This document shows, piece by piece, positions 1-64,000 of a stretch of 64,000 nt of DNA; positions within the stretch are counted from its first letter, which is position 1; each line of letters begins with the position of its first letter. The notes under the pieces were generated by a model that saw only the letters and a list, made by a program, of their open reading frames with translations, did no database searches and was not told the origin of the DNA. This stretch comes from Amycolatopsis regifaucium. Its GTDB lineage: Bacteria > Actinomycetota > Actinomycetes > Mycobacteriales > Pseudonocardiaceae. The DNA is taken from assembly GCF_001613935.1 (NCBI RefSeq), contig NZ_LQCI01000034.1, forward strand, positions 659,031 to 723,030, written 5' to 3'. Made by a program: the position numbers and the translations under genes.

Positions 1-192
1 TCGGCCGCCGATCGCAAGACCAAACCCATCTGGATGCTCATCACCGGCGGGGCCACCGCGGTGCTGATCATCTTCGAGTTCTACGGCGGCGGCATGATCC
101 TGTGGCTGCCCGCTCTGGTTGCGGTCCTGGTCTACCTGGTGGACGTCCGCCCCAAGCTCATCGAGGTCCAGCGCGGCGGCCGCAACTGGTGA
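1..192 (+). CDS. DUF2516-type membrane protein, 3' end only
   Basis: The reading frame is open from the first base of the window and ends at TGA 190-192, giving the last 63 residues. One or two hydrophobic helices are visible (PIWMLITGGATAVLIIFEF and the MILWLPALVAVLVYLVDVRP stretch), followed by a short basic tail ending in GGRNW. Ending the protein on a DVRPK motif just after a membrane helix is typical of the small actinobacterial DUF2516 family (Rv0476 in M. tuberculosis, from memory). Function is unknown. The start lies outside the window. It is followed 13 bp later by the YbaK-like gene on the same strand, so the two may be co-transcribed. Confidence 0.7.
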   Translation, partial: SAADRKTKPIWMLITGGATAVLIIFEFYGGGMILWLPALVAVLVYLVDVRPKLIEVQRGGRNW

Positions 193-205
193 CTATCGTG
201 GCGCT

Positions 206-760
206 GTGACTGACTGGACCATCGCCGGAAGCCTCACCGTCGTCCCCGCCCCTTCGCGCCCGGACCTGCTCGCCGAGCCCGTCGCCAAGGCACTCGCCGC
301 CCTTTCCGATCCGGACGCCGTCGGCGTCACCGAGATCGATGCCGGACTGGCCGACACCGGCGCCTTCTGCGAGGCATACGGCTCGCCGCTTTCCGCGTCC
401 GCGAACTGCGTCGTCATCGCGGGCAAGCGAGCCGGTGAAGTCCGGTTCGCCGCCGCGATGATCCTCGCCACCACCCGCGCGGACGTGAACGGCGTGATCA
501 AACGCCGCCTTGACGTCCGAAAGGCTTCCTTCGCCCCGATGGACGAAGCCGTTTCGCTCACCGGCATGGAGTACGGCGGCATCACGCCGGTCGGCCTGCC
601 GGAGGGGTGGCCGATCCTGCTCGACCAGCGCGTCGCGGACGAGCCGGAACTGGTCATCGGGAGCGGTATCCGCGGCAGCAAGCTGCTGATCTCGGGTGCG
701 GCGCTCGCGTCCCTGCCCGGCGCCGAGGTGATCGACGGGCTCGCCCGTCCCGTCGAGTGA
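206..760 (+). CDS. YbaK/EbsC-type aminoacyl-tRNA deacylase-like protein
   Basis: A 184-residue protein starting at GTG 206; the open frame extends further upstream but would overlap the preceding gene. The family fold is the YbaK/ProX editing domain, which hydrolyses mischarged aminoacyl-tRNAs in trans. Family features seen are a lysine-containing strand (NGVIKRRLDVRKASF) and the characteristic LTGMEYGGITPVGLP segment, which matches the 'tGyepGgvsPfg' signature, followed by a strand LLDQRV and a late GSGIRGSKLLIS. Length fits a stand-alone YbaK protein. The amino-acid specificity cannot be read from the sequence. It converges on the ABC permease gene, whose stop lies 6 bp away. Confidence 0.8.
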   Translation: MTDWTIAGSLTVVPAPSRPDLLAEPVAKALAALSDPDAVGVTEIDAGLADTGAFCEAYGSPLSASANCVVIAGKRAGEVRFAAAMILATTRADVNGVIKRRLDVRKASFAPMDEAVSLTGMEYGGITPVGLPEGWPILLDQRVADEPELVIGSGIRGSKLLISGAALASLPGAEVIDGLARPVE

Positions 761-766
761 GAGCCT

Positions 767-1483
767 TCAAGAGCGGACTTCCGCGCGGGACCGGATGGCC
801 AGTCCCCGCGGAGTCACCCAGCGAGTGATGAGCGCGAAGGCGGCCTCGCACACCAAAGCCAGTACGACGACCGCGATCCCGCCTGCCAGGATCTCGCCGT
901 GGCCCGGATCCCCGAGCGCGAAACCGTCCACAATGTACCGCCCGAGCCCGCCGCCGTCGTTGACGATCGCGCCGATCGCGACGGTGGCGATCAGTTGCAG
1001 GAACGCCACACGAGCACCCACGAGGATGACCGGTGACGCGAGCGGCAACTCCAGGCGCAGCATGATCTGCCACTCGCGGTAACCGGTTCCGCGTGCGGCG
1101 TCGATGGTCTCTTGCTCCAGCTGGATGACGCCCGCGTACGTGTTCGTGAACAACGGCGGCAGCGCCAAAGCCACCAGCGCGAGCATCAGCGGCCAGAACG
1201 TCGTGTCGACTTCGAGCCGGGAAGCCAGGAACCAGAACAGGATCACCAGCCCGAAACTGGGGATCGCGCGGCCGATGTTCACCGCGCTCGTCGCGAGGAA
1301 CTGCGCGCGCCGGTAGTGCGCCAGCCACAACGCGGGCGGGATGGTCAGCGCGGCCGAGATCGCCAACGCCAGCAAGGAGAATCGGAGGTGCTCGATCGTC
1401 CGGTACGGCACGCCTTCCGGGTCGGTCCAGCTCCAGCGGCCCGGTTCGCCGAACCACTCGATGGTCTGATCGATGATGCTCAT
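767..1483 (-). CDS. Osmoprotectant (OpuC-like) ABC transporter permease
   Basis: A 238-residue integral membrane protein starting at ATG 1483 (MSIIDQTIEWF). It has about five hydrophobic helices and the EAA loop of ABC permeases (TIDAARGTGYREWQIMLRLE...P), which contacts the ATPase. The pattern matches the membrane subunits of glycine betaine/choline/carnitine importers (OpuB/OpuC/ProW type). It overlaps the upstream permease gene by 4 bp (ATGA), so the two are translationally coupled and probably form a heterodimeric pore. No ATP-binding subunit is encoded next to it, which is unusual for this family. The actual substrate is not determinable from the sequence. Confidence 0.85.
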   Translation of the reverse strand: MSIIDQTIEWFGEPGRWSWTDPEGVPYRTIEHLRFSLLALAISAALTIPPALWLAHYRRAQFLATSAVNIGRAIPSFGLVILFWFLASRLEVDTTFWPLMLALVALALPPLFTNTYAGVIQLEQETIDAARGTGYREWQIMLRLELPLASPVILVGARVAFLQLIATVAIGAIVNDGGGLGRYIVDGFALGDPGHGEILAGGIAVVVLALVCEAAFALITRWVTPRGLAIRSRAEVRS

Positions 1484-2181
1484 CGCGACGCCGCCTTCCG
1501 CGACCACGGTGCGAGGGCGCGCCCGCCCAGCCACAGCAGGAGATCCACCACGACGGCGAGCACCACGGAAAGCCCGACGCCGACGATGATCGACGTCGGA
1601 TTCGGGGTGGCCGTCTGGATTCCGGCACGGATGAAGTAACCCAGGCCGCCCTTGCCGAGCATGGAAGTCACCGTCACGAGCCCGATCGTGGTCACCGCCG
1701 CGACCCGCAGGCCCGCCATCACCACCGGCAGCGCGAGCGGGAGTTCGACCTGCCACAGCAGTCGCGAGCGCGTGAAACCCATGCCTATCGCGGCTTCGCG
1801 GACTTCCTTCGGTACCTGTTCGACGCCGGTGACGATGTTGCGGATCAGGATCAGCAACGTGTAAGTCGCCAAAGGGATCACCGCGGTGGTGAAGGACGTG
1901 AGGCCGGTGAACGGCACGAGTACGGCGAAAGCGCCGAGGCTCGGTATGACGTACAGCGAACCGGCCGTGCTCAGCGCGACGACGTAGAACCATCGGCGAC
2001 GCAGCGAAACCACGGAGACACCGACCGACACCACCAGTCCGATGGCCAGCGCCGCCGCGGTCAGTGCGATGTGCTCGCCGAGCCGATCGAGGATCTCGTC
2101 GAAATGGCGGTCCACCCAGCGCCATTCGAACAACGGCCGCCCGCCTTGGGACGGCACGGGGAACACGGAGGACGCTCGCAC
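1480..2181 (-). CDS. Osmoprotectant (OpuC-like) ABC transporter permease, second subunit
   Basis: A 233-residue permease, first gene of a two-gene operon read leftwards. The EAA loop is present (EAAIGMGFTRSRLLWQVELP), as are several membrane helices and the GKGGLGYFIRAGIQT segment common in the betaine/choline permease family. GTG 2181 is the longest start. A TTG at 2133 would give a 217-residue protein beginning FEWRWVDRHF, which looks more like the usual N-terminus; neither has a strong ribosome-binding site. It is divergent from the substrate-binding protein gene across about 136 bp, which should hold both promoters. It probably pairs with the downstream permease as a heterodimer. Confidence 0.85.
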   Translation of the reverse strand: MRASSVFPVPSQGGRPLFEWRWVDRHFDEILDRLGEHIALTAAALAIGLVVSVGVSVVSLRRRWFYVVALSTAGSLYVIPSLGAFAVLVPFTGLTSFTTAVIPLATYTLLILIRNIVTGVEQVPKEVREAAIGMGFTRSRLLWQVELPLALPVVMAGLRVAAVTTIGLVTVTSMLGKGGLGYFIRAGIQTATPNPTSIIVGVGLSVVLAVVVDLLLWLGGRALAPWSRKAASR

Positions 2182-2317
2182 CGGCCGACCCTACCCCGTT
2201 CGGGGGGCCCGATTCCGCTTGTCGGGAACGAAAAGGGCGGAACTCTCAAAATGTGGATTCTGTCGGTAGCCGGAGATACTGTCCATTCCTCTGAACGAGT
2301 CATAGGAGTGTGTGCAC

Positions 2318-3238
2318 GTGCGCTGGACACGGAATGTTCGAGTGGGCGCGGTGCTCGCCGCCGCCGTCCTCGGTATGACCGCCTGCGGGGGTGGCGACGA
2401 CGCAGCGGCTCCGGCCGCGCAGAGCAAGGGCGGGGCACCGATCGTCGTCGCCTCCTTCAACTTCACCGACAGCCTGATCCTCGCCGAGCTGTACGCGAAC
2501 GCGTTGGAAGCCAAGGGCTATCCGATCACCCGCAAGCTGAACCTCGGTTCGCGCGAGCTGATCTACCCGGCCCTGAAGTCCGGGGAACTGCAGTTCATCC
2601 CGGAGTACCAGGGCGCCGCCATCACCACCGGTTTCGGCAAGGAGGCCGCGAAGGACGCCGCAGGCGAGCACGAGCAGCTCAAGAAGCTGTTCGAGCCCGA
2701 AGGCATCGGCCTGCTGGACTATTCGCCGGCGGAGGACAAGAACACCTACATCGTGAAGGCCGATCTCGCCAAGGAGAAGGGCCTCAAGAAGATCAGCGAT
2801 CTGTCCAAGGTCGACAACGTCATCGTCGCGGGCGGCCCGGAGTGCGAGACGCGGCTTCCCTGCTTCAAGGGCTTCACGGACGTGTACAAGCTGAAGGCCA
2901 CTTTCCAGACCGTGCAGGAGGCAGGCCCGCGGGTCGAGCAGCTGCGGTCCGGCAAGGTCACCGTCATCCCGGTCGACTCGGTGAGCCCGCTCGTCGGCGA
3001 CCCGCAGTTCGTGGCGCTGGAGGACGACCTCGCCATCGTCCCGACCGAGAACGTCGTACCCGCGGTCAACAAAAAGGTGCTCGACGAGCGCGGCGCCGAC
3101 TTCGCGGCCGCCGTCAACGCCGTCAGCAAGGCCCTCGACACCGCGCAGCTGCGTGAGCTGAACAAGCGCGTCGACTCGGACGGCGAGAAGCCGGGCGACG
3201 TCGCGAAGGACTGGCTGAAGGAGAAGTCCCTCATCTAG
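2318..3238 (+). CDS. Osmoprotectant ABC transporter substrate-binding lipoprotein
   Basis: A 306-residue protein with a lipoprotein signal (VLAAAVLGMTACGGG; lipobox MTAC) followed by a type II periplasmic binding fold of the OpuAC/OpuCC family (IVVASFNFTDSLILAELYANAL, then EYQGAAITT). GTG 2318 is preferred over GTG 2312 because the AGGAG at 2304-2308 sits 9 nt before it but only 3 nt before the other. It is divergent from the two permease genes and presumably delivers glycine betaine, choline or a related compound to them. After signal cleavage it would be anchored on the outer face of the membrane. Substrate identity is inferred from family only. Confidence 0.85.
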   Translation: MRWTRNVRVGAVLAAAVLGMTACGGGDDAAAPAAQSKGGAPIVVASFNFTDSLILAELYANALEAKGYPITRKLNLGSRELIYPALKSGELQFIPEYQGAAITTGFGKEAAKDAAGEHEQLKKLFEPEGIGLLDYSPAEDKNTYIVKADLAKEKGLKKISDLSKVDNVIVAGGPECETRLPCFKGFTDVYKLKATFQTVQEAGPRVEQLRSGKVTVIPVDSVSPLVGDPQFVALEDDLAIVPTENVVPAVNKKVLDERGADFAAAVNAVSKALDTAQLRELNKRVDSDGEKPGDVAKDWLKEKSLI

Positions 3239-3254
3239 TCCCGCCTCGGCCAAG

Positions 3255-3309
3255 TGCAATGAAGGGGCCTTTCATCGCAAATTTTGCGATGAAAGGCCCC
3301 TTCATTGCA
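3255..3309. repeat. Family A palindromic repeat, copy 1 (perfect 55-bp palindrome)
   Basis: Two 27-base arms pair perfectly around a single central base. Each arm contains ATGAAGGGGCCTTTCATCGC. The element lies between the transporter lipoprotein gene and the SRPBCC gene. An RNA copy would form a 27-bp hairpin with almost no loop, and the DNA could extrude as a cruciform. It may end transcription of the lipoprotein gene. A second copy lies at 4946-4992. Confidence 0.9.
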
Positions 3310-3392
3310 GTCGGGGACAGGGGCGCTCGCTCCCTCTGCGGGCGGCGGTGGAATCGTGGACGCTGTCTTGCACACGGGTGAAAGGGAGTGGG

Positions 3393-3827
3393 ATGGGAAA
3401 GGTCACCGCCATCGCGGAGCGCACCATCGAGGCGCCGGCCGACAAGGTCAGGGCGCTCGTCGCGGACTACGCCGAAACCCGCCCGAAGCTGCTGACGGAG
3501 CACTACCGCGACTACGAGGTCATCGAAGGCGGTGTCGGCGCGGGCACGAAGGCGCGCTGGAAGCTGCAGGCGACGTCGAAGCGCGTACGGGACGTCGCCG
3601 CGACGGTGACCGAGCCGTCCGAAGGCACCCTCGTGGAGACCGACGCGAACTCCAGCATGGTCACCACCTGGACCGTCCGCGAGGTGCCCGAGGGCAGCCT
3701 CGTCCGCATCGAGACGACCTGGGACGGTGCGGGCGGCATCGGCGGCTTCTTCGAGAAGACCTTCGCGCCCGGTGGGCTCAAGCGGATCTACGAGGGAGTT
3801 CTCGGCAAGCTCGCCGAGGTCGTGTAG
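3393..3827 (+). CDS. SRPBCC-fold (polyketide cyclase/START-like) protein
   Basis: A 144-residue protein with the pattern of the SRPBCC superfamily: an N-terminal strand (KVTAIAERTIEAPADKVRALVADYAE), a central run of beta strands with alternating hydrophobic residues, and a long C-terminal helix (GLKRIYEGVLGKLAEVV). The family binds hydrophobic ligands in a deep cavity, and members are often annotated as polyketide cyclase or Coq10-like without a known ligand. ATG 3393 is chosen because an AAAGGGAG site at 3381-3388 precedes it; an upstream in-frame ATG at 3348 lacks such a site. It is a single gene between two hairpin elements. Function is unknown. Confidence 0.8.
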   Translation: MGKVTAIAERTIEAPADKVRALVADYAETRPKLLTEHYRDYEVIEGGVGAGTKARWKLQATSKRVRDVAATVTEPSEGTLVETDANSSMVTTWTVREVPEGSLVRIETTWDGAGGIGGFFEKTFAPGGLKRIYEGVLGKLAEVV

Positions 3828-3883
3828 CGCTCACCACAATCGGAATGGTCGCCCCGGTTAGTCCGTTGTACCCGTCGTGAATA

Positions 3884-3899
3884 CGGGGCGATCGCCCCG
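3884..3899. terminator. 16-bp GC palindrome before the oxidoreductase gene
   Basis: CGGGGCGATCGCCCCG is a perfect inverted repeat with no loop, followed by CTTGTGTTT. It could be a weak intrinsic terminator for the SRPBCC gene, or an operator, since it lies 33 bp before the next start codon. The sequence alone does not decide between these. Confidence 0.45.
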
Positions 3900-3931
3900 C
3901 TTGTGTTTCGCAACAGACTTGGAGTTACCTC

Positions 3932-4930
3932 GTGAACGCAACCGAGATCCGGCTCGCCTCCCGTCCGCACGGTGTCCCGACGCTCGAGAACTTCGAGATC
4001 GCGGACGTCGAGATCCCCACCCCCGGCGAGGGGCAGATCTTGGTCCGCAACCAGGTACTGAGCGTCGACCCGTACATGCGCGGCCGGATGAGCAGCGCGA
4101 AGTCCTATGCCGAGCCGTACGAGGTCGGCAAGGTCATGCACGGTGGCGCCGTCGGTGAGGTCGTCGAGTCGACCGTCGACGACTTCAAGCCCGGCGACAT
4201 CGTGCTGCACGGCCTCGGCTGGCGTTCGCACGCCGTCGTCGCCGCCAAGCACGCGGTGAAGGTCGACCCCGACGCCGCGCCGATCTCGGCCTATCTCGGC
4301 GTCCTCGGCATGACCGGGCTCACCGCTTACGCCGGGCTGCTCGAAGTCGCGGAGTTCAAGGAGGGCGACACCGTCTTCGTGTCCGGCGCGGCGGGGGCCG
4401 TCGGGTCCGTCGTCGGTCAGCTGGCGAAGCTGAAGGGCGCGAAGCGGGTCATCGGCAGCGCGGGCACGGACGAAAAGGTCAAGTGGCTGACCGACGAGCT
4501 GGGCTTCGACGCGGCGTTCAACTACAAGGACGCCCCGGTCGTCGAACAGCTGCGCGCGGCGGCGCCCGAGGGGATCGACGTGTACTTCGACAACGTCGGC
4601 GGCGACCACCTCGAAGCGGCCATCGACTCGATCAACCTGCACGGCCGGATGGCGATCTGCGGGATGATCTCCGTCTACAACAACACCGAACCCGCAGCGG
4701 CGCCGCGCAATCTCGCGTCGATCATCGCGAAGCGGTTCACCATGCGCGGCATGCTGGTCGGCGACCACTACGCGCTGCAGCCGCAGTTCGTCAAGGAGGT
4801 CGCGCCGCTGGTCGCCTCCGGTCAGCTCAAGTACTCCGAGACCATTGTGGACGGTATCCGCAACGCGCCGCAGGCCTTCCTGGACCTGTTGGGCGGCGCG
4901 AACACCGGCAAGATGCTGGTCCGCGTCTGA
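3932..4930 (+). CDS. NADP-dependent oxidoreductase, zinc-independent MDR family
   Basis: A 332-residue medium-chain dehydrogenase/reductase of the leukotriene B4 12-hydroxydehydrogenase/CurA type, which reduces the C=C bond of alpha,beta-unsaturated ketones or aldehydes with NADPH. Seen: the N-terminal substrate domain with VDPYMRGRM, typical of this subgroup; the nucleotide-binding motif VSGAAGAVGSVVGQLAK at about residue 150; and YFDNVGGDHLEAAI. The cysteine/histidine zinc ligands of classical alcohol dehydrogenases are absent. The start is GTG 3932, preceded by a GGAG-like site. It is monocistronic and ends just before a family A hairpin. The physiological substrate is unknown. Confidence 0.88.
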   Translation: MNATEIRLASRPHGVPTLENFEIADVEIPTPGEGQILVRNQVLSVDPYMRGRMSSAKSYAEPYEVGKVMHGGAVGEVVESTVDDFKPGDIVLHGLGWRSHAVVAAKHAVKVDPDAAPISAYLGVLGMTGLTAYAGLLEVAEFKEGDTVFVSGAAGAVGSVVGQLAKLKGAKRVIGSAGTDEKVKWLTDELGFDAAFNYKDAPVVEQLRAAAPEGIDVYFDNVGGDHLEAAIDSINLHGRMAICGMISVYNNTEPAAAPRNLASIIAKRFTMRGMLVGDHYALQPQFVKEVAPLVASGQLKYSETIVDGIRNAPQAFLDLLGGANTGKMLVRV

Positions 4931-4945
4931 CCCTCGCCCCGTGAG

Positions 4946-4992
4946 ATGAAGGGGCCTTTCATTGCAAAATTTGCGATGAAAGGCCCCTTCAT
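4946..4992. repeat. Family A palindromic repeat, copy 2
   Basis: The arms ATGAAGGGGCCTTTCAT and ATGAAAGGCCCCTTCAT flank a TTGCAAAATTTGCG centre. The only mismatch to perfect symmetry would be a G-U pair in RNA. It sits between two convergent genes (oxidoreductase on + and flavoprotein on -), so it could terminate transcription from both sides. Confidence 0.88.
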
Positions 4993-5008
4993 TGCGCGCG
5001 TCAGGGAC

Positions 5009-5638
5009 TCAGTACTGCGTCGTGAGCGCCCCGTGCGTCAGCGCCGCGTCCAGTTCCTCGACCGGCATGTCCAGCTTCAGCTGATCGCGGAAGATCTGCC
5101 CGGCGCTCGGCAGGACGGACCGCTCCGGCCAGGTTTCCGGCTTCCACAGCGAGGACCGCAGGAACGCCTTGGCACAGTGCAGGTACAGCTCTTCGACCTC
5201 GACCAGGATCGCCAGCGCGGGCCGCTTCCCCTTGACCACGAGGTCGTCGAAGAACGGCGCGTCCGCGACCAGTTTCGCGCGGCCGTTGACCCGCAGCGTT
5301 TCGTTCATTCCCGGCATCAGGAACAGCAGTCCGGCGTACGGGTTCTCGATGATGTTGGTCTGACTGTCGAGCAGCTTGTTGCCGGGCCGGTCGGCCAGCA
5401 CGAGCGTCCGGTCGTCGAGCACCTTCACGGAACCGGCCGGGTCACCGCGCGGCGACACGTCACAGGTGCCCTCGGACGATGCCGTCGCCAGCAGGTAGAA
5501 CGGCGAGCGTTCGATGAGCGTGCGCGCGTGCGGGTCGATGAAGGGGATGATCTTCCCCTTGGTCCGCTCGGTCGGGTGGCCGAGATGCTCGCGGAGCGCG
5601 TCGAGCGTTTCGATCACCTTGATCTCTGGAGTCCCCAT
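5009..5638 (-). CDS. FMN-binding PPOX-type flavoprotein (MSMEG_1061-like)
   Basis: A 209-residue split-barrel protein of the pyridoxamine 5'-phosphate oxidase-like superfamily. Diagnostic stretches are FIDPHARTLIERSPFYLLAT, the DVSPRGDPAG loop expected to contact FMN phosphate, and NIIENPYAGLLFLMPG. These match an actinobacterial FMN-dependent subgroup (recalled as MSMEG_1061-like), whose members are flavin-dependent reductases of unknown natural substrate. ATG 5638 is preferred over an in-frame TTG 12 bp upstream. It lies 15 bp downstream of purU on the same strand and probably belongs to the DedA-purU transcript. Cofactor binding is inferred from family. Confidence 0.8.
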   Translation of the reverse strand: MGTPEIKVIETLDALREHLGHPTERTKGKIIPFIDPHARTLIERSPFYLLATASSEGTCDVSPRGDPAGSVKVLDDRTLVLADRPGNKLLDSQTNIIENPYAGLLFLMPGMNETLRVNGRAKLVADAPFFDDLVVKGKRPALAILVEVEELYLHCAKAFLRSSLWKPETWPERSVLPSAGQIFRDQLKLDMPVEELDAALTHGALTTQY

Positions 5639-5653
5639 GGACCCAGTCAACCA

Positions 5654-6538
5654 CTAGAAGACGACAGTCCGGTTCCCGTGCACCAGCACGCGGCCCTCCA
5701 GATGCCACCGCAGTCCCCGCGCCAGCGTCACCTTTTCGATGTCGCGGCCCTTGCGGACCAGGTCCTCGACCGAGTCGCCGTGGTCGACCCGGATGACGTC
5801 CTGGTCGACGATCGGGCCCGCGTCGAGGTCGGCGGTGACGTAGTGGCAGGTCGCGCCGATCAGCTTCACCCCGCGCGCGTGGGCCTGGTGGTACGGCCGC
5901 GCGCCGACGAACGACGGCAGGAAGCTGTGGTGGATGTTGAGCGCCCGCCCGGCCCAGGCCTCGCACAGTTCCGGGGGCAGGACCTGCATGAACCGGGCGA
6001 GGACGACGGCGTGCGGGTCGTGTTCGTCGACCAGTTTCCGCACCTCGGCGAAGGCGGGCGCCTTGGCGGCGGCGTCGCCGGCCGGAAACGGGACGTGGTG
6101 GAACGGGATGCCGTGCGCGCGGGTGATGTCGCCGAGCGACTCGTGGTTGCCGATGACCGCGGCGACGTCGACGTCCAGTTCGCCGGACGCGACACGGCCG
6201 AGGAGGTCGTAGAGGCAGTGCCCGGCCTTGGAGACGAGGATCACGGCGCGGCGGCGCTCGCCGGTGTCGCTGACCTGCCAGCTTGACTCGGCCGAAAGCG
6301 ACTCCGCGACGTCGGCGAAGCGCGAGCGCAGTTCCGCGGCGTCGAAGGGGAGCGAATCGGCGCGGACGACCTGGCGGGTGAAGAACCAGCCGGTGTCCGG
6401 ATCGGTGTGGTACGCGGCTTCGACGATCCAGCCGCCGTGCTCGGCGAGGAAACCCGAGATCCGGGCGATGATGCCGGTGCGGTCGGGGCAGCCGAAGGAG
6501 ATCACGTAGCGGCGTTCAGGGTTTGACACGCACACCAT
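5654..6538 (-). CDS. purU: Formyltetrahydrofolate deformylase
   Basis: A 294-residue cytoplasmic enzyme that hydrolyses 10-formyltetrahydrofolate to formate and tetrahydrofolate, balancing one-carbon pools and supplying formate for purine synthesis. Seen: an N-terminal ACT domain (YVISFGCPDRTGIIARISGFLAEHGG in about the first 80 residues) and a C-terminal formyltransferase-fold domain with ALNIHHSFLPSFVGARPYHQA, which holds the catalytic Asn-His pair, and ATCHYVTADLDAGPIVDQ, with the conserved Asp. Length is normal for PurU. The ATG start overlaps the end of the DedA gene by 23 bp; nearby GTG codons would shorten the overlap. Confidence 0.95.
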   Translation of the reverse strand: MVCVSNPERRYVISFGCPDRTGIIARISGFLAEHGGWIVEAAYHTDPDTGWFFTRQVVRADSLPFDAAELRSRFADVAESLSAESSWQVSDTGERRRAVILVSKAGHCLYDLLGRVASGELDVDVAAVIGNHESLGDITRAHGIPFHHVPFPAGDAAAKAPAFAEVRKLVDEHDPHAVVLARFMQVLPPELCEAWAGRALNIHHSFLPSFVGARPYHQAHARGVKLIGATCHYVTADLDAGPIVDQDVIRVDHGDSVEDLVRKGRDIEKVTLARGLRWHLEGRVLVHGNRTVVF

Positions 6539-7175
6539 TGTCGCTGGTCCCGGCCGCGGCGCGGCGCCGGGTCAGGATGCGGACGCGGACGCGGCGTCCG
6601 ATCTCGATCGCTCCGACCAGCAGCAGGCCGAGTGCGAAGGACAACAGAAGGCCCTTCTCCGGTTCGTCCGCGAAGGCGGCTCCGCCGACCAGACCGATCA
6701 GGACGCTGTAGCCCGCCCAGACGCTCGCGCCGAGCGCGTCGAGTGGGACGAACTTGTGCGGCGGGTAGCCGAGGCTGCCGTTGGCGAGTCCGCTCGCGAC
6801 GCGGCCGCCGGGCAGGTAGCGGGCGGCGAGGATCAGCAGGACCGCGTTGCGCCGCACCTGGATCTTGGCCCATTCGTAGCGCCGGGTCCCGTCCGGACCG
6901 CGTTGCAGGCGGGCGAGTGCTCGCGGGCCGGCCGCGGCGCCGACGGTGTAGCCGAGGCAGTCGCCCAGCCAGGCCCCGAGCGCGGCGATCACGGCGAGCA
7001 GCACCAGTTGCGGCGGATCCGGGCCGATCAGGACGGCGACGGTGATGACGGTCGTCTCGCTCGGCATGAACGGCAGGAGCGCGTCCAACCCGGACACGAG
7101 GAACACGATCACCCACAGCCAGGGTGATCCCAGCGAGCCCCGAAGCAGTTCGGTGACGTACTCCAGCAGTTCCAC
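6516..7175 (-). CDS. DedA/SNARE-associated family membrane protein
   Basis: A 219-residue integral membrane protein starting at GTG 7175. It has the DedA signature elements: PFMPSETTVITVAVL near residue 35, ALGAWLGDCLGYTVG, and RYLPGGRVASGLANG in the second half. The DedA family is now regarded as containing lipid transporters or scramblases, including undecaprenyl-phosphate recycling proteins. The C-terminus is basic and probably cytoplasmic. It is the first gene of a probable purU operon. Which lipid it would handle cannot be told from the sequence. Confidence 0.88.
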   Translation of the reverse strand: MELLEYVTELLRGSLGSPWLWVIVFLVSGLDALLPFMPSETTVITVAVLIGPDPPQLVLLAVIAALGAWLGDCLGYTVGAAAGPRALARLQRGPDGTRRYEWAKIQVRRNAVLLILAARYLPGGRVASGLANGSLGYPPHKFVPLDALGASVWAGYSVLIGLVGGAAFADEPEKGLLLSFALGLLLVGAIEIGRRVRVRILTRRRAAAGTSDNGVRVKP

Positions 7176-7238
7176 GGTTACATGGTGATCACCGCAGGTC
7201 GCTTTGGGGTGACGGAGCGGGGTTCGACCGGTGAATTC

Positions 7239-8036
7239 CTAGCCCGGGGCCACCGACGACCAAGGCACGGTGAGTTCGCCCAGCCGCCAGCGCGACGGAC
7301 GGCTCAGCACCGGCCAGCCGCGCGCGGTGAGCAGATGCACGGTGTGCGCCCAGCGGGCACGGACGCCGAAGTTCTGATGCGGCGCCGCCGTCGCCCAGGA
7401 GATGTCCAAAGTGGACAGTAGATCGTGGATGCGCTCGCCGGGAACGTTGCGGTGGATGAGGATCTTGGGCAGTCGTTCGGCCACTGTGGACGGACGTTCC
7501 AGGCTGGCGAGATGTACCGACAGGGTCAGCGCGCGAGGGCCGTCGTGCCCGACGGCGACCCAGGTGCTCAGCCGCCCGATCTCGTCGCAGGTGCCTTCGA
7601 CGAGGAGCCCGTCCGGCGCCATCGCGTCCAGCATCAGCGACCAGGCGCCGGTGACCTCGGCTTCGTCGTACTGCCGAAGCACGTTGAACGCGCGCACCAG
7701 CACCGGCCGGGTCCCGGCGAGTTCGAAGCCGCCGCGCCGGAAGTCCAGCCATGGCCGGTCGACACACGCCTGCGCCACGGCCACCCGTTCGGCGTCCAGT
7801 TCCAGGCCGAGCACCCGGACGTCGCGACGCACGGAGCGCAGCCATCGCGCCATCTCCACCGTGGTCACCGGCGAAGCGCCGTAGCCGAGGTCCACCACCA
7901 GCGGTTCGTCGGCGCGGCGCAGCAGCCGGGTCACGCCCGCGTCGCTCGCGAGCCACCGGTCCACGCGGCGGAGCCGGTTGGGGTTGGTCGTCCCGCGAGT
8001 CGGTGCCCCGACCGGTTTCAGCGCTCGGCCAGCCAC
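7239..8036 (-). CDS. Class I SAM-dependent methyltransferase-like protein
   Basis: About 265 residues from GTG 8036. The N-terminus reads PTRGTTNPNRLRRVDRW, followed by the Rossmann motif I equivalent PLVVDLGYGASPVTTVEMARWL and an acidic strand end VLGLELDAERV (motif II). The second half lacks recognisable substrate motifs. The motif I glycine pattern (DLGYGASP) matches actinobacterial methyltransferase-like proteins of unknown target. The start is uncertain: the frame is open further upstream, but GTG 8036 gives a 19-bp overlap with the upstream DUF2505 gene, suggesting coupling. Substrate unknown; catalytic activity is inferred from the fold. Confidence 0.7.
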   Translation of the reverse strand: MAGRALKPVGAPTRGTTNPNRLRRVDRWLASDAGVTRLLRRADEPLVVDLGYGASPVTTVEMARWLRSVRRDVRVLGLELDAERVAVAQACVDRPWLDFRRGGFELAGTRPVLVRAFNVLRQYDEAEVTGAWSLMLDAMAPDGLLVEGTCDEIGRLSTWVAVGHDGPRALTLSVHLASLERPSTVAERLPKILIHRNVPGERIHDLLSTLDISWATAAPHQNFGVRARWAHTVHLLTARGWPVLSRPSRWRLGELTVPWSSVAPG

Positions 8037-8515
8037 TTCGCGACGAATTCGGCCTCGCGCTCCAGCAGTTTGACGACCTGTTCGGCGATCACGCCCTCCA
8101 GCTTCCCGCCGACGAACGGGATCCGCACCTTGACCTCGCCGCTGTTGGTCAGCGTCGTCCGCCCGCCTTCGCCGGTCAGCGACGTCTTCGCGGTGATCTC
8201 GCCCGGCACACCGTTCACGGACGCGGTCGCGACGCCCGTGTACCCGTCGCCGTCGGCGCGCCACGTCTGCTCGCGCTCGACGACGAGGTCACCCCGGTGC
8301 AGGGTCCGGACGGCGGACGGGAGCTTGTCCGAGCTGATGCCCTGACGCAGCTTGTAGCGCACGCCGTCCGCGGTCGTGACGTACTCCAGCAGTTCCGCGT
8401 CGTCCCCGCCGATCTGCTCCAGCCTGGCCCGCAGCGCCGCCTCGCTCGACACCGCGTCCCAGGTGCTCGCGACGTCGGCGGAGAAGGCTGTGCGGTGCTC
8501 GATACGGGAGGCCAT
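8018..8515 (-). CDS. DUF2505 domain protein
   Basis: A 165-residue protein beginning MASRIEHRTAFSADV, with alternating hydrophobic strands (LVVEREQTWRADGDGYTGV) and a long C-terminal helix (GVIAEQVVKLLEREAEFVAKWLAER). This is the DUF2505 family, predicted to have the SRPBCC ligand-binding fold and found mainly in actinobacteria. Function unknown. It is divergent from murB with only 26 bp between the start codons, so the promoters must overlap. It is upstream of and overlaps the methyltransferase-like gene. Confidence 0.8.
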   Translation of the reverse strand: MASRIEHRTAFSADVASTWDAVSSEAALRARLEQIGGDDAELLEYVTTADGVRYKLRQGISSDKLPSAVRTLHRGDLVVEREQTWRADGDGYTGVATASVNGVPGEITAKTSLTGEGGRTTLTNSGEVKVRIPFVGGKLEGVIAEQVVKLLEREAEFVAKWLAER

Positions 8516-8541
8516 GGCGCCAGACAGTACCGTTCACGGGC

Positions 8542-9606
8542 GTGAGCACCGCTGAAACTCCCACCCAGCACGTCGCCCTCGCCGACCACACCACGCTGCG
8601 GCTCGGCGGCCCGGCGCGGCGCTACGCCGAGGCGACGACGGCACAGGCCCTGGTCGACGCGGTCCGCGAGGCCGACGACGCGGGCGAGCCGGTCTTGTTG
8701 CTCGGCGGCGGTTCGAACCTCGTCGTCGCCGACGAGGGCTTCGACGGCGCGCTCCTGAAGGTCGGCAACACCGGCTGGACACGTGACGAAGGTCTCGTCG
8801 AGGTCGCGGCCGGGCAGAACTGGGACGGTTTCGTCGAGGGTCTCGTCGCCGAGGGCGTCGGCGGGCTCGAATGTCTCTCCGGGATCCCCGGTTCGGTCGG
8901 CGCGACGCCGATCCAGAACGTCGGCGCCTACGGCTGTGAGGTGGCCGAGTCGCTGGTCTCGGTCGACCTCTACGACCGCGCCGCCCGCGAGATCCGGACG
9001 CTGACCGCCGAAGAGCTCGGGTTCGGCTACCGCACATCGATCCTGAAGGGGACCGACGCGGGTGTCGTGCTCACGGTGCGCTTCAACGTCACCGAAGACG
9101 GCCTCTCGGCCCCGATCCGCTACGCCGAACTCGCCCGCACGCTCGGCGTCGAGATCGGTGATCGCGTCCCGGCGGCCGAAGCGCGCGAAGCGGTCCTCGA
9201 ACTGCGTCGCGGCAAGGGCATGGTCCTCGACGCGGACGACCACGACACCTGGAGCGCGGGCTCGTTCTTCACCAATCCGATCATCAGGGAGGCGCAGGTC
9301 GCGAAGGTGCTGGCGGAAATCGTCGACGTCGTCGGTGAGGACGTGCGCGTGCCGAGGTATCCGGCGCCCGGCGGCACGAAGCTGTCCGCGGCGTGGCTGA
9401 TCGAGCGGGCGGGGTTCGCGAAGGGACACGAAGGGCCAGGAGGCCGGGTCTCGCTGTCGACGAAGCACACTCTCGCGCTCACGAACCGGGGGAAGGCGTC
9501 GACCGCCGACCTCCTTGCCCTGGCTCGCGAAGTGCGCGACGGCGTCAAGGCTCGCTTCGGTGTTTCGCTGCACCCCGAACCCCTCCTCATCAACTGCTCG
9601 CTCTAG
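8542..9606 (+). CDS. murB: UDP-N-acetylmuramate dehydrogenase
   Basis: A 354-residue type I MurB, the NADPH- and FAD-dependent enzyme that reduces UDP-GlcNAc-enolpyruvate to UDP-MurNAc in the second committed step of peptidoglycan precursor synthesis. Seen: the FAD-binding segment LLGGGSNLVVADEGFDG near residue 60, SGIPGSVGATPIQNVGAYG, the substrate-binding FGYRTSIL, the catalytic serine in AGSFFTNP, and the C-terminal LHPEP glutamate. It starts at GTG 8542. The genes around it also concern the cell wall (an L,D-transpeptidase follows), matching mycobacterial order Rv0482-Rv0483. A family B hairpin lies 8 bp after its stop. Confidence 0.97.
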   Translation: MSTAETPTQHVALADHTTLRLGGPARRYAEATTAQALVDAVREADDAGEPVLLLGGGSNLVVADEGFDGALLKVGNTGWTRDEGLVEVAAGQNWDGFVEGLVAEGVGGLECLSGIPGSVGATPIQNVGAYGCEVAESLVSVDLYDRAAREIRTLTAEELGFGYRTSILKGTDAGVVLTVRFNVTEDGLSAPIRYAELARTLGVEIGDRVPAAEAREAVLELRRGKGMVLDADDHDTWSAGSFFTNPIIREAQVAKVLAEIVDVVGEDVRVPRYPAPGGTKLSAAWLIERAGFAKGHEGPGGRVSLSTKHTLALTNRGKASTADLLALAREVRDGVKARFGVSLHPEPLLINCSL

Positions 9607-9614
9607 CCCCCTGT

Positions 9615-9678
9615 CGCATTTCGTCCTCTAAATGCGGTTCTTGCGCGCGCAAAGACCGCATACAGAGGACGAAATGCG
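9615..9678. repeat. Family B dispersed hairpin repeat, copy 1
   Basis: The 5' arm is CGCATTTCGTCCTCT-AAATGCGG, the 3' arm CCGCATAC-AGAGGACGAAATGCG. The arms pair over about 24 bases with two mismatches. The centre, CTTGCGCGCGCAAAG, is itself almost symmetric, so the whole 64 bp could fold into one long hairpin. It lies 8 bp after the murB stop codon. Six related copies occur elsewhere in the window. Confidence 0.9.
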
Positions 9679-9820
9679 GGTAGCCGGAACAACCAGGCGG
9701 AGGCCCCGCGCGTCTACCCAGTGAGGGGCGAGGGTGAGTTCCGTCGCCGCGGGTAACGTCGGAGAGGTCCCCAGCGCTGAGCGGGTAGGTACTCGCATGG
9801 GGGTCAATGGGAGGTTCACG

Positions 9821-10999
9821 GTGATCGAACGGCGCACGGTGTTCAAGGCCGCGCTCGCCGCGGGAGCGGCCATGCTGGCAGCTGCCTGCTCCAGCGAAGA
9901 AGGCGGCAACGCCAAACCGCAGGGCAGTGGTGGCGAAGGAGAGTCCTCCGCGCCCCCGGTCGCGAAGATCACCGCCGAGCCCGCCGTCGACGCCAAGGAC
10001 GCGTCCGTGGTGACGCCGGTCGTGGTGAAGGTCGCCGACGGCAAGCTCACCGAGGTCAAGGTCACCGGCGAGTCCGGCAAGGACGTCAAGGGCGAACTTT
10101 CCGCCGACGGTCTCACCTGGACGGCCTCCGAGGTCCTCGGCTACGGCAAGACGTACACCTACGCCGCCAAGGCCACCGGCAGTGACAACAAGACCGCCGA
10201 GCTCAAGGGCACGTTCACCACGGTCAAACCGGCCAAGGAGGTGCGCGCCACGCTGAACCCGACCGACGACGCCGAGGTCGGCGTCGGCATGCCGATCAGC
10301 GTGAAGTTCGCGTCGCCGGTCAAGGACAAGGCGGCCGCCGAGAAGGCGCTCAAGGTGAAGACCGACAAGGACGTCGAGGGCTCCTGGGGTTGGCTGTCGG
10401 ATACGCAGGTCGACTGGCGGCCCAAGGAGTACTGGCCCGCCAACATCACGGTCAGCGTCGAAGCGAAGCTCTACGGCGTCGCGCTCGGCGGCGGCGCGTA
10501 CGGCAAGGCCGACGTCACGACCAAGTTCAAGATCGGCCGCAACCAGGTGGTCAAGATCCACACCCCGGACCACGTCATGAAGGTCTACCGCGGCGGGGCC
10601 GAGTCGGCGAGCTACCCGTGCTCGAACGGGCTCGACGGGGACGTCCAGCGCAACACCCCCAACGGCACGTTCATCGTGATGACGAAGGAGCCGATGGCGC
10701 GGTTCGACAACGCGCGCTACGGCTACACCAACGTCAACAAGAAGTGGTCCTGCCGGATCTCGAACAACGGCGAGTACATCCACGAGAACCAGGACAACGC
10801 GGCCAACATCGGCAAGGCCAACACCTCGCACGGCTGCGTGAACCTGCTCGAAGCGGACGCGAAGAAGTACTTCGACTCGGCGATGATCGGCGACCCGGTC
10901 GAGATCACCGGTTCGAAGCTGGGCAGCCCGACCAAGTCGGACGTCAAGAACTGGTTCTACGACTGGAAGTCCTGGAAGGCCCTGTCCGCGATCAAGTAG
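9821..10999 (+). CDS. L,D-transpeptidase, lipoprotein type
   Basis: A 392-residue exported enzyme forming 3-3 peptide cross-links in peptidoglycan. GTG 9821 is chosen for its GGGAGG site 6 nt upstream; longer in-frame starts exist at 9734 and 9797. The N-terminus is a twin-arginine-like lipoprotein signal (ERRTVFKAALAAGAAML with lipobox LAAAC). Two immunoglobulin-like domains follow, then the YkuD catalytic domain with HGCVNL (catalytic Cys at about residue 339) and an upstream histidine in GEYIHENQ. The C-terminal extension FYDWKSWKAL is typical of LdtMt2-like enzymes. The closest mycobacterial positional equivalent is Rv0483 (LprQ). Beta-lactam sensitivity would be expected only for carbapenem-type drugs. 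Confidence 0.93.
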   Translation: MIERRTVFKAALAAGAAMLAAACSSEEGGNAKPQGSGGEGESSAPPVAKITAEPAVDAKDASVVTPVVVKVADGKLTEVKVTGESGKDVKGELSADGLTWTASEVLGYGKTYTYAAKATGSDNKTAELKGTFTTVKPAKEVRATLNPTDDAEVGVGMPISVKFASPVKDKAAAEKALKVKTDKDVEGSWGWLSDTQVDWRPKEYWPANITVSVEAKLYGVALGGGAYGKADVTTKFKIGRNQVVKIHTPDHVMKVYRGGAESASYPCSNGLDGDVQRNTPNGTFIVMTKEPMARFDNARYGYTNVNKKWSCRISNNGEYIHENQDNAANIGKANTSHGCVNLLEADAKKYFDSAMIGDPVEITGSKLGSPTKSDVKNWFYDWKSWKALSAIK

Positions 11000-11036
11000 C
11001 GAGCGGCTCGTGGCCATCATGTACTGGGGAAGGTGA

Positions 11037-11073
11037 GGTGGATTTCTGGTCATCCAACGTCCCGAAATCCACC
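11037..11073. terminator. Hairpin after the L,D-transpeptidase gene
   Basis: Ten-base arms GGTGGATTTC and GAAATCCACC enclose a 17-base loop, 37 bp after the stop codon. There is no following T-run, so termination activity is only inferred from position. Confidence 0.5.
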
Positions 11074-11255
11074 CAGTCGATGCCCTCGACCCGCGCCGAG
11101 ACACGCCACGTTTGCCTTACCGTCAAGAAACGCTCTCGGCTCAAGGTCGAGGCGCAACGATCCCCCGCCATCGCGAGCGAGCGCGCCGGCCCCGGTCCGC
11201 GCCAACCGTCATCGCCACTCACGACCGCCTTGGCGAAAACCCATAAAGTGCTGGC

Positions 11256-12068
11256 ATGAAGACCGAAGTAGTCGGCTACGGCGGGACGCGGATCGGCCTG
11301 TGGGTCGAGGGCGCCGAGAACACCCGTCCGATCGTGTTCGTGCACGGCTGGGCCCAGTCCGCCAGGGCCTGGGCGCCCCAGCTCGCCGATCCCGCGCTGT
11401 CCGAGCGGTTTCGCCTGGTCGCGATGGATCTGCGCGGGCACGGGGACTCCGAAGCCCCCTCCGCCGGCTACGACGACCCCCGGGTCTGGGCCGAGGACCT
11501 CGCCTCCGTGCTCGACTTCGCCGGTGAAAACGCGATCGTCGTCGGCTGGTCGTATGGCGGTTTGGTGATCACGGATTACCTCCGCGTGCACGGTTCCACA
11601 CGGCTCGGCGGCGTCGTACTTGTGGGCGCGATCACAGAAATCGGCAAGAATCGTCCGGGCGGGAAGGTCGGTCCCGCCATGCGCGAAGCCATCCCGGCGG
11701 TGCTGTCGGACGATCCAGCGGTCGCCATTCCGGCGTTGGTGCGGTTCAGCCAGCGGATGACCGCCTCGCCGGTGTCGGGGACGCTGACCCAAGGCCTGCT
11801 CGGCGCCAGTCTCGCGACGCCGCCTTCGGTGCGTTCCGCGTTGTTCCGGCGCGACATCGGCAGCGAGGACGTACTTCGCGATTTGGACAAACCGACCCTG
11901 ATCGTCCATGGTCTCGCGGACGCTGTGATCGATCCGACGTCCGCGGAGTACGCGGCCGGGAAGATTCCGGGGGCCGTCGTGCGTTGGCTACCTGAGGTGG
12001 GGCATCTCCCGTTCGCCGAAGTGGCGGAGGAGTTCGGTGGCCTGCTGCGCGGGTTCGCCGATCAGTAG
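11256..12068 (+). CDS. Alpha/beta-fold hydrolase
   Basis: A 270-residue soluble hydrolase. The fold and catalytic triad are visible: oxyanion segment VFVHGWAQSARAW, nucleophile elbow VVGWSYGGLV (serine near residue 97), an acid in VHGLADAVIDP, and histidine in EVGHLPF near the C-terminus. The family includes esterases, lipases and haloperoxidase-like enzymes, and nothing in the sequence fixes the substrate. It starts at ATG 11256 and is 21 bp upstream of mshA, so it may share its transcript. The 256-bp gap before it holds one hairpin and no convincing reading frame. Confidence 0.85.
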   Translation: MKTEVVGYGGTRIGLWVEGAENTRPIVFVHGWAQSARAWAPQLADPALSERFRLVAMDLRGHGDSEAPSAGYDDPRVWAEDLASVLDFAGENAIVVGWSYGGLVITDYLRVHGSTRLGGVVLVGAITEIGKNRPGGKVGPAMREAIPAVLSDDPAVAIPALVRFSQRMTASPVSGTLTQGLLGASLATPPSVRSALFRRDIGSEDVLRDLDKPTLIVHGLADAVIDPTSAEYAAGKIPGAVVRWLPEVGHLPFAEVAEEFGGLLRGFADQ

Positions 12069-12089
12069 GACTTCAGGAGTGTTGACCAG

Positions 12090-13394
12090 GTGACGTTCCC
12101 TCTGTACGGGTTCGATGCCGCGCCCAGGCGCGTCGCGGTGCTGTCGTTGCACACCTCTCCGCTGGAACAGCCGGGTACCGGTGACGCCGGTGGGATGAAC
12201 GTCTACGTGAGCCAGACGGCCACCGAGATGGCCCGCCGCGGTGTCGAGGTCGAGGTGTTCACGCGGGCCACGTCCTCGGATCAGCCGCCGGTGGCCGAGC
12301 TGGCGCCCGGCGTACTGGTGCGGCACATCCCGGCCGGGCCGTTCGAGCCACTGGGCCGCGACGAGCTGACGGCGCAGCTGTGCGCGTTCACCGCCGGGGT
12401 GCTGCGGGCCGAGGCCTTCCACGAGCCCGGTTACTACGACCTCATTCATTCGCATTACTGGCTCTCCGGCCAGGCGGGCTGGCTCGCCCGCGACCGTTGG
12501 GGCGTGCCGCTGGTGCACACCGCGCACACCCTGGCCAAGGTCAAGAACGCCGCGCTGGCCGAAGGCGACACCCCCGAACCGCGCACCCGCGTGATCGGCG
12601 AGGAGCAGGTCGTCGCCGAGGCGGACTGCCTGGTCGCGAACACCCGCGTCGAGGCCCGCGAACTGATCGAGCTGTACGACGCCGACCCGCACGCCGTGCA
12701 CGCCATTCCGCCGGGTGTCGACCTCGACCGCTTCACACCGGGTTCGCAGTCGGCCGCGCGCCGGGCGCTGGAGCTGCCGCAGGACGCGATCGTGCTGGCC
12801 TTCGCGGGCCGGATCCAGCCGCTGAAGGCACCGGACGTCCTCCTGCTGGCCGCGGCCGAAATGCTGCGCGAACGGCCGGAGCTGGCGTCGCGGCTGGTCG
12901 TGCTGATCGTCGGCGGGCCGTCCGGGAACGGACTGGAGCAGCCGCAGGCCCTGCGTGAACTGGCCGTCTCCCTCGGCATCGAGCGGCAGACCCGGTTCAT
13001 GCCGCCGCAGCCGGGCGCGGCGCTGGTCGAGGTCTATCGCGCGGCCGACATCGTCGCCGTGCCGAGCTACAACGAGTCGTTCGGGCTCGTCGCCCTCGAG
13101 GCGCAGGCCTGTGGGACGCCGGTGATCGCGGCCGAGGTCGGCGGGCTGCCGGTCGCGGTCCCGCACGGCGTTTCGGGGCTGCTGGTTCCTTCGCACGATC
13201 CGAAGGACTGGGCCGGCGCGCTCGCGAACGTCGCCCTGCGGCCCGGCTGGCGTGCCGAACTTTCGGCGAACGCCGTCGTGCACGCGCAGCGGTTTTCCTG
13301 GCGCCGCACGACGGACCGGCTGCTCGACACGTACGCTCAAGCGACCGGCGCGTTCCGGCGTGCCCTCGAACAGCGCGCGGAGGTGGCGGTTTGA
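12090..13394 (+). CDS. mshA: D-inositol-3-phosphate glycosyltransferase (mycothiol biosynthesis)
   Basis: A 434-residue GT4-family, GT-B-fold enzyme that transfers GlcNAc from UDP-GlcNAc to 1L-myo-inositol 1-phosphate, the first step of mycothiol synthesis. Seen: the N-terminal acceptor-domain motif [21 protein letters not shown], which is diagnostic of Msh[13 protein letters not shown], and the C-terminal UDP-sugar domain with [12 protein letters not shown] and the EX7E-type [16 protein letters not shown]. Start GTG 12090 has AGGAG 10 nt upstream. Mycothiol is the major thiol of actinobacteria, which supports the taxonomic assignment. The stop overlaps the next start, so expression is coupled. 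Rv0486 is the mycobacterial counterpart. Confidence 0.97.
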
Positions 13395-13906
13395 CGCTCG
13401 ACGAGATTTTGCAGTCCTCTTTGGACAACGCGGAGCTGAAGTACGACAAACGTGGTGAGGGAAAGTACTTCGTCACCTTGCCCGGTACCAAGAAACTGCA
13501 GACGAATTGCTGGCTGGTCGCCGGGGATCACGCTTTCGCCGTCGAAGCCTTCGTCTGCCGCCGTCCCGATGAGTCCCATGCGGACGTTTACCGCTTTTTG
13601 TTGCGGCGCAACGCGAAGCTGTACGGCGTGCACTACACGGTGGACGCGATGGGCGACATCTACCTGGTCGGCCGGTTCGGCCTGGACACGGTGACCGAGG
13701 CCGAACTGGACAAGATCCTCGGGCAGGTGCTGGAAGCCGCCGACGGCGACTTCAACACCCTGCTGGAACTCGGATTCGCCGAATCGATCAAACGTGAATG
13801 GGACTGGCGGGTTTCGCGTGGCGAATCACTGGCGAACCTGCAGGCTTTCAAGCATCTCGTGGAACCTTCGAATGGACACGAACCAGGAGCCTTGACCGAC
13901 TCGTGA
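13391..13906 (+). CDS. YbjN domain-containing protein
   Basis: A 171-residue protein starting at TTG 13391, overlapping the mshA stop by 4 bp. It has the type III secretion chaperone-like YbjN fold: an N-terminal helix ([19 protein letters not shown]) followed by beta strands ([36 protein letters not shown] split over several strands) and C-terminal helices. The segment [13 protein letters not shown] closes the protein. The mycobacterial equivalent Rv0487 also follows mshA. YbjN proteins are linked to stress responses and motility in enterobacteria, but the role here is unknown. Confidence 0.85.
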
Positions 13907-13973
13907 CCCGGACGGTGCAACGGCGCCGGGTTCCGCTCCGTCTCTCTCCGCAACACTGGAGGGAGACGGTTTG

Positions 13974-14891
13974 ATGCACAAGCGATGGAGATGGGTCGCC
14001 GCCGCCGGGATCGCGCTGGCGCTCGCGGGCTGCTCGGCGAACGACTCCGGCGAGAAATCCGCCGCGCAGCCGATGTCGGCGGACGGGCAGGCAGCGCCGA
14101 ACCAGGGCGCGCCGAACAAGGAGAACGGCGACAGCGCCGGGAAAGCGGGCCAGCAGAAGGCGCCGGTACCCGTCGGGCAACCGGGGCTCGCCGACCGCAA
14201 GCTGGTGCGCACGGCGAACCTGGAGCTCACCGCGCCGAACGTGGGCGACGTGATCTCGCAGGTGCGCGTCATCACCCAGGGCGCCGCCGGCTACACCGGA
14301 CAGGAAAGCACCCAGGAGAAGCGGGCGTCGGTCAACGTCGTCGTCCCCTCGGATCGCCTCGACGGTGTGCTCGACCAGTTGGGAAAGCTGGGCAAGCAGG
14401 TCAAGCGTGAGGTCACCGCGACGGACGTGACCGAGCAGATGGTCGACGTCGATTCGCGGCTGGCCACCCAGCGGGCGAGTGTCGAGCGCATCCGCGCGCT
14501 GCTCGCGAGGGCGACGTCGGTGTCGGAGATCGCTTCGGTCGAGAGCGAGCTGACGAGCCGCGAAGCCGAACTCGAGTCGCTTCAGAAACGTCGAGAGAGC
14601 CTCGCCGGAAGTGTCGCCATGTCGACAATATCCCTGCAGGTGAAGGCGGAAACGGTCGCGGCGAAGGAGGAATCGCAGAGTGGGTTCTTCGGCGGGCTGG
14701 CCGGCGGCTGGGACGCGTTCCTGACCTTCGGCGGTGGCCTGCTGACCGTGATCGGCGCGATGGCGCCGTTCCTGCTGGTCTTCGGGATCCCTGCGGCCGC
14801 GCTGGTGTGGTGGCTGCGCAAGCGGCGCCGCTCGGCGACGCCCGCGATGGCGACGGCGTCCGATCTGCCGTCCGCGCCACCGCTGGACTGA
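13974..14891 (+). CDS. DUF4349 lipoprotein
   Basis: A 305-residue envelope protein. ATG 13974 follows a GGAGGGAG site at about 13958-13965. A lipoprotein signal (VAAAGIALALAGCSAN, lipobox LAGC) is followed by a low-complexity Ala/Gln/Gly linker, the DUF4349 domain (KLVRTANLELTAPNVGDVI, later VVVPSDRLDGVLDQL), a coiled-coil region with VESELTSREAELESLQKRRESL, and a C-terminal membrane helix with a basic tail RKRRR. The lipid anchor and the membrane helix place the domain outside the membrane. The function of DUF4349 is unknown. Strong hairpins follow 23 bp after the stop. Confidence 0.87.
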   Translation: MHKRWRWVAAAGIALALAGCSANDSGEKSAAQPMSADGQAAPNQGAPNKENGDSAGKAGQQKAPVPVGQPGLADRKLVRTANLELTAPNVGDVISQVRVITQGAAGYTGQESTQEKRASVNVVVPSDRLDGVLDQLGKLGKQVKREVTATDVTEQMVDVDSRLATQRASVERIRALLARATSVSEIASVESELTSREAELESLQKRRESLAGSVAMSTISLQVKAETVAAKEESQSGFFGGLAGGWDAFLTFGGGLLTVIGAMAPFLLVFGIPAAALVWWLRKRRRSATPAMATASDLPSAPPLD

Positions 14892-14913
14892 ACGAGGCAT
14901 GGAAAAGAACTAG

Positions 14914-14961
14914 GCGGGACGGCTCGAGGGAGGGGGGAGTCGCGATCTCGAGCCGCCCCGC
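14914..14961 (+). terminator. Hairpin after the DUF4349 gene, G-rich loop
   Basis: The arms GCGGGACGGCTCGAG and CTCGAGCCGCCCCGC form a 15-bp stem with one mismatch around an 18-base loop that contains GGGGGGAG and GAGTCGCG. It starts 23 bp after the stop codon. There is no clear T-run. It is probably a terminator, but see the second hairpin, with which it can pair. Confidence 0.65.
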
Positions 14962-15020
14962 TGAAGTTCCCGCCAGGGTGGACCCGGTGACGAGGGGGAT
15001 GCCAACGGGGCCGGCGGGCG

Positions 15021-15052
15021 CCGCGACTCGGCAGGGGGGAGACGAGTCGCGG
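15021..15052 (+). ncRNA. Second hairpin with G-rich loop, possible structured leader
   Basis: Perfect 10-bp arms CCGCGACTCG and CGAGTCGCGG flank the loop GCAGGGGGGAGA. The 5' arm is complementary to GAGTCGCG (14937-14944) in the loop of the preceding hairpin, so a kissing or alternative structure is possible. No known RNA family was recognised; calling it an RNA element is an inference. Confidence 0.35.
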
Positions 15053-15248
15053 TCGTCACCCGCGTCGAGCCGGGGAGTGCGTGGAATCCGGCCGCGCGGG
15101 ACGTAGTCAACCTGTCAGATCTCCACCTGTAATCACAAGACTACCCGTTACTCCGTTGGAGTGAACTTCGCAAACCGGGATAACGGAGTGCAGTTCGAAT
15201 TTCGCGGATTCGCGCTTGTTGGCAGCCCGTCTTCTGGACGAGTGAGGT

Positions 15249-15264
15249 GTTACCCATGGGTAAC
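15249..15264. promoter_or_regulatory. 16-bp palindrome upstream of gpmA, operator candidate
   Basis: GTTACCCATGGGTAAC is a perfect inverted repeat about 74 bp before the gpmA start. Its length and symmetry suit a dimeric regulator such as a TetR- or LacI-type protein. No regulator is encoded beside it, so the cognate protein is unknown. Confidence 0.45.
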
Positions 15265-15337
15265 GCACTCTCCGTAGAAGAACGGGCAATTCCAGCCCTC
15301 TGACCGGCGCTTCCGCTCACTCTGGCAGGCTGGGCGC

Positions 15338-16087
15338 ATGGCTGAGCTTGGGACTCTGGTGCTGCTGCGTCACGGGCAGAGCACGTGGAACGCCGAAAAT
15401 CTGTTCACCGGTTGGGTGGACGTGCCGCTCTCGGAGCAGGGCGAGCAGGAGGCCCGGAAGGGTGGGCAGCTGCTCGCCGAGTCCGGTCTGCTGCCGGATG
15501 TCGTGCACACCTCGCTGATGCGCCGGGCGATCTCCACCGCCAACCTGGCGCTCGACGCCGCCGACAGGCACTGGATCCCGGTGAAGCGCGACTGGCGCCT
15601 CAACGAGCGGCACTACGGCGCGCTTCAGGGCAAGAACAAGAAGCAGACGCTGGACGAGTTCGGCGAGGAGCAGTTCATGCTCTGGCGTCGTTCGTACGAC
15701 ACCCCGCCGCCCCCGATCGACCCGGCCGACGAGTTCAGCCAGGTCGGCGACGCGCGCTACGCCGACCTCGGTGACGCCGCCCCGCTGACCGAATGCCTCA
15801 AGGACGTCGTCGCGCGGCTGCTGCCGTACTGGGAGTCCGCGATCGTGCCGGATCTGCGCGCCGGCAAGACCGTTCTGGTCGCCGCGCACGGAAACTCGCT
15901 GCGGGCGCTGGTGAAGCACCTCGACGGCATCTCCGACGACGCCATCGCCGGGCTCAACATCCCGACCGGTATCCCGCTGCGCTACGACCTGACCGAGGAC
16001 CTCAAGCCGGTCACCGCCGGCGGGACCTACCTGGACCCGGAGGCCGCCAAGGAAGCCGCGGCCGCCGTCGCGAACCAGGGTCGTTAG
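15338..16087 (+). CDS. gpmA: 2,3-bisphosphoglycerate-dependent phosphoglycerate mutase
   Basis: A 249-residue glycolytic enzyme interconverting 3- and 2-phosphoglycerate through a phosphohistidine. Seen: [20 protein letters not shown] (catalytic His in RHG at about residue 12), [11 protein letters not shown], the [12 protein letters not shown] substrate loop, and the second histidine in [13 protein letters not shown]. Length is exactly that expected for dPGM. It starts at ATG 15338 after a 446-bp intergenic region. It precedes senX3-regX3, as Rv0489 does in M. tuberculosis. A family B hairpin begins 2 bp after the TAG stop. Confidence 0.97.
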
Positions 16088-16089
16088 CT

Positions 16090-16154
16090 CGCGTTTCGTC
16101 CTCTGAACGCGGTAGTTCGTATTACGGACCACCGCGTTTAGAGGACGAATTGCG
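16090..16154. repeat. Family B dispersed hairpin repeat, copy 2
   Basis: The arms CGCGTTTCGTCCTCTGAACG and CGTTTAGAGGACGAATTGCG enclose a 25-base centre. The element fills the whole gap between two convergent genes: it begins 2 bp after the gpmA stop and ends at the base before the stop codon of the lipoprotein gene on the other strand. It would serve as a shared terminator. Confidence 0.9.
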
Positions 16155-17075
16155 TCAGGGGAGGGCCTGGACCAGCTCGATGTTGGCGGCCTTCCAGCCT
16201 TCAGGGAGACGCTGCAGGCGCAGGACGATCGGCAGGTTCTTCTCCTGGGCCTTGCCCTGGGCGTCGACGACGTTCGTGGTCGCGTAGAGCAGCACGCTCG
16301 CCTTGTCGTCCACGAGCTCCATCACCGCCGCGATCGACTTCGGATCCATCGACGACTTCGTGCCCGCGCTCCGGATCTGGGTCACCTGAGCCGCTTTGCC
16401 CTGCTGGAACTGGGTCAGCAGCGGTCCGGTCGCGACGGATTCGTAGCGAGCGTAGGTGCCTTCCGGATCGGCGGGATCCACATGCAGCAGGGTCTCCGCG
16501 ATCCGCAGACCGCCGTCGCGGGCGGAGTCCCGGGTCACCGCGATCGCGCGGTCGCCCGCGCCCGGCTTCTCGGGCGGCAGCTGGACCCGCGTCGGGTTCA
16601 CCTTGATCTCGCCGATCCGCCAGCGGTCGCCCTCGCGCGTCGTCGAGAGCAGTACCGACGCGATGCCCTTGCTGGTGGCGGCCGCCCGGGTGCTGTTCTG
16701 GTCGACCACCGTCAGCACCTGGGCCTTGTCGGGGGTCTGCTCGACGGCTGCCGAGACGATCACCCGCGTGACCAGCTTGACCGGCTCCGGCGAGTTCCGG
16801 ACCGTGGTCAGCAACTTCGCCACCTCTTCGCGCGCGGCGGGGGCCAGGTGTTCGTTGGTCGCCTTCTCGTGCGCCGGCAGGGCCGTGCTGTCGTAGGAAA
16901 ACACCGCTTCGATGGCCGTCTTCACCGCTCCGAGCACCGAAGCGGTCTGTGCCGGGTTGACGAGGGCGAGGTTCGCCGGTGGGCTCTCCGGCTCGGGCCG
17001 CGCGGCGCCGGAGACCGTGGTGGTGCAGCCCGCGAGCGCGAGCAGCACGGCGAGCCCTGCCCAGCGGCGTTTCAC
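16155..17075 (-). CDS. Putative lipoprotein of unknown function
   Basis: A 306-residue exported protein from GTG 17075, whose first codon overlaps the stop of the upstream regulator gene by 4 bp. The signal peptide RRWAGLAVLLALAGCTTT has a lipobox (LAGC). The mature part alternates helices and strands, with two repeated NTF2-like or Mce-associated-like segments (GDRWRIGEIKVNPTRVQLPP; GWKAANIELVQALP), each ending in a strand containing tryptophan. No named family is recognised with certainty. Tight coupling to the HTH regulator suggests the pair acts in one response. Confidence 0.75.
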   Translation of the reverse strand: MKRRWAGLAVLLALAGCTTTVSGAARPEPESPPANLALVNPAQTASVLGAVKTAIEAVFSYDSTALPAHEKATNEHLAPAAREEVAKLLTTVRNSPEPVKLVTRVIVSAAVEQTPDKAQVLTVVDQNSTRAAATSKGIASVLLSTTREGDRWRIGEIKVNPTRVQLPPEKPGAGDRAIAVTRDSARDGGLRIAETLLHVDPADPEGTYARYESVATGPLLTQFQQGKAAQVTQIRSAGTKSSMDPKSIAAVMELVDDKASVLLYATTNVVDAQGKAQEKNLPIVLRLQRLPEGWKAANIELVQALP

Positions 17076-17719
17076 AGCAGGCCCAGCTCCCGCGCTCGCG
17101 CGTCCACCTGGATCCGCGAGGTCACGCCGAGCGCGACCAGCAGTTCCGAAACACGCCGCTGATAGGTGCGCACGCCCATGCCGAGACTCTTCGCCGCCTT
17201 GTCGTCCTTGCAGCCGGTGGTCAGGAACTCGAGGATCTGCGGTGCCTCCATCCGGATGTCGGCGAACCGCGCGTCGAACGTCTCCAGCGTGGCGGCCGCC
17301 TGCCAGGCGGTTTCGAACAACGACAGGATGCCCTGCACGAGCTCCGGGCGCGAGATGACGCTGTAGGAGCGCACCGCCTTGCCCTCGTCGCCCGCCATGA
17401 TCGCGACCCGCTCGTCGAGCAGGATGGTCTCGTTGATCTCCTCGGTGCCGATCCGGATCTGCGCGCCCAGCCGGGAGAGGCGGTGCAGGTGCTGCGCGGT
17501 CTGCTCGTTGAGCAGGACACCGGGGCGGTACAGCTTGCGGATCCGCTTGTCGTGCACGAGCCGCTCGCCCTGTCTGGTGAGTGACGGCCGGGAAAGCGCC
17601 CAGGTGTACAGATCGTCGGCCGCGCACGCGATGTCGGTCGCCGCGACGAACAGATGAGCCGTCCGGTCGAACAGCTCTTCTTCTCCACGGATCAGGGAGA
17701 TGTCACTGACGAGTTCCAC
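17072..17719 (-). CDS. LuxR-type HTH regulator with TrmB-like sensor region
   Basis: A 215-residue regulator from GTG 17719. The first two thirds resemble the sensor part of TrmB/PLD-like regulators (ELFDRTAHLFVAATDIACAADDLYTW; VLLNEQTAQHLHRLSRLGAQIRIG; ILLDERVAIMAGDEG). The C-terminal 60 residues form a LuxR/GerE-type helix-turn-helix (ILEFLTTGCKDDKAAKSLGMG followed by RTYQRRVSELLVALGV). There is no phosphoacceptor aspartate in a receiver domain. It is divergent from senX3 across 292 bp and is co-transcribed with the lipoprotein gene. The target genes are unknown. Confidence 0.8.
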   Translation of the reverse strand: MELVSDISLIRGEEELFDRTAHLFVAATDIACAADDLYTWALSRPSLTRQGERLVHDKRIRKLYRPGVLLNEQTAQHLHRLSRLGAQIRIGTEEINETILLDERVAIMAGDEGKAVRSYSVISRPELVQGILSLFETAWQAAATLETFDARFADIRMEAPQILEFLTTGCKDDKAAKSLGMGVRTYQRRVSELLVALGVTSRIQVDARARELGLL

Positions 17720-17894
17720 GGCGACAGTCTCCCAACATTCCCCGGCGACTGTGGCGGGAACGTCGCTATTTCCCCGTAGGCGGGATAGGCGGAGCCGGGA
17801 TAACGGCGACGAAAGCAGGAATCCGGGCGCCGGGGGCCGTCGACCTGCCCGCTTCGGGTGACCCGCCTCACCCGGTAGATCTCGGCCAGGGATC

Positions 17895-17919
17895 GGTCAC
17901 GTGAACGGGGTCTGACCTG
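17895..17919. promoter_or_regulatory. Possible PHO-box-like direct repeat before senX3
   Basis: Two 11-base units, GGTCACGTGAA and GGTCTGACCTG, begin 14 bases apart, about 95 bp before senX3. They loosely resemble the direct-repeat sites of PhoP/RegX3-type regulators. The match is weak, and the region also contains the short palindrome TCACGTGA. Autoregulation is only suggested. Confidence 0.2.
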
Positions 17920-18011
17920 CAGGCGAACAGGGTGTCGCCAGGTGTCATAGGCATCACGAGTACGGATCCAGTACTAGGCCAAAAGGCTACCCGGACGCTT
18001 ACGATTCCCTT

Positions 18012-19244
18012 GTGACCACGCCTGTTGCCCTCGCCCTTGCCGTCGGCGGACTGATCGTCGGTGTGGTTTTCGGCTTCCTGATCGCGAGGGGCCGGGCCCG
18101 CCGCGAGGAGCGCCGCCCGACCGGGCCCACCGTGGCCGAACTGCTCGAACGGCTCGTGCGCTCCAGCAACAACGGGGTCGTCGTGCTCAACAAGTTCGGC
18201 GACATGGTCCTGCACAACCCCCGCGCCTTCGAGCTGGGCCTGGTGAAGGTCAACCAGGCCGATCCGCGGGCCCGCAAGGCGGCCGAACAGGTCGTCGAGA
18301 CCGAAGAGCCGGTGGAGATCGACCTGTCGCCGCTGGAGGCGAGGGGCCGCCAGCCGGAAGCCGTCCTCGGCGAGGTCCGCCCGCTCGGTGACGGGTTCAC
18401 CGTGGTCGAGGCCGTCGATCACTCCGAGGCGGCCCGCCTCGAAGCCGTCCGGCGGGACTTCGTCGCGAACGTCAGCCACGAACTGAAGACGCCGGTGGGC
18501 GCGATCGCGCTGCTCACCGAGGCCGTCCTCGACGCCGCGGACGACGAGGCGGAGGTCCGCCGGTTCGGCGGCAAGATCCTCCGCGAGTCGACCCGGCTCG
18601 GCCAGCTCGTCACCGAGCTGATCGCGCTGTCGCGGCTGCAGGGCGCCGAGCGGCTGCCCGATCTGAACGTGGTCGAAGTCGACGCCGTCGTCCGCGAGGC
18701 GCTTGGCCGGACCACCCTCTCGGCCGAATCCGCCCAGATCACCATCACCACCGACGCGGCGAGCGGGCTCCTCATCGAGGGTGACCGGACGCTGATGGTC
18801 ACCGCACTGTCGAACCTGCTGGAGAACGCGGTCGCGTACTCGCAGCCGGGCAGCCCGGTGTCGATCAGCAGGCGGCTGGTCGACGGCAAGGTCGAGATCG
18901 CGGTGACCGACCGCGGCATCGGCATCGCCGAGGACGAGCAGCAGCGGGTCTTCGAGCGGTTCTACCGCGCGGACAAGGCGCGGTCGCGGGCCACCGGCGG
19001 GACCGGGCTCGGCCTGGCGATCGTCAAGCATGTCGCGGCCAACCACGGCGGTTCGGTCGGCCTCTGGAGCCGTCCCGGCACCGGGTCGACCTTCACCCTG
19101 CGGATCCCCGCGCATATCGGTGCCGAACCGCCGGCGGCCGCCAAACAGACTCCGCCGGCATCCCGGCCGGAGAAGACCCCCGAGCGGACACCCCGTCTCG
19201 TGGCAACAGGGCAAGAAAGCCCCGACCATGGAGGAAACCTGTGA
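18012..19244 (+). CDS. senX3: Sensor histidine kinase SenX3
   Basis: A 410-residue membrane kinase from GTG 18012. One N-terminal membrane helix (VALALAVGGLIVGVVFGFLIA) leads into a PAS-like domain, then HisKA with ANVSHELKTPVGAIALLTEAV (phosphoacceptor His156) and HATPase_c with N, G1 and G2 boxes (LSNLLENAVAY; VTDRGIGI; TGGTGLGLAIVKHV). A proline-rich tail follows. In mycobacteria SenX3-RegX3 responds to phosphate limitation. The gene overlaps regX3 by 4 bp, and an exopolyphosphatase gene lies just downstream, which fits a phosphate role. Only one membrane helix is seen, so the sensing is probably cytoplasmic or through partners. Confidence 0.93.
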   Translation: MTTPVALALAVGGLIVGVVFGFLIARGRARREERRPTGPTVAELLERLVRSSNNGVVVLNKFGDMVLHNPRAFELGLVKVNQADPRARKAAEQVVETEEPVEIDLSPLEARGRQPEAVLGEVRPLGDGFTVVEAVDHSEAARLEAVRRDFVANVSHELKTPVGAIALLTEAVLDAADDEAEVRRFGGKILRESTRLGQLVTELIALSRLQGAERLPDLNVVEVDAVVREALGRTTLSAESAQITITTDAASGLLIEGDRTLMVTALSNLLENAVAYSQPGSPVSISRRLVDGKVEIAVTDRGIGIAEDEQQRVFERFYRADKARSRATGGTGLGLAIVKHVAANHGGSVGLWSRPGTGSTFTLRIPAHIGAEPPAAAKQTPPASRPEKTPERTPRLVATGQESPDHGGNL

Positions 19245-19930
19245 CGAGGGTTCTCATCGTCGAGGACGAAGAGTCGTTCGCCGACCCGCTCGCGTTCTTG
19301 CTGCGCAAGGAGGGCTTCACCGCCGCCGTGGCCGGAACGGGACAGCAGGCGCTCGAGGAATTCGACCGCAACGGCGCCGACATCGTCCTGCTCGACCTCA
19401 TGCTCCCCGGAATGAGCGGAACGGACGTCTGCAAGCAGCTCCGGCAGCGGTCCGCCGTCCCGGTGATCATGGTGACCGCGCGGGACAGCGAGATCGACAA
19501 GGTCGTCGGGCTGGAACTCGGCGCCGACGACTACGTCACCAAGCCGTACTCGGCGCGCGAGCTCATCGCGCGGGTGCGGGCGGTGCTGCGCCGCGGCGGT
19601 GAGCCCGGCGCCGAGGGCGAACTGGCGCCGCTGGTGCTGTCCGCCGGGCCGGTACGGATGGACGTCGAGCGGCACGTGGTGACCGTCGACGGCCAGGAGG
19701 TGTCCCTGCCGCTCAAGGAGTTCGACCTGCTCGAGTACCTGCTGCGCAACGTGGGCCGCGTGCTCACCCGCGGACAGCTGATCGACCGGGTGTGGGGCGC
19801 GGACTACGTCGGCGACACCAAGACGCTCGACGTCCACGTGAAGCGGCTGCGGTCCAAGATCGAACCGGATCCGGGTTCGCCCCGGCATCTGGTCACGGTG
19901 CGTGGCCTCGGCTACAAGTTCGAAACCTGA
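19241..19930 (+). CDS. regX3: Two-component response regulator RegX3
   Basis: A 229-residue OmpR/PhoB-family regulator. The receiver domain has the acidic pocket ED at residues 8-9, phosphoacceptor Asp52 in IVLLDLMLPGMSG, the conserved Thr in VTAR and Lys in YVTKPYSARELIARV. The C-terminal winged helix domain shows LPLKEFDLLEYLLRN and the recognition helix region TKTLDVHVKRLRSKIE. Translation is coupled to senX3. In the mycobacterial system it activates phosphate uptake genes; here the targets are inferred. It is followed after 82 bp by the exopolyphosphatase gene. Confidence 0.95.
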   Translation: MTRVLIVEDEESFADPLAFLLRKEGFTAAVAGTGQQALEEFDRNGADIVLLDLMLPGMSGTDVCKQLRQRSAVPVIMVTARDSEIDKVVGLELGADDYVTKPYSARELIARVRAVLRRGGEPGAEGELAPLVLSAGPVRMDVERHVVTVDGQEVSLPLKEFDLLEYLLRNVGRVLTRGQLIDRVWGADYVGDTKTLDVHVKRLRSKIEPDPGSPRHLVTVRGLGYKFET

Positions 19931-20012
19931 TCGGCCTGGTACCCGCCTGTTGCGATACAGATCACGGTTACGGTTTCGTGACCTGACGTGCGGGCGGGTA
20001 CCGTAGACGCTC

Positions 20013-21002
20013 GTGCGCCTAGGGGTACTCGACGTCGGTTCCAACACCGTCCATTTACTCGTGGTCGACGCCCATCGTGGCGCCCACCCGACCCCGATGC
20101 ATTCCGAAAAGGCCGTCCTCCGGCTCGCCGAGCAGATCACCCGCAACGGCGACCTGAGCCGCGCGGGCGCGGACAGCCTCGTGCGGGCGGTCGAATCGGC
20201 GAAGGCGGCGGCCCTGCGGCTCGGCTGCGAAGACGTCATGGCGTTCGCGACCTCCGCGGTCCGCGAGGCCAAGAACGCCCCCAAGGTGCTGGCGAAGGTC
20301 CAAGAGGAGACCGGCGTCGAGTTGAAGGTGCTCTCCGGGGTCGACGAGTCCCGGCTCACCTTCCTCGCCGTCCGCCGGTGGTTCGGCTGGTCGGCGGGCA
20401 AGCTGCTGGTGCTCGACATCGGCGGCGGTTCACTCGAGGTCGCGATGGGCCGTGACGAGGAGCCCGAGCTGGCCGAGTCACTCCCGCTGGGCGCGGGCAG
20501 GACCACCCGGACGAGGTTCCGGAACGATCCGCCGTCCCGCTCGGAACTCATCGCGACTTCGGCCTGGCTCGAAGAACAGCTCGGCACGCTCGCGAAGAAG
20601 GTCGCCAAATTGGGTGAACCCGATCGTGTCGTGGCGACGTCGAAGACTTTCCGGTCACTCGCTCGACTGACCGGGGCGGCGCCGTCGGCCAGCGGGCCGC
20701 ACGTGCGCCGTACCCTGACCGACACCGCGTTGCGCCAGCTCATCGCGTTCATCTCCCGGATGACCGCCCATGACCTGGCACAACTCGAGGGGGTCAGCGC
20801 GAGCAGGGCGCATCAGCTGGTGGCGGGCGCGCTCGTCGCACAGGCCACCATGCGGGCGCTTTCACTGGAAGAACTGGAGATCTGCCCGTGGGCGCTGCGC
20901 GAAGGTGTCATCCTGCGGCGGCTGGACCATTCGAATGGTGCGGACGAGACTGGGGGCGGCAGCGCCCGACTGGACTTCGTCGAAGGAGAACGGGCACGGT
21001 GA
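20013..21002 (+). CDS. ppx: Ppx/GppA-family exopolyphosphatase
   Basis: A 329-residue ASKHA-fold hydrolase from GTG 20013. Seen: the phosphate 1 motif LGVLDVGSNTVHLLVVD, MAFATSAVREAKN with the catalytic-site glutamate region, and the phosphate 2 motif VLDIGGGSLEVAMG. It is the short, single-lobe-pair form resembling Rv0496 (PPX1), which degrades short-chain polyphosphate and may also act on pppGpp. It lies next to senX3-regX3, a phosphate-responsive system, so polyphosphate turnover is the likely role. Substrate preference between polyphosphate and pppGpp cannot be read from sequence. Confidence 0.9.
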   Translation: MRLGVLDVGSNTVHLLVVDAHRGAHPTPMHSEKAVLRLAEQITRNGDLSRAGADSLVRAVESAKAAALRLGCEDVMAFATSAVREAKNAPKVLAKVQEETGVELKVLSGVDESRLTFLAVRRWFGWSAGKLLVLDIGGGSLEVAMGRDEEPELAESLPLGAGRTTRTRFRNDPPSRSELIATSAWLEEQLGTLAKKVAKLGEPDRVVATSKTFRSLARLTGAAPSASGPHVRRTLTDTALRQLIAFISRMTAHDLAQLEGVSASRAHQLVAGALVAQATMRALSLEELEICPWALREGVILRRLDHSNGADETGGGSARLDFVEGERAR

Positions 21003-21107
21003 AGAGGTGACGGAAATGCGGATGACGGCCACTAGCGCGCGTGACGCCGCCGATGCCCCGTCGCGAGCCGGTTCGCAACGGCTGGAGCGCGCATTGGACA
21101 GCACGGT

Positions 21108-22718
21108 ATGACGGACGAGACAGAGAGCGGCCAGCCGCAGAAGACCGTGGCGGAGCTGCTCGCGCAGCACGGAGCCCAGCCGGAAGGCGGGCGCCGCAGG
21201 CGACGCCGCGCGGCCGACGACGAGGACGAGGCTCCCGAGCCGACGCGCGGCCGCCGCGCGCCGTCGGTGAGCGACACCGCGCCGCAGGCGATCATCGACC
21301 GGGTATCCGGCGACACCCCACCGCCGCCCTCGCGCCCGCCGCGTCGCGGCCGCCCGCAGACGCCGCCGCAGCAGGACTCCGCGCCGCTGCCGGTGCCGCC
21401 GGACGTCGCGTCGACACCGACCCGCCAGACACCGCCGGTGCGCCCGCCGAAGCCGGTCCAGCCCCCGCAGGAGTCCGGGCAGTTCGCCCGTCCGGCCCCG
21501 CCGAAGCCGGTCCAGCCGAAGCCGGTCCCTCCCTCACCGGAGTCGGGCCAGTTCGTCCGGCCGGCTCCGCCGCAGGAGCAGAGCGGCTACCAGCAGCGGC
21601 CACCGCAGCAGTCCGGCCAGTTCACGCGCCCGGCCCCGCCCCAGGAGTCGAGCGGCTACCAGCGGATGCCCGATTCCACCGGCCTGCCCCCGCGCGGCCG
21701 TCCCCGGCCGACCGGTCCGGAAGAGACGCGCGGCGCGGTGCCGCCGGTCCGCCGCCGCCCCGAGCCGCCGGCCGGTCCACCGTCCACCGGTCTCTCGGCG
21801 AGACTCGACGGCGGCGTCGACGCGGGCGTCGACGAGGACCAGGACCAGCCCGGCCCGATGGCCGGCGGCGCGTTCGCGACCCCGCCCGCCCAACCGGTGC
21901 GGCGCCGTCGTCCGCCTGCCCGCCCGGTCCAGCCCAAGGCCGAGCCGAGCACCGAGCAGTTCGCCGCGGTGGGTGACGAGCCCGCTCCCGAAGCCAAGCC
22001 ACCCGCGCCCGTCGAGCCGGAGGTACCCGCCGGGCTGGCGGGCTGGCGCAAGCGACGCCAGAAGGTGCAGTCCGAGGACACCGAGATCGGCGTGATCCCG
22101 CCGGTGCCGCCGCCCGCGGCCGCCGCGCCCGTCGAGCCGGTGGCGGATCCCGAACCGGATCCGTTCGACGCCGGGCCGCCGACCATGGGTTCTCCCCATC
22201 CGGCGCCGATGCCGTTCGTGCCGCCGCATTCGCTCGACGACCGCGACCGGCCACCGGACGACCTCGACGAGTACGAGCGCGACTTCGCCGACCCGGCCTA
22301 CCCCGACAGCGGCCCGGACTTCGAACGCGAGGAGTACGGCTTCGACCGGACGGCGGCCGGCTACCGGTCCGACGACTACGAAGACGACTACGAGGACGAC
22401 CAGGACGCGGACGTCGTCGAAGAGGACGAGCCCGAGGAGTACGTCGAGAACGCTTCACCGGGCAAGCAATGGCTGGCCTTGGCCGGTCAGCTCGCCCTCG
22501 GCGTGGTCGGCGGTGCCGGGGTCTGGCTGGGCTTCAACTGGCTGTGGGTGAACATCCCCGCCGCCGCACTGGTCGCCGCGCTGCTGGTGATCGTCGCGCT
22601 GGTGTGGATCGTCCGGAAGATCCGCAAGGCGGACGACCTGCAGACCCTGGTGCTCGCGGTACTGGTCGGACTGGTGGTGACGGTCTCACCGGCCGCACTC
22701 CTCCTCGTGGCCCGTTAG
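21108..22718 (+). CDS. Proline-rich membrane protein (Rv0497-like)
   Basis: A 536-residue protein. It opens with a short conserved segment (GQPQKTVAELLAQHGAQ) and a basic region, then about 400 residues rich in proline, acidic and arginine residues, ending in a strongly acidic run before position 22460. The last 85 residues form three hydrophobic helices (AGQLALGVVGGAGVWLGF; ALVAALLVIVALVWIV; LVLAVLVGLVVTVSPAALLL). Three near-identical SGQFxRPAPP units lie in the proline-rich part. The long disordered part is probably cytoplasmic. It matches Rv0497 by position and layout. Function unknown; in several actinobacteria such proteins sit at the cell envelope. Confidence 0.8.
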   Translation: MTDETESGQPQKTVAELLAQHGAQPEGGRRRRRRAADDEDEAPEPTRGRRAPSVSDTAPQAIIDRVSGDTPPPPSRPPRRGRPQTPPQQDSAPLPVPPDVASTPTRQTPPVRPPKPVQPPQESGQFARPAPPKPVQPKPVPPSPESGQFVRPAPPQEQSGYQQRPPQQSGQFTRPAPPQESSGYQRMPDSTGLPPRGRPRPTGPEETRGAVPPVRRRPEPPAGPPSTGLSARLDGGVDAGVDEDQDQPGPMAGGAFATPPAQPVRRRRPPARPVQPKAEPSTEQFAAVGDEPAPEAKPPAPVEPEVPAGLAGWRKRRQKVQSEDTEIGVIPPVPPPAAAAPVEPVADPEPDPFDAGPPTMGSPHPAPMPFVPPHSLDDRDRPPDDLDEYERDFADPAYPDSGPDFEREEYGFDRTAAGYRSDDYEDDYEDDQDADVVEEDEPEEYVENASPGKQWLALAGQLALGVVGGAGVWLGFNWLWVNIPAAALVAALLVIVALVWIVRKIRKADDLQTLVLAVLVGLVVTVSPAALLLVAR

Positions 22719-22740
22719 CGGCCTCGGGGAGGATGCCGGA

Positions 22741-23538
22741 ATGGCAGTTCCTGTTCCGGTGGGGATCTCGACCGCGTCCGTCTGGCCGTTGCGGGCGGGA
22801 GCGGCCTTCGAGATGGCCGCCGACCTCGGCTACGACGGCGTGGAAGTGATGGTTTGGGCCGATCCGGTCAGCCAGGACGTCACCGCGCTGCGTCGGTGGT
22901 CGCGCCGCACCGGGGTGCCGGTGCTGTCGATCCACTCGCCGTCGCTGCTGATCACCCAGCGCGTGTGGTCCCCGGATCCCGAGGTGCGCCTGCGGATGTC
23001 CGTGGACGCGGCGCTGGAACTGGGTGCGCGCACGGTGGTGGTGCATCCGCCGTTCCGGTGGCAGCGCCGCTACGGCGACGCGTTCGGTGACCTCGTCGAC
23101 GAACTCGAAGCGGAAAGCGGCATCGAGATCGCGGTCGAGAACATGTTCAAGGTCCGCCCGCCCGGCGGCTCGCGGACCGCGCGCGTGTCGGCCTTCCGGC
23201 CGTCGATCGACCCTACGGACGTAGGGTTTCGCCACTACACGCTCGACCTGTCCCACACGGCGGCGGCGGGAATGGACGCCCTCGCGCTCGCCGAACGGAT
23301 GGGTTCCGGCCTTACGCACGTCCATCTGGCCGACGGCACCGGCCTCCCGAAGGACGAGCACCTGGTACCCGGACGCGGGATCGAACCGTGCGCCGAACTC
23401 CTCGAAAAGCTCGTGAGCAGCGATTTCGCCGGACAGGTCGTACTGGAGATCAACACCCGCCGGTCGCCGAACGCGGCACAGCGATCGAGGGACCTCGCGG
23501 AGTCACTCTTGTTCGCGAGGTTCCACCTCGGCCAGTGA
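22741..23538 (+). CDS. Sugar phosphate isomerase/epimerase family protein
   Basis: A 265-residue TIM-barrel protein of the xylose isomerase-like AP endonuclease 2 superfamily. Seen: STASVWPLRAGAAFEMAADLGYDGVEVMV at the N-terminus, VLSIHSPSLL, a histidine-containing strand VVVHPPFRW, the glutamate in IEIAVENMF, the YTLDLSHTAAAG strand, LTHVHLADG and VVLEINTR. These acidic and histidine residues form the usual divalent metal site. It corresponds in position to Rv0498. The natural sugar substrate is unknown, and members can also be cyclitol isomerases. Confidence 0.85.
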   Translation: MAVPVPVGISTASVWPLRAGAAFEMAADLGYDGVEVMVWADPVSQDVTALRRWSRRTGVPVLSIHSPSLLITQRVWSPDPEVRLRMSVDAALELGARTVVVHPPFRWQRRYGDAFGDLVDELEAESGIEIAVENMFKVRPPGGSRTARVSAFRPSIDPTDVGFRHYTLDLSHTAAAGMDALALAERMGSGLTHVHLADGTGLPKDEHLVPGRGIEPCAELLEKLVSSDFAGQVVLEINTRRSPNAAQRSRDLAESLLFARFHLGQ

Positions 23539-23611
23539 CAAAGATCGTCTCCGGGTGCGGAGATTCATTCCTGTCTGCACTCCAGGCGCTGGTACACGTA
23601 AAGTTCCGACC

Positions 23612-23683
23612 GTGAACCAGCTGCGCTTGTTGATCTCCCGCACCCCGATGGATCGGCTCGTGGCCTTGGTCAGTTCTCGGTGA
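23612..23683 (+). CDS. Possible 23-residue leader ORF coupled to the thioesterase gene
   Basis: A GTG-initiated frame beginning MNQLRLLISRTPMDRL ends at a TGA that overlaps the GTG of the next gene (GTGA, 23680-23683). Most third codon positions are G or C, as in real genes here. There is no clear Shine-Dalgarno site, so initiation might be leaderless. The peptide has no recognisable family. It could be a translational coupling leader, or a chance open frame. Confidence 0.3.
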   Translation: MNQLRLLISRTPMDRLVALVSSR

Positions 23684-24510
23684 GCGCGGCCGACGACACG
23701 GTCACCTCCTTCGACGCGGCGTGTGCGACGCGATCACTGGGTGACGGCACGTTCACCGCGGTACTGCGCACGGAATGGTCGATCGGCGGGCATCCGCACG
23801 GCGGCTTCCTGATGGCCTTGATGGCGCGGACCGCCCTCGCGCATCTGCACGAACGCGGCGAACCGCCGTCCGAGCCGCTGGCGATCAGCGCGGAGTTCCT
23901 GCATCCGCCCGCGGTGGGGCCGGTGCTGCTGCGCACCGACGTCCGGAAGGTCGGACGGCGCGCCTCGGTCGTCGCGGTCCTGCTGGAGCAGCGGGGCCGC
24001 AGTTGCGTCGAGGCCAGGGTGACCACCGGGCGGCTGCCGATGCGGCGGCCGGAGTGGACCGACGTCCCCGCCATGCCCGCGGAGCCGCCGCCCGGCGCGG
24101 TGTCCGTCACCGGTGAGACCTCCGAAGGCATGTTCAACCTGGCGAAGGGCTGCGAAGTCCGGCTGGATCCGGCGAGTGTGGGCTACCTGCACGGCCGGAT
24201 CGGCGACCCGCCGAAGATGCGGCTGTGGGTCCGGCCGCGGCACGGTCTGCCGGATCCGTTCTTCGCCCTGCTCGCGGGGGACGTGAATCCACCGGTGGTC
24301 TACAACCTCGGCCGCGTCGGCTGGGCGCCCACCGTGCAGCTGACCGCGTTGCTGCGCACGCGCCCGGCGCCGGGCTGGCTGCGGGTGATCGTGCGGGCCC
24401 AGTCGGTGAACGAGGCCTGGTTCGACTCGGACGCCATCGTGGTGGACGCGCAGGGCAGGCTGGTCTGCCAGGCGCGTCAGCTGGCGCTCGCCCCGGCGCC
24501 CGGCGGCTGA
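23680..24510 (+). CDS. Acyl-CoA thioesterase, double hotdog type
   Basis: A 276-residue protein from GTG 23680 with two hotdog halves, like TesB-type thioesterases. The N-terminal half has WSIGGHPHGGFLMALMARTAL, which forms the hotdog helix with its histidine-glycine stretch, and AEFLHPPAVGPVLLRTDVRKVGRR as strands. The C-terminal half has VVYNLGRVGWAPTVQLTALL and VNEAWFDSDAIVVDAQGRLV. It corresponds in position to Rv0499. Hydrolysis of an acyl-CoA is inferred from fold; chain length preference is not predictable. A short frame immediately upstream overlaps its start codon. Confidence 0.82.
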   Translation: MSAADDTVTSFDAACATRSLGDGTFTAVLRTEWSIGGHPHGGFLMALMARTALAHLHERGEPPSEPLAISAEFLHPPAVGPVLLRTDVRKVGRRASVVAVLLEQRGRSCVEARVTTGRLPMRRPEWTDVPAMPAEPPPGAVSVTGETSEGMFNLAKGCEVRLDPASVGYLHGRIGDPPKMRLWVRPRHGLPDPFFALLAGDVNPPVVYNLGRVGWAPTVQLTALLRTRPAPGWLRVIVRAQSVNEAWFDSDAIVVDAQGRLVCQARQLALAPAPGG

Positions 24511-24532
24511 CGGCGGTTTGGCACGCTGAACG

Positions 24533-24580
24533 GCATGAGCGAGCCTGCGAGCGAATCATCGACACAGTGTCCGCTCATGC
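24533..24580. repeat. Nine-base inverted repeat before proC
   Basis: GCATGAGCG (24533-24541) and CGCTCATGC (24572-24580) face each other across 30 bases, ending 31 bp before the proC start. This could be a leader hairpin affecting proC translation, or a regulator site. No family is recognised. Confidence 0.3.
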
Positions 24581-24611
24581 GACGCGAAGTGACCCAGTAC
24601 GGGAAGAAGGC

Positions 24612-25427
24612 ATGAGTGTGATCGCGGTCCTCGGTGCGGGAAAGATCGGAGAGGCCCTGCTCTCGGGCCTGCTGCACGGCGGGCACAGCCCGGATGACCT
24701 GCTGTTCACCGAACGCTATCCGGCGCGCGCGGCCGAGCTGACCGAGCGCTACGGCGTTCAAGGGGTCACCGTCGCCGACGCCGCGCGCCGGGCGGACGTC
24801 CTGGTCGTCGCGGTCAAACCGCAGGACATCGACCCGGTGCTGGCCGACCTCGCGCCGTTGCTCGGCAAGGAGTCGCTGGTGGTCTCGCTGTGCGCGGGCC
24901 TGCCGACCGCCCTGTACGAGCGCAGGCTGGCCGAGGGCGTCCCCGTGGTGCGGGTCATGCCGAACACGCCGATGCTCGTCGGAGAGGCCATGAGCGCGGT
25001 CTCCGCGGGCGCGCACGCGACCGCCGAGCACATCGCGGTGGTGAAGGACCTGCTTTCGCACGTCGGGCAGGTCGTGGAGGTGCCGGAGTCGCAGCAGGAC
25101 GCCGTCACGGCGTTGTCCGGCTCCGGGCCGGCGTACTTCTTCTACCTGGTCGAGGCCATGATCGACGCCGGGATCCTGCTCGGCCTGCCGCGTGCGCTCG
25201 CCGGTCAGCTGATCATCCAGTCGGCGGTCGGGGCGGCGAAGATGCTCGCGGAGTCCGACGAACACCCGGTGCTGCTGCGCGAAGCCGTCACTTCGCCCGC
25301 CGGAACGACCATCAACGCCATCCGCGAACTGGAGAAGCACGGCGTCCGCGCGGCGCTCCTGGCCGCCATCGAGGCCGCGAAGGACCGCTCGACCGAACTC
25401 GGCGCCGCCCACGACCCCCGCGTTTAG
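24612..25427 (+). CDS. proC: Pyrroline-5-carboxylate reductase
   Basis: A 271-residue enzyme catalysing the last step of proline synthesis, reduction of 1-pyrroline-5-carboxylate with NADPH. Seen: Rossmann motif IAVLGAGKIGEALLSGLL at the start, VVAVKPQDI, VVRVMPNTPMLVGEAMSAV, and the family signature region LSGSGPAYFFYLVEAMIDAGILLGL with SPAGTTINAIREL in the C-terminal dimerisation domain. ATG 24612 is the start that gives the expected N-terminus. It matches Rv0500. Its final two codons and stop (CGC GTT TAG) lie inside a family B repeat, so the element has replaced or defined its 3' end. Confidence 0.96.
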   Translation: MSVIAVLGAGKIGEALLSGLLHGGHSPDDLLFTERYPARAAELTERYGVQGVTVADAARRADVLVVAVKPQDIDPVLADLAPLLGKESLVVSLCAGLPTALYERRLAEGVPVVRVMPNTPMLVGEAMSAVSAGAHATAEHIAVVKDLLSHVGQVVEVPESQQDAVTALSGSGPAYFFYLVEAMIDAGILLGLPRALAGQLIIQSAVGAAKMLAESDEHPVLLREAVTSPAGTTINAIRELEKHGVRAALLAAIEAAKDRSTELGAAHDPRV

Positions 25428-25482
25428 TCCTCTGAATGCGTAGTTCGACGCCGAACCACCGCATTCAGAGGACGAAATGCGT
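25420..25482. repeat. Family B dispersed hairpin repeat, copy 3 (contains proC stop)
   Basis: The 5' arm is CGCGTTTAGTCCTCTGAATG, the 3' arm CATTCAGAGGACGAAATGCG; the centre GTTCGACGCCGAAC is partly symmetric. The TTTAG of the 5' arm is read as the last bases and TAG stop of proC. Other copies have TTTCG at this position, so the variant base creates the stop. Confidence 0.9.
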
Positions 25483-25619
25483 AGTCGGACAGGCCCATCT
25501 CGGTGACTCGCGTCGCTTTAGTCCCACCAGTCCCGCTACTCTCAGGAGAGCACGTGCGTGTCGATACCACAGGTGGGGAAGCCTCGTGGCGCGACACGTG
25601 TCGAAGGACACGGTGAATC

Positions 25620-25835
25620 ATGCCGCCGAACAAGAAGGATGATCTGCCCTCAGTGGGCCAGGTCCAGTTTCTGACGGTCGCCGAGGTGGCCACGCTGATG
25701 CGGGTCTCCAAGATGACCGTCTACCGCCTAGTTCACTCGGGTGAATTGCCCGCGGTGCGCGTGGGGAAGTCGTTCAGAGTCCCCGAAAAGGCTGTTCACG
25801 AATATCTACAGGGTGCGTACTTCGACGTGGGCTGA
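25620..25835 (+). CDS. Small helix-turn-helix (excisionase-type) DNA-binding protein
   Basis: A 71-residue protein with a single MerR/Xis-type winged helix: FLTVAEVATLMRVSKMTVYRL, then HSGELPAVRVGKSFRVPEKAVHEYL. It starts at ATG 25620. It corresponds to Rv0500A, which lies between proC and the gene for ribosomal protein bS22 in mycobacteria. It differs from the BldC protein later in this window (no GGHRR wing). No recombinase or attachment site is nearby, so a housekeeping regulator is more likely than a true excisionase. Targets unknown. Confidence 0.85.
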   Translation: MPPNKKDDLPSVGQVQFLTVAEVATLMRVSKMTVYRLVHSGELPAVRVGKSFRVPEKAVHEYLQGAYFDVG

Positions 25836-25980
25836 GGCTCGCTTCGCGGAGCACAGTGTGCCCGCCGGAGGGCGCCTTCCGGGGCGCGGGTACCCTGGAA
25901 GACCGCTCGTGCCTGTGCGCTCCACCCGTTGGACGCTGCGCCGGGCAGCGTGACCGACGACGAAGGAAGGAGCGCTCTCG

Positions 25981-26082
25981 ATGGGCTCTGTGATCAAGAA
26001 GCGCCGTAAGCGCATGTCGAAGAAGAAGCACCGCAAGTTGCTGCGCCGGACGCGTGTTCAGCGTAGGAAGGCCGGCAAGTAA
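25981..26082 (+). CDS. Small ribosomal subunit protein bS22 (AURKAIP1/COX24 domain)
   Basis: A 33-residue, extremely basic protein ([20 protein letters not shown] and on to RRKAGK), too short for usual gene finders. It has the AURKAIP1/COX24 motif and is the actinobacterial 30S subunit protein bS22, seen in structures of mycobacterial ribosomes near the decoding centre. The gene follows the HTH gene as Rv0500B follows Rv0500A. AAGGAAGGAG (25964-25973) lies just upstream as the ribosome-binding site. A strong terminator hairpin follows 12 bp after the stop. Confidence 0.93.
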
Positions 26083-26094
26083 GACACAGCCGGT

Positions 26095-26127
26095 GAGTGG
26101 CCCGTCCAGTTTCTGGGCGGGCCACTC
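26095..26127 (+). terminator. Terminator hairpin after the bS22 gene
   Basis: GAGTGGCCCGTCCAG and CTGGGCGGGCCACTC form a 15-bp stem (one G-T pair) with a three-base TTT loop, followed by CCATTTAG. Its position 12 bp after the stop codon supports rho-independent termination. Confidence 0.8.
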
Positions 26128-26368
26128 CCATTTAGTGGGCAGCGTCCATCCATTCGAGTGAGACACGGATCCCCTCTGCGAGCGCCCGGTTAATAGCATG
26201 TAAGCGCTGCCTCGACTACCCCTAATGAGCGGTAACATCTCAAGGGCAGCCGCGCGATGCTTCCAGTGAGTGCAGGTCGCGCACACTCGGTAGATCCAGT
26301 ACGTACTCAAGGTCATCAGGACCCCGTGATCGAGTCCGAGAAACCGCCTGAAAGCCGCAGGGAGTCCT

Positions 26369-27418
26369 ATGCCGTCGAACATCGTGCTCGTGACCGGGGT
26401 CGGGGGAGACCTTAGCGGGAAACTGCTCGCCAGACTCGGCAACAATCCCGAGTTCGAGCGGGTGATCGGCGTGGACACCACGCCACCGCCGAAGTCGGTG
26501 CTGCAGCGGATGGGCCACGCCGAATACATCCGTGCCGACATCCGCAACCCGCTGATCGCCAAGGTGATCAGCACGGCCAAGGTCGACACCGTCGTGCACG
26601 CCTCGTGCACCGCGCATCCGGCCGGGCCCGCCCGTCGCACGGCGCTCAAAGAGGTCAACGTCATCGGCACGATGCGGCTGCTGGCGGCCTGCCAGCGTTC
26701 GCCGCTCGTGCGCAAGCTCGTGGTGAAGTCCACGGCCGCGGTTTACGGCGCCGGCGCGCGTTCGCAGGCCGTCTTCACCGAGGATTCCGAGCTCATTCCC
26801 ACCTCGACCAGCGGATACGTCAAGGACGCCGTCGAGATGGAGGGGTACGTGCGCGGGCTCATGCGCCGCCGTCCCGACATCACCACGACGCTCTTCCGGT
26901 TCGCCAACATCATCAGCCCCGAAATCGACACCGTGCTTTCGCGCTACTTCGCGCTGCCGGTGGTTCCGACCGTCTTCGGCTACGACGCCCGGATCCAGCT
27001 GCTGCACGCCTCGGACGCGCTGGGCGTCTTCGAGCGGGCGACGCTGGAAGACAAGCCCGGCGTGTTCAATGTCGGCTCGGAAGGGGTACTCACCCTGTCT
27101 CAGGCGATCCGGCGAGCCGGCCGGGTCGGACTGCCGATGCCCAGCGGTGTCGTGCCGTCGGTCGGGAAGGTGCTGCGCGGTGCCCGCGTGGTCGACTTCT
27201 CCGCCGACCAGGTCCGGCTGCTGAACTTCGGCCGCGTCGTGGACGTCACGAAGCTCAAGAAGGACTTCGGCTACATCCCGCGCTGGACGACGCGTGAGGC
27301 GTTCGACGACTACATCACCGGCCGCGGGCTCAGGCCCGTGGTGGACGGTGGCAGGCTCGCCGGGCTCGCGGGCAAGGTACTGGTGGCCGCGGCGACCGGG
27401 CAGGCGACGAACCGGTGA
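26369..27418 (+). CDS. NAD-dependent epimerase/dehydratase, extended SDR family
   Basis: A 349-residue protein corresponding in position to Rv0501 (GalE2). The N-terminal nucleotide-binding motif is VLVTGVGGDLSGKLLARL (variant of TGxxGxxG), with a downstream VKSTAAVYGAG and the active-site region SGYVKDAVEMEGYV, where the tyrosine of the YxxxK motif is present and lysine follows closely (YVK rather than YxxxK). A UDP-sugar substrate is suggested by the family. Start ATG 26369 follows GCAGGGAG. It overlaps the acyltransferase gene by 4 bp. The atypical YxxxK spacing means epimerase activity is uncertain. Confidence 0.8.
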   Translation: MPSNIVLVTGVGGDLSGKLLARLGNNPEFERVIGVDTTPPPKSVLQRMGHAEYIRADIRNPLIAKVISTAKVDTVVHASCTAHPAGPARRTALKEVNVIGTMRLLAACQRSPLVRKLVVKSTAAVYGAGARSQAVFTEDSELIPTSTSGYVKDAVEMEGYVRGLMRRRPDITTTLFRFANIISPEIDTVLSRYFALPVVPTVFGYDARIQLLHASDALGVFERATLEDKPGVFNVGSEGVLTLSQAIRRAGRVGLPMPSGVVPSVGKVLRGARVVDFSADQVRLLNFGRVVDVTKLKKDFGYIPRWTTREAFDDYITGRGLRPVVDGGRLAGLAGKVLVAAATGQATNR

Positions 27419-28521
27419 GCAGGCCCTACGGAAGCACCCCCGAAAACTCTCACGAAGGCGAGGCGGAAAACGTGAGCGGCGCTGAAGCGCAGGTCATCCC
27501 GTTGCACGGCCCCGGCAGAGAGAAGCCGGACCCGGCCGCCCAGGCGAATCGGGATCTTCGCGAGTCCGAAGAGGCGCAAGAGCTGCTGAAGCAGCAGGAA
27601 CGCCGGGCGGACGCACCTGTGGTCGAGTTCCCCGGCCCGGTGCGGGTCCCACCCGCCAAGACCCAGCCCGCCGATTCGGAGCTGCTCCCGGAGTCGCTCA
27701 AGAAGGCACTGGGGTTCCTGCGGGGCAGGCTGACCGGTGACTACACCGTCGACGAGTTCGGTTTCGACGCCGAGCTCACCGAGACACTGCTGTTGCCGCC
27801 GCTGCGCGCGCTGTACGAGAAGTGGTTCCGCGTCGACACGTTCGGCGTCGAGAACCTGCCGTCCGACGGCGGCGCGCTGCTGGTGTCGAACCACTCCGGC
27901 ACGTTGCCGCTCGACGCGCTGATGACCGCCGTCGCCGTGCACGACCACGCCCCCGGCGGCAGGCATCTGCGCGGCCTCGGCGCGGATCTGGTGTTCCAGG
28001 TGCCGCTGGTCGGTTCCTTCGCGCGCAAGTCCGGGCAGACCCTCGCCTGCAACGCCGACGCGGAACGCTTGCTGCGCAAGGGAGAACTCGTCGGTGTCTG
28101 GCCGGAAGGGTTCAAGGGCATCGGGAAACCCTTCTCGTCGCGGTACAAACTGCAGCGCTTCGGCCGAGGCGGTTTCGTTTCCGCGGCGCTGCGGGCCGGA
28201 GTGCCGATCATTCCCGTGTCGGTCGTCGGCGCGGAGGAGATCTACCCGAAGGTGGGCGACATCAAGCTGCTCGCCCGGCTGCTCGGCCTGCCGTATTTCC
28301 CGGTGACGCCGTTCTTCCCGCTGCTCGGCCCGCTCGGCGTGATCCCACTGCCGACGAAGTGGAGCATCGAGTTCGGCGAGCCCATCCGCACGGACACCTA
28401 CGACGCGGACGCCGTCGACGACCCGATGCTGGTGTTCACGCTGACCGACCAGGTGCGGGAGTCGATCCAGCAATCGCTGTACAAACGTCTTTCGCAGCGG
28501 AAGAGCGTCTTCAAGGGCTGA
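27415..28521 (+). CDS. Lysophospholipid acyltransferase family protein (PlsC-like)
   Basis: A 368-residue membrane-associated acyltransferase starting at GTG 27415, coupled to the upstream epimerase gene. After about 110 residues of polar, charged N-terminus, the PlsC domain shows the catalytic block LLVSNHSGTLPLD (HX4D), a second block LACNADAERLL, block III VGVWPEGFKGIGKPF and block IV VPIIPVSVVGAEEIYPK. The domain transfers an acyl group to a lysophospholipid or related alcohol; the exact acceptor is unknown. It matches Rv0502. A family B hairpin starts 8 bp after the stop. Confidence 0.87.
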   Translation: MSRPYGSTPENSHEGEAENVSGAEAQVIPLHGPGREKPDPAAQANRDLRESEEAQELLKQQERRADAPVVEFPGPVRVPPAKTQPADSELLPESLKKALGFLRGRLTGDYTVDEFGFDAELTETLLLPPLRALYEKWFRVDTFGVENLPSDGGALLVSNHSGTLPLDALMTAVAVHDHAPGGRHLRGLGADLVFQVPLVGSFARKSGQTLACNADAERLLRKGELVGVWPEGFKGIGKPFSSRYKLQRFGRGGFVSAALRAGVPIIPVSVVGAEEIYPKVGDIKLLARLLGLPYFPVTPFFPLLGPLGVIPLPTKWSIEFGEPIRTDTYDADAVDDPMLVFTLTDQVRESIQQSLYKRLSQRKSVFKG

Positions 28522-28528
28522 CCCAGAA

Positions 28529-28593
28529 CGCATTTAGTCCTCTGAATGCGGTAGTTGCCCAGCGCAAGGACCGCATTCAGAGGACTAAACGCG
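28529..28593. repeat. Family B dispersed hairpin repeat, copy 4
   Basis: The arms CGCATTTAGTCCTCTGAATG and CATTCAGAGGACTAAACGCG flank a centre with TTGCCCAGCGCAA. It sits between two convergent genes. Both arms carry the A variant (TTTAGTCC / GGACTAAA), a compensatory pair of changes relative to copies with CGTCC/GGACG, which argues that pairing is preserved. Confidence 0.9.
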
Positions 28594-28605
28594 TGGAGGG
28601 CGGGG

Positions 28606-29514
28606 TCAGCGCTTCCGGTAGGCCATTCCGGCCGCCACGGCACCGGCGACCGCGCCGACACCGAGCACCGAGGGAACGCCGATTTTCGCGGCCTTCCGCC
28701 CGGTCCGGAAATCGCGGATCTCCCAGCCGCGCGCACGGGCGACGTCGCGAAGGCCGCCGTCGGGGTTCACCGCGACCGCGGTCCCCACGACCGACAGCAT
28801 CGGGACGTCGTTCTGCGAGTCCGAATACGCCGTGCAGCGCTTGAGATTCAGCCCTTCGCGTGACGCGAGTGCCCGGACGGCGTGGGCTTTCGCGCGGCCG
28901 TGCAGCAGATCGCCGACGAGACGGCCGGTGTAGACGCCGTCCTTGGTCTCGGCGACGGTGCCCAGCGCGCCGGTGAGGCCGAGGCGCCGCGAGATGATGG
29001 CGGCGAGTTCGATCGGGGTCGCGGTGACGAGCCAGACGCGCTGGCCGGCGTCGATGTGCATCTGCGCCAGGGCCCTGGTGCCGGACCAGATCTTGTCCGC
29101 CATCAGCTCGTCGTAGATCTCTTCGCTGATGTCGGTCAGTTCCTGCACGGTCCGACCAGCCACAAAGGACAGTGCGCGTTCGCGATGGGTTTTGATGTCC
29201 TCTTTGTTCTCCCGGCCACCGAGGCGGAATTTCACCTGCTGCCAGACGAAACCGGCCAGATCGGCGGAGGTGAAGAACTTTCGCGCGGCCAGGCCGCGGG
29301 CGAAGTAGAAGATCGACGCGCCCATCATCATGGTGTTGTCGACGTCGAAGAAGGCGGCCGCGGTCAGGTCCGGCGGTGCGGGCGGGGCCGGCGGTTCGAG
29401 GGCTTCGGCGGTCGCGGTCGCCATGGCGGCCTCGGCCGACGCCTCGCCCGCGAGCTCGGCCAGCCGTTCGAGCTCTTGACTCTTATCCCTGCCCCGCCAA
29501 ACTGACACGCACAC
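28606..29514 (-). CDS. HAD-IB family phosphatase (SerB1-like)
   Basis: A 302-residue haloacid dehalogenase-fold phosphatase corresponding to Rv0505c. The nucleophile motif is [13 protein letters not shown] (DxDxT-type), motif [10 protein letters not shown], and motif [16 protein letters not shown] after a lysine-containing GRAKAHAV. The C-terminus carries a hydrophobic Gly/Ala-rich helix ([20 protein letters not shown]), which suggests membrane association. The first 50 residues are Ala/Glu-rich and probably disordered. Phosphoserine is the name-giving substrate of the group, but related enzymes act on other phosphomonoesters, so the substrate is open. Confidence 0.85.
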
Positions 29515-29604
29515 CGCCTCCGGAATCCCAGGTGCCTATGCACAGCGTAGCGAGAGCTCAACCGGGCTGTCCCAGGTGTGGCGCCTGCCTCATCACCCGT
29601 CTCG

Positions 29605-30705
29605 TCAGCCGATGACGATCGGTGGCAACCCCGGGATCAGCGGCGGAATCGAAAGTAGCGGCGGGGGTGGCGTGACGGTCGTCGGGACCGGCAGCGGCGG
29701 GTTCGGTTTGGTTGTCGGAGGCGTCGGCACGGGCGGTGGCGTCCCGCCGGTCGGCGGCGTGAGTGGTCCGGTCGGGCCGTCGGTGTCCACGCCGGACGAC
29801 GGCGGGACAGCCGTCGGTGTCCGCGTCGGCGTCGGCGACCCTGCCGGCGCGGAGGACGGCCCGGGAACGGTCGACGGCGGTACGACGGCGTCGGGGGAGC
29901 CGGGGTCGCGCACGCAGTCACCGGCGGCCGGGACGGCGCCCAGTTCGTCGGACGAGCCCGTGGTGATCGTGTAGCAGACCAGCCGCGAGCCGAGATCGGT
30001 CGTGCGGGCCTGGACCTTCTCGAGCAGGGTGCGGGCGGCGGTGAACTTGTCCCGCGCTTCGGCGGGGGCTCGTTCGATCTGCAGGCCGAGCCGGTCGGAC
30101 TGCTGCCGCGCCCAGGTGCGGAGTTCCGTCAGCCGTGTCTGGCCGCCTTCGTCGGTGACGACGGCCGTCAGCCGCGAGACCCCCGCGCGTAGCTCGGACT
30201 CGAAATCGGCGAGGCCGGTGAAGTACGCCTCGGTGGTCGATGCCTGCCGGGTGAGTTCGTCGAGTTCGCCGACCCGGTTCGTGGCGAACTCCAGATGCTT
30301 GTTCGCCTTGTCCTTCTCGTCGAAGGTGAGCCCGAGCGCGGCCGATTCACCCGCTCGTTTGATGCCGTAGAGCGGATCACCCGGCAGAGCGTCCTTGGAC
30401 AGCAGCAAGGTGAGGCCGCCCAGCGCGAGGAAGAGCGCGACGGCGGCCGCGGCGAGGTTGGCGACGGTGTGGCCACGCCGTTTCGGCGGTGCTTCGGCTT
30501 CGGCGAGACGTCCGGCGATCTCCTCGCGGATCCGTTGCCGGGTTTCGGCGTCGGGAGCGCCTGCCGAGCCCAGTTCGCGCAAGTCGCCGACGAGCGCGAG
30601 TTCACGCGCGAATTCGTCCGCTTCCGGAACCGCGTCGCCGTCGACAAGGTCCGCGAAGCGGTCACCGTCCGCTCGCTCCCGTGCGAACCATCCCGGCACG
30701 CCCAC
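29605..30705 (-). CDS. DUF5667 membrane protein, RsbN-like anti-sigma partner of BldN
   Basis: A 366-residue single-pass protein from GTG 30705. The cytoplasmic N-terminus (first 80 residues) is followed by one membrane helix (VANLAAAAVALFLALGGLTLLL), the extracellular DUF5667 domain (DPLYGIKRAGESAALGLTFD onwards), and a Pro/Thr-rich tail of about 90 residues. It lies 114 bp downstream of the BldN-like sigma gene on the same strand. In Streptomyces, RsbN has this position and layout and sequesters sigma BldN through its N-terminus. Anti-sigma function here is therefore inferred from context and family. Confidence 0.82.
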   Translation of the reverse strand: MGVPGWFARERADGDRFADLVDGDAVPEADEFARELALVGDLRELGSAGAPDAETRQRIREEIAGRLAEAEAPPKRRGHTVANLAAAAVALFLALGGLTLLLSKDALPGDPLYGIKRAGESAALGLTFDEKDKANKHLEFATNRVGELDELTRQASTTEAYFTGLADFESELRAGVSRLTAVVTDEGGQTRLTELRTWARQQSDRLGLQIERAPAEARDKFTAARTLLEKVQARTTDLGSRLVCYTITTGSSDELGAVPAAGDCVRDPGSPDAVVPPSTVPGPSSAPAGSPTPTRTPTAVPPSSGVDTDGPTGPLTPPTGGTPPPVPTPPTTKPNPPLPVPTTVTPPPPLLSIPPLIPGLPPIVIG

Positions 30706-30819
30706 GGTCCTGCTCCGTCTCTTGCGCTCAGCCCCGGTCCTGACACCGGTCTGGCTTGGGAAACGAGTGGGAGCACCCCAGGGTTACGGCAAGGCCCGGT
30801 GAGGAAGAAATATGGAACT

Positions 30820-31527
30820 TTAACGTAATCCCGTGGGCAGAAGTTGTGCCAACCGGCGTACCGCGCGGTGCTGGAGTGCCTTGATGGCGCCTTCGTTGCG
30901 CCTCATGATCGCCGCGGTCTCGGCGACGGAAAGCCCCTGCATGAACCTCAGCACGATGCATTCGCGCTGGTCTTCACCCAGTTCGGCGACACAACGCAGC
31001 AGTTCGGCCCGGGTCGCCCGGCTGATGGCCTGCTGTTCCGGCCCCGCGACGGCCTGGACGCCGACGTTCCCGATCGGTGCCCCGCTGGGTTCGGCGACCT
31101 CGTCGGTCACCACCTCCAGGCGGAACCGGCTCGACTTCACGTGGTCGAGGATGATGTTGCGCGCGATCGTGACGAACCAGGCGCCGACGTCACGCCCCTG
31201 GTAGCTGACCGACGTGATGCGGCGCAGCGCGCGCAGGAAGGTCTCGCTGGTGACGTCCTCGGCGAGGTCCCGGTCGCCGAGGCGGAACAGGACGTAGCGG
31301 TAGACGACGTCGACGTAGCGGTCGTAGAGCCTGCCGAAGGCGGAAGTGTCGCCACCCTGCGCGGCGCTGACCAGGTCCCACGCTTCGGCCTTCGCGGCTT
31401 CGGCGGCGGCATTGGTCTCTTCGGTGGTTTCGTCGGCCTGTCGAGGCGACGGCGCCGGGGAGAGGCCGCTCCGGCGGAGAATATGGCCCGCCAGCATGGA
31501 GACGGGGCTGGGCGCGGGAAGGGTCAC
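30820..31527 (-). CDS. bldN: ECF sigma factor, BldN family
   Basis: A 235-residue sigma factor from GTG 31527, with GGGAGG upstream. After a variable 60-residue N-terminus, sigma region 2 reads FGRLYDRYVDVVYRYVLFRLGDRDLAEDVTSETFLRALRR, in which the DVVYRYVLFRLGDR block is typical of BldN (shown here in two parts). Region 4 reads LGEDQRECIVLRFMQGLSVAETAAIM and NEGAIKALQHRAVRRL. In Streptomyces sigma BldN controls aerial growth and has a pro-sequence; the shorter N-terminus here suggests less or no processing. The adjacent RsbN-like gene supports the assignment. Whether the organism forms aerial hyphae is unknown. Confidence 0.87.
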   Translation of the reverse strand: MTLPAPSPVSMLAGHILRRSGLSPAPSPRQADETTEETNAAAEAAKAEAWDLVSAAQGGDTSAFGRLYDRYVDVVYRYVLFRLGDRDLAEDVTSETFLRALRRITSVSYQGRDVGAWFVTIARNIILDHVKSSRFRLEVVTDEVAEPSGAPIGNVGVQAVAGPEQQAISRATRAELLRCVAELGEDQRECIVLRFMQGLSVAETAAIMRRNEGAIKALQHRAVRRLAQLLPTGLR

Positions 31528-31789
31528 GGTGCACCTCCCGTTCCGGACAGAGAAGACCGGCCCGCATGTCCCACCGCCGCGTGGGCCTGCAAGATCTGCA
31601 CGTCCGGACTTCCTTTCTCACCATCGAGTGATCAACACCACTCGACGACGATCAGCAGCATACGTGTAGTTACCGCGAAGTAGGTAGCGGTGCCGGGGTT
31701 ACGGAACTGCGACGAAAGCGAGTGACCCCCATGACGACGGCCGAGATGACAAACTGGCAACGCCGTTCATCGAGGGAAGAGGTTCGCAG

Positions 31790-33304
31790 TTGAGCGCGGA
31801 GCAGGTTGCCGAAGGAAGCGTGCCCACTTTGCTCGCCGAGGCCGCCCGGCAGTGGCCCGGCAAGACGGCCGTCCAGGAGACCGGCGGCGGGGTCACGCTG
31901 ACTTGGGCGGAACTCGACAATGCCGCCCACACGCTGGCCCGTGCCCTGCTCGACGCGGGAATCGACCGCGGTGACCGGGTGGCGTTGCGGCTGCCGACGT
32001 CGGCCGCGTTCGCCGTCTCGCTGTTCGGGGCGCTGAGGGCCGGCGCGACCGTCGTCCCGATCTCGCCGCAGGCGCCGGTGGCGGAGCTGAACGGGTTGCT
32101 GGAACACAGCGGCGCCCGGCTGCTCCTCGAACGCGAACCGACCGAGGAACTCTTCGACGGAGTGACCAGCCTCTCACCACCCATTACCTCGGATGGAGCA
32201 GTCGGACCGGTCGACGCGGCCGGGGCCGGCGAGGACATTGCCGTCATTTCGTACACCTCCGGCACGACCGGCCCGCCGCGCGGCGTGATGCTGTCGCATC
32301 GGGCGCTGCTGGCGAACCTGGACCAGCTGAGCCGGATCGTCCCGACGCCGCTCGTGCACGGCGACCGCGTGCTCATCACCATCCCGTTGTTCCACGTCTA
32401 CGGCCTCGGCCCCGGTTTGCTGCAGACCACGTCGGTCGGCGCGACGGCGATCCTTTCCGAGCGCTTCCTCGCCGAGCGGACGCTGGCCGACTGCGCCGAG
32501 TACCGGGTGACCTCGATCGCCGGCGTGCCCGCGATGTACGCCGAGTTCGCCGCGATGGACCCCGACGAACTGGGCGCCGGGCTCTCCAGCATCCGGCGGA
32601 TGACCTCCGGTGCGGCGCCGCTGCACCCCAAGATCCTCGCCGCGATCCGCGGCGCCACCGGCCTGGACGTCTACGAGGGCTACGGCCTCACCGAATGCGC
32701 GCCGGTGGTCACCACGACGCTGGTCACCGGCTACCCGAAGCCGGGCTCGGTCGGGCGGCCGCTGCCTGGGATCGAGCTCCGGCTGGTCGACAGCGACGGC
32801 GACGCGACGCCGGTCCCACTGGACCCCGACGACCTCGGTGACGCCTTCGACGAGGACGGTGGCACCGGGCTGGTGTCCATCCGCGGCGCGAACCTGTTCT
32901 CCGGCTACTGGCCCGACGGCGCGCACGGTCCCGACGAGGAGGGCTGGTTCCGCACCGGCGACGTCGGCTACCTCGACACCGACGGCGACCTGCACCTGGT
33001 GGACCGGGCGAACGACCTGATCATCGTCAACGGCTTCAACGTCTATCCGCACGAGGTCGAGAACGTGATCTCGATGCTGGACGAGGTCGTGGAAGCGGGT
33101 GTGGTCGGCGTCGTCGACGAACGTACCGGCGAGGCCGTGAAGGCCGTCGTGGTTCCGGCACCCGGCGCGTCGCTCTCGGAACAGCAGGTCGTCGAGCACT
33201 GCGCGGAGCACCTGGCCGGATACAAGGTGCCGCACACCGTCGAGTTCGCCGAGTCGCTGCCGCATTCGGCGACGGGCAAGCTCCGGCGTCTCCGGCTCAG
33301 GTAA
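31790..33304 (+). CDS. AMP-binding acyl-CoA synthetase
   Basis: A 504-residue ANL-superfamily ligase starting at TTG 31790 after GAGGGAAGAGG. Seen: P-loop motif ISYTSGTTGPPRGVMLSH, A5 YEGYGLTECAPVV, A7-A8 WFRTGDVGYLDTDGDLHLVDR with DLIIVNGFNVYPHEVE, and the catalytic lysine in SATGKLRRL. It activates a carboxylic acid as an acyl-adenylate and transfers it to CoA. The sequence suggests a medium- or long-chain fatty acid ligase, but side-chain preference is unknown. It is followed after 19 bp by a glutaredoxin gene. Confidence 0.87.
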   Translation: MSAEQVAEGSVPTLLAEAARQWPGKTAVQETGGGVTLTWAELDNAAHTLARALLDAGIDRGDRVALRLPTSAAFAVSLFGALRAGATVVPISPQAPVAELNGLLEHSGARLLLEREPTEELFDGVTSLSPPITSDGAVGPVDAAGAGEDIAVISYTSGTTGPPRGVMLSHRALLANLDQLSRIVPTPLVHGDRVLITIPLFHVYGLGPGLLQTTSVGATAILSERFLAERTLADCAEYRVTSIAGVPAMYAEFAAMDPDELGAGLSSIRRMTSGAAPLHPKILAAIRGATGLDVYEGYGLTECAPVVTTTLVTGYPKPGSVGRPLPGIELRLVDSDGDATPVPLDPDDLGDAFDEDGGTGLVSIRGANLFSGYWPDGAHGPDEEGWFRTGDVGYLDTDGDLHLVDRANDLIIVNGFNVYPHEVENVISMLDEVVEAGVVGVVDERTGEAVKAVVVPAPGASLSEQQVVEHCAEHLAGYKVPHTVEFAESLPHSATGKLRRLRLR

Positions 33305-33323
33305 CTCAGGTAAGGATTGACGT

Positions 33324-33560
33324 ATGGCCCACCACGTGACCGTCATGACCCGCACGGGCTGCCACCTGTGCGAGGTCGCGGAACAGGACATCGAACGGAT
33401 CTGTGGCGAACTCGGCGTCGCCTGGTCGGCGCAGGACGTCGACAGCGACCCGGAATGGCGGGCCGAATACGGCGACCGCGTGCCGGTGATCCTGGTCGAC
33501 GACGCCGAACACGGCTACTGGCGGGTCGAAGAGGACAGGCTCCGCGAAGCACTGGCGTAA
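33324..33560 (+). CDS. Glutaredoxin-like thioredoxin-fold protein
   Basis: A 78-residue protein with a CxxC site (RTGCHLCEVAE) and the cis-proline motif RVPVILVD. It corresponds to Rv0508. The small size and HLC spacer resemble the DUF836/glutaredoxin family. In a mycothiol-producing organism such a protein could be a mycoredoxin-like reductase, but canonical mycoredoxin has a different active site, so this is only a possibility. It lies just before the molybdenum enzyme and rex-hem genes. Confidence 0.85.
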   Translation: MAHHVTVMTRTGCHLCEVAEQDIERICGELGVAWSAQDVDSDPEWRAEYGDRVPVILVDDAEHGYWRVEEDRLREALA

Positions 33561-33617
33561 GACACTCGTAAGGGCGAACGGCCGACCGCGGTCCCCGCCC
33601 CTGGTGAAGATGGAGTC

Positions 33618-35153
33618 GTGGACGACGAACGCAGGCTCACCTTCCCGCAAGCCGCGCTGACCGGGCTGCTCGCCCTGGCCGCCGCGCTCGGTGTCGGACA
33701 TCTTGTCGCGGGCTTCGTCGGGTATACGGCTTCGCCGTTCATCGCCGTGGCGAACTTCGTCATCGACCACAGCCCGCACGCCGTCGTGGCCTGGGCCGAG
33801 CGGACGCTGGAGACCTGGGACAAACCCGTCCTCAGGTTCGGTCTCGCCGTCGTCTTGGTGCTGTTCGCGCCGCTCGCCGGACAGCTGTCGCGACGCAAGC
33901 CGCTGCCGGGCCAGGTGCTGGTCGGGCTACTCGGCGCGGCCGGGGTCGCCGCGGTCTTCGTGCGCACCGACCTCGGGCAGCTCTCGCTGCTGGCACCGGT
34001 GGCCGCGACGGTCGCCGGACTCGCCGTCTTCACCTGGCTGCACCGGTTCTTCCGGCCGCCGGTGTTCTTCGACGATCGCGAAGGCGAGGGGCCGGACCGG
34101 CGGAAGGTCCTGCTCACCGGGGCTTCCGTCGCGGCCGGCGCCGGGGTGGCCGCGCTGACCGGACAGCTCGTCGGAACCCGCGAGAACGCCGAGGAATCGC
34201 GCGCCTCCGTCGGCAGGCTCGTCGCGGCCCGGACCGCTCCACCGATACCGCCGGACGCCGACTTCGTGAAGTTCGGCACCCCGCCATATCTCACTCCTTC
34301 GAAGGATTTCTATCGGATCGACACGGCACTGGTCGTCCCGCAGGTCCGCACCGAGGACTGGCGCCTGCGGATCCACGGGATGGTCGACCGCGAAGTCACC
34401 TATACGTATGACGACATCCGCTCACGGCCGCTGATCGAACGCGACGTCACGCTGTGCTGTGTCTCCAACGAGGTCGGCGGCCCGTACATCTCCAACGCGC
34501 GCTGGCTCGGCGTCGACCTGCGCGACCTGCTGAACGAGGCGGGGGTGAGGCCCGGCGCCGAGCAGATGTTCGCGACCAGCGTCGACGGCTGGACCTGCGG
34601 ATCCCCGGTCGAAGCCGCCATGGACGCCCAGCGTGGCGCGATGCTCGCCATCGGCATGGACGGCGAACCACTGCCGATCGAACACGGCTTCCCCGCGCGG
34701 ATCGTGATCCCCGGGCTGTACGGGTACGTGTCCGCCACGAAATGGGTGACCGACCTGGAGATCACCACCTGGCAGGCGCGCGAGGCGTACTGGCTCGGCC
34801 GGGGCTGGGGGCGCGAAGGGCCGGTGAAGACGCAGTCGCGGATCGATGCCCCCGGTTCGGCGGTGGACGCGGGCAAGGTCGTGGTGTCCGGGATCGCGTG
34901 GGCGCAGCACACCGGCGTCGCGAAGGTCGAGATCCGGGTCGATCAGGGGCTGTGGCGGGAGACCGTGCTGTCGGCCGAGACGTCGAAGGACACCTGGCGC
35001 ATGTGGTGGACCGAGATCGACATCCCCGCTGGTCAGCATCAAATCGCCGTCAGGGCGACCGATCAATCCGGCTACACGCAGACCGAAACGCGCGTCGGAA
35101 CCGTGCCGGACGGCGCGACCGGTTGGCACACGGTGTCGGTCAACGCTCGTTGA
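33618..35153 (+). CDS. Membrane-bound molybdopterin-dependent oxidoreductase (sulfite oxidase fold)
   Basis: A 511-residue protein from GTG 33618. Four to five membrane helices occupy the first 150 residues, followed by a polar linker and the sulfite oxidase-fold Moco domain (APPIPPDADFVKFGTPPYLT; RLRIHGMVDREVTYT). The Moco cysteine ligand is in DVTLCCVSNEVGGPY (Cys281 is the likely ligand, Cys280 precedes it). A C-terminal immunoglobulin-like dimerisation domain follows (GIAWAQHTGVAKVEIRVD). The catalytic domain probably faces outward. The substrate is unknown; it could be sulfite, a sulfoxide or an oxidised protein methionine. No haem domain is present. Confidence 0.87.
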   Translation: MDDERRLTFPQAALTGLLALAAALGVGHLVAGFVGYTASPFIAVANFVIDHSPHAVVAWAERTLETWDKPVLRFGLAVVLVLFAPLAGQLSRRKPLPGQVLVGLLGAAGVAAVFVRTDLGQLSLLAPVAATVAGLAVFTWLHRFFRPPVFFDDREGEGPDRRKVLLTGASVAAGAGVAALTGQLVGTRENAEESRASVGRLVAARTAPPIPPDADFVKFGTPPYLTPSKDFYRIDTALVVPQVRTEDWRLRIHGMVDREVTYTYDDIRSRPLIERDVTLCCVSNEVGGPYISNARWLGVDLRDLLNEAGVRPGAEQMFATSVDGWTCGSPVEAAMDAQRGAMLAIGMDGEPLPIEHGFPARIVIPGLYGYVSATKWVTDLEITTWQAREAYWLGRGWGREGPVKTQSRIDAPGSAVDAGKVVVSGIAWAQHTGVAKVEIRVDQGLWRETVLSAETSKDTWRMWWTEIDIPAGQHQIAVRATDQSGYTQTETRVGTVPDGATGWHTVSVNAR

Positions 35154-35196
35154 CGCTGTCCTCACGCGACCTTCAACACAGCACCTACCAGTGACT

Positions 35197-35214
35197 TTGT
35201 GCCTGCGTTCACAA
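35197..35214. promoter_or_regulatory. Rex operator (ROP) upstream of rex
   Basis: TTGTGCCTGCGTTCACAA matches the Rex consensus TTGTGAANNNNTTCACAA at 12 of 14 defined positions, the two differences being CC for AA in the left half. It lies 131 bp before the rex start codon. The site predicts that Rex represses rex-hemACD when NADH is low. Confidence 0.85.
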
Positions 35215-35344
35215 GTGGCTACCGTAGAGCCATCGCCGCCGATGGGCGCCCGGCATCGAACCGGACTCAGCGCTTCGGGTCAAGAGCCGATTTCCTGGTT
35301 CGGGCGACTCATGTACTCAGCAGGACCAGAGGGAGCGGACAAGC

Positions 35345-36172
35345 GTGGTGTCGCAACGAGGCCGGCGCACCCGGGTGACACCGGACGCCGACAACGCGCC
35401 CACCGCGGAGATGCCCGCCGTCGAGACGGTCGCCGAACCGGAAGCGGTCCGCGCGAAGTCGATCCCCGAAGCCGCGGTCGCCCGCCTCGCCGTCTACCTG
35501 CGAGTCCTCTCCGGATTGGCCGAGCAGGGCGCGACCACGATCTCCAGCGAAGAACTCTCGCAGGCCGCGGGCGTCAACTCCGCGAAACTGCGCAAGGACC
35601 TGTCCTACCTCGGCTCCTACGGCACCCGTGGCGTCGGTTACGAGGTCGGCGTCCTGGTCAGCCAGATCGAGCGCATCCTCGGCCTGACCCGCAAGCACAA
35701 GGTCGCCGTGGTCGGTATCGGTAACCTCGGCCACGCGCTGGCCAACTACGGCGGGTTTCCCGGCCGCGGTTTCCCGGTCGAAGCGCTGTTCGACCTCGAC
35801 CCGGATCTGGTCGGCGTGCCGGTCGGCGGTCTCCCGGTCTCGCATCTCGACGAGATCCCCAAAGTCTGCGCCGAACGGCAGATCTCCATCGGCGTCATCG
35901 CCACTCCGCCCACCGCCGCGCAGTCGGTCTGCGACCGGCTTGTCGCAGGTGGCGTGCAGTGCATCCTGAATTTCGCCCCGGTGGTGCTGCAGGTGCCGCC
36001 GCATATCGAGGTTCGCAAGGTCGATCTCGCCGTCGAGTTGCAGATCCTGTCGTTCCATGTCGCCCGCCGCGCGGATCTGGCCGCTCATGGCAATGGTGGA
36101 GGGGACACTGGTCCCGTGACGGCCGAGAATGGCAGCGTGAACGGCCACGGCAACGGAATGGTGGTGCGCTGA
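35345..36172 (+). CDS. rex: Redox-sensing transcriptional repressor Rex
   Basis: A 275-residue repressor that senses the NADH/NAD+ ratio and releases DNA when NADH binds. The winged helix N-terminus has the recognition segment [20 protein letters not shown] and [13 protein letters not shown]. The Rossmann domain has [19 protein letters not shown] and a C-terminal segment for domain swapping. About 40 residues of variable leader and 30 of Gly/Asn-rich tail extend beyond the core. It starts at GTG 35345 after AGGGAG, overlaps no gene, and hemA follows 1 bp later. The upstream operator supports autoregulation and control of haem genes, as in Streptomyces. Confidence 0.95.
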
Positions 36173-36173
36173 A

Positions 36174-37481
36174 ATGAGCGTCTTGGCGGTCGGGCTCTCG
36201 CACCGCAGTGCCGAGCTGAGCACCCTGGAGCGCGTCGCGGTCCCCGCGACCGACGTGACCAAGGTGCTCCACGAACTGCAGCAGGCCGAGCACGTCAGTG
36301 AGGCGATACTCGTCTCCACCTGCAACCGCATCGAGGTCTACGCCGTCGTCGAGACCTTCCACGGCGGGTTGAACGACGTTTCCGGCGTGCTCGCCCGCCA
36401 GGCCGGGATGCAGCCCGCGGACCTCTACGACTCGCTCTACGTGCACTACGCGGGCGCGGCGATCGAGCATCTGTTCTCGGTCACCTCCGGCCTGGATTCG
36501 ATGGTCGTCGGCGAGACGCAGATCCTCGGCCAGATCCGGTCCTCCTACGCCACCGCGCGTGACGCCGGCACCGTCGGCCGCACCCTGCACGAGTTGATCC
36601 AGACCACGCTGCGCGTCGGCAAACGCGTGCACAGCGAGACCGGCCTCGACCAGCTCGGTGCCTCGGTCGTTTCCGAGGCGCTCGCCGCGGCCGGGGACAT
36701 CGAGGGCAAGCACGCGCTGATCGTCGGCGCCGGTTCGATGGGCGCGTTGACCGCTTCCCACCTGCGCAAATCCGGGATCGGCGAGCTGACCATCGCCAAC
36801 CGCACCGAGGCGAGGGCCGCCCGGCTCGCCGCCGCGAGCGTCGAGCAGGGTGTGCCCGCGAAGGCCGTGCGGATGAGCGGCATCGCGGCCGCGGTCGCCG
36901 AGGCGGACGTCGTCGTCTGCTGCACCGGCGCGCAGGCCGCGGTCTTCACCGCCGAGCACGTCCCGGCCCGTGGCGGCCGTCCGCTGGTGGTGTGCGACCT
37001 CGGTCTCCCGCGCGACGTCGAGCACGACGTCGCCGAACTGGCCGACGTCACCGTGGTCGACCTCGAGACCATCCAGCGCCGCATGCGCGAGGCGGGCACC
37101 CCGACCACCGAACGCCAGACCGCGAAGGCCACCGGCATCGTGCTCGACGAGGTGCGCGAGTACCTCGCCGGCCAGCGCAGCGCCGAGGTCACCCCGACGG
37201 TGACCGCGCTGCGCCGCCGGGCGGCCGAGGTGGTCGACGCCGAACTGCTGCGGCTGGACAACCGCCTGCCGGACCTCGAAGCGGGGGTCCGCGAGGAGGT
37301 CGGCCGCACGGTCCGCCGGGTGGTCGACAAGCTGCTGCACGCGCCGACGGTGCGGGTGAAGCAGCTGGCCGCCGAGACGGCCGACACCGACTACGCCAAC
37401 GCGCTGCGCGAGCTGTTCTGCCTCGACCCGCAGGCGCCCGCCGCCGTGGCGAGTCCCACCGCGACGCCGAAAGACGAGTGA
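36174..37481 (+). CDS. hemA: Glutamyl-tRNA reductase
   Basis: A 435-residue enzyme that reduces glutamyl-tRNA to glutamate-1-semialdehyde with NADPH, the entry step of tetrapyrrole synthesis. Seen: the catalytic cysteine in [13 protein letters not shown] near residue 50, the [16 protein letters not shown] signature, and the NADPH-binding segment [17 protein letters not shown], followed by the C-terminal dimerisation helices. It starts at ATG 36174, one base after the rex stop, and hemC follows 6 bp later, so rex-hemA-hemC-hemD is one operon. The product is used by HemL, encoded 11 kb downstream. Haem feedback degradation signals were not sought. Confidence 0.97.
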
Positions 37482-37487
37482 TCATCA

Positions 37488-38438
37488 GTGAGCAGAGTCA
37501 TCCGCATGGGGACGCGCGGCAGCAAACTCGCCCTCGCGCAGACCGGCACCATCGCCGACGCCCTGCGCGCCACCGGGGCCGAGGTCGAACTCGTCACCGT
37601 GACGACCCCTGGCGACAAGTCGTCCGCGCCGATTCCGACGATCGGGGTCGGCGTCTTCACTTCCGCGCTGCGCGAAGCGTTGCTGCGCAAGGAAGTCGAC
37701 GTCATCGTGCATTCGTACAAGGATCTGCCGACGAAACCGGAACCGGGCATCGTGCTGGCCGCCGTGCCGCGCCGCGAGGACCCGCGTGACGCGCTGATCG
37801 CCCGTGACGGGCTGACTCTCGGCGAGCTTCCGCCCGGTTCGACCGTCGGTACCGGCTCGCCGCGGCGCACCGCGCAACTGCGCGCGCTCGGGCTCGGTTT
37901 GGAAATCGTGCCGATCCGAGGCAATATCGACACCCGCATGCGCAAGGTGGCCGACGGTGAGCTGGATGCCGTGGTGCTCGCGCGTGCCGGACTGGCCAGG
38001 ATCGGCCGGGCCGGGGAGATCACCGAGACCCTCGACCCGATCCAGATGCTGCCCGCCCCCGCGCAGGGTGCGCTGGCGGTGGAGTGCCGGGCCGGGGACG
38101 TGGACATCGAGCACCTGCTCGGATCCACAGTGGACGATGAAGGCACCCGTGCCGTGGCGACCGCCGAACGGGCGTTGCTCGCGGCGCTGGAAGCCGGGTG
38201 CAGCGCACCGGTCGGAGCGCTGGCGGAGATCGTCGAGGACCTGGACGCCGAAGGGCGGGTCGTCGAGCGGATCTCGTTGCGGGGCACCGCCGCCGTCGAA
38301 GCCGACGGGGAAGCGGTCGACATGGTGCGCGCTTCGGCGCTCGCCGACTTCCGCGATGCCGAACAGCTCGGCCGGACATTGGCCGCCGAGCTGCTCGACC
38401 TGGGTGCCGGTGCGCTGTCGGTCCCACCCAGTGAGTAA
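37488..38438 (+). CDS. hemC: Hydroxymethylbilane synthase (porphobilinogen deaminase)
   Basis: A 316-residue enzyme that joins four porphobilinogens into hydroxymethylbilane. Seen: [20 protein letters not shown] at the N-terminus, [19 protein letters not shown] with the catalytic Asp-containing segment [41 protein letters not shown] and the cysteine that anchors the dipyrromethane cofactor in [18 protein letters not shown] 37488 is the start and lies 6 bp after hemA. The length and motif order are standard. No irregularity noted. Confidence 0.97.
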
Positions 38439-38500
38439 AGCCAGGAACGTTGATGGATCGGCCGCGATCGACCGCGGCCGCCTAAGAGGAGAACGCACAG

Positions 38501-40033
38501 ATGACCCCCGCGCGTAAGACCACCGGGCGTGTCGCCTTCGTGGGCTCGGGCCCCGGTGACGCCGGTCTGCTGACCGTCCGCGCTCAGGAGCTGCTCGCCA
38601 AGGCCGAGGTCGTGGTGACCGACCCGGACGTCCCTTCGGGCGTCCTGGCCTTCACCGCGGAGGGCGCCGAAGTGCGCCCCGCCGTCGGCGAGGCCACCGA
38701 GGTCGCCAAGGACCTGGTGAACGAGGCCAAGGCCGGACGACTGGTGCTCCGGCTGATCGCCGGTGACCCGCTGACCCAGCCCGCCGTGGTCGCCGAGGTG
38801 CAGGCCGTTTCCCGGACCAGCGCCGTCTTCGACATCATCCCCGGCGTCTCGCCCGGCGCCGCCGTCCCGGCCTACGCCGGTGTCCCGCTCGGTGGCACGC
38901 ACACCGAGGTCGACGTCCGCGGCGACGTCGACTGGGCCGCGCTGGCCGCCGCTCCCGGCCCGATCGTGCTGCACGCGACCTCGGCGCACCTCGCCGAAGC
39001 CGCGTCCGCGCTGACCGAGCACGGCCTGGCGGCGACCACGCCGGTCGCCGTCACGTCGAACGGGACCATCAATACCCAGCGCACCCTGGACACCACGCTG
39101 GCCACCGTCGCGAACGAGGCGGGAGAGCTCGTCGGCCCGCTGATCGTGACCATCGGCCAGGCCGTCGGCCAGCGCTCGAAGCTGTCGTGGTGGGAGTCGC
39201 GCGCGCTGTACGGCTGGAAGGTCCTGGTGCCGCGCACCAAGGAGCAGGCCGGTGAGATGGCGGAGCGGCTTCGCGGCCACGGCGCCACCTCGCACGAGGT
39301 CCCGACCATCTCGGTCGAGCCGCCGCGCAGCCCCGCGCAGATGGAGCGTTCGGTCAAGGGTCTCGTCGACGGCCGCTACCAGTGGATCGTCTTCACCTCG
39401 ACCAACGCCGTCCGCGCGGTGTGGGAGAAGTTCGAGGAATTCGGCCTCGACGCCCGCGCGTTCTCCGGCGTGAAGATCGCCTGCGTCGGCGAATCGACCG
39501 CCGCGAAGGTGCGTTCCTTCGGCATCATCCCGGAGCTGATCCCGGAGGGCGAGCAGTCCTCGGAAGGCCTCCTCGCCGAGTTCCCGCCGTACGACGACGT
39601 CCTCGACCCGGTCGACCGCGTGCTGCTGCCGCGGGCGGACATCGCCACCGAGACCCTGTCGGCCGGCCTGCGTGAGCGTGGCTGGGAGATCGACGACGTG
39701 ACCGCGTACCGCACCGTGCGCGCCGCGCCGCCGCCGGCCGAGACCCGCGAGATGATCAAGACCGGCGGTTTCGACGCGGTCTGCTTCACCTCGTCCTCGA
39801 CCGTGCGGAACCTCGTCGGCATCGCAGGCAAGCCGCACACCCGCACGCTGGTCGCGTGCATCGGCCCGAAGACCGCGGAGACCGCCGTGGAGTTCGGGCT
39901 GCGGGTCGACGTCCAGCCCGAAAAGGCCGACGTCCCGCATCTGGTCGACGCGCTCGCCGAGCACGCCGCCCGGCTCCGCGCCGAAGGTGCGCTTCCGCCG
40001 CCGCGTAAGGCGAAGCGGGCCCGCCGCTCCTGA
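38501..40033 (+). CDS. hemD: Fused SUMT-like methyltransferase / uroporphyrinogen-III synthase
   Basis: A 510-residue two-domain protein. Residues 1-240 resemble precorrin-2 C20/SUMT-type uroporphyrinogen methyltransferases (GRVAFVGSGPGDAGLLTVRA; IIPGVSPGAAVPAYAGVPLGG), but the canonical FGRGGEE-type loop after GGDP is replaced by LIAGDPLTQPAVVAEV. Residues 245-510 are the HemD cyclase domain (SWWESRALYGWKVLVPRTKEQ; IVFTSTNAVRAVWEKF; AVCFTSSSTVRNLVG), which closes hydroxymethylbilane to uroporphyrinogen III. Rv0511 has the same fusion. HemD activity is well supported; methyltransferase activity for sirohaem is doubtful. A strong terminator follows. Confidence 0.93.
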   Translation: MTPARKTTGRVAFVGSGPGDAGLLTVRAQELLAKAEVVVTDPDVPSGVLAFTAEGAEVRPAVGEATEVAKDLVNEAKAGRLVLRLIAGDPLTQPAVVAEVQAVSRTSAVFDIIPGVSPGAAVPAYAGVPLGGTHTEVDVRGDVDWAALAAAPGPIVLHATSAHLAEAASALTEHGLAATTPVAVTSNGTINTQRTLDTTLATVANEAGELVGPLIVTIGQAVGQRSKLSWWESRALYGWKVLVPRTKEQAGEMAERLRGHGATSHEVPTISVEPPRSPAQMERSVKGLVDGRYQWIVFTSTNAVRAVWEKFEEFGLDARAFSGVKIACVGESTAAKVRSFGIIPELIPEGEQSSEGLLAEFPPYDDVLDPVDRVLLPRADIATETLSAGLRERGWEIDDVTAYRTVRAAPPPAETREMIKTGGFDAVCFTSSSTVRNLVGIAGKPHTRTLVACIGPKTAETAVEFGLRVDVQPEKADVPHLVDALAEHAARLRAEGALPPPRKAKRARRS

Positions 40034-40041
40034 TTCCGTGA

Positions 40042-40086
40042 CGAAGACCCCCTTCTCCGCATGATGCGGGAAGGGGGTTTTCTTCG
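40042..40086 (+). terminator. Rho-independent terminator of the rex-hemACD operon
   Basis: A long hairpin with an inner stem CCGCAT/ATGCGG and an outer stem CCCCCTTC/GAAGGGGG, flanked by CGAAGA and TTTTCTTCG. The T-rich run after the 3' arm is of terminator type. It begins 9 bp after the hemD stop. Confidence 0.9.
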
Positions 40087-40159
40087 TTAGCGAAACCTTG
40101 GTGCCTGCCAAGCGACGAGGCTTAACCTCGGGTGATCCGACAATCGCTGGGGAGTGACC

Positions 40160-40537
40160 ATGAAGTCTCTCGTTCACGCAAGTACCGCTTTGAGTGTGCT
40201 GGCGCTCGGGTTCGCCGGGTTCGCGGGCACGGCCTCCGCCGCACCCGCGACGCCGTTCGAGGTCTGCAGTCCGCTCGGTTGCGCGGTGCAGAGCGTGCGG
40301 GGCACCGTCGAGAAAGCCGGCGGCCAGACCCGGGTGTCGGCCACCGTCACCGACAGTTCGCCCGCCTCGAAACTCACCGCGCAATTCGTCCTGTCCGGTC
40401 CGTCGACCGAGGGACACCAGGTCGTCGCCGACAACGAGACGAAGCGGGTCGTTTTCACCGGGCGGACCTTGGCGACCAAGCTGACCGTGACCGCCTGCGG
40501 CGGCGGAGGCTGCAACACGAAGTCCATTCCGCTGTAG
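40160..40537 (+). CDS. Small secreted cysteine-containing protein
   Basis: A 125-residue secreted protein. ATG 40160 is preferred over GTG 40154 because of the GGGGAG site 6 nt upstream. The signal peptide MKSLVHASTALSVLALGFAG is followed by a cleavage region AGTASAAPA. The mature part is about 95 residues with two CxxxxC pairs, CSPLGC near its start and CGGGGC near its end, suggesting two disulfides that close a single beta-rich domain. No family is recognised. It stands alone between the hem operon and the Nramp-like gene. It may be extracellular, since no anchor is seen. Confidence 0.8.
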   Translation: MKSLVHASTALSVLALGFAGFAGTASAAPATPFEVCSPLGCAVQSVRGTVEKAGGQTRVSATVTDSSPASKLTAQFVLSGPSTEGHQVVADNETKRVVFTGRTLATKLTVTACGGGGCNTKSIPL

Positions 40538-40587
40538 TTTGTACTGCCGCTGTGGCTGGTGGCGGCTCGGCCGAGTGACCGAGCTGT

Positions 40588-41874
40588 TCAGCTGAAGAAC
40601 TTCACGACCTCCGTGTAGGCGAGGTAGGCGAACATCGCGAGACAGATCACGAGAAGCCCGTTGGAAAGCCACCGAGAACGCCCCTCCCGTGGCACGCGCG
40701 ACGTGTTCAGCAGCACCAGCAAGGTCGCCGCCAGGAACGGCATGAACAACGCGCCCAGTACGCCGTAGATCACCGTGAGCTGGAAAGGCTGATCGAGGAA
40801 CAGCAACGCCATCGGCGGAAAAGTCAGCCACAGCACGTAACCCCGGTACGCGGGACTGCGTTCACCGGCCTTCTTCTCATACGTCTCAACGGCTTCGGTC
40901 GTGTTCGCGGGCAGCCGGAGGATGCGCCACCAGTCCGCGAAAAGCAGGCTCACGCCGTGCCAGACCCCGATCACCGAGGTGAACGAAACCGCGAAAAAGC
41001 CGCTGAGGAACGGGATCCGCGCCCATTGCCCGTAATCCGCGGCGAGTGTGTCGCCGAGGAAAAGCAGGCCCTTGTCACCCGAGATGATCTTCTGGCCCAG
41101 CAGCAGTTCCGCGCCGACGATCAGCATCGCGATCACGAAGATCCCGGTCATGAGGTAGCCGACGGCGTTGTCGGTCCGCATCATCGACAGCCACTTCGAC
41201 GACCGCCAGCCCTTCGCGAGCGTCCAGTAGCCGTAGGCCGCCATGGTGATCGTGCCGCCGACGCCGCCGATCAGACCGAGGAGGTAGACGAGCGAGCCGT
41301 CGGGCAGCGTGGGGACGGCGCCCTCGAACAGCGCGGTGAAATTCGGCACGACCAGCACCGCGGTCCCGACCACGGTCACGAACATCACGCCGGTGAGCAC
41401 CGTCATCAGCTTCTCGATGATCGCGTAGCGCCCGAACCACACCAGAGCGAAGCCGAGCAGGCCGCAGATCATCGCCCAGTACCGCACCGAAAGCGCGGGG
41501 AAGAGCGCGTTCAGCGGCAGTCCCGACGCCGACATCGCGGTCGCGCCGTAGACGAACCCCCAGATCACCGCGTAGATCCCGAAATAGATCAGCGCCCAGA
41601 TCCCCAGCGTCCGCCAGCCGGACAGGATCGTCCGGCCCGACGTCAGATGCCAGCGGCCGACGGCCTCGGCCAGCGCGAGTTTGAAGATCGTCCCGACGAG
41701 CACCGCCCACAGCAGCGTGTACCCGAAGCGCGATCCCGCCACCATCGTCGCGACGAGGTCGCCCGCGCCGACCCCGGTCGCCGCGGCCATGATCCCCGGC
41801 CCGAGCTGGCGCAGCCGTGCGCGCCAGCCGACGGGCGGTTCCTCCGGTTGGTCGGTCACCGTTGAACTCGACAT
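40588..41874 (-). CDS. Nramp-fold transporter with divergent metal site
   Basis: A 428-residue protein with about 11 hydrophobic helices, of the Nramp family of proton-coupled divalent metal transporters. ATG 41874 is chosen over an upstream GTG. The helix 1 motif, DPGN in canonical metal importers, is [19 protein letters not shown] here, with no DPGN. The helix 6 motif, MPHN-like in canonical proteins, is [12 protein letters not shown], lacking the histidine and the usual methionine position. It therefore belongs to a divergent clade whose substrate may not be Mn or Fe. It is divergent from hemB. Substrate is unknown. Confidence 0.83.
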
Positions 41875-42025
41875 GAGAGGCAAAGTAACCCACGTCACAC
41901 TGAGTGCGAATCGGGCAAAGGTGACTCTTTACCGTTTCTTAGGGAAGGTCCGCCCGGCTGGACCACCGCGCCGTTCACCGCGCCTGTGGACCGCCGCTCG
42001 AGCGAGCGGGAGTACCGTCTATGGA

Positions 42026-42997
42026 GTGTTTCCCGAACATCGTCCCCGCAGGCTCCGTACCACTCCGGCGATGCGCAGGCTGGCCGGTGAGACGACGCTG
42101 CGCCCACGTCAGCTGATCCTCCCGATGTTCGTGGCCGAGGGCATCGACACGCCCCGCCCGATCTCGAGCATGCCCGGCGTCGTCCAGCACACCCGCGACA
42201 CGCTGCGCAAGGCCGCCGTCGACGCGGTCAACGCCGGTGTCGGCGGCCTGATGCTGTTCGGCATCCCCAAGACCCGCGACGCCGAAGGCTCCGGCGCGAT
42301 CGACCCGGACGGCATCCTCAACGTCGCCCTGCGCGACCTGCGGGCCGAACTCGGTGACGCGACGGTCCTGATGGCCGACACCTGTCTCGACGAGTTCACC
42401 GACCACGGTCACTGCGGCGTCCTCGACGCCGACGGCGCTGTCGACAACGACGCGACGCTGCGCGTGTACGCGGAAATGGGTCTGGCGCAGGCGGAAGCGG
42501 GTGCGCATCTGCTCGGGCCCAGCGGGATGATGGACGGCCAGGTCGGTGTCATCCGCGCCGCCCTCGACCGGGCCGGGCGCACCGACACCGGCATCCTCGC
42601 CTACTCGGCGAAGTTCGCGAGCGCGTTCTACGGCCCCTTCCGTGAGGCCGTCGATTCGCAGCTGAAGGGCGACAGGAAGACCTACCAGCAGGATCCCGGG
42701 AACGTGCGCGAGGCGCTGCGCGAGATCGAGCTGGACATCGCCGAGGGCGCGGACATGATCATGGTCAAGCCCGCACTGTCCTATTTGGACGTGATCAGGG
42801 CGGCGGCCGAGGCGTCGCCGGTTCCGGTGGCGGCGTACAACATCTCGGGCGAGTACGCGATGGTCGAGGCCGCCGCGGCGAACGGCTGGCTCGACCGCGA
42901 GCGCACGATTCTCGAGGTGCTGACTTCGATCCGCCGGGCGGGCGCGGACATGATCCTCACCTACTGGGCCGCCGAAGCCGTCGCCTGGCTGGACTGA
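42026..42997 (+). CDS. hemB: Delta-aminolevulinic acid dehydratase (porphobilinogen synthase)
   Basis: A 323-residue enzyme that condenses two 5-aminolevulinates to porphobilinogen. GTG 42026 gives the expected start [18 protein letters not shown]; an upstream open frame extends 345 bp but looks non-coding. Seen: [10 protein letters not shown], the Schiff-base lysine in [14 protein letters not shown], a second lysine in [14 protein letters not shown], and the metal motif [14 protein letters not shown], which has two cysteines and one aspartate where fully zinc-type enzymes have three cysteines. It is 150 bp from the divergent Nramp-like gene. The product feeds HemC. Confidence 0.96.
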
Positions 42998-43008
42998 CCT
43001 CGCACAGC

Positions 43009-43046
43009 CGAAAAGGGCCCCTCCGCTACGGAAGGGGCCCTTTTCG
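43009..43046. terminator. Bidirectional terminator between hemB and the propeller gene
   Basis: CGAAAAGGGCCCCT and AGGGGCCCTTTTCG frame a short CCGCTACGG inner hairpin, with a single-base bulge. A-rich and T-rich ends lie on both sides, so it can work for both converging genes (hemB stop at 42997, propeller gene stop at 43052). Confidence 0.9.
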
Positions 43047-43051
43047 CATCG

Positions 43052-44596
43052 CTACTCGGCCTGAAGCAGGAAGACGTCCACGCTGAGGTTCGACCACCGG
43101 CCGGCCACGGCGTAGACGCGATCGTCGGCCCAGAGATACCGGAAGAACCCCGGGATCGGCCCGGTGTCGTCCTGGTCGGAGTTCCTGATCTGTGCCTCCA
43201 GGAAAGGGGTCACCTTCCCGTCCGTGACCGCGATCTTGACCGTCCGCTGCGGTCCGGTGTTGTGGATCGGCCCGACCTGGGCGAGGAGCTGGCCGTCCAC
43301 GATCTTGATCGGCGCCTGGATCGTGCCCTCTGGAACCGAGGCCGTCCATTTGCGCTGCCCGGTGTTCAGGTCCACCGCGACGAGCTTGTTCACCTCTCCG
43401 CCGATCGTCCTGGTCGGCGTGTAGAACGTGTCGCCTTCCACGATGATGGCGCTCGTCTGGTGCTGGGTCCCCGAGGCGAGGCTCCCGAAGCCCTGCGGCG
43501 AGGTGCCGTCGAGCTCGTCCTCGCTCTTGGGTTTGCCGCCGTCGATCTTCGACTTGAGCTTCATGTTGTCGTCGAAGAGGAAGTACGTGCCTTGCTCGGT
43601 GTTCGAGCCGTAGGCCAGCACGGGCTTCACCGAGAGGAGACCGATCCCGGAGATCGAGTAGCCGGAGTGGGGCACGCTGTCCTCCAGTTCGACGTTCCCG
43701 GTCGCCGGGTCGATCTGGAGCGCGGTGACCGAGAAGTCGCCGGTGAGGCAACTCGCCACGACGATGGCCTTGCCGTCCCTCGGCATCATGTCGTGTCCGG
43801 CGCAGGTGTCCTCTCCGTCGGCTTTGCGGGAGAAGGTCTTCGTCCACTTGATCGCGCCGGTGGCCAGGTCGAGCGCCGCGTAGCCCTGGTCCGCGGTGAC
43901 GAACACGACGTCGCCCATGATCTGCGTGACGACGGCCTCCACCGAGACCACCCGGTCCTGCATCTTCTGCGGGACGACCATCGGCACCTGCCAGCCGAGC
44001 TTCCCGTCCTTCAGATCGAGGATGGTGGCGTTGTCGCAGCTCCCGTCCTCCTTGCCGACCTTCGCCTTGCCGAAGGCGAGGACGATCTTGCCGCCGACGG
44101 GCTCGACTCCGGTGCCGCAGAAGATCTTGCCGTCCGGTGCCTTCGTCAGCCAGCGCTGCTTGCCGTTCACCCTGGTGAACGCGGCCACGTACCGGTCACG
44201 GACGACGACGAGGTCATCGTCGTGCAGCCAGGTCGTGATGCCGTGCTTGTACTCCGGGACGTCCTGCTTCGCCCCCGACAGTTCCCATTTGACCTTCGGT
44301 GACCCGCCGGGAGAGCCGGGATTCGCGGAGGGCTGAGCGGCCTGATCCTGCTTCGGGTCCCCGCCGCTCAGCGCGATCGGGAGCACGACGGCCGCGGCGA
44401 CGACCACCACGACCAGCGGTATGAGCCAGAAGAGGAACTTCTTGCCCTTGGGCGGTGGTGGTCCCTGCCTTGGGGGGCCGTACTGCTGCTGAGGGTAGGG
44501 CTGCGGCTGTTGCCATCCCGGAGGCGGTTGCCCGTGCGGTTGCCAGGGTTGCTGCGGCGGCCATGGCCCGTTGCCGGGTGGAGTAGGTCTGGTCAT
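43052..44596 (-). CDS. Membrane-anchored PQQ-type beta-propeller protein, paralogue 1
   Basis: A 514-residue protein. The N-terminus is about 50 residues of proline/glutamine repeats (QPPPGWQQPQPYPQQQYGPP), then one membrane helix after a KGKK segment (FLFWLIPLVVVVVAAAVVLP), then an eight-bladed PQQ-like beta-propeller outside the cell. Blade motifs are visible as W-rich repeats, for example VAVDLNTGQRKWTASVP and YAALDLATGAIKWTKTF. It is a tandem paralogue of the next gene upstream. The propeller may bind cell wall or polysaccharide, or scaffold other proteins. The active-site residues of PQQ dehydrogenases are not expected in this type. Function unknown. Confidence 0.8.
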   Translation of the reverse strand: MTRPTPPGNGPWPPQQPWQPHGQPPPGWQQPQPYPQQQYGPPRQGPPPPKGKKFLFWLIPLVVVVVAAAVVLPIALSGGDPKQDQAAQPSANPGSPGGSPKVKWELSGAKQDVPEYKHGITTWLHDDDLVVVRDRYVAAFTRVNGKQRWLTKAPDGKIFCGTGVEPVGGKIVLAFGKAKVGKEDGSCDNATILDLKDGKLGWQVPMVVPQKMQDRVVSVEAVVTQIMGDVVFVTADQGYAALDLATGAIKWTKTFSRKADGEDTCAGHDMMPRDGKAIVVASCLTGDFSVTALQIDPATGNVELEDSVPHSGYSISGIGLLSVKPVLAYGSNTEQGTYFLFDDNMKLKSKIDGGKPKSEDELDGTSPQGFGSLASGTQHQTSAIIVEGDTFYTPTRTIGGEVNKLVAVDLNTGQRKWTASVPEGTIQAPIKIVDGQLLAQVGPIHNTGPQRTVKIAVTDGKVTPFLEAQIRNSDQDDTGPIPGFFRYLWADDRVYAVAGRWSNLSVDVFLLQAE

Positions 44597-44642
44597 CGGT
44601 GTTCCCCAGTTGTTCGGTGATGATCGCGGAAAACAGCCCGCG

Positions 44643-46136
44643 CTACGGTTCGACGGTGTAGATGTCCAGGCTGTACTTCGGAAAACGACCGGAAACGGCG
44701 TAGACGCGGCCGTCCGCCCAGAGATAGCGGTAAAGGCCGGAGATCGGTCCGTTCTTGTCGTTGTCGGCGTTCTCGATCTGCGCCTCGACCAACGGTGTCA
44801 CCGCCCCGTCCGCGACGGCGATCTTGACCACTCGCTGCGGTCCGTCCCGCTCGACGGGCGCGACCTCGGTGATCACCTGGCCGTCCTCGATCGCGAGCGG
44901 GGCCATCACCGTGCCCGCCGGGACCTTGGCCGACCACTTGCGCCGCCCGGTGTTCAGCTCCACGGCGACCAGTGCGTTCACCGTGCCCGCCTGGGGCATC
45001 GTGATGGTGTAGAGCACTTCTTCGGCGACCAGGGCCGGGCTGACCTCATGCTCGGTGCCGGACGCGTCACTGTCGAAGCCCTGACCATCCGTGCCGTTGA
45101 GACCGTCCGGGGTGAAGGGGTCGCCGCCGTCGATCTTCGACTTGAGCTTCAGGTCGTCCTCGAAGAGGAAGTACGTGCCCGCGTCGGTGGTCTTGCCATA
45201 GACCAGCAGGGGTTTCACCGAGAGGACGCCGACGTCGCCGAGCGAAGAGCTCTCCTTCGGCAGGTGTTCCTGCCCCTCGATGTTCCCGGTCGACGCGTCG
45301 ACCCGCAGCATGCTGAGGCCGTACTCCCCGGTGAGGCAAGTCATCACGACGACGATCTTGCCGTCCCTCGGCACGGCGTCCTGCCCGGCGCACGTCGGGC
45401 TGTCGGCCTGGTCGGGTTCGCGCATGTGGGTCTTCGCCCACTTTTTCGCTCCGGTGGCCAGGTCGAGTGCGCCCATACCCTCCCCTTGCGTGGCGAAGAC
45501 GACGTCGCCGACGATCTGCAGGATCGCGGACTTGGGCGGGCGGTCGCCTTGCAGCTTCTGAGGTACTTCGAGTGGTTGCTGCCAGCCGAGCTTCCCGTCC
45601 TTCAGGTCGAGGACGGCCGCGTGGTCGCAGGTCTTCTCCTCGCCGTAGGCGAAGGCGATCCTCCCGTCGACAGGTTCCACGGAGGCCCCGCACGCCCGCT
45701 TCCCGCCTGGAACCTCGGTGAGCCAGCGCTGTTTGCCGTCCGCCCTGGCGAACGCGGCGACGTACTTGTCCCGCACGACGACGAGAGTGTCCGCGTACAG
45801 CCAGGTCGTGATGCCTTGCTTGTACTCGGGAACGTCGCCCTCCAGTCCGGACAGCCGCCATTTCACCTTCTGGGCGACCGGGGCCGGACTGCTCGGCTGC
45901 TGCTGCCGGGCGGCCTGGTCGCGGGGCGGGTCGCCGCCGGTCAGCGCGATCGGGAGCACGACGGCCGCGGCGACGACCACCACGACGAGCGGAATCAGCC
46001 AGAAGAGGAACTTCTTGGACTTCCCGGGCGGAGGAGGTGGCGGCGTCCGGTGTGGTGGCGGATAGCCGTAGCCCTGCGGCGGCCAGGGTTGTTGCCGTCC
46101 CTGCCATTGCCCGCCGGGATGGTTCGGTGTGGTCAT
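44643..46136 (-). CDS. Membrane-anchored PQQ-type beta-propeller protein, paralogue 2
   Basis: A 497-residue homologue of the downstream gene with the same plan: proline-rich N-terminus, membrane helix after GKSKK (FLFWLIPLVVVVVAAAVVLP) and beta-propeller. The membrane helix is identical in the two copies, and the C-termini share RYLWADGRVYAVSGR / RYLWADDRVYAVAGR. ATG 46136 begins MTTPNHPGGQWQGRQQ. It is read leftwards and separated from paralogue 1 by 46 bp, so the pair likely forms an operon. The duplicated pair points to partial specialisation. It is divergent from a small membrane protein gene. Confidence 0.8.
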   Translation of the reverse strand: MTTPNHPGGQWQGRQQPWPPQGYGYPPPHRTPPPPPPGKSKKFLFWLIPLVVVVVAAAVVLPIALTGGDPPRDQAARQQQPSSPAPVAQKVKWRLSGLEGDVPEYKQGITTWLYADTLVVVRDKYVAAFARADGKQRWLTEVPGGKRACGASVEPVDGRIAFAYGEEKTCDHAAVLDLKDGKLGWQQPLEVPQKLQGDRPPKSAILQIVGDVVFATQGEGMGALDLATGAKKWAKTHMREPDQADSPTCAGQDAVPRDGKIVVVMTCLTGEYGLSMLRVDASTGNIEGQEHLPKESSSLGDVGVLSVKPLLVYGKTTDAGTYFLFEDDLKLKSKIDGGDPFTPDGLNGTDGQGFDSDASGTEHEVSPALVAEEVLYTITMPQAGTVNALVAVELNTGRRKWSAKVPAGTVMAPLAIEDGQVITEVAPVERDGPQRVVKIAVADGAVTPLVEAQIENADNDKNGPISGLYRYLWADGRVYAVSGRFPKYSLDIYTVEP

Positions 46137-46224
46137 CGCGAAATCCCCAGTGATCGTGTCGATTCGCGCATAAGCTACCCGGCCGGAAACGCTCTGGCCT
46201 GCGGAACCACGTAGGCTGCCCGGC

Positions 46225-46776
46225 GTGAGCGACAGCACAGCCGGCGAAACGGACGACGAGCGCCGCAAGCGGGGGAGGGCACCCGACCCGCTCCTGCCCG
46301 GGCAGAAGCCACCGGTGATCACCGTGCCGACGCCGGTCGTCATCTCCTTCTGGCTCTGGATCGCCGCGGGCGTCGTGCTGGTGGCCGGTCAGATCGCCCT
46401 GCTGGTGTTGAAGCAGGAATTGACCGACGGGATCATCAAGCAGATCACCGCCAACCCGGTCCCCGGCCAGCCGGTAGACCCGGCGCAGATCGCCTCCGGG
46501 GTGAACACCTTGCTGTGGATGCTGCTCGGCGGGGCCGTCACCTTCGCCGTCCTGTTCGCGTTGTTCGCCTACAAGGCTCGCGAGGGAACGCGTTCGGCCA
46601 GGACGGTGCTGACCGTGGGCGCCGTCTTCCTGGTGCTGGTGGAGCTGTTCGTGCTGCGCGGCACGCTCAACGTGTTCCTGCTGGTGGCCACGCTGCTGAC
46701 CGCGATCGCGCTGATCCTGATGTACCTGCCCAGCGTCGGCGACTTCTTCCCGAAGGTCGGGCGCGAGCTGCCATGA
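46225..46776 (+). CDS. Membrane protein of unknown function, four helices
   Basis: A 183-residue protein from GTG 46225. A charged N-terminus of about 30 residues (GETDDERRKRGRAPDPLLPG) is followed by four hydrophobic segments (VVISFWLWIAAGVVLVAGQIALL; TLLWMLLGGAVTFAVLFALF; TVLTVGAVFLVLVELFVL; LLVATLLTAIALILMYLP). No family is recognised. It overlaps the next gene by 4 bp (ATGA) and with it and the following gene forms a three-gene run. It is 88 bp from the divergent propeller gene. Confidence 0.75.
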   Translation: MSDSTAGETDDERRKRGRAPDPLLPGQKPPVITVPTPVVISFWLWIAAGVVLVAGQIALLVLKQELTDGIIKQITANPVPGQPVDPAQIASGVNTLLWMLLGGAVTFAVLFALFAYKAREGTRSARTVLTVGAVFLVLVELFVLRGTLNVFLLVATLLTAIALILMYLPSVGDFFPKVGRELP

Positions 46777-47228
46777 CGTCCGAGCCGTCCCTCTACGGCG
46801 AACCCGGCGTCGGCTGGACGGCGTTGCTCTGGGCACCGCTGTTCGCCCTCGCCGGGCTGCTCGCCGAGCTGGCGACCGGCGGACCGGTGCACTGGCCGGC
46901 CTGGCTCCTGGTCGCGGCGGGGCTGGTGCTGATCACCGTGCCGTGGGTGTACGCGCGCCGCCGGTACCTCTCGCTCGAAGTCACCGCCGACGGCTATCGG
47001 CAGGGGCGGGAAACCCTGGCGGCGGCCCGGATCGCCGAGGTACTCGAAGACGAGGAAGCCCCCGTCGGGTCACGGGTCCTCGGCGGTGGCTGGACGATCC
47101 CCAAGAAGCACGGCGAGGTCCCGCTGAAGCTCGACGACGGCGTCTTCGTCCGCGCCTGGGCCAAGGATCCCGGCGCCCTTCGCGAGGCTCTCGAGGATTT
47201 GGTGCGTGCTCGCACCACAGAGTCATGA
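46773..47228 (+). CDS. Small membrane protein with C-terminal soluble domain
   Basis: A 151-residue protein whose ATG 46773 overlaps the upstream gene. Two N-terminal membrane helices (ALLWAPLFALAGLLAELA; PAWLLVAAGLVLITVPWVYA) lead to a soluble part beginning RRRYLSLEVTADGYRQG, with strands and the final helix DPGALREALEDLVRAR. The layout, two helices followed by a PH-like or DUF3093-like domain, is common in actinobacteria, but I cannot assign it firmly. It shares the cluster with two other membrane proteins of unknown function. Confidence 0.7.
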   Translation: MTSEPSLYGEPGVGWTALLWAPLFALAGLLAELATGGPVHWPAWLLVAAGLVLITVPWVYARRRYLSLEVTADGYRQGRETLAAARIAEVLEDEEAPVGSRVLGGGWTIPKKHGEVPLKLDDGVFVRAWAKDPGALREALEDLVRARTTES

Positions 47229-47241
47229 GAAGCTGCTCACT

Positions 47242-47592
47242 GTGATCGATCTTCCCCAGCCGACCGGGGCCGACTTGTGGCCGCCGGAGGACGACCGCCC
47301 GGCGGCCCGGCTGCACAAACCCCTGCGCGCTCTGGTGGGGGTCGCCGAGCTGATTCTCGCCGCGCTCGCGGTCTGGGGTGCTTTCGCCTGCTGGAAGGCC
47401 GGTGTCGTCCCGGTCCTGATCAGCTACGGCGAAACGACGACGCTCGAATCGCAGCGGTACTTCGGCGGCCCGCTCGCCGGGGCCATCGGGCTGGGCGTGC
47501 TGGCCGCGATCCTGGTGGTGGACGCGATCCGCCAGTTCCTGCTGGCGATGAAGACGCGGCATCGCGCGCCCAAGGACTCGAAGGTCAGTTGA
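47242..47592 (+). CDS. Small membrane protein, two helices
   Basis: A 116-residue protein; GTG 47242 gives MIDLPQPTGADLWPP, whereas the longer start at GTG 47206 would overlap the previous gene by 23 bp. Two hydrophobic helices are visible (LVGVAELILAALAVWGAFACW; LAGAIGLGVLAAILVVDAI) with a short extracellular loop (GETTTLESQRYFGG) between them, and a basic tail. Its end overlaps the end of the convergent tspO gene by 8 bp. Unknown function. Confidence 0.72.
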   Translation: MIDLPQPTGADLWPPEDDRPAARLHKPLRALVGVAELILAALAVWGAFACWKAGVVPVLISYGETTTLESQRYFGGPLAGAIGLGVLAAILVVDAIRQFLLAMKTRHRAPKDSKVS

Positions 47593-48076
47593 GCCAGACG
47601 ACCGCGGCGTTGACCGCGGTCGAGAACAGCAGCCACAGCAGATACGGCACGAGCAGCCAGGCCGCGAGCTTCGACCGGCGCGCGAACTCCATCATCGTGA
47701 TGGGCACGACGAAGTCCAGGACGACGACGTCGGCCAGTGCCAGGACGTGGGCCCCACCGGCGAAGAACAGCGGCGTCCACAGCAGGGTCAGCAGCAGGCA
47801 GACGCCGTAGAAGGCGAAGCCGCGCGTCTCGCCGTCGGTCCGCCAGTAGCACCAGCCCGCGAAGGCGACCAAGAGCAGCAGGGCCGACCACATCGGGCCG
47901 TACAGCCAGCCCGGCGGCGCCCACGATGGACGGGCCAGCACGTTGTTCAGCTCGGACCGGGTGGCCACGGCCAGCGCGGCCACCACCCCCACGATCGCCG
48001 ACATGGCGATGAATCCGGCCAGTGCTTGCCAGCGCAGGCGACGGTGGTGGGTCGGCGGTGGCGGCACCGTGGACAC
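47585..48076 (-). CDS. tspO: TspO/MBR (peripheral benzodiazepine receptor-like) protein
   Basis: A 163-residue membrane protein with five helices from GTG 48076. The family motif is present: LNNVLARPSWAPPGWLYGPMWSALL (conserved PxWxPP...vW) and later LLWTPLFFAGGAH. TspO binds porphyrins and cholesterol-like ligands in the membrane. It ends 8 bp inside the convergent membrane protein gene and is divergent from hemL across 121 bp, so a role in porphyrin handling next to haem genes is attractive but unproven. The 5' end carries a proline-rich stretch (PPPPTHHRRLRW). Confidence 0.88.
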   Translation of the reverse strand: MSTVPPPPTHHRRLRWQALAGFIAMSAIVGVVAALAVATRSELNNVLARPSWAPPGWLYGPMWSALLLLVAFAGWCYWRTDGETRGFAFYGVCLLLTLLWTPLFFAGGAHVLALADVVVLDFVVPITMMEFARRSKLAAWLLVPYLLWLLFSTAVNAAVVWLN

Positions 48077-48197
48077 GTGGATTCCTCCGCGAGGGTTTCG
48101 GCGGGAGTGGTTCCCACCCTAGTGGGGCCGGTCACCCCGCGCCCGTATCCGCGAGACTCGGCGGCGGGTGTCCCCGGGGATTTGCGAGACTGGGGAG

Positions 48198-49502
48198 GTG
48201 ACTACCGGAGTCGATCAGTCCAAGGCATGGTTCGAACGAGCGAAGGCCGTGGTCCCGGGCGGGGTGAACTCCCCGGTGCGGGCCTTCAACTCCGTCGGCG
48301 GGACCCCGAGGTTCATGGTCCGCGGCGAGGGGCCGTATCTGTGGGACGCCGACGACAACCGCTACGTCGACCTGGTCTCTTCTTGGGGGCCGATGATCCT
48401 CGGGCACGCGCATCCGGCCGTCGTTTCCGCCGCGCGCGAAGCCGCCGTCCACGGACTGTCGTTCGGCACGCCGACCCTCGGTGAGGTCGAACTGGCCGAG
48501 GAGATCATCGCGCGCGTCGCGCCGGTGGAACAGGTCCGCCTGGTCAACTCCGGCACCGAGGCGACGATGAGCGCTATCCGGCTGGCCAGGGGGTTCACCG
48601 GCCGGGCGAAGATCATCAAGTTCGCGGGCTGCTACCACGGCCACGTCGACGCGCTGCTCGCCGAAGCGGGCTCCGGCGTCGCGACGTTGGGCCTCCCGAC
48701 CTCACCCGGCGTCACCGGTGCGCAGGCGGCCGACACGATCGTCCTGCCCTACAACGACCTCGACGCGGTCCGTAAGTCCTTTGCGGACAATCCGGACTCG
48801 ATCGCCGCGATCATCACCGAAGCCGCCGCGGGCAACATGGGTGCCGTCGCCCCGGTCGAAGGCTTCAACGCCGGGCTCAAGGAGATCGCGCACGAGCACG
48901 GCGCGCTGCTGATCATGGACGAGGTGATGACCGGGTTCCGCGTCTCGAAGGCGGGCTGGTTCGGCCTCGAAGGTGTCGCCGGTGACCTGTACACCTTCGG
49001 CAAGGTGATGTCCGGCGGGCTGCCCGCCGCGGCCTTCGGCGGCCGCGCCGACGTGATGGCGAAGCTGGCGCCGGGCGGGCCCGTGTACCAGGCGGGGACG
49101 CTCTCGGGGAACCCCGTGGCCGTCGCCGCCGGGCTCGCGACGCTGCGCGCGGCGGACGACGCCGTGTACGCGGCCCTCGACACCAACGCGAAGCGGCTCG
49201 GCGACCTGTTCGACCGGTCGCTGACCGAAGCCGGTGTCACGCACACCGTGCAGTACGCGGGCAACCTGGTCAGCGTGTTCTTCAGCGACAGCCCGGTGAC
49301 GAACTACCCGGGCGCGCAGGCCTCGGAGACCTGGCGGTTCCCGGCGTTCTTCCACGCACTGCTGGACAACGGCGTGTACGCGCCGCCGAGCGCGTATGAG
49401 GCGTGGTTCGTCAACGCCGCCATGGGTGACGCCGAGTTCGAAATCATCGAGTCCGCGCTTCGCGTGGCCGCTCGTGCCGCGGCCGAGGCGGTCCAGGCGT
49501 GA
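48198..49502 (+). CDS. hemL: Glutamate-1-semialdehyde 2,1-aminomutase
   Basis: A 434-residue PLP-dependent enzyme converting glutamate-1-semialdehyde to 5-aminolevulinate, the second step of the C5 pathway begun by HemA. GTG 48198 gives [16 protein letters not shown]; an in-frame GTG at 48168 would add 10 residues of unlikely sequence. GGGGAGG directly abuts the chosen GTG, so a leaderless start is possible. Seen: [40 protein letters not shown] with the PLP lysine in FGKVMSGG, and [19 protein letters not shown]. Normal length. It overlaps the next gene by 4 bp. Confidence 0.95.
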
Positions 49503-50131
49503 GCGAGACGACGATCGTGCACCTGCTCCGCCACGGTGAGGTGCACAACCCGGACAAGATCCTCTACGGCCGTCTGGCCGGCTTCAAGCTCTCCGACCGC
49601 GGTCAGCGCCAGGCGCTGACCGTCGCCGAAGCCGTCGCGACACACGACATCACCTACGTCGTCGCTTCGCCGCTTCAGCGCGCCCAGGAGACCGCGGCGC
49701 CGATCGCCGCCGCGCACCGGCTCGACGTCGACACCGACGAGCGGCTCATCGAGGCGGACAACCAGTTCGAGGGTGAACGGGTCGCCGTCGGCGACGGGGC
49801 GCTGCGCCGGCCGAAGCACTGGCCGAAGCTGGTCAACCCGTTCCGGCCGTCGTGGGGCGAGCCGTACGTCGAGATCGCGCACCGCATGCTGGGCGCGGTC
49901 CACCGCGCGCGGCGGGCGGCCGAGGGACACGAGGCGCTGTGCGTCTCGCACCAGCTGCCGATCTGGACCGTACGGCGGTTCCTGGAGGCGAAGCGGCTCT
50001 GGCACGACCCGCGCAGCCGTCAGTGCTCGCTCGCGTCGCTGACCAGCCTGGTCTTCGAAGGTGAAGAGCTCGTGCGGATCGTCTACAGCGAGCCCGCCGG
50101 CACGACCGACCCGAAGGTGACCGGCGCATGA
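49499..50131 (+). CDS. Histidine phosphatase superfamily protein
   Basis: A 210-residue member of the branch 1 histidine phosphatases. The catalytic RHG is in [18 protein letters not shown], with the second arginine in [15 protein letters not shown] and a glutamate at [12 protein letters not shown], and the second histidine in [14 protein letters not shown]. It corresponds to Rv0525 and is coupled to hemL by a 4-bp overlap and to the TlpA-like gene by another. Substrate unknown; the conserved place in haem and cytochrome gene clusters suggests a link to haem metabolism or its intermediates. Confidence 0.87.
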
Positions 50132-50709
50132 AGCGGCTCGTGGCGGCCGTCGTCGGGCTGGCGCTCGTCGTCACGGGCTGCACCACCGGCAAGGACGCCG
50201 TCGTCACCGGCGGCTCGTTCAACTTCGTTTCGCCGGGCGGGAAGGTCGACATCACCTACGACGTCGCCGACCGCCAGCAGTCGCCGACCCTGTCCGGCGA
50301 CGACCTGATGAACGAGGGCAAGCAGCTCTCGATCGCCGACTTTCCCGGCAAAGTCGTCGTGCTGAACCTGTGGGGCCAGTGGTGCGGGCCGTGCCGCGTC
50401 GAGGCGCCCGAGATGCAGAAGGTCTACGACCAGACCAAGGCGTCCGGTGTCCAGGTCGTCGGCATCGACCTGCGGGACAACGACCGCGCGCCGGCGCAGG
50501 ACTTCGTCCGGGACCGGAAGTTGACGTACCCGTCGATCTACGACCCGTCCGGGCGGACGTTGCTGCAACTCTCCGGCTATCCGCGCAACATCATCCCGTC
50601 GACGATCGTGCTGGACAAACAGCACCGCGTCGCGGCGGTCTTCCTGCGGGACCTGCTGGCCTCGGACCTGCTCCCGGTCGTTCAGCGCTTGGTCGCCGAA
50701 CCGCGCTGA
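50128..50709 (+). CDS. TlpA/ResA-like thiol-disulfide reductase, lipoprotein
   Basis: A 193-residue exported thioredoxin-fold protein. The signal peptide [20 protein letters not shown] has a lipobox (VTGC). The redox site is CGPC in LWGQWCGPCRVEAPEM (Cys86 and Cys89), with cis-proline region NIIPSTIVLD. It is expected to keep the haem-binding CxxCH cysteines of apocytochrome c reduced outside the cell, receiving electrons from CcdA encoded nearby. The position matches Rv0526. It overlaps the phosphatase gene by 4 bp. No odd features. Confidence 0.92.
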   Translation: MKRLVAAVVGLALVVTGCTTGKDAVVTGGSFNFVSPGGKVDITYDVADRQQSPTLSGDDLMNEGKQLSIADFPGKVVVLNLWGQWCGPCRVEAPEMQKVYDQTKASGVQVVGIDLRDNDRAPAQDFVRDRKLTYPSIYDPSGRTLLQLSGYPRNIIPSTIVLDKQHRVAAVFLRDLLASDLLPVVQRLVAEPR

Positions 50710-50776
50710 TCTGTCGGGTGGGCGGGCTATCCTCCTCATCTCGGCCGCGCAGCGGCTCTGAACTGGGGAGAAGGAA

Positions 50777-51445
50777 ATGACGACTGCTTCAGACGCGCCC
50801 AGATCCGGGCCGCAGGACGCCGAAGCGATGATCGCCGAGGCCAAAAAGGCCTTCGGGGTGATGGTCGGCTCGCTCGTGGTGATCTGGGCAGTCCAGATCT
50901 TCAACGCGCTGGACGGCTACGGGGTGTTCGAAACCGGAGCACGGGCGCGGGACGTCAGCACGCTGCCCGCCATCCTCTGGGCACCGTTCGTCCACACCGG
51001 TTGGGACCACATCGAGGCCAATTCGGGCCCGCTGTTCATCTTCGGCTTCCTCGCCGCGTATCGCGGGGTGAAGAAATTCCTGGGTGTCACACTGCTGATC
51101 GCCATCACGAGTGGCCTCGGTGCCTGGTTCCTGTCGCCTTCCGGCCTGATCGGTTTCGGCGCGAGCGGGCTGGTGATGGGCTTCTTCGGGTACGTGCTCG
51201 TGCGCGGGATCTTCGACCGGCACAAGCTCGACATCGTCATCGGCCTGGTGATGGCGCTGTGCTTCGCCTACCAGTTCGCCGGCCTGTTCCCACAGAACGA
51301 GCTGGTGAGCTGGCAGGCGCACCTCTTCGGCTTCCTCGGTGGCCTGATCGGCGGCTGGGTGTTCCGGGACCGCCGTCCCAAGCCCGAGGTCGCCGCACCC
51401 GCGTTCCCGACCATCCCCCTGACCCCGCCCGACTCTCCCAAGTAG
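50777..51445 (+). CDS. Rhomboid family intramembrane serine protease
   Basis: A 222-residue membrane protein with about six helices. The catalytic serine lies in FGASGLVMGFFGYVL (GxSG motif) and the catalytic histidine in WQAHLFGFLGGLIGGW. The start is ATG 50777 after GGGGAGAAGG. Rhomboids cleave membrane protein helices near their outer end. It lies between the TlpA-like gene and ccdA, which are usually neighbours in mycobacteria, so it is an insertion in the cytochrome c maturation cluster. A family B hairpin begins directly after its stop. Natural substrate unknown. Confidence 0.88.
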   Translation: MTTASDAPRSGPQDAEAMIAEAKKAFGVMVGSLVVIWAVQIFNALDGYGVFETGARARDVSTLPAILWAPFVHTGWDHIEANSGPLFIFGFLAAYRGVKKFLGVTLLIAITSGLGAWFLSPSGLIGFGASGLVMGFFGYVLVRGIFDRHKLDIVIGLVMALCFAYQFAGLFPQNELVSWQAHLFGFLGGLIGGWVFRDRRPKPEVAAPAFPTIPLTPPDSPK

Positions 51446-51510
51446 CGCATTTCGTCCTCTGAATGCGGTAGTCGCCCCAAGCAAGGACCGCATTCAGAGG
51501 ACGAAACGCG
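51446..51510. repeat. Family B dispersed hairpin repeat, copy 5
   Basis: The arms CGCATTTCGTCCTCTGAATG and CATTCAGAGGACGAAACGCG begin at the base after the rhomboid TAG. The centre GTCGCCCCAAGCAAGGACC contains no clear inner palindrome. The next start codon, of ccdA, is 101 bp further on. The element probably separates the rhomboid gene from the ccdA-resB-ccsB transcript. Confidence 0.9.
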
Positions 51511-51611
51511 GGGGAGGGGGACGGGACCAACGTCCTGACCGGGTGCGACGTAGGTCCCGTTGAGGGCGCCCCGGCGCTTTCACCTCGACCACACTGCCTA
51601 CGCTCCTTTGC

Positions 51612-52385
51612 GTGAACGGTGTGACCGAGCTGGCCCTCTCCGGGCCGCTGCTGCTCGCGGCGGGTGTCGCGCTGCTGGCCGGGGCGGTCTCCTTCGCGTC
51701 ACCGTGCGTCGTCCCGCTGGTGCCGGGGTATCTCGCGTACCTGGCGGCGCTGGTCGGCGCGGACGCCCCCGCGGTCAGTCCCGACGAAGAACGCAAGAAG
51801 GGCCGTTACGCCGTCGTCGGCGCGGCGGCGCTGTTCGTGCTCGGGTTCACCGTCGTCTTCGTGGTGACGCTGGGGACGCTGGTGTGGATCGCCGCCGTCG
51901 TCCAGCTCAACATGAACCTCCTCCAGCGGCTCGGCGGCGTACTGACGATCGCGATGGCGCTGGTCTTCCTCGGCTGGATTCCCGGACTGCGCCGCGAGTT
52001 CCGGTCGCATCACGTGCCGCGCGGCGGGCTTTGGGGTGCGCCGGTGCTCGGGGCGGTCTTCGGGCTCGGCTGGACGCCGTGCATCGGGCCGACACTGTCC
52101 GCGGTCATGTCCATGGCGAGCGCCACCGGCGGGGCGGCGGCGCGCGGCTACGTACTGATCCTGGTCTACTGCCTCGGTCTCGGCCTGCCGTTCCTCCTCA
52201 TCGCGTTCGGTGCCCGCTGGGCCGTCCGCGCCACCGACTGGCTGCGCCGCCACGGCCGTCAGGTGCAGGTCTTCGGCGGCGCCCTGCTGCTGATCGTCGG
52301 CGTCCTGCTGGTGACCGGCCTGTGGGGCGACATGACCGGCTGGATCCGGAACACCCTCGTGAGCGACCTCAGGCTGCCCTTGTGA
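51612..52385 (+). CDS. ccdA: Cytochrome c biogenesis protein CcdA
   Basis: A 257-residue membrane protein with six helices, which moves electrons from cytoplasmic thioredoxin to the exported thioredoxin-like protein. Seen: the conserved PCVVPLVPGYLAYLAALVG near residue 35 with the first redox cysteine in SPCVVP, and the second in LGWTPCIGPTLSAVMSMA. GTG 51612 is the start (GTG 51621 is also possible). It overlaps resB by 4 bp. It is preceded by the rhomboid gene and a family B hairpin. The system is the Ccs type II (ResB/CcsB) pathway, typical of actinobacteria. Confidence 0.94.
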   Translation: MNGVTELALSGPLLLAAGVALLAGAVSFASPCVVPLVPGYLAYLAALVGADAPAVSPDEERKKGRYAVVGAAALFVLGFTVVFVVTLGTLVWIAAVVQLNMNLLQRLGGVLTIAMALVFLGWIPGLRREFRSHHVPRGGLWGAPVLGAVFGLGWTPCIGPTLSAVMSMASATGGAAARGYVLILVYCLGLGLPFLLIAFGARWAVRATDWLRRHGRQVQVFGGALLLIVGVLLVTGLWGDMTGWIRNTLVSDLRLPL

Positions 52386-53980
52386 CCACCACCGAAGCAC
52401 CGCCCAAGAAGGAATACCGCCAGACGCCGCTGAAGCGCGTCCTCGCCTTCCTCCGCAACACCTGGCGTGGCCTGACGTCGATGCGCACCGCGTTGGTGCT
52501 GCTGTTCCTGCTCGCGCTCGCCGCGATGCCCGGCGCGCTCCTGCCGCAGCGGAACCTCAACGTCGCCAAGACCGACGAGTACATCGCCGCGCACGGCTGG
52601 TGGGGCGAGCTGCTCGACCGTACGCAGTTCTTCGAGGTCTACGGCAGCGTCTGGTTCTCGGCGATCTACCTCCTGCTGATGGTCTCGCTCGTCGGCTGTC
52701 TGGCGCCGCGCAGCCTCGAATACGCGAAGGCGATGCGCGCGAAGCCGGTGCTCACGCCACGCAAGCTCTCGCGGATGCCGCATCACCTGTCCACCACGAC
52801 CGACCGGGTCCCCGAGACGGTCCTGAAGGACACTCACGCACTTCTCAAGGGCTGGCGCCGCGTAGAGCGCGAGGAGGCCGACGGCGTCCGAAGCATCTCC
52901 GCCGAACGCGGCTATCTCCGCGAGACCGGCAACCTCGTCTTCCACTTCGGCATGCTCGGCCTGATCATCTTCTTCGCGCTCGGCAAGCTCTTCGGCTACG
53001 AAGGCCAGGTCATCGTCCAGGCCGACAACAGCCCGTGGTGCAACTCCGGCATTCTCGGCTACGACACCTTCAACGCCGGTCTGCGCGTCGACGGCACCGA
53101 CCTCAACGCCTTCTGCATCCGGTTGAAAGACTTCGAAGCGCGCTACACCGAGGCCGGGCAGGCGAACTACTACCACTCCAACATGGAGTACCAGTCCGGC
53201 GAGGACCTGAAGACCGGCGTTTGGAAGCCGTACGGACTCGAGGTCAACTCGCCGCTGCGCACCGCCGGTGACCGCGTGTACTTGCTGAACTTCGGCTACT
53301 CCCCGAAGTTCACGGTGACCTTCCCGGACGGCACCGTGCGCTCCAACATCACGCCGTGGCGCCCCGCCGACGAGCCGACAAAGCTCTCCGAAGGCGCCAC
53401 GAAGCTCGACCAGCCCGGCATCACCGACCCGGTCGAACGCCGCACCCGGCAGCTCGCGATCACCGGCCTGCTCGCCCCGACCGCGTTCATGCACGGCAAC
53501 GTGCTGACGTCGTCGCGGCCCGAGGCGAACAAACCGGCCGTCGCCGTCGACATCTACCGCGGCGACCTCGGCCTCGACGCCGGACGCGGGCAGTCGATCT
53601 TCCAGATCGACCAGTCGCTCGTCGAGGACGGCAGGCTCAAGAAGCTCACCCGGCAGAACCTGAACCAGGGCCAGGAGACCGTGCTGGACGACGGCACGAA
53701 GGTCCGCTTCGACGGCGTACAGGAGTGGGTGGCGATCCAGGTCTCGCACGATCCCGTGCAGGGCTGGGTGCTGGTCTGCGCGATCGCGATGCTGCTCGGC
53801 TTGGCGGGATCGTTGCTGGTCAAACGGCGCCGGGTGTGGGTCCGGGTGACACCGGCGCGCGAAGGTGAGACGGGTACCGTGATCGAGGTCGCCGGGCTGG
53901 CGCGCACCGATCAGGCGGGCTACGGCGAAGAGTTCCAGCGGATCAGCGCCAAGCTGGTCCAGGGGCAGAGAGGCAACTAG
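52382..53980 (+). CDS. resB: Cytochrome c biogenesis protein ResB (Ccs1)
   Basis: A 532-residue membrane protein from GTG 52382, the TGTGA overlap with ccdA giving coupling. It has four helices: the N-terminal ones around LTSMRTALVLLFLLALAAMPG and VWFSAIYLLLMVSLVGCLAPR, one near LVFHFGMLGLIIFFALGKL, and one near the C-terminus (GWVLVCAIAMLLGLAGSLLV). Between helices 3 and 4 lies a large external domain of about 300 residues. ResB acts with CcsB as haem lyase, presenting haem to apocytochrome c. The upstream open frame to 51560 overlaps ccdA and is not coding. It matches Rv0528. Confidence 0.94.
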   Translation: MTTTEAPPKKEYRQTPLKRVLAFLRNTWRGLTSMRTALVLLFLLALAAMPGALLPQRNLNVAKTDEYIAAHGWWGELLDRTQFFEVYGSVWFSAIYLLLMVSLVGCLAPRSLEYAKAMRAKPVLTPRKLSRMPHHLSTTTDRVPETVLKDTHALLKGWRRVEREEADGVRSISAERGYLRETGNLVFHFGMLGLIIFFALGKLFGYEGQVIVQADNSPWCNSGILGYDTFNAGLRVDGTDLNAFCIRLKDFEARYTEAGQANYYHSNMEYQSGEDLKTGVWKPYGLEVNSPLRTAGDRVYLLNFGYSPKFTVTFPDGTVRSNITPWRPADEPTKLSEGATKLDQPGITDPVERRTRQLAITGLLAPTAFMHGNVLTSSRPEANKPAVAVDIYRGDLGLDAGRGQSIFQIDQSLVEDGRLKKLTRQNLNQGQETVLDDGTKVRFDGVQEWVAIQVSHDPVQGWVLVCAIAMLLGLAGSLLVKRRRVWVRVTPAREGETGTVIEVAGLARTDQAGYGEEFQRISAKLVQGQRGN

Positions 53981-53985
53981 AGGTC

Positions 53986-54957
53986 ATGCCGATCAACGAG
54001 ACGCTGTCCCAGTACAGCGACTACTCCTACACCACCGCGGCGGCGATCTACGTCCTCGCGCTGATGTTCACCCTCGTCGAGCAGGGTTTCGGCGCGAAGG
54101 GCCGTCTGGCGGCGGAGCGCAGCAAGCAGCGCGTCCGCGAACTGGTCGGTGCGGGCGGTCCGTCGTCGACCACCGTGTCCTCCGCCGAGCCGCCGCGGGA
54201 GGTCGGCCGTCCCGAGCGCATCGGCCGCATGGGCGCCGCGCTGATGGTGCTCGCCGCGCTGCTGCACCTGTCCGCGATCGTGCTGCGCGGGCTCGCCGTG
54301 CACCGCGCGCCGTGGGGCAACATGTACGAGTACGGCATGGCCACGACCTTCATCGCGGTCCTCACCTGGCTGGTCATCCTGCGGAAGTTCCCGGTCCGCC
54401 ACCTCACCGGCTTCGTGCTGCTGCCGGTCGTGATCCTGATGTTCGTCAACGGCACCATGCTGTACACGACGGCGGCGCCGGTGCAGCCCGCACTGCAGTC
54501 GTACTGGCTGATCATCCATGTTTCGGCGGCCATCATCGGTTCGGGCGTCTTCCTCGTGCCAGGCGTCGCGAGCGTGCTCTACCTCTTCCGCGCCGCGCAC
54601 GACGAAAACCCGGCCAAGTTCGCGCGGTTCGGCCCGAAGCTGCCCACCGCGGACGTGCTCGACCGCATCGCCTACCGCACGACCATCTTCGCCTTCCCCG
54701 TCTTCACCTTCGGCGTGCTGTGCGGCGCCGTGTGGGCCGAAGCGGCCTGGGGCCGGTTCTGGGGCTGGGACCCGAAGGAGACCGTCGCGTTCGTCGCGTG
54801 GGTCGTCTACGCGGCGTACTTGCACTCGCGCGCCACCGCGGGCTGGCGCGGGAAGCGGGCCGCGATCATCAACATCGTCGGGTTCTCGGCGACGGTGTTC
54901 AACCTGTTCTTCGTGAACCTGGTCACGGTGGGGCTGCACTCCTACGCCGGGGGCTGA
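53986..54957 (+). CDS. ccsB: c-type cytochrome biogenesis protein CcsB (ResC)
   Basis: A 323-residue membrane protein, ATG 53986, 5 bp after resB. The tryptophan-rich haem-handling motif is WGRFWGWDPKETVAFVAWVVY, and histidines that could ligate haem occur at MVLAALLHLSAIVLR, SYWLIIHVSAAII and AAYLHSRATAG. It is the haem exporter and lyase partner of ResB. It corresponds to Rv0529. The following gene is 80 bp downstream, so ccdA-resB-ccsB may end here. Confidence 0.95.
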   Translation: MPINETLSQYSDYSYTTAAAIYVLALMFTLVEQGFGAKGRLAAERSKQRVRELVGAGGPSSTTVSSAEPPREVGRPERIGRMGAALMVLAALLHLSAIVLRGLAVHRAPWGNMYEYGMATTFIAVLTWLVILRKFPVRHLTGFVLLPVVILMFVNGTMLYTTAAPVQPALQSYWLIIHVSAAIIGSGVFLVPGVASVLYLFRAAHDENPAKFARFGPKLPTADVLDRIAYRTTIFAFPVFTFGVLCGAVWAEAAWGRFWGWDPKETVAFVAWVVYAAYLHSRATAGWRGKRAAIINIVGFSATVFNLFFVNLVTVGLHSYAGG

Positions 54958-55037
54958 CCGTCACCGCTGCACGCGAGCCGACTACCGTCAATACTTGAGG
55001 TAATGGGGGAAGACGTGCGCGGAGGAGGATTTCAGCG

Positions 55038-56375
55038 GTGACCGGACCCAGCGAAGAATCGGCTCCTGGCCACCCCGAACCGACGGAGAGCGTTCAGCCC
55101 TCGGAGTTGTTCTCCGAGGACAGGACGGACTCGGCGCCGCATCCGAACGCGAGCGGTTTCGAAGCCGAGCCGACGCAGGTCGTCCAGCCGCAGTACCCGC
55201 AGCAGGCCCCGCAGGCGCAGTACGCGCCGCAGCCCGCCCAGCAGCCGCCACTGCCGCAGCCCTCGCACGGGCAGTACCCGCAGCCGTACGACCAGAACCT
55301 GCCCCCGCTGCAGCCGCAGCAGGCGCCTCAGCAGCCTCAACAGGTCCCGTATCCGCCTCAGCAGCAGTACGTGCCCCAGCAGCCGGTCCAGCAGCCCGCC
55401 GTGCCGGGGCTCCCGCAGCCGCAGGGCAGGCACGCGCTCCCGGACGAGCTCGCCACCGCGAGCCTGGTCAAGCCGCAGAAGCGCAAGCCGCAATCGGGTT
55501 GGCGCAAGGCCGTCTACGTGGGCACCGGCAAGCTCATCAACCCGGGGGAGAGCCCCGCCGACACCCGCAAGCGCGAGCTGATCGCGCAGATCAACCAGCC
55601 GCTGCGCGGGTGCTACAAGATCGCGATGCTGAGCCTCAAGGGCGGTGTCGGCAAGACCACCACGACCACCACGCTGGGCTCGACGTTCGCGTCGTTGCGC
55701 GGTGACCGCGTCGTCGCCGTCGACGCGAACCCGGACCGCGGGACGCTGTCGCAGAAGATCCCGATCGAGACCACCGCGACCGTGCGGCATCTGCTGCGGG
55801 ACGCGGACAAGATCACCAGGTACAGCGACGTCCGCTCGTACACCTCGCAGGGCGGGAGCCGGCTGGAGATCCTCGCCAGCGAGCAGGACCCGGCGGTGTC
55901 GGAGGCGTTCTCCGAGGACGACTACCGGCGGACGGTCAACCTGCTGGAGCACTTCTACAACATCGTGCTCACCGACTGCGGGACCGGTTTGATGCACTCG
56001 GCGATGAAGGGCGTCCTGGACGTCGCGGACGCGCTGGTGGTGGTCTCGTCAGGCTCCGTGGACGGCGCGCGCAGTGCTTCGGCGACGCTCGACTGGCTTG
56101 AGGCACACGGCTACGGCGACCTGGTCAAACGGTCTGTCGCGGTGATCAACTCGGTGCGCCCGAAGGGTGGCTCCGTCGATCTCGACAAACTCTCCGCGCA
56201 CTTCGGCGCACGCGTCCGGTCGGTCTGCCGGATTCCGTTCGACCCGCACCTGGAAGAGGGCGCCGAGATCGAGCTGGACCGGCTCCAGGCCGACACCCGG
56301 CTGGCGCTGCTGGAACTGGCCGCCACCGTCGCCGACGGTTTCGGGGGCCAGCAGTACCGCCAGGTCCAGCCCTAG
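55038..56375 (+). CDS. MinD/ParA-family ATPase with Pro/Gln-rich N-terminus
   Basis: A 445-residue protein from GTG 55038. The first 150 residues are proline/glutamine-rich and probably disordered, with repeated QQAPQ and PQPQ patterns. The ATPase domain has Walker A SLKGGVGKTTTTTTLGSTFA, the switch I-like DANPDRGTLSQKIP and switch II-like NIVLTDCGTGLMHSAM. The layout, Pro-rich N-terminus plus MinD-like domain, resembles Rv0530 and the ESX-1 protein EspI. It may use ATP to place or regulate a membrane partner, but no partner is known. It converges on the next gene with a 4-bp overlap of stop codons. Confidence 0.87.
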   Translation: MTGPSEESAPGHPEPTESVQPSELFSEDRTDSAPHPNASGFEAEPTQVVQPQYPQQAPQAQYAPQPAQQPPLPQPSHGQYPQPYDQNLPPLQPQQAPQQPQQVPYPPQQQYVPQQPVQQPAVPGLPQPQGRHALPDELATASLVKPQKRKPQSGWRKAVYVGTGKLINPGESPADTRKRELIAQINQPLRGCYKIAMLSLKGGVGKTTTTTTLGSTFASLRGDRVVAVDANPDRGTLSQKIPIETTATVRHLLRDADKITRYSDVRSYTSQGGSRLEILASEQDPAVSEAFSEDDYRRTVNLLEHFYNIVLTDCGTGLMHSAMKGVLDVADALVVVSSGSVDGARSASATLDWLEAHGYGDLVKRSVAVINSVRPKGGSVDLDKLSAHFGARVRSVCRIPFDPHLEEGAEIELDRLQADTRLALLELAATVADGFGGQQYRQVQP

Positions 56376-56554
56376 TCCTTGTCCTCGTCTTTACTCTTGC
56401 GCTGCTGCTCACCGAGCTTGCGCAGGAAGTCGGGGTCGTCGTCCGGGGCCAGTGTCGGCCGCGACGAGGGCACCCCGACGCGCTCGATCCCGAACGCGCG
56501 CCACAAGACAACGGCGACGGTGAGCGCTCCGATGGCCGCGAGCAGATAGATCAT
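56372..56554 (-). CDS. 60-residue single-pass membrane protein
   Basis: A small protein (MIYLLAAIGALTVAVVLWRA) with one N-terminal helix and a charged tail ending GEQQRKSKDEDKD. An AAAGGGA site precedes ATG 56554. The stop overlaps that of the convergent MinD-like gene by 4 bp. No family is recognised, though comparable short proteins occur downstream of BldC in related genomes. It is probably co-directional with bldC but is separated from it by a terminator hairpin. Confidence 0.65.
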   Translation of the reverse strand: MIYLLAAIGALTVAVVLWRAFGIERVGVPSSRPTLAPDDDPDFLRKLGEQQRKSKDEDKD

Positions 56555-56643
56555 GCTCGGTCCCTTTCCGCGTGGAGGACGTTGCTCAGTCCCACGAGGC
56601 TAGCCTCTTTGCCGCGCGCGGGGGGACCTACGGATACCCCAAT

Positions 56644-56675
56644 GTGACGAAGGGCCGTTTGGAGCCCTTCGTCAC
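56644..56675 (-). terminator. Hairpin after bldC
   Basis: GTGACGAAGGGC and GCCCTTCGTCAC pair perfectly over 12 bp with an 8-base loop CGTTTGGA. It lies 28 bp after the bldC stop on the minus strand. A run of six T (minus strand) with CGCTTTTTTCGC sits just before it, between stop and hairpin. Confidence 0.75.
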
Positions 56676-56703
56676 CGGAGTCCCTTTTGCGAAAAAAGCG
56701 AGG

Positions 56704-56916
56704 TCAGACCTTGCGGGCGGGTTCGCTGGCGTCGGTGGTCAGCTCGGCGAGGAGCTCGTTCACTTCGGCCTCGCGGAACCGGCGGTGCCCACCGGGAGTG
56801 CGGATCGAGCCGATCCGGCCCGCGGTCGCCCAGCGGGTCACGGTCTTGGGGTCGACCCGGAACAGGGCCGCCACTTCGCCGGGGGTGAGCAACCTTCCGC
56901 CCATCGTCGCGGTCAT
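56704..56916 (-). CDS. bldC: Developmental transcriptional regulator BldC
   Basis: A 70-residue MerR-like single-domain DNA-binding protein: LLTPGEVAALFRVDPKTVTRW is the helix-turn-helix and GSIRTPGGHRRFREAEV the wing. The GGHRR wing and the DPKTVTRWA recognition helix are typical of BldC, which binds DNA cooperatively at direct repeats and controls the switch from vegetative growth to sporulation in Streptomyces. It starts at ATG 56916. There is no effector domain. Function in non-sporulating relatives is not established; here the developmental role is inferred by homology. Confidence 0.93.
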   Translation of the reverse strand: MTATMGGRLLTPGEVAALFRVDPKTVTRWATAGRIGSIRTPGGHRRFREAEVNELLAELTTDASEPARKV

Positions 56917-57165
56917 TTTCCGCCTCCTTCACGGTTCCAGTGCTAAACCGGAGGCGGGCCCAATGCCCGTCGTGCCGGGTAGCCAACGCGGCAATCGTTG
57001 CATCTCACCCGTCAGGTACTCGAACGGTTGTCCAATAGTAAAGAGCCCTTAAAGGGCAAAACCGACAAGCGAGACATGCGCTCCTCGGCCTGCCGGTCTT
57101 GTCACGGAGGTACGAAAAACGCGCCCTTGTCCGGCGAATCGGCGCATGACCCCTAAGGTGTAGCG

Positions 57166-57639
57166 GTGGACCAGGTGGATCGGAAGATCATCGCGGCATT
57201 GCGGGAGAACGGGCGGGCTACCTACGCCGACCTCGGCCGATCGGTCGGCCTCTCCGCCTCATCGGTGCACGAGCGGGTCGGCAAACTCGAAGCCGCCGGT
57301 GTGATCACCGGTTACCACGCCATGGTCGATCCCAGCACGGTCGGACTCGGGGTGACGGCGCTCGTCGGCATCCACCCCACCGACACCGCGACCGAAGACG
57401 ACGTCGCGGCCGCGCTGGGGGCCTTGGACGAGGTCGAAAGCTGCTACGCCGTCGCGGGCGACGAGGCCTTCGTCGTCAAGGTGCGGGTGGCGACCGTCGA
57501 CGATCTGGAGCGGACCCTCGGCAGGCTGCGGCGGATCCCCGGCGTCGGCCGGACGAACACCACCGTCGTGCTTTCCACCCGCTTCGAGGGACGGCCCAAC
57601 AACGCGGGTCTGGAGGACGGCCGCAACGGCAACGCGTAG
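57166..57639 (+). CDS. Lrp/AsnC-family transcriptional regulator
   Basis: A 157-residue regulator from GTG 57166. The N-terminal helix-turn-helix is DQVDRKIIAALRENGRATYADLG followed by VGLSASSVHERVGKLEAAGV; the C-terminal RAM (ligand-binding) domain covers about residues 65-145, with the loop VAGDEAFVVKVRVATV. Lrp proteins bind amino acids and control their metabolism. The cysteine synthase-like gene 300 bp downstream is a plausible target. The gap upstream, back to bldC, is 249 bp and contains GCCCTTAAAGGGC (57045-57057). Confidence 0.9.
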   Translation: MDQVDRKIIAALRENGRATYADLGRSVGLSASSVHERVGKLEAAGVITGYHAMVDPSTVGLGVTALVGIHPTDTATEDDVAAALGALDEVESCYAVAGDEAFVVKVRVATVDDLERTLGRLRRIPGVGRTNTTVVLSTRFEGRPNNAGLEDGRNGNA

Positions 57640-57650
57640 CCTGCGTTGAT

Positions 57651-57944
57651 GTGAGCGACAATCCGGAAACCGCCGATCACCTCGCCCGTGACCTGACGCT
57701 GTACGTACTGGCCAGGTTCCTCCTGGTCGGCGTCATCGGTGGCGGGTTGCTGCTGGTCAACGTCCCGCTGCTGGTCGCGTTGCTGATCGGCCTGGTCGTG
57801 GGGCTGCCGCTGGGTCTGCTGCTGTTCCGCCCGCTGAACGCGCGCGTGACCGCCGGACTCGCCCGCCGCAACGAAAAGCGCGCTCGCGCCCGTGCCGAAC
57901 TGCGCTCCCAGCTGCGCGGCGACCGGGTGGACGGGACAGCGTGA
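57651..57944 (+). CDS. DUF4229 small membrane protein
   Basis: A 97-residue protein from GTG 57651 with two hydrophobic helices ([41 protein letters not shown]) and a long basic C-terminal helix ([18 protein letters not shown]). This is the actinobacterial DUF4229 pattern, unknown function. It overlaps the next gene by 4 bp and lies 11 bp after the Lrp gene, so the three genes may form an operon. Confidence 0.75.
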
Positions 57945-59023
57945 GCCGGCTCCACAACCGCAGCTGGGTCCGCGAAGCCGTCCGCATCATCGAGGCCGAC
58001 GCGAACCGCAGCGCGGATACGCACCTGCACGTCTTCCCGCTGCCCGCGGAATGGGGCATCGACCTCTACCTGAAGGACGAGTCGGTCCACCCGACCGGCT
58101 CGCTCAAGCACCGGCTCGCGCGTTCGCTGTTCCTGTACGGCCTGGTGAACGGCCAGATCGGGCAGAACACCGTGCTCGTCGAGGCCTCCAGCGGCTCGAC
58201 AGCGGTTTCGGAGGCGTACTTCGCGCGGATGCTCGGGCTGCGGTTCATCACCGTGGTGCCGCGGAGCACCTCGCCGGAGAAGATCGCGCTCATCGAGTTC
58301 TACGGCGGCGAGTGCCACTACGTCGACCGGGCGCCGGACATGTACCCGGAGGCCGAGCGGCTCGCTTCGGAGTGCAACGGCCACTACCTCGACCAGTTCA
58401 CCTACGCCGAACGCGCGACGGACTGGCGCGGGAACAACAACATCGCCGAGTCGGTCTACGCGCAGATGCAGTCGGAGCGGCATCCCGTGCCGACGTGGAT
58501 CGTGGTCGGCGCCGGAACCGGTGGCACGAGCGCGACCTTCGGCCGCTACGTGCGCTACAAGCGGCACACCACGAAGATCGCTGTCGTCGACCCGGAGAAC
58601 TCGTCGTTCTACGGCGCCTGGGAGACCGGTGCGCTCGACTACGCGACCGGCATGCCTTCGCGGATCGAGGGGATCGGACGGCCACGTGTCGAGCCGTCGT
58701 TCGTGCCCGGCGTGATCGACGAGATGCTGCAGGTCCCCGACGCCGGTTCGCTGGCGGCCATCCGCCTGCTGCGCGAACGGACCGGGCACTGGGCGGGCGG
58801 CTCGACCGGCACGAACCTCTTCGGCGCGTTCACCCTGATCTCGCGGATGATCTCGGAAGGCCAGGCGGGCAGCGTCGTCACGCTGCTGTGCGACGGCGGC
58901 GAGCGGTACGCCAACACCTACTACGACGACGAGTGGCTGGCGCACAAGAACATCGACATCGCGCCCTATCTGGAGATGTACCGGGAATTCCTGGTGAGCG
59001 GGAAGTTCGCTCCGGAGATTTGA
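57941..59023 (+). CDS. PLP-dependent cysteine synthase-family enzyme (Cds1-like)
   Basis: A 360-residue fold-type II PLP enzyme from GTG 57941. The PLP lysine is in [14 protein letters not shown], the phosphate-binding loop is in [14 protein letters not shown], and the substrate loop is [20 protein letters not shown]. These match the Rv3684/Cds1 group, in which the M. tuberculosis enzyme acts as a cysteine desulfhydrase that produces H2S, rather than the O-acetylserine sulfhydrylase CysK. Which reaction occurs here is inferred from subgroup only. It is coupled to the DUF4229 gene. Four hairpins fill the gap to menA. Confidence 0.85.
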
Positions 59024-59057
59024 GCGGCCTACCTCAGGTTGACGGGATCACCAAAAG

Positions 59058-59200
59058 AGCAAGGGACCTTTGCTATCGCCTGGGGCACATTTAGTGGTCG
59101 CCTGGACGCTGAACCACTACAGGTAGTGGCCCCAAGCGCGAAACTCAAGGGATGAATGGGACGTTCATCCCGCTCACGCCGCCGAGGCCAGCGTGAGCGG
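59058..59200. repeat. Cluster of four hairpins between the PLP enzyme gene and menA
   Basis: Inverted repeats follow one another: AGCAA...TTTGCT (59058-59074, with AAGGGACC), CCACTAC/GTAGTGG (59114-59129, enclosed by TGGGGC/GCCCCA), GGGATGAA/TTCATCCC (59149-59171) and CCGCTCACGC/GCGTGAGCGG (59170-59200). The 240-bp gap separates two convergent genes. The first resembles the AAGGGGCCTTT core of family A. Confidence 0.75.
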
Positions 59201-59263
59201 CCGGAAGCGCATGACCGGTCCCATCGCGGCCGCACTGTGTCCGCATCAAAGGTCCGGTGACGG

Positions 59264-60133
59264 CTAAAGAGCGAGCGCGACCGTGGTCAGGATCGCCCAC
59301 CCCAGCATGGCGAATCCGGTGTCCCGCAACGCCGGGATCAGCGCCCGGCCCTGTTCACCGCCGCCGACGGCCTTGACCGACTTCAGCAGCAACGGCGCGG
59401 TCGCCCACCCCAGCAGTGCCCACGGCGTCACGAAGGCGAGCAGCACGCTGACGACGTACGGCACCGCGACCAGCACCAGGTAAAGCAGCCGGGTGCCCTT
59501 GTCGCCGAGCCGGGTGGCGAGCGTGCGTTTGCCTGCTTCGATGTCGGTCGGGATGTCGCGGAGGTTGTTGGCGGTCAGCACGCCGGTCGAGAACGAACCG
59601 ACGGCGACCGCGCAGCCGAACGCCGTCCAGCTGAGCTGTCCGGCTTGGACGTACACCGTACCCAGCACGCCGGCCAGTCCGAAGAAGACGAAGACCGCGA
59701 TCTCACCGAAACCGTAGTAGCCGTAAGGCTTTTTGCCGCCGGTGTAGAACCAGGCGCCGAGGATGCAGACCGCGCCCATCGCCAGTAGCCACCACAACCC
59801 GCTGATCGCGACGAGCACGAGTCCGAGGATCCCGGCGAGCCCGAGAGCCACGAGAGCCGCCGCCAGGACCGCCTTCGGCTTCGCGGCCCCGGAGCCGACC
59901 AGTCGCAACGGGCCGACGCGGTTCTCGTCGGTGCCGCGGATGCCGTCGGAGTAGTCGTTCGCGTAGTTGACGCCGACGATCAGGGCCAGCGAGACCAGGA
60001 GCGCGAGAACCGAGCGGGGCCAGGAGAAGCCGTCGAGCGCGACGGCCGCGCCGACCCCGGCGACCACCGGCGCCACCGCGTTGGGCAGCGTCCGCGGGCG
60101 CGCCCCTTCGATCCATTCACCAGCAGTCGCCAT
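59264..60133 (-). CDS. menA: 1,4-dihydroxy-2-naphthoate polyprenyltransferase
   Basis: A 289-residue UbiA-family membrane enzyme that attaches the isoprenoid side chain to dihydroxynaphthoate, making demethylmenaquinone. ATG 60133 is chosen (MATAGEWIEGARPRTLPNAV); the open frame extends back to 60214 into a family B repeat. The first Asp-rich motif is GVNYANDYSDGIRGTDE (NDxxD-type), and the second is NNLRDIPTDIEAGKRTLA. Eight to nine helices are visible. It corresponds to Rv0534c. It is the last gene of a leftward men cluster, though separated from menE by a small gene and a repeat. Confidence 0.95.
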   Translation of the reverse strand: MATAGEWIEGARPRTLPNAVAPVVAGVGAAVALDGFSWPRSVLALLVSLALIVGVNYANDYSDGIRGTDENRVGPLRLVGSGAAKPKAVLAAALVALGLAGILGLVLVAISGLWWLLAMGAVCILGAWFYTGGKKPYGYYGFGEIAVFVFFGLAGVLGTVYVQAGQLSWTAFGCAVAVGSFSTGVLTANNLRDIPTDIEAGKRTLATRLGDKGTRLLYLVLVAVPYVVSVLLAFVTPWALLGWATAPLLLKSVKAVGGGEQGRALIPALRDTGFAMLGWAILTTVALAL

Positions 60134-60180
60134 GCCGCCATTCTGGCCCTGGCCGATACCGGTCGGTACGTGGGGCTGCT

Positions 60181-60236
60181 CGCATTTCGTCCTCTGCCTG
60201 CGGCATCGAGTCACCGCGAGCAGAGGACGAAACGCG
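60181..60236. repeat. Family B dispersed hairpin repeat, copy 6 (shorter)
   Basis: CGCATTTCGTCCTCTGC and GCAGAGGACGAAACGCG flank a 22-base centre (CTGCGGCATCGAGTCACCGCGA). The inner GAATGCGG/CCGCATTC arm of other copies is lost. It ends one base before the stop codon of the small secreted protein gene (complement of CTA, 60237-60239). Confidence 0.88.
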
Positions 60237-60392
60237 CTACTTCACGTCGACGACGTCGTCGAGCGTCCAGGTGAGGGTGCCGCTGTTCGGCACGGCGATT
60301 TCCGGTTCGTCCGCCAGCGCGGGCCCGGCCAAAGCGACCAGGCCCATCGTGACGGCGGTGCAGGCCAATACTGTGCGTGTCCAGCGCGTCAT
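60237..60392 (-). CDS. 51-residue secreted peptide
   Basis: A small gene between menE and menA, missed because of its length. ATG 60392 reads MTRWTRTVLACTAVTMGLVA, a signal peptide with a cleavage site after LAGPALA, leaving a mature acidic peptide of about 24 residues starting DEPEIAVPNSG and ending DDVVDVK. No cysteines remain in the mature part, and it has no homologue I recognise. Its stop codon abuts a family B repeat. The role is unknown; a bioactive or wall-associated peptide is only a guess. Confidence 0.6.
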   Translation of the reverse strand: MTRWTRTVLACTAVTMGLVALAGPALADEPEIAVPNSGTLTWTLDDVVDVK

Positions 60393-60455
60393 GCTCAAGA
60401 CGTAAACCCGCGGGTAATGACTCTGTCAACAAAGTCCCAGTAATCGGTGGGAAAT

Positions 60456-61580
60456 TCACGACCTTAGTAGGAGATCCCGGACCGCCGCCCTGTCGACCTT
60501 TCCGGGGCCCCGCAACGGCAGTTCTTCGGTGAACTCGACCCGCTTCGGCGCGGCCGCCGCACCGGCCTCTTCACGGCACGCGGCGCGCAAGGAATCGACG
60601 TCGCAACCAGCGCCGACGACGAGCGCGACGACCGCTTCGCCCCACTCGGGATCGGGTACGCCGACCACGCACGCGTCGCGGACTCCGGGCTGCGCGATCA
60701 GTACCCGTTCCACGCTCGCGGCGGCCACCTTCACCCCGCCGGTGTTGATCATGTCGTCGATCCGCCCCAGGATCTCCAACCGCCCGTCGGGCCCCAGCCG
60801 TCCGCGGTCGGAGGTGCGGAACCGGCCCCCGTCGAACGCCTCCGCGGTCAGTTCCGGCCGGAGCCGGTAACCGTGCGCGAGGACGTCCCCGGCGACGCAG
60901 ACCCGCTCGTCGTCGAGTTCGATCCGGACGCCGTCGAGCGGTACGCCGTCGTACACGCAGCCGCTCGCCGTCTCGCTCATGCCGTACGCGGGCACGATCT
61001 TCACGCCCGCTTCGGCCGCGCGCTCCCGCAGGTCCGCGGTGGTCGCCGCGGCGCCGATCACGATGGCGTCGAACGCCCGGGCCGCGGCCAGTCCAGGCCC
61101 GGCATCGTCGAGCAGCCGCCCGAGCTGGGTCGGGACGAGCGCGGTGTAGCGCGGCCCGTCCAGCGCGAGGAGCGGCGCGGCGGCCTCGGCGAAGTCGTCC
61201 GGCCGGAAACCGGAGGCGGACAGCACGGCGGGCGTCGTCCCGGCCAGCAACGAGCGGACCAGCACCTGCAACCCGCCGATGTACTGCGCCGGAGTGGCGA
61301 GCAGCCAGTGCCCCGGCCCGCCGAGCCGCGCGTGGGTCGCGTTCGCCGACGCGGCCAGCGCGGCGGCCGAAAGCAGGACGCCCTTGGGCTCGCCGGTGGA
61401 CCCCGAGGTGGCGATGATCACCGCCGTCCCGGGCTCGGCCGGGAGTGTCGGCTCCATCGCGTCGCGAACGGCCTCCGACGCGTAGGGGAGGACGGCCGGA
61501 CCGCCGTCGAGGGCCCCGGCCAGTGCCGTGGTCAGCTCGGCGATCGACTCCGGACTCCCGTCCACCCGTACCGCACGCAT
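60456..61580 (-). CDS. menE: o-Succinylbenzoate-CoA ligase
   Basis: A 374-residue AMP-binding ligase that activates o-succinylbenzoate for MenB. It is shorter than typical ANL enzymes, as MenE of actinobacteria often is. Seen: P-loop IIATSGSTGEPKGVLLS, LLATPAQYIGGLQVLVRSLL, a substrate region VPAYGMSETASGCVYDG, TSDRGRLGPDGRLEILGRIDD and the catalytic lysine in RGPGKVDRAAV. ATG 61580 is the start. It corresponds to Rv0542c. The gap to menB holds a family B repeat. Confidence 0.92.
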   Translation of the reverse strand: MRAVRVDGSPESIAELTTALAGALDGGPAVLPYASEAVRDAMEPTLPAEPGTAVIIATSGSTGEPKGVLLSAAALAASANATHARLGGPGHWLLATPAQYIGGLQVLVRSLLAGTTPAVLSASGFRPDDFAEAAAPLLALDGPRYTALVPTQLGRLLDDAGPGLAAARAFDAIVIGAAATTADLRERAAEAGVKIVPAYGMSETASGCVYDGVPLDGVRIELDDERVCVAGDVLAHGYRLRPELTAEAFDGGRFRTSDRGRLGPDGRLEILGRIDDMINTGGVKVAAASVERVLIAQPGVRDACVVGVPDPEWGEAVVALVVGAGCDVDSLRAACREEAGAAAAPKRVEFTEELPLRGPGKVDRAAVRDLLLRS

Positions 61581-61597
61581 CCCGCCAGCCTACGTCC

Positions 61598-61661
61598 CGC
61601 GTTTCGTCCTCTAAATGCGATCGTTGCGCACGCAACTACCGCATTTAGAGGACGAAATGCG
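61598..61661. repeat. Family B dispersed hairpin repeat, copy 7
   Basis: The arms CGCGTTTCGTCCTCTAAATG and CATTTAGAGGACGAAATGCG flank a centre CGTTGCGCACGCAAC that forms its own hairpin. It lies 17 bp upstream of the menE start and 5 bp after the menB stop on the minus strand, so it follows menB. Confidence 0.9.
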
Positions 61662-61666
61662 GGAGG

Positions 61667-62590
61667 TCAGTAGTAGTACGGGAAGGCCGACCAGTCGGGG
61701 GAGCGCTTCTCCAGGAACGCGTCGCGCCCTTCGACGGCTTCGTCCTGCATGTAAGCCAGCCGGGTGGTCTCGCCGGCGAAGAGCTGCTGGCCCACCAGGC
61801 CGTCGTCGGTGAGGTTGAACGCGTACTTCAGCATCCGCTGCGCCGTCGGCGACTTGCCGTTGATCGTCCACGCCCAGTCCAGCGCCTCGGTCTCGAGATC
61901 GGCGTGCGGGACGGCGGCGTTGACCGCGCCCATCGCCTGCATCTGCTCGGCCGTGTACTCGCGCCCGAGGAAGAAGATCTCCCGCGCGAACTTCTGCCCG
62001 ACCTGCTTGGCGAGGTACGCCGAACCGTAGCCGCCGTCGAACGAGCCGACGTCGGCGTCGGTCTGCTTGAACCGCGCGTGCTCGGCCGAGGCGAGCGTGA
62101 GGTCGCACACCACGTGCAGCGAGTGCCCGCCACCGGCGGCCCAGCCCGGGACCACCGCGATGACCACCTTCGGCATGAACCTGATCAGCCGCTGGACCTC
62201 GAGAATGTGCAGTCGTCCGGCCCGCGCCGGATCGATCGTGTCCGAGGTCTCCCCATCCGCGTACTGATACCCGGACCGTCCGCGAATACGCTGGTCACCA
62301 CCGGAACAGAACGCCCAGCCACCGTCCTTCGGCGACGGGCCGTTGCCGGTGAGCAGGACGCACCCGACGTCCGAGCTCATCCGCGCGTGGTCGAGCGCGC
62401 GGTACAGCTCGTCGACGGTGTGCGGCCGGAAGGCGTTGCGGACCTCGGGACGGTCGAACGCGACACGCACGACGCGTTTGCCTGAACGGCTCTCGGAGGA
62501 GCGGTGATAGGTGATGTCGGTGAAGTCGAAACCTTCGACCTCGGTCCACAAGGCGGGGTCGAACAGCTCGGAAACCTGGGCGTCATCCAC
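61667..62590 (-). CDS. menB: 1,4-dihydroxy-2-naphthoyl-CoA synthase
   Basis: A 307-residue crotonase-fold enzyme that cyclises o-succinylbenzoyl-CoA. Seen: RPEVRNAFRPHTVDELYRAL, CVLLTGNGPSPKDGGWAFCSGGDQRIRGR-type oxyanion segment (the GGWAFCSGGDQRIRG part), VVPGWAAGGGHSLHVVCDLTLAS, FKQTDADVGSFDGGYGSAYL and the C-terminal tail SPDWSAFPYYY. GTG 62590 is preferred; there is no clear Shine-Dalgarno site, so it may be leaderless. It is divergent from menD across 57 bp. Near identity of motifs with mycobacterial MenB supports the call. Confidence 0.96.
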   Translation of the reverse strand: MDDAQVSELFDPALWTEVEGFDFTDITYHRSSESRSGKRVVRVAFDRPEVRNAFRPHTVDELYRALDHARMSSDVGCVLLTGNGPSPKDGGWAFCSGGDQRIRGRSGYQYADGETSDTIDPARAGRLHILEVQRLIRFMPKVVIAVVPGWAAGGGHSLHVVCDLTLASAEHARFKQTDADVGSFDGGYGSAYLAKQVGQKFAREIFFLGREYTAEQMQAMGAVNAAVPHADLETEALDWAWTINGKSPTAQRMLKYAFNLTDDGLVGQQLFAGETTRLAYMQDEAVEGRDAFLEKRSPDWSAFPYYY

Positions 62591-62647
62591 GTTTGGGAGA
62601 ATAGGACGTGTGGCCGTGACTCGTAGTGTCAAACCCGAGGTCTGCCG

Positions 62648-64000
62648 GTGAATCCATCCACCGCGCAGGCCAGGGTCATCGTCGACGAGCTCGTCCGCAA
62701 CACCGTCTCGCACGTCGTCCTCTGCCCTGGCTCACGCAACGCCCCGCTGTCGATCGCCCTGTACGACGCGGCGGCGGCCGGGCGCCTCCAGCTGCACGTC
62801 CGCATCGACGAACGCGGCGCCGCCTTCCTCGCCCTCGGTATCGCCGCGCGCACCGGCCGTCCCGTCGCCGTGCTGTGCACCTCGGGCACCGCGGCCGCGA
62901 ACTTCCACCCCGCCGTGCTGGAGGCCGACCGCGCCGGTGTCCCGCTGATCGTGCTGACCGCCGACCGGCCGCCCGAGCTGCGGGCCGCCGGCGCGAGCCA
63001 GGTCATCGACCAGCACCAGCTCTACGGCAACGCCATCCGCTACTTCGACGAGCTGGCCGTCGCCGAACGCCGCGCCGGACAGAACTCGTACTGGCGCGGC
63101 CAGATCTGCCGCGCGTGGAACGCCGCGTACGGCGAATGGCGTTGCGGGCCGGTGCATCTGAACATCCCGTTCCGTGAGCCGCTCGTCCCGGACATCGACG
63201 ATGACGGTGAGTGGTTCGAGTCACTCGAAGGGCGTCCCGACGGCGCCCGGTGGACCGAACTGCCGGACTTCGGCGCTCTTCCCTCCTTCGTGGTGCCCTC
63301 AGCCCGTTCCGGCCTGGTCATCGCTTGCGACACCGGCGTGCAGGCCGCCAGCGAATGGGCCGAACTGCACGGCTGGCCGGTCGTCTCCGAGACCGGTGGG
63401 ATCGGACTGGCGGGTGCGACGGCGATCTCGTCCGGCGCCTGGCTGCTCGGTGTCGAGGAGTTCATCTCGCGGCACAAACCGGAGCAGGTGCTGTGCATCG
63501 GCCGTCCGACGGTCTTCCGGCAGGTCCAGCGGGTCCTGTCCGATCCCGACGTCGAGGTGCTGCTGGTCCGGCCCGATTCGGACTGGCCCGCGCCCGCGCA
63601 CAACGTCCGCCAGGTCGGCCAGTGGTTCGACGAGCCGACCAAACCCGCCGACCCGGAGTGGCTCGCCAGCTGGCAGCGCGCGGACAAGGCGGCGTCGGCG
63701 GCGGTGGCCGAAGCACTGGCCGCAGAACCATGGCCGAGCGGGCTGCGCCTGGCCACCGAGCTGGTCGACGCGGTCCCGGAGGGGTCGCTGCTGGTCGTCG
63801 GCTCGTCCAACCCGACCCGCGACGTCGCGCTCGCCGGGCGGCTGCGGCCCGACGTCCTCGTGCACCGCAACCGCGGGGTCGCCGGGATCGACGGCATGGT
63901 GTCCACCGCGATCGGTGCCGCGACCGTCCACAGGGGACATTCGTACGCGCTGCTCGGGGACCTGACCTTCCTGCACGACGCGAGCGGCCTGCTGACCGGC
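62648..64000 (+). CDS. menD: 2-Succinyl-5-enolpyruvyl-6-hydroxy-3-cyclohexene-1-carboxylate synthase, 5' part
   Basis: The first 451 codons of menD, a ThDP-dependent enzyme that adds the succinyl semialdehyde unit from 2-oxoglutarate to isochorismate, the first committed step of menaquinone synthesis. GTG 62648 gives VNPSTAQARVIVDELVRN. Seen: VVLCPGSRNAPLSIALYDAA, IDERGAAFLALGIAARTGRPVAV with the ThDP glutamate in DERGAAF, TSGTAAANFHPAVLEA, the central domain, and the start of the ThDP pyrophosphate motif GDLTFLHDASGLL at the end of the window. The frame is open to base 64000 and the gene continues beyond the window. Confidence 0.96.
   Translation, partial: MNPSTAQARVIVDELVRNTVSHVVLCPGSRNAPLSIALYDAAAAGRLQLHVRIDERGAAFLALGIAARTGRPVAVLCTSGTAAANFHPAVLEADRAGVPLIVLTADRPPELRAAGASQVIDQHQLYGNAIRYFDELAVAERRAGQNSYWRGQICRAWNAAYGEWRCGPVHLNIPFREPLVPDIDDDGEWFESLEGRPDGARWTELPDFGALPSFVVPSARSGLVIACDTGVQAASEWAELHGWPVVSETGGIGLAGATAISSGAWLLGVEEFISRHKPEQVLCIGRPTVFRQVQRVLSDPDVEVLLVRPDSDWPAPAHNVRQVGQWFDEPTKPADPEWLASWQRADKAASAAVAEALAAEPWPSGLRLATELVDAVPEGSLLVVGSSNPTRDVALAGRLRPDVLVHRNRGVAGIDGMVSTAIGAATVHRGHSYALLGDLTFLHDASGLLTG

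Follow-up and report, generated by a model that had tools for sequence, protein, structure and literature searches.

The window analyzed here, a stretch of 64,000 nucleotides (nt) of Amycolatopsis regifaucium (assembly GCF_001613935.1, contig NZ_LQCI01000034.1, positions 659,031 to 723,030 of the forward strand), carries seven copies of a hairpin-forming element (Table 1). The initial annotation had listed seven hairpins, and all seven were confirmed at the positions given, with the one correction that copy 3 starts a base earlier, at 25419 instead of 25420; all were likewise recovered in a list of close inverted repeats. Each copy is located at a gene 3' end, as had been claimed. The gene following copy 1 encodes a YkuD domain protein and lies on the same strand as murB. 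Copies 2 and 4 also adjoin convergent genes, at 0 nt from the end of a called gene (16155 to 17075, minus strand) and 12 nt from the end of a HAD gene (28606, minus strand), respectively, and the genes preceding copies 6 and 7 lie on the minus strand. The small open reading frame (ORF) at copy 6 was missing from the ORF list, which had a minimum of 100 amino acids (aa); the sequence adjoining it is similar in the three relatives compared.

Table 1 Hairpin copies and associated features in the window
Feature	Position	Strand	Gap to stop (nt)	Description
Copy 1	9615-9678		8	Inverted pair of 22-bp units, past the murB stop (gene 8542-9606, plus strand)
Copy 2	16090-16154		2	Past a histidine-phosphatase gene (ends 16087, plus strand)
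Copy 3	25419-25481		Overlapping	Left arm encodes the 3' end of proC, including its final codons and TAG stop
proC TAG stop	25425-25427	+		Lies in the TTTAG variant of the copy 3 left arm
Copy 4	28529-28593		7	Past an acyltransferase gene (ends 28521, plus strand); compensated TTTAG/CTAAA
Copy 5	51446-51510		0	Past a rhomboid-protease gene (ends 51445, plus strand)
Copy 6	60181-60236		0	Shorter centre; past the stop of the 51-aa minus-strand ORF
51-aa ORF	60237-60392	-		Ends at copy 6; signal-peptide-like start (judged by eye)
Copy 7	61598-61661		5	Past an enoyl-CoA hydratase-like gene (ORF 61667-62713, minus strand)

Anatomy and pairing of the arms

The element of about 64 nt consists of two inverted copies of a 22-bp palindrome on either side of a variable centre. 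The 22-nt unit can itself form a stem of up to about 9 bp with a 4-nt loop and also occurs singly, and the inverted pair can fold into one long hairpin. RNA folding of both strands of the seven copies gave energies of −35.1 to −49.6 kcal/mol, compared with means of −14.5 to −16.8 kcal/mol for 200 mononucleotide shuffles per copy. The palindromic unit, its single occurrences, its restriction to one group of genomes, and the differences between species at common sites (described below) had not been recorded in the initial annotation.

The paired change TTTAG/CTAAA that had been noticed in copy 4 is real, but the suggestion that pairing is maintained did not hold everywhere: in copy 3, TTTAG faces GACGAA, so pairing is not universal. 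On the seven copies alone, covariation is weak, as 26 of 500 shuffles reached the observed score. Across genomes that carry at least two elements, the share of Watson-Crick-paired arm cells is 92.2% (5,000 within-genome shuffles: mean 87.3%, maximum 89.8%), and arm identity is 0.916 within an element versus 0.854 between elements of the same genome. Such matching could also arise, free of selection, by template-switch correction of quasi-palindromes. Within the unit's own dyad, positions 5 and 18 switch in a complementary manner (T-A in 70 and A-T in 37 of 128 cells), and this switching tracks the dialects described below and thus represents few events; at positions 4 and 19, the 43 G-T cells are about what column frequencies predict by an arithmetic estimate.

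Position relative to genes and a possible role at RNA 3' ends

In five 400-kb stretches, we found 37 pairs, 19 between convergent genes, 15 between genes that are both on the plus strand, 3 between genes that are both on the minus strand, and none between divergent genes; for spacers of at least 40 bp in the same stretches, 302 of 1,102 are divergent. For strong hairpins of all families, only 6 of 207 lie in divergent spacers (a loose first clustering of these hairpins was redone, and its large cluster still mixes families). Genes were called with our own codon-usage caller, independently of annotation. For 32 of the 37 pairs, a called stop is no more than 19 nt away, a location downstream of genes and near stops that is typical of repetitive extragenic palindromes (REPs); one of the five more distant pairs is copy 6, with its short ORF overlooked by the caller. 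In the G000 sample, all 26 mismatch-free units fall outside genes, and 46 of 55 loose unit matches were intergenic (reversed control, 8 matches). The family thus has the generic hallmarks of REPs, namely, a palindromic repeat of 20 to 40 bp in many copies that are chiefly intergenic.

Terminators had been put forward as one possible function. The canonical form of this idea, an intrinsic terminator with a U-tract, finds no support: in 56 flanks, no T run longer than 2 occurs within 10 nt after the stem. Nor do mismatches indicate selection on one RNA strand, since G-U (12) and A-C (10) mismatches on the sense strand of 18 tandem elements are about equally frequent (others, 17) and so do not point to the RNA strand. 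A known RNA family was rejected, with 0 Rfam matches at the gathering score in the window and in the overlapping 80 kb. Hairpins of a comparable kind have been reported for another GC-rich actinomycete, Streptomyces clavuligerus, for which passages of PMC8269248 count 353 U-poor ends among 535 highly structured 3' ends, with strong hairpins lacking a U-rich tract at transcript ends; these passages do not present them as members of a repeat family.

Beyond the observed anatomy, position, restriction to 19 of the genomes searched, common sites, and differing dialects, we infer a role at RNA 3' ends. Located directly after stop codons, and often between convergent genes, the element would be transcribed there as a hairpin and would most likely mark or protect RNA 3' ends, either as a bidirectional terminator lacking a U-tract (I-shaped-like) or as a block to exonucleases. 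If the hairpins do form RNA 3' ends, they would offer ready bidirectional end-forming parts for antibiotic-producing actinomycetes.

Copy number and taxonomic distribution

Further copies in the genome and in relatives, which the initial annotation had proposed to look for, were found in both. Genome-wide, there are 67 exact 15-mers and 307 exact matches of the arm pattern YAGAGGACKAAAYGCG, versus 0 for the reversed pattern, and a covariance model gave at least 150 matches, which, counting both strands, correspond to at least 75 sites. The arm pattern is present in 19 of the 390 genomes of the taxonomic family, that is, in 18 related genomes in addition. When MurB was compared across 80 Amycolatopsis genomes (one, G018, had no MurB match), the 19 carriers were exactly those with at least 91% MurB identity, the next-highest value being 79%. 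Among the genomes searched, the family is therefore limited to one group of soil-dwelling Amycolatopsis. For the 80 stretches named among at least 110 in an occurrence scan, a pair was found in 55 of 65 from Amycolatopsis and in none of the 15 from outside the genus. Exact arms of type A, one of the two arm types distinguished below, range from 2 to 359 per carrier genome, and G002 has few, weaker copies (46 matches; best E value, 1.4e-14). Literature searches on Amycolatopsis REPs, repeats, and terminators gave no title on the hairpin family among the matches listed, and those on REP/RAYT in Actinobacteria and on REP concerted evolution found nothing on it.

Shared sites carry different dialects

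A comparison of sites between genomes G000 and G063 showed that 10 are occupied in both, 4 in G000 only, 1 in G063 only, and 204 in neither (Fisher's P = 1.9e-13); hence, 10 of the 11 comparable sites occupied in G063 are occupied in G000 too. All ten common sites carry type A in G000 and type B in G063, where type labels tolerate one core mismatch, intermediate G026 elements with GTCATCT were scored as A, all G015 and G063 elements were scored as B, and G013 forms a group of its own. Dialect B was counted 140 times in G015, 145 times in G063, and 58 times in G026, with 0 to 17 counts in the remaining 77 genomes; it is dominant in two genomes and ahead in a third, mixed one. Both G063 and G026 are sisters of A-rich genomes, G052 and G014, respectively (G014 is represented in the tree by 5 of 11 genes), and exact counts contrast sharply between the first two sisters, with 2 A and 145 B in G063 and 169 A and 17 B in G052; because the search patterns for A and B are not equally degenerate, these counts compare only loosely.

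The sites are incompletely stable, as seen in the comparisons of G000 with G076 (9 occupied in both, 7 in G000 only, 1 in G076 only) and with G060 (5, 7, and 0, respectively). One site differs between species, being occupied by a pair, by a single unit, or by 4 nt, and at some element sites other species have unrelated hairpins or nothing. Centres retain a weak memory of their locus across dialects, with a similarity of 0.321 at the same site versus 0.212 at different sites (permutation, 81 of 2,000; 64 pairs left after unanchored pairs [three rows] were dropped and duplicates merged). At the copy-3 and copy-4 sites, the long centres of B elements are peculiar to them, which indicates that whole elements were replaced there. 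Other hairpins are nested within copies, as in G049 at the copy-4 site and at locus L311.

These patterns bear on an explanation as plain terminators, selected for pairing only, whose common sequence would be left over from an old expansion, and whose dialects would reflect drift plus template-switch correction between arms. It accommodates the location of pairs at gene 3' ends, the better agreement of arms within than across elements, and the few weak copies of G002, which decay predicts and which a dialect invisible to our patterns would mimic. Drift, however, should not carry many sites to one new sequence, and neither the sharp contrast between sisters G063 and G052 nor the identity of positions 9 to 15 across 28 G000 units (the type filter already demanded at most one mismatch at these positions) fits it well. 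We therefore consider this explanation unlikely.

Common sites with differing sequence are also reminiscent of DNA uptake sequences, in which a molecular drive could operate: an import or recombination protein would favor one core, and sites would shift with its preference. Passages of Frye et al. 2013 (PMC3630211) describe species dialects and inverted pairs associated with terminators in Neisseriaceae, which resemble the present family; according to the same passages, uptake sequences differ in being common within genes and in regulating transformation, whereas the 26 mismatch-free G000 units all lie outside genes. We regard such a drive as highly improbable here. DNA uptake sequences are far denser than the hairpin copies, and this sparseness argues in the same direction.

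Search for a mobilizing gene

The initial annotation had seen no mobilizing gene in the window and had suggested a search for a RAYT-type transposase. Our wider search, by domain and among unit-flanked genes, found none either. The Y1 transposase domain PF01797 was detected in 0 of 80 Amycolatopsis genomes (with a positive control result for 5 of 14 named genomes), and a RAYT-driven REPIN was rejected on this ground. The IS91-type Y2 transposase domain (PF04986) also gave 0 of 80, but its control was silent as well, so this search is uninformative. To find genes flanked at both ends by units at most 200 bp away, we scanned the five 400-kb stretches and 77 loci with at least two units (of at least 110); eight flanked genes were listed, and six more widely spaced arm pairs were also retrieved. 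Nine proteins, three from the eight flanked genes and six from the stretches retrieved, were compared with Pfam and included no transposase, being a helicase, a GntR regulator, an asparaginase, a TetR regulator, a DUF559 (endonuclease-like) protein, and four others; the remaining genes of both kinds were assessed only by eye. Both filled and near-empty sites occur, with no clean insertion footprint established and, by eye, no clean target-site duplication in comparisons of filled and empty sites.

A nonautonomous mobile element of the REPIN or MITE type, moved by an unrecognized transposase with a preference for gene 3' ends or for copies already present, would read the dialects as waves of insertion followed by deletion of old copies. 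The wide range of A arms among the 19 genomes, the replacement of whole elements at the copy-3 and copy-4 sites, the occurrence of single units and of near-empty sites, the nested hairpins, and the many G000 sites vacant in G076 or G060 are all in keeping with it. That 10 of 11 G063 sites match G000 sites exceeds what free insertion would lead one to expect, and the results of the domain search, the scanned stretches, and the site comparisons speak against it, leaving this explanation doubtful.

A REP-like element probably renewed in place

The reading of the initial annotation, a dispersed family of 3'-end hairpins whose pairing is largely kept and which is perhaps a nonautonomous repeat, holds in the main. 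Our preferred reading, to which we assign a probability of roughly 0.6, is that a REP-like element is kept as a 3'-end hairpin without a U-tract and is homogenized by an activity other than a detectable RAYT. We infer a trans-acting copying or conversion activity, with no detectable Y1/RAYT transposase behind it. The copies of one genome share one arm sequence, which would be renewed in place, site after site, so that related species come to carry different dialects at common sites; sites that are empty, like units that stand singly, resemble products of deletion. More specifically, and only tentatively, dozens of hairpin sites per genome may be rewritten to the species dialect by a non-RAYT system, in which a reader protein or hairpin-templated conversion makes both arms uniform across the genome but leaves the site, and in some cases the centre, in place.

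The unusual feature is this turnover in place; the anatomy itself is that of REPs and REPINs. Passages of Di Nocera et al. 2013 (PMC3733652) on the GTAG and CGTC superfamilies describe palindromes of 20 to 40 bp in many copies, with frequent inverted dimers, that lie mostly downstream of genes and near stops; in two species, most REPs between convergent genes have each of the two stops less than 20 bp away, and TAG stops are often provided by GTAG REPs, as the proC stop is by copy 3. The Amycolatopsis units differ from both superfamilies: of 74 units, only 2 have GTAG immediately 5' (22 have it on the 3', inner side), and CGTC is immediately 5' in 0 and immediately 3' in 1; a CGTC is present inside the unit. 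The words "Actinobacteria" and "Amycolatopsis" are absent from the main text of that paper.

A further close parallel is the REPIN/RAYT system (Bertels and Rainey 2011, PMC3116915). Like the REPINs in passages of a 2021 model paper (PMC8049555), the present elements combine two inverted palindromes in one long hairpin, and mainly vertical inheritance with single units as decaying remnants is a further likeness; the difference is the lack of a detected Y1 domain in the Amycolatopsis genomes. In the REP orthoswitch, as presented in passages of Nunvar et al. 2013 (PMC3686654), a new REP class similarly spreads through related strains, where it takes over in part from the old class; the process there is tied to RAYT genes flanked by the new REP, and old copies decay. 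In Amycolatopsis, no RAYT was found, and the new type stands at the old sites. RAYT transposases account for GTAG-type REPs, whereas CGTC REPs, which passages of PMC3733652 likewise describe without a dedicated transposase, already lacked a known mover. With 19 related genomes that have sites in common, two dialect differences between sisters, and the copy-poor G002, the copying or homogenization of REPs without RAYT becomes directly testable.

The family and its host range

The seven hairpins described in the initial annotation were all recovered among the close inverted repeats of the window at the positions first noted, except that copy 3 starts one base earlier, and their folding energies as RNA on both strands range from -35.1 to -49.6 kcal/mol. 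Their placement at gene 3' ends, also noted at the outset, holds for all seven.

Hairpins and adjoining features in the window
Feature	Position	Observation
Copy 1	9615	8 nt from upstream stop
Copy 2	16090	2 nt from upstream stop
Copy 3	25419	overlaps proC and provides its TAG stop
Copy 4	28529	7 nt from upstream stop
Copy 5	51446	0 nt from upstream stop
Copy 6	60181	0 nt from stop of a 51-aa ORF missing from the ORF list (100-aa minimum)
Copy 7	61598	5 nt from upstream stop
51-aa ORF	60237-60392 (-)	signal-peptide-like start; ends exactly at copy 6; adjoining sequence alike in relatives
Second family	3250-3314	GCAATGAAGGGGCCTTTCATCGCAAA / TTTGCGATGAAAGGCCCCTTCATTGC
Second family	4946-4992	GCAATGAAGGGGCCTTTCATCGCAAA / TTTGCGATGAAAGGCCCCTTCATTGC

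Each arm is by itself an imperfect 22-bp palindrome (the unit; consensus about CGCRTTTMGTCCTCTGAATGCG) in which the end triplets and the G9-C14 pair vary little or not at all. In the window copies the left unit folds singly, with 9 pairs and a 4-nt loop in two of the seven. An element consists of two inverted units around a centre, which is 19 to 21 nt long in most collected pairs and often lengthens the stem. The covariation between arms that had been noted is weak on the seven window copies by themselves; in 64 pairs from 17 genomes, 1,290 of 1,408 arm cells were Watson-Crick, and when only genomes with two or more elements were counted the fraction was 0.922, versus a mean of 0.873 and a maximum of 0.898 in 5,000 within-genome shuffles. 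This anatomy is ordinary for a REP-like family.

The A. regifaucium genome (8.27 Mb in 52 contigs) contains 67 exact 15-mer arms and 307 exact matches to a degenerate arm pattern (none to the reversed pattern used as a control), and the covariance-model search proposed in the initial annotation returned at least 150 matches. Among the matches listed, the named records with pairs are Amycolatopsis, including A. orientalis, A. azurea, and A. keratiniphila. Of the 80 genomes of the genus, 19 have the arm pattern, and across the 390 genomes of the taxonomic family the number is still 19; these are exactly the genomes whose MurB is 91 to 100% identical to that of the window (next best, 79%; one genome had no MurB match). 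The REP-like family is real and, among the genomes searched, confined to one Amycolatopsis group.

Exact arms of dialect A (core GTCCTCT) number 2 to 359 per genome in the 19. Genomes G063 and G015 have few because they carry dialect B (core GTCACCT; 145 and 140 arms), and G026 is mixed (34 A and 58 B). G002 is sparse in both types (21 A and 2 B), with weak model matches (46; best E value, 1.4e-14); its nearest neighbors on the tree, G034, G007, and G074, have 172 to 359 exact arms. One reading is decay, or loss of a maintaining activity. Another is a dialect that the search patterns do not see, which is possible since G063, with its own dialect, is also weak in the same model (best E value, 3.4e-14).

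Position relative to genes

Five genomes of the group were sampled over 400 kb each; the 37 A or B pairs found there comprised 19 in convergent, 15 in ++, 3 in --, and none in divergent arrangements, and 32 of the 37 had a called stop within 19 nt. Strong hairpins of all families avoid divergent spacers (6 of 207, though 302 of 1,102 spacers are divergent). No T run longer than 2 was found in 56 flanks, which excludes a classical intrinsic terminator. According to the available text of a study on Streptomyces clavuligerus, 353 of 535 highly structured 3' ends are U-poor (PMC8269248), making a U-less hairpin end plausible here without demonstrating one. We infer that the elements may act as 3'-end hairpins.

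Comparison with REPs and search for a mover

REPs and REP dimers as presented by Di Nocera et al. (PMC3733652, in part) have the same anatomy and position, including nearness to stops and supply of TAG, and the Amycolatopsis family resembles a REP dimer family in its working. The two REP superfamilies defined there carry GTAG or CGTC tags, whereas the Amycolatopsis units lack tags at the right place: GTAG lies immediately 5' of 2 of 74 units (on the opposite side of 22 of 74) and CGTC of 0 of 74, so that both classes were rejected.

The suggested check for a RAYT-type transposase was negative: the Y1 transposase domain of RAYTs (PF01797) was found in none of the 80 Amycolatopsis genomes, the control being positive, and a RAYT-dependent REPIN was rejected by the tests made. 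The lack of a detectable RAYT in the genus is unusual for a REP-like family. A PF04986 search gave 0 of 80, but its control was silent too, so this result carries no weight. No transposase gene flanked by units was found in the stretches scanned. A gene matching DUF559 (endonuclease-like) lies between two inverted dialect B units in G026 (L310:422-1321); both units are at ordinary gene 3' ends, so this arrangement may be due to chance.

Different dialects at shared sites

Sites were compared between adjacent orthologous gene pairs, leaving out divergent spacers. Between genomes G000 and G063, 10 sites were occupied in both, 4 in G000 only, 1 in G063 only, and 204 in neither (P = 1.9e-13), and all 10 common sites carry A in G000 and B in G063. 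Such different dialects at shared sites are an unusual feature of the family and would fit turnover in place. The comparisons of G000 with G076 (9 common sites, 7 and 1 not common) and with G060 (5 common sites, 7 and 0 not common) show more loss or gain. An 11-gene tree pairs G063 with the A-rich G052 as sisters (support, 1.00) and likewise pairs G026 with the A-rich G014 (0.965; G014 represented by 5 of the 11 genes); the placement of G015 has a support of 0.153.

Across dialects, arms were no more alike at the same site than at different sites (0.690 versus 0.680), and centers were somewhat more alike (0.321 versus 0.212; permutation, 81 of 2,000). The B elements at the copy 3 and copy 4 sites have long centers peculiar to B, which indicates that entire elements were exchanged there. 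G026 has cores (GTCATCT) that are midway between A and B. A homogenizing activity might lie behind the dialects. In the available text of Nunvar et al. (PMC3686654), REP classes are replaced in linkage with RAYT genes (orthoswitch), and in that of Frye et al. (PMC3630211), uptake sequences have species dialects and their inverted pairs are associated with terminators.

Other occupants of the same sites

Alternative states of a site are single units, unrelated hairpins, or near-empty spacers with 4 to 5 nt separating convergent stops. The second hairpin family of the window has more copies within the surrounding 400 kb. Other repeated hairpins, with cores such as AACTCGCGTGATCA, GTGAGTGGCAAGGACGGTT, GGAGGATTTGGGACGTTC, and CTGAAGGACGCTTTCACCGC, use the same after-stop sites (stretches L197 to L296, from five genomes at 400 kb each, and L067 to L086), and at some sites the resident family differs between species. 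A related palindrome (CGCGTTTAGCCCGCTAAACGCG type) is found in single units at offsets 368635 and 383294 of the G000 400-kb sample (L197 to L216 joined); in contrast to the main family, both lie in divergent spacers. Hairpins nested in the pair center at L074 (G049, copy 4 site) and at L311:302-519 look like one repeat inserted into another. At offset 179997 of the G014 400-kb sample, a hairpin contains what we take by eye to be adapter-like sequence on both sides of an N run, probably an assembly artifact at a strong hairpin.
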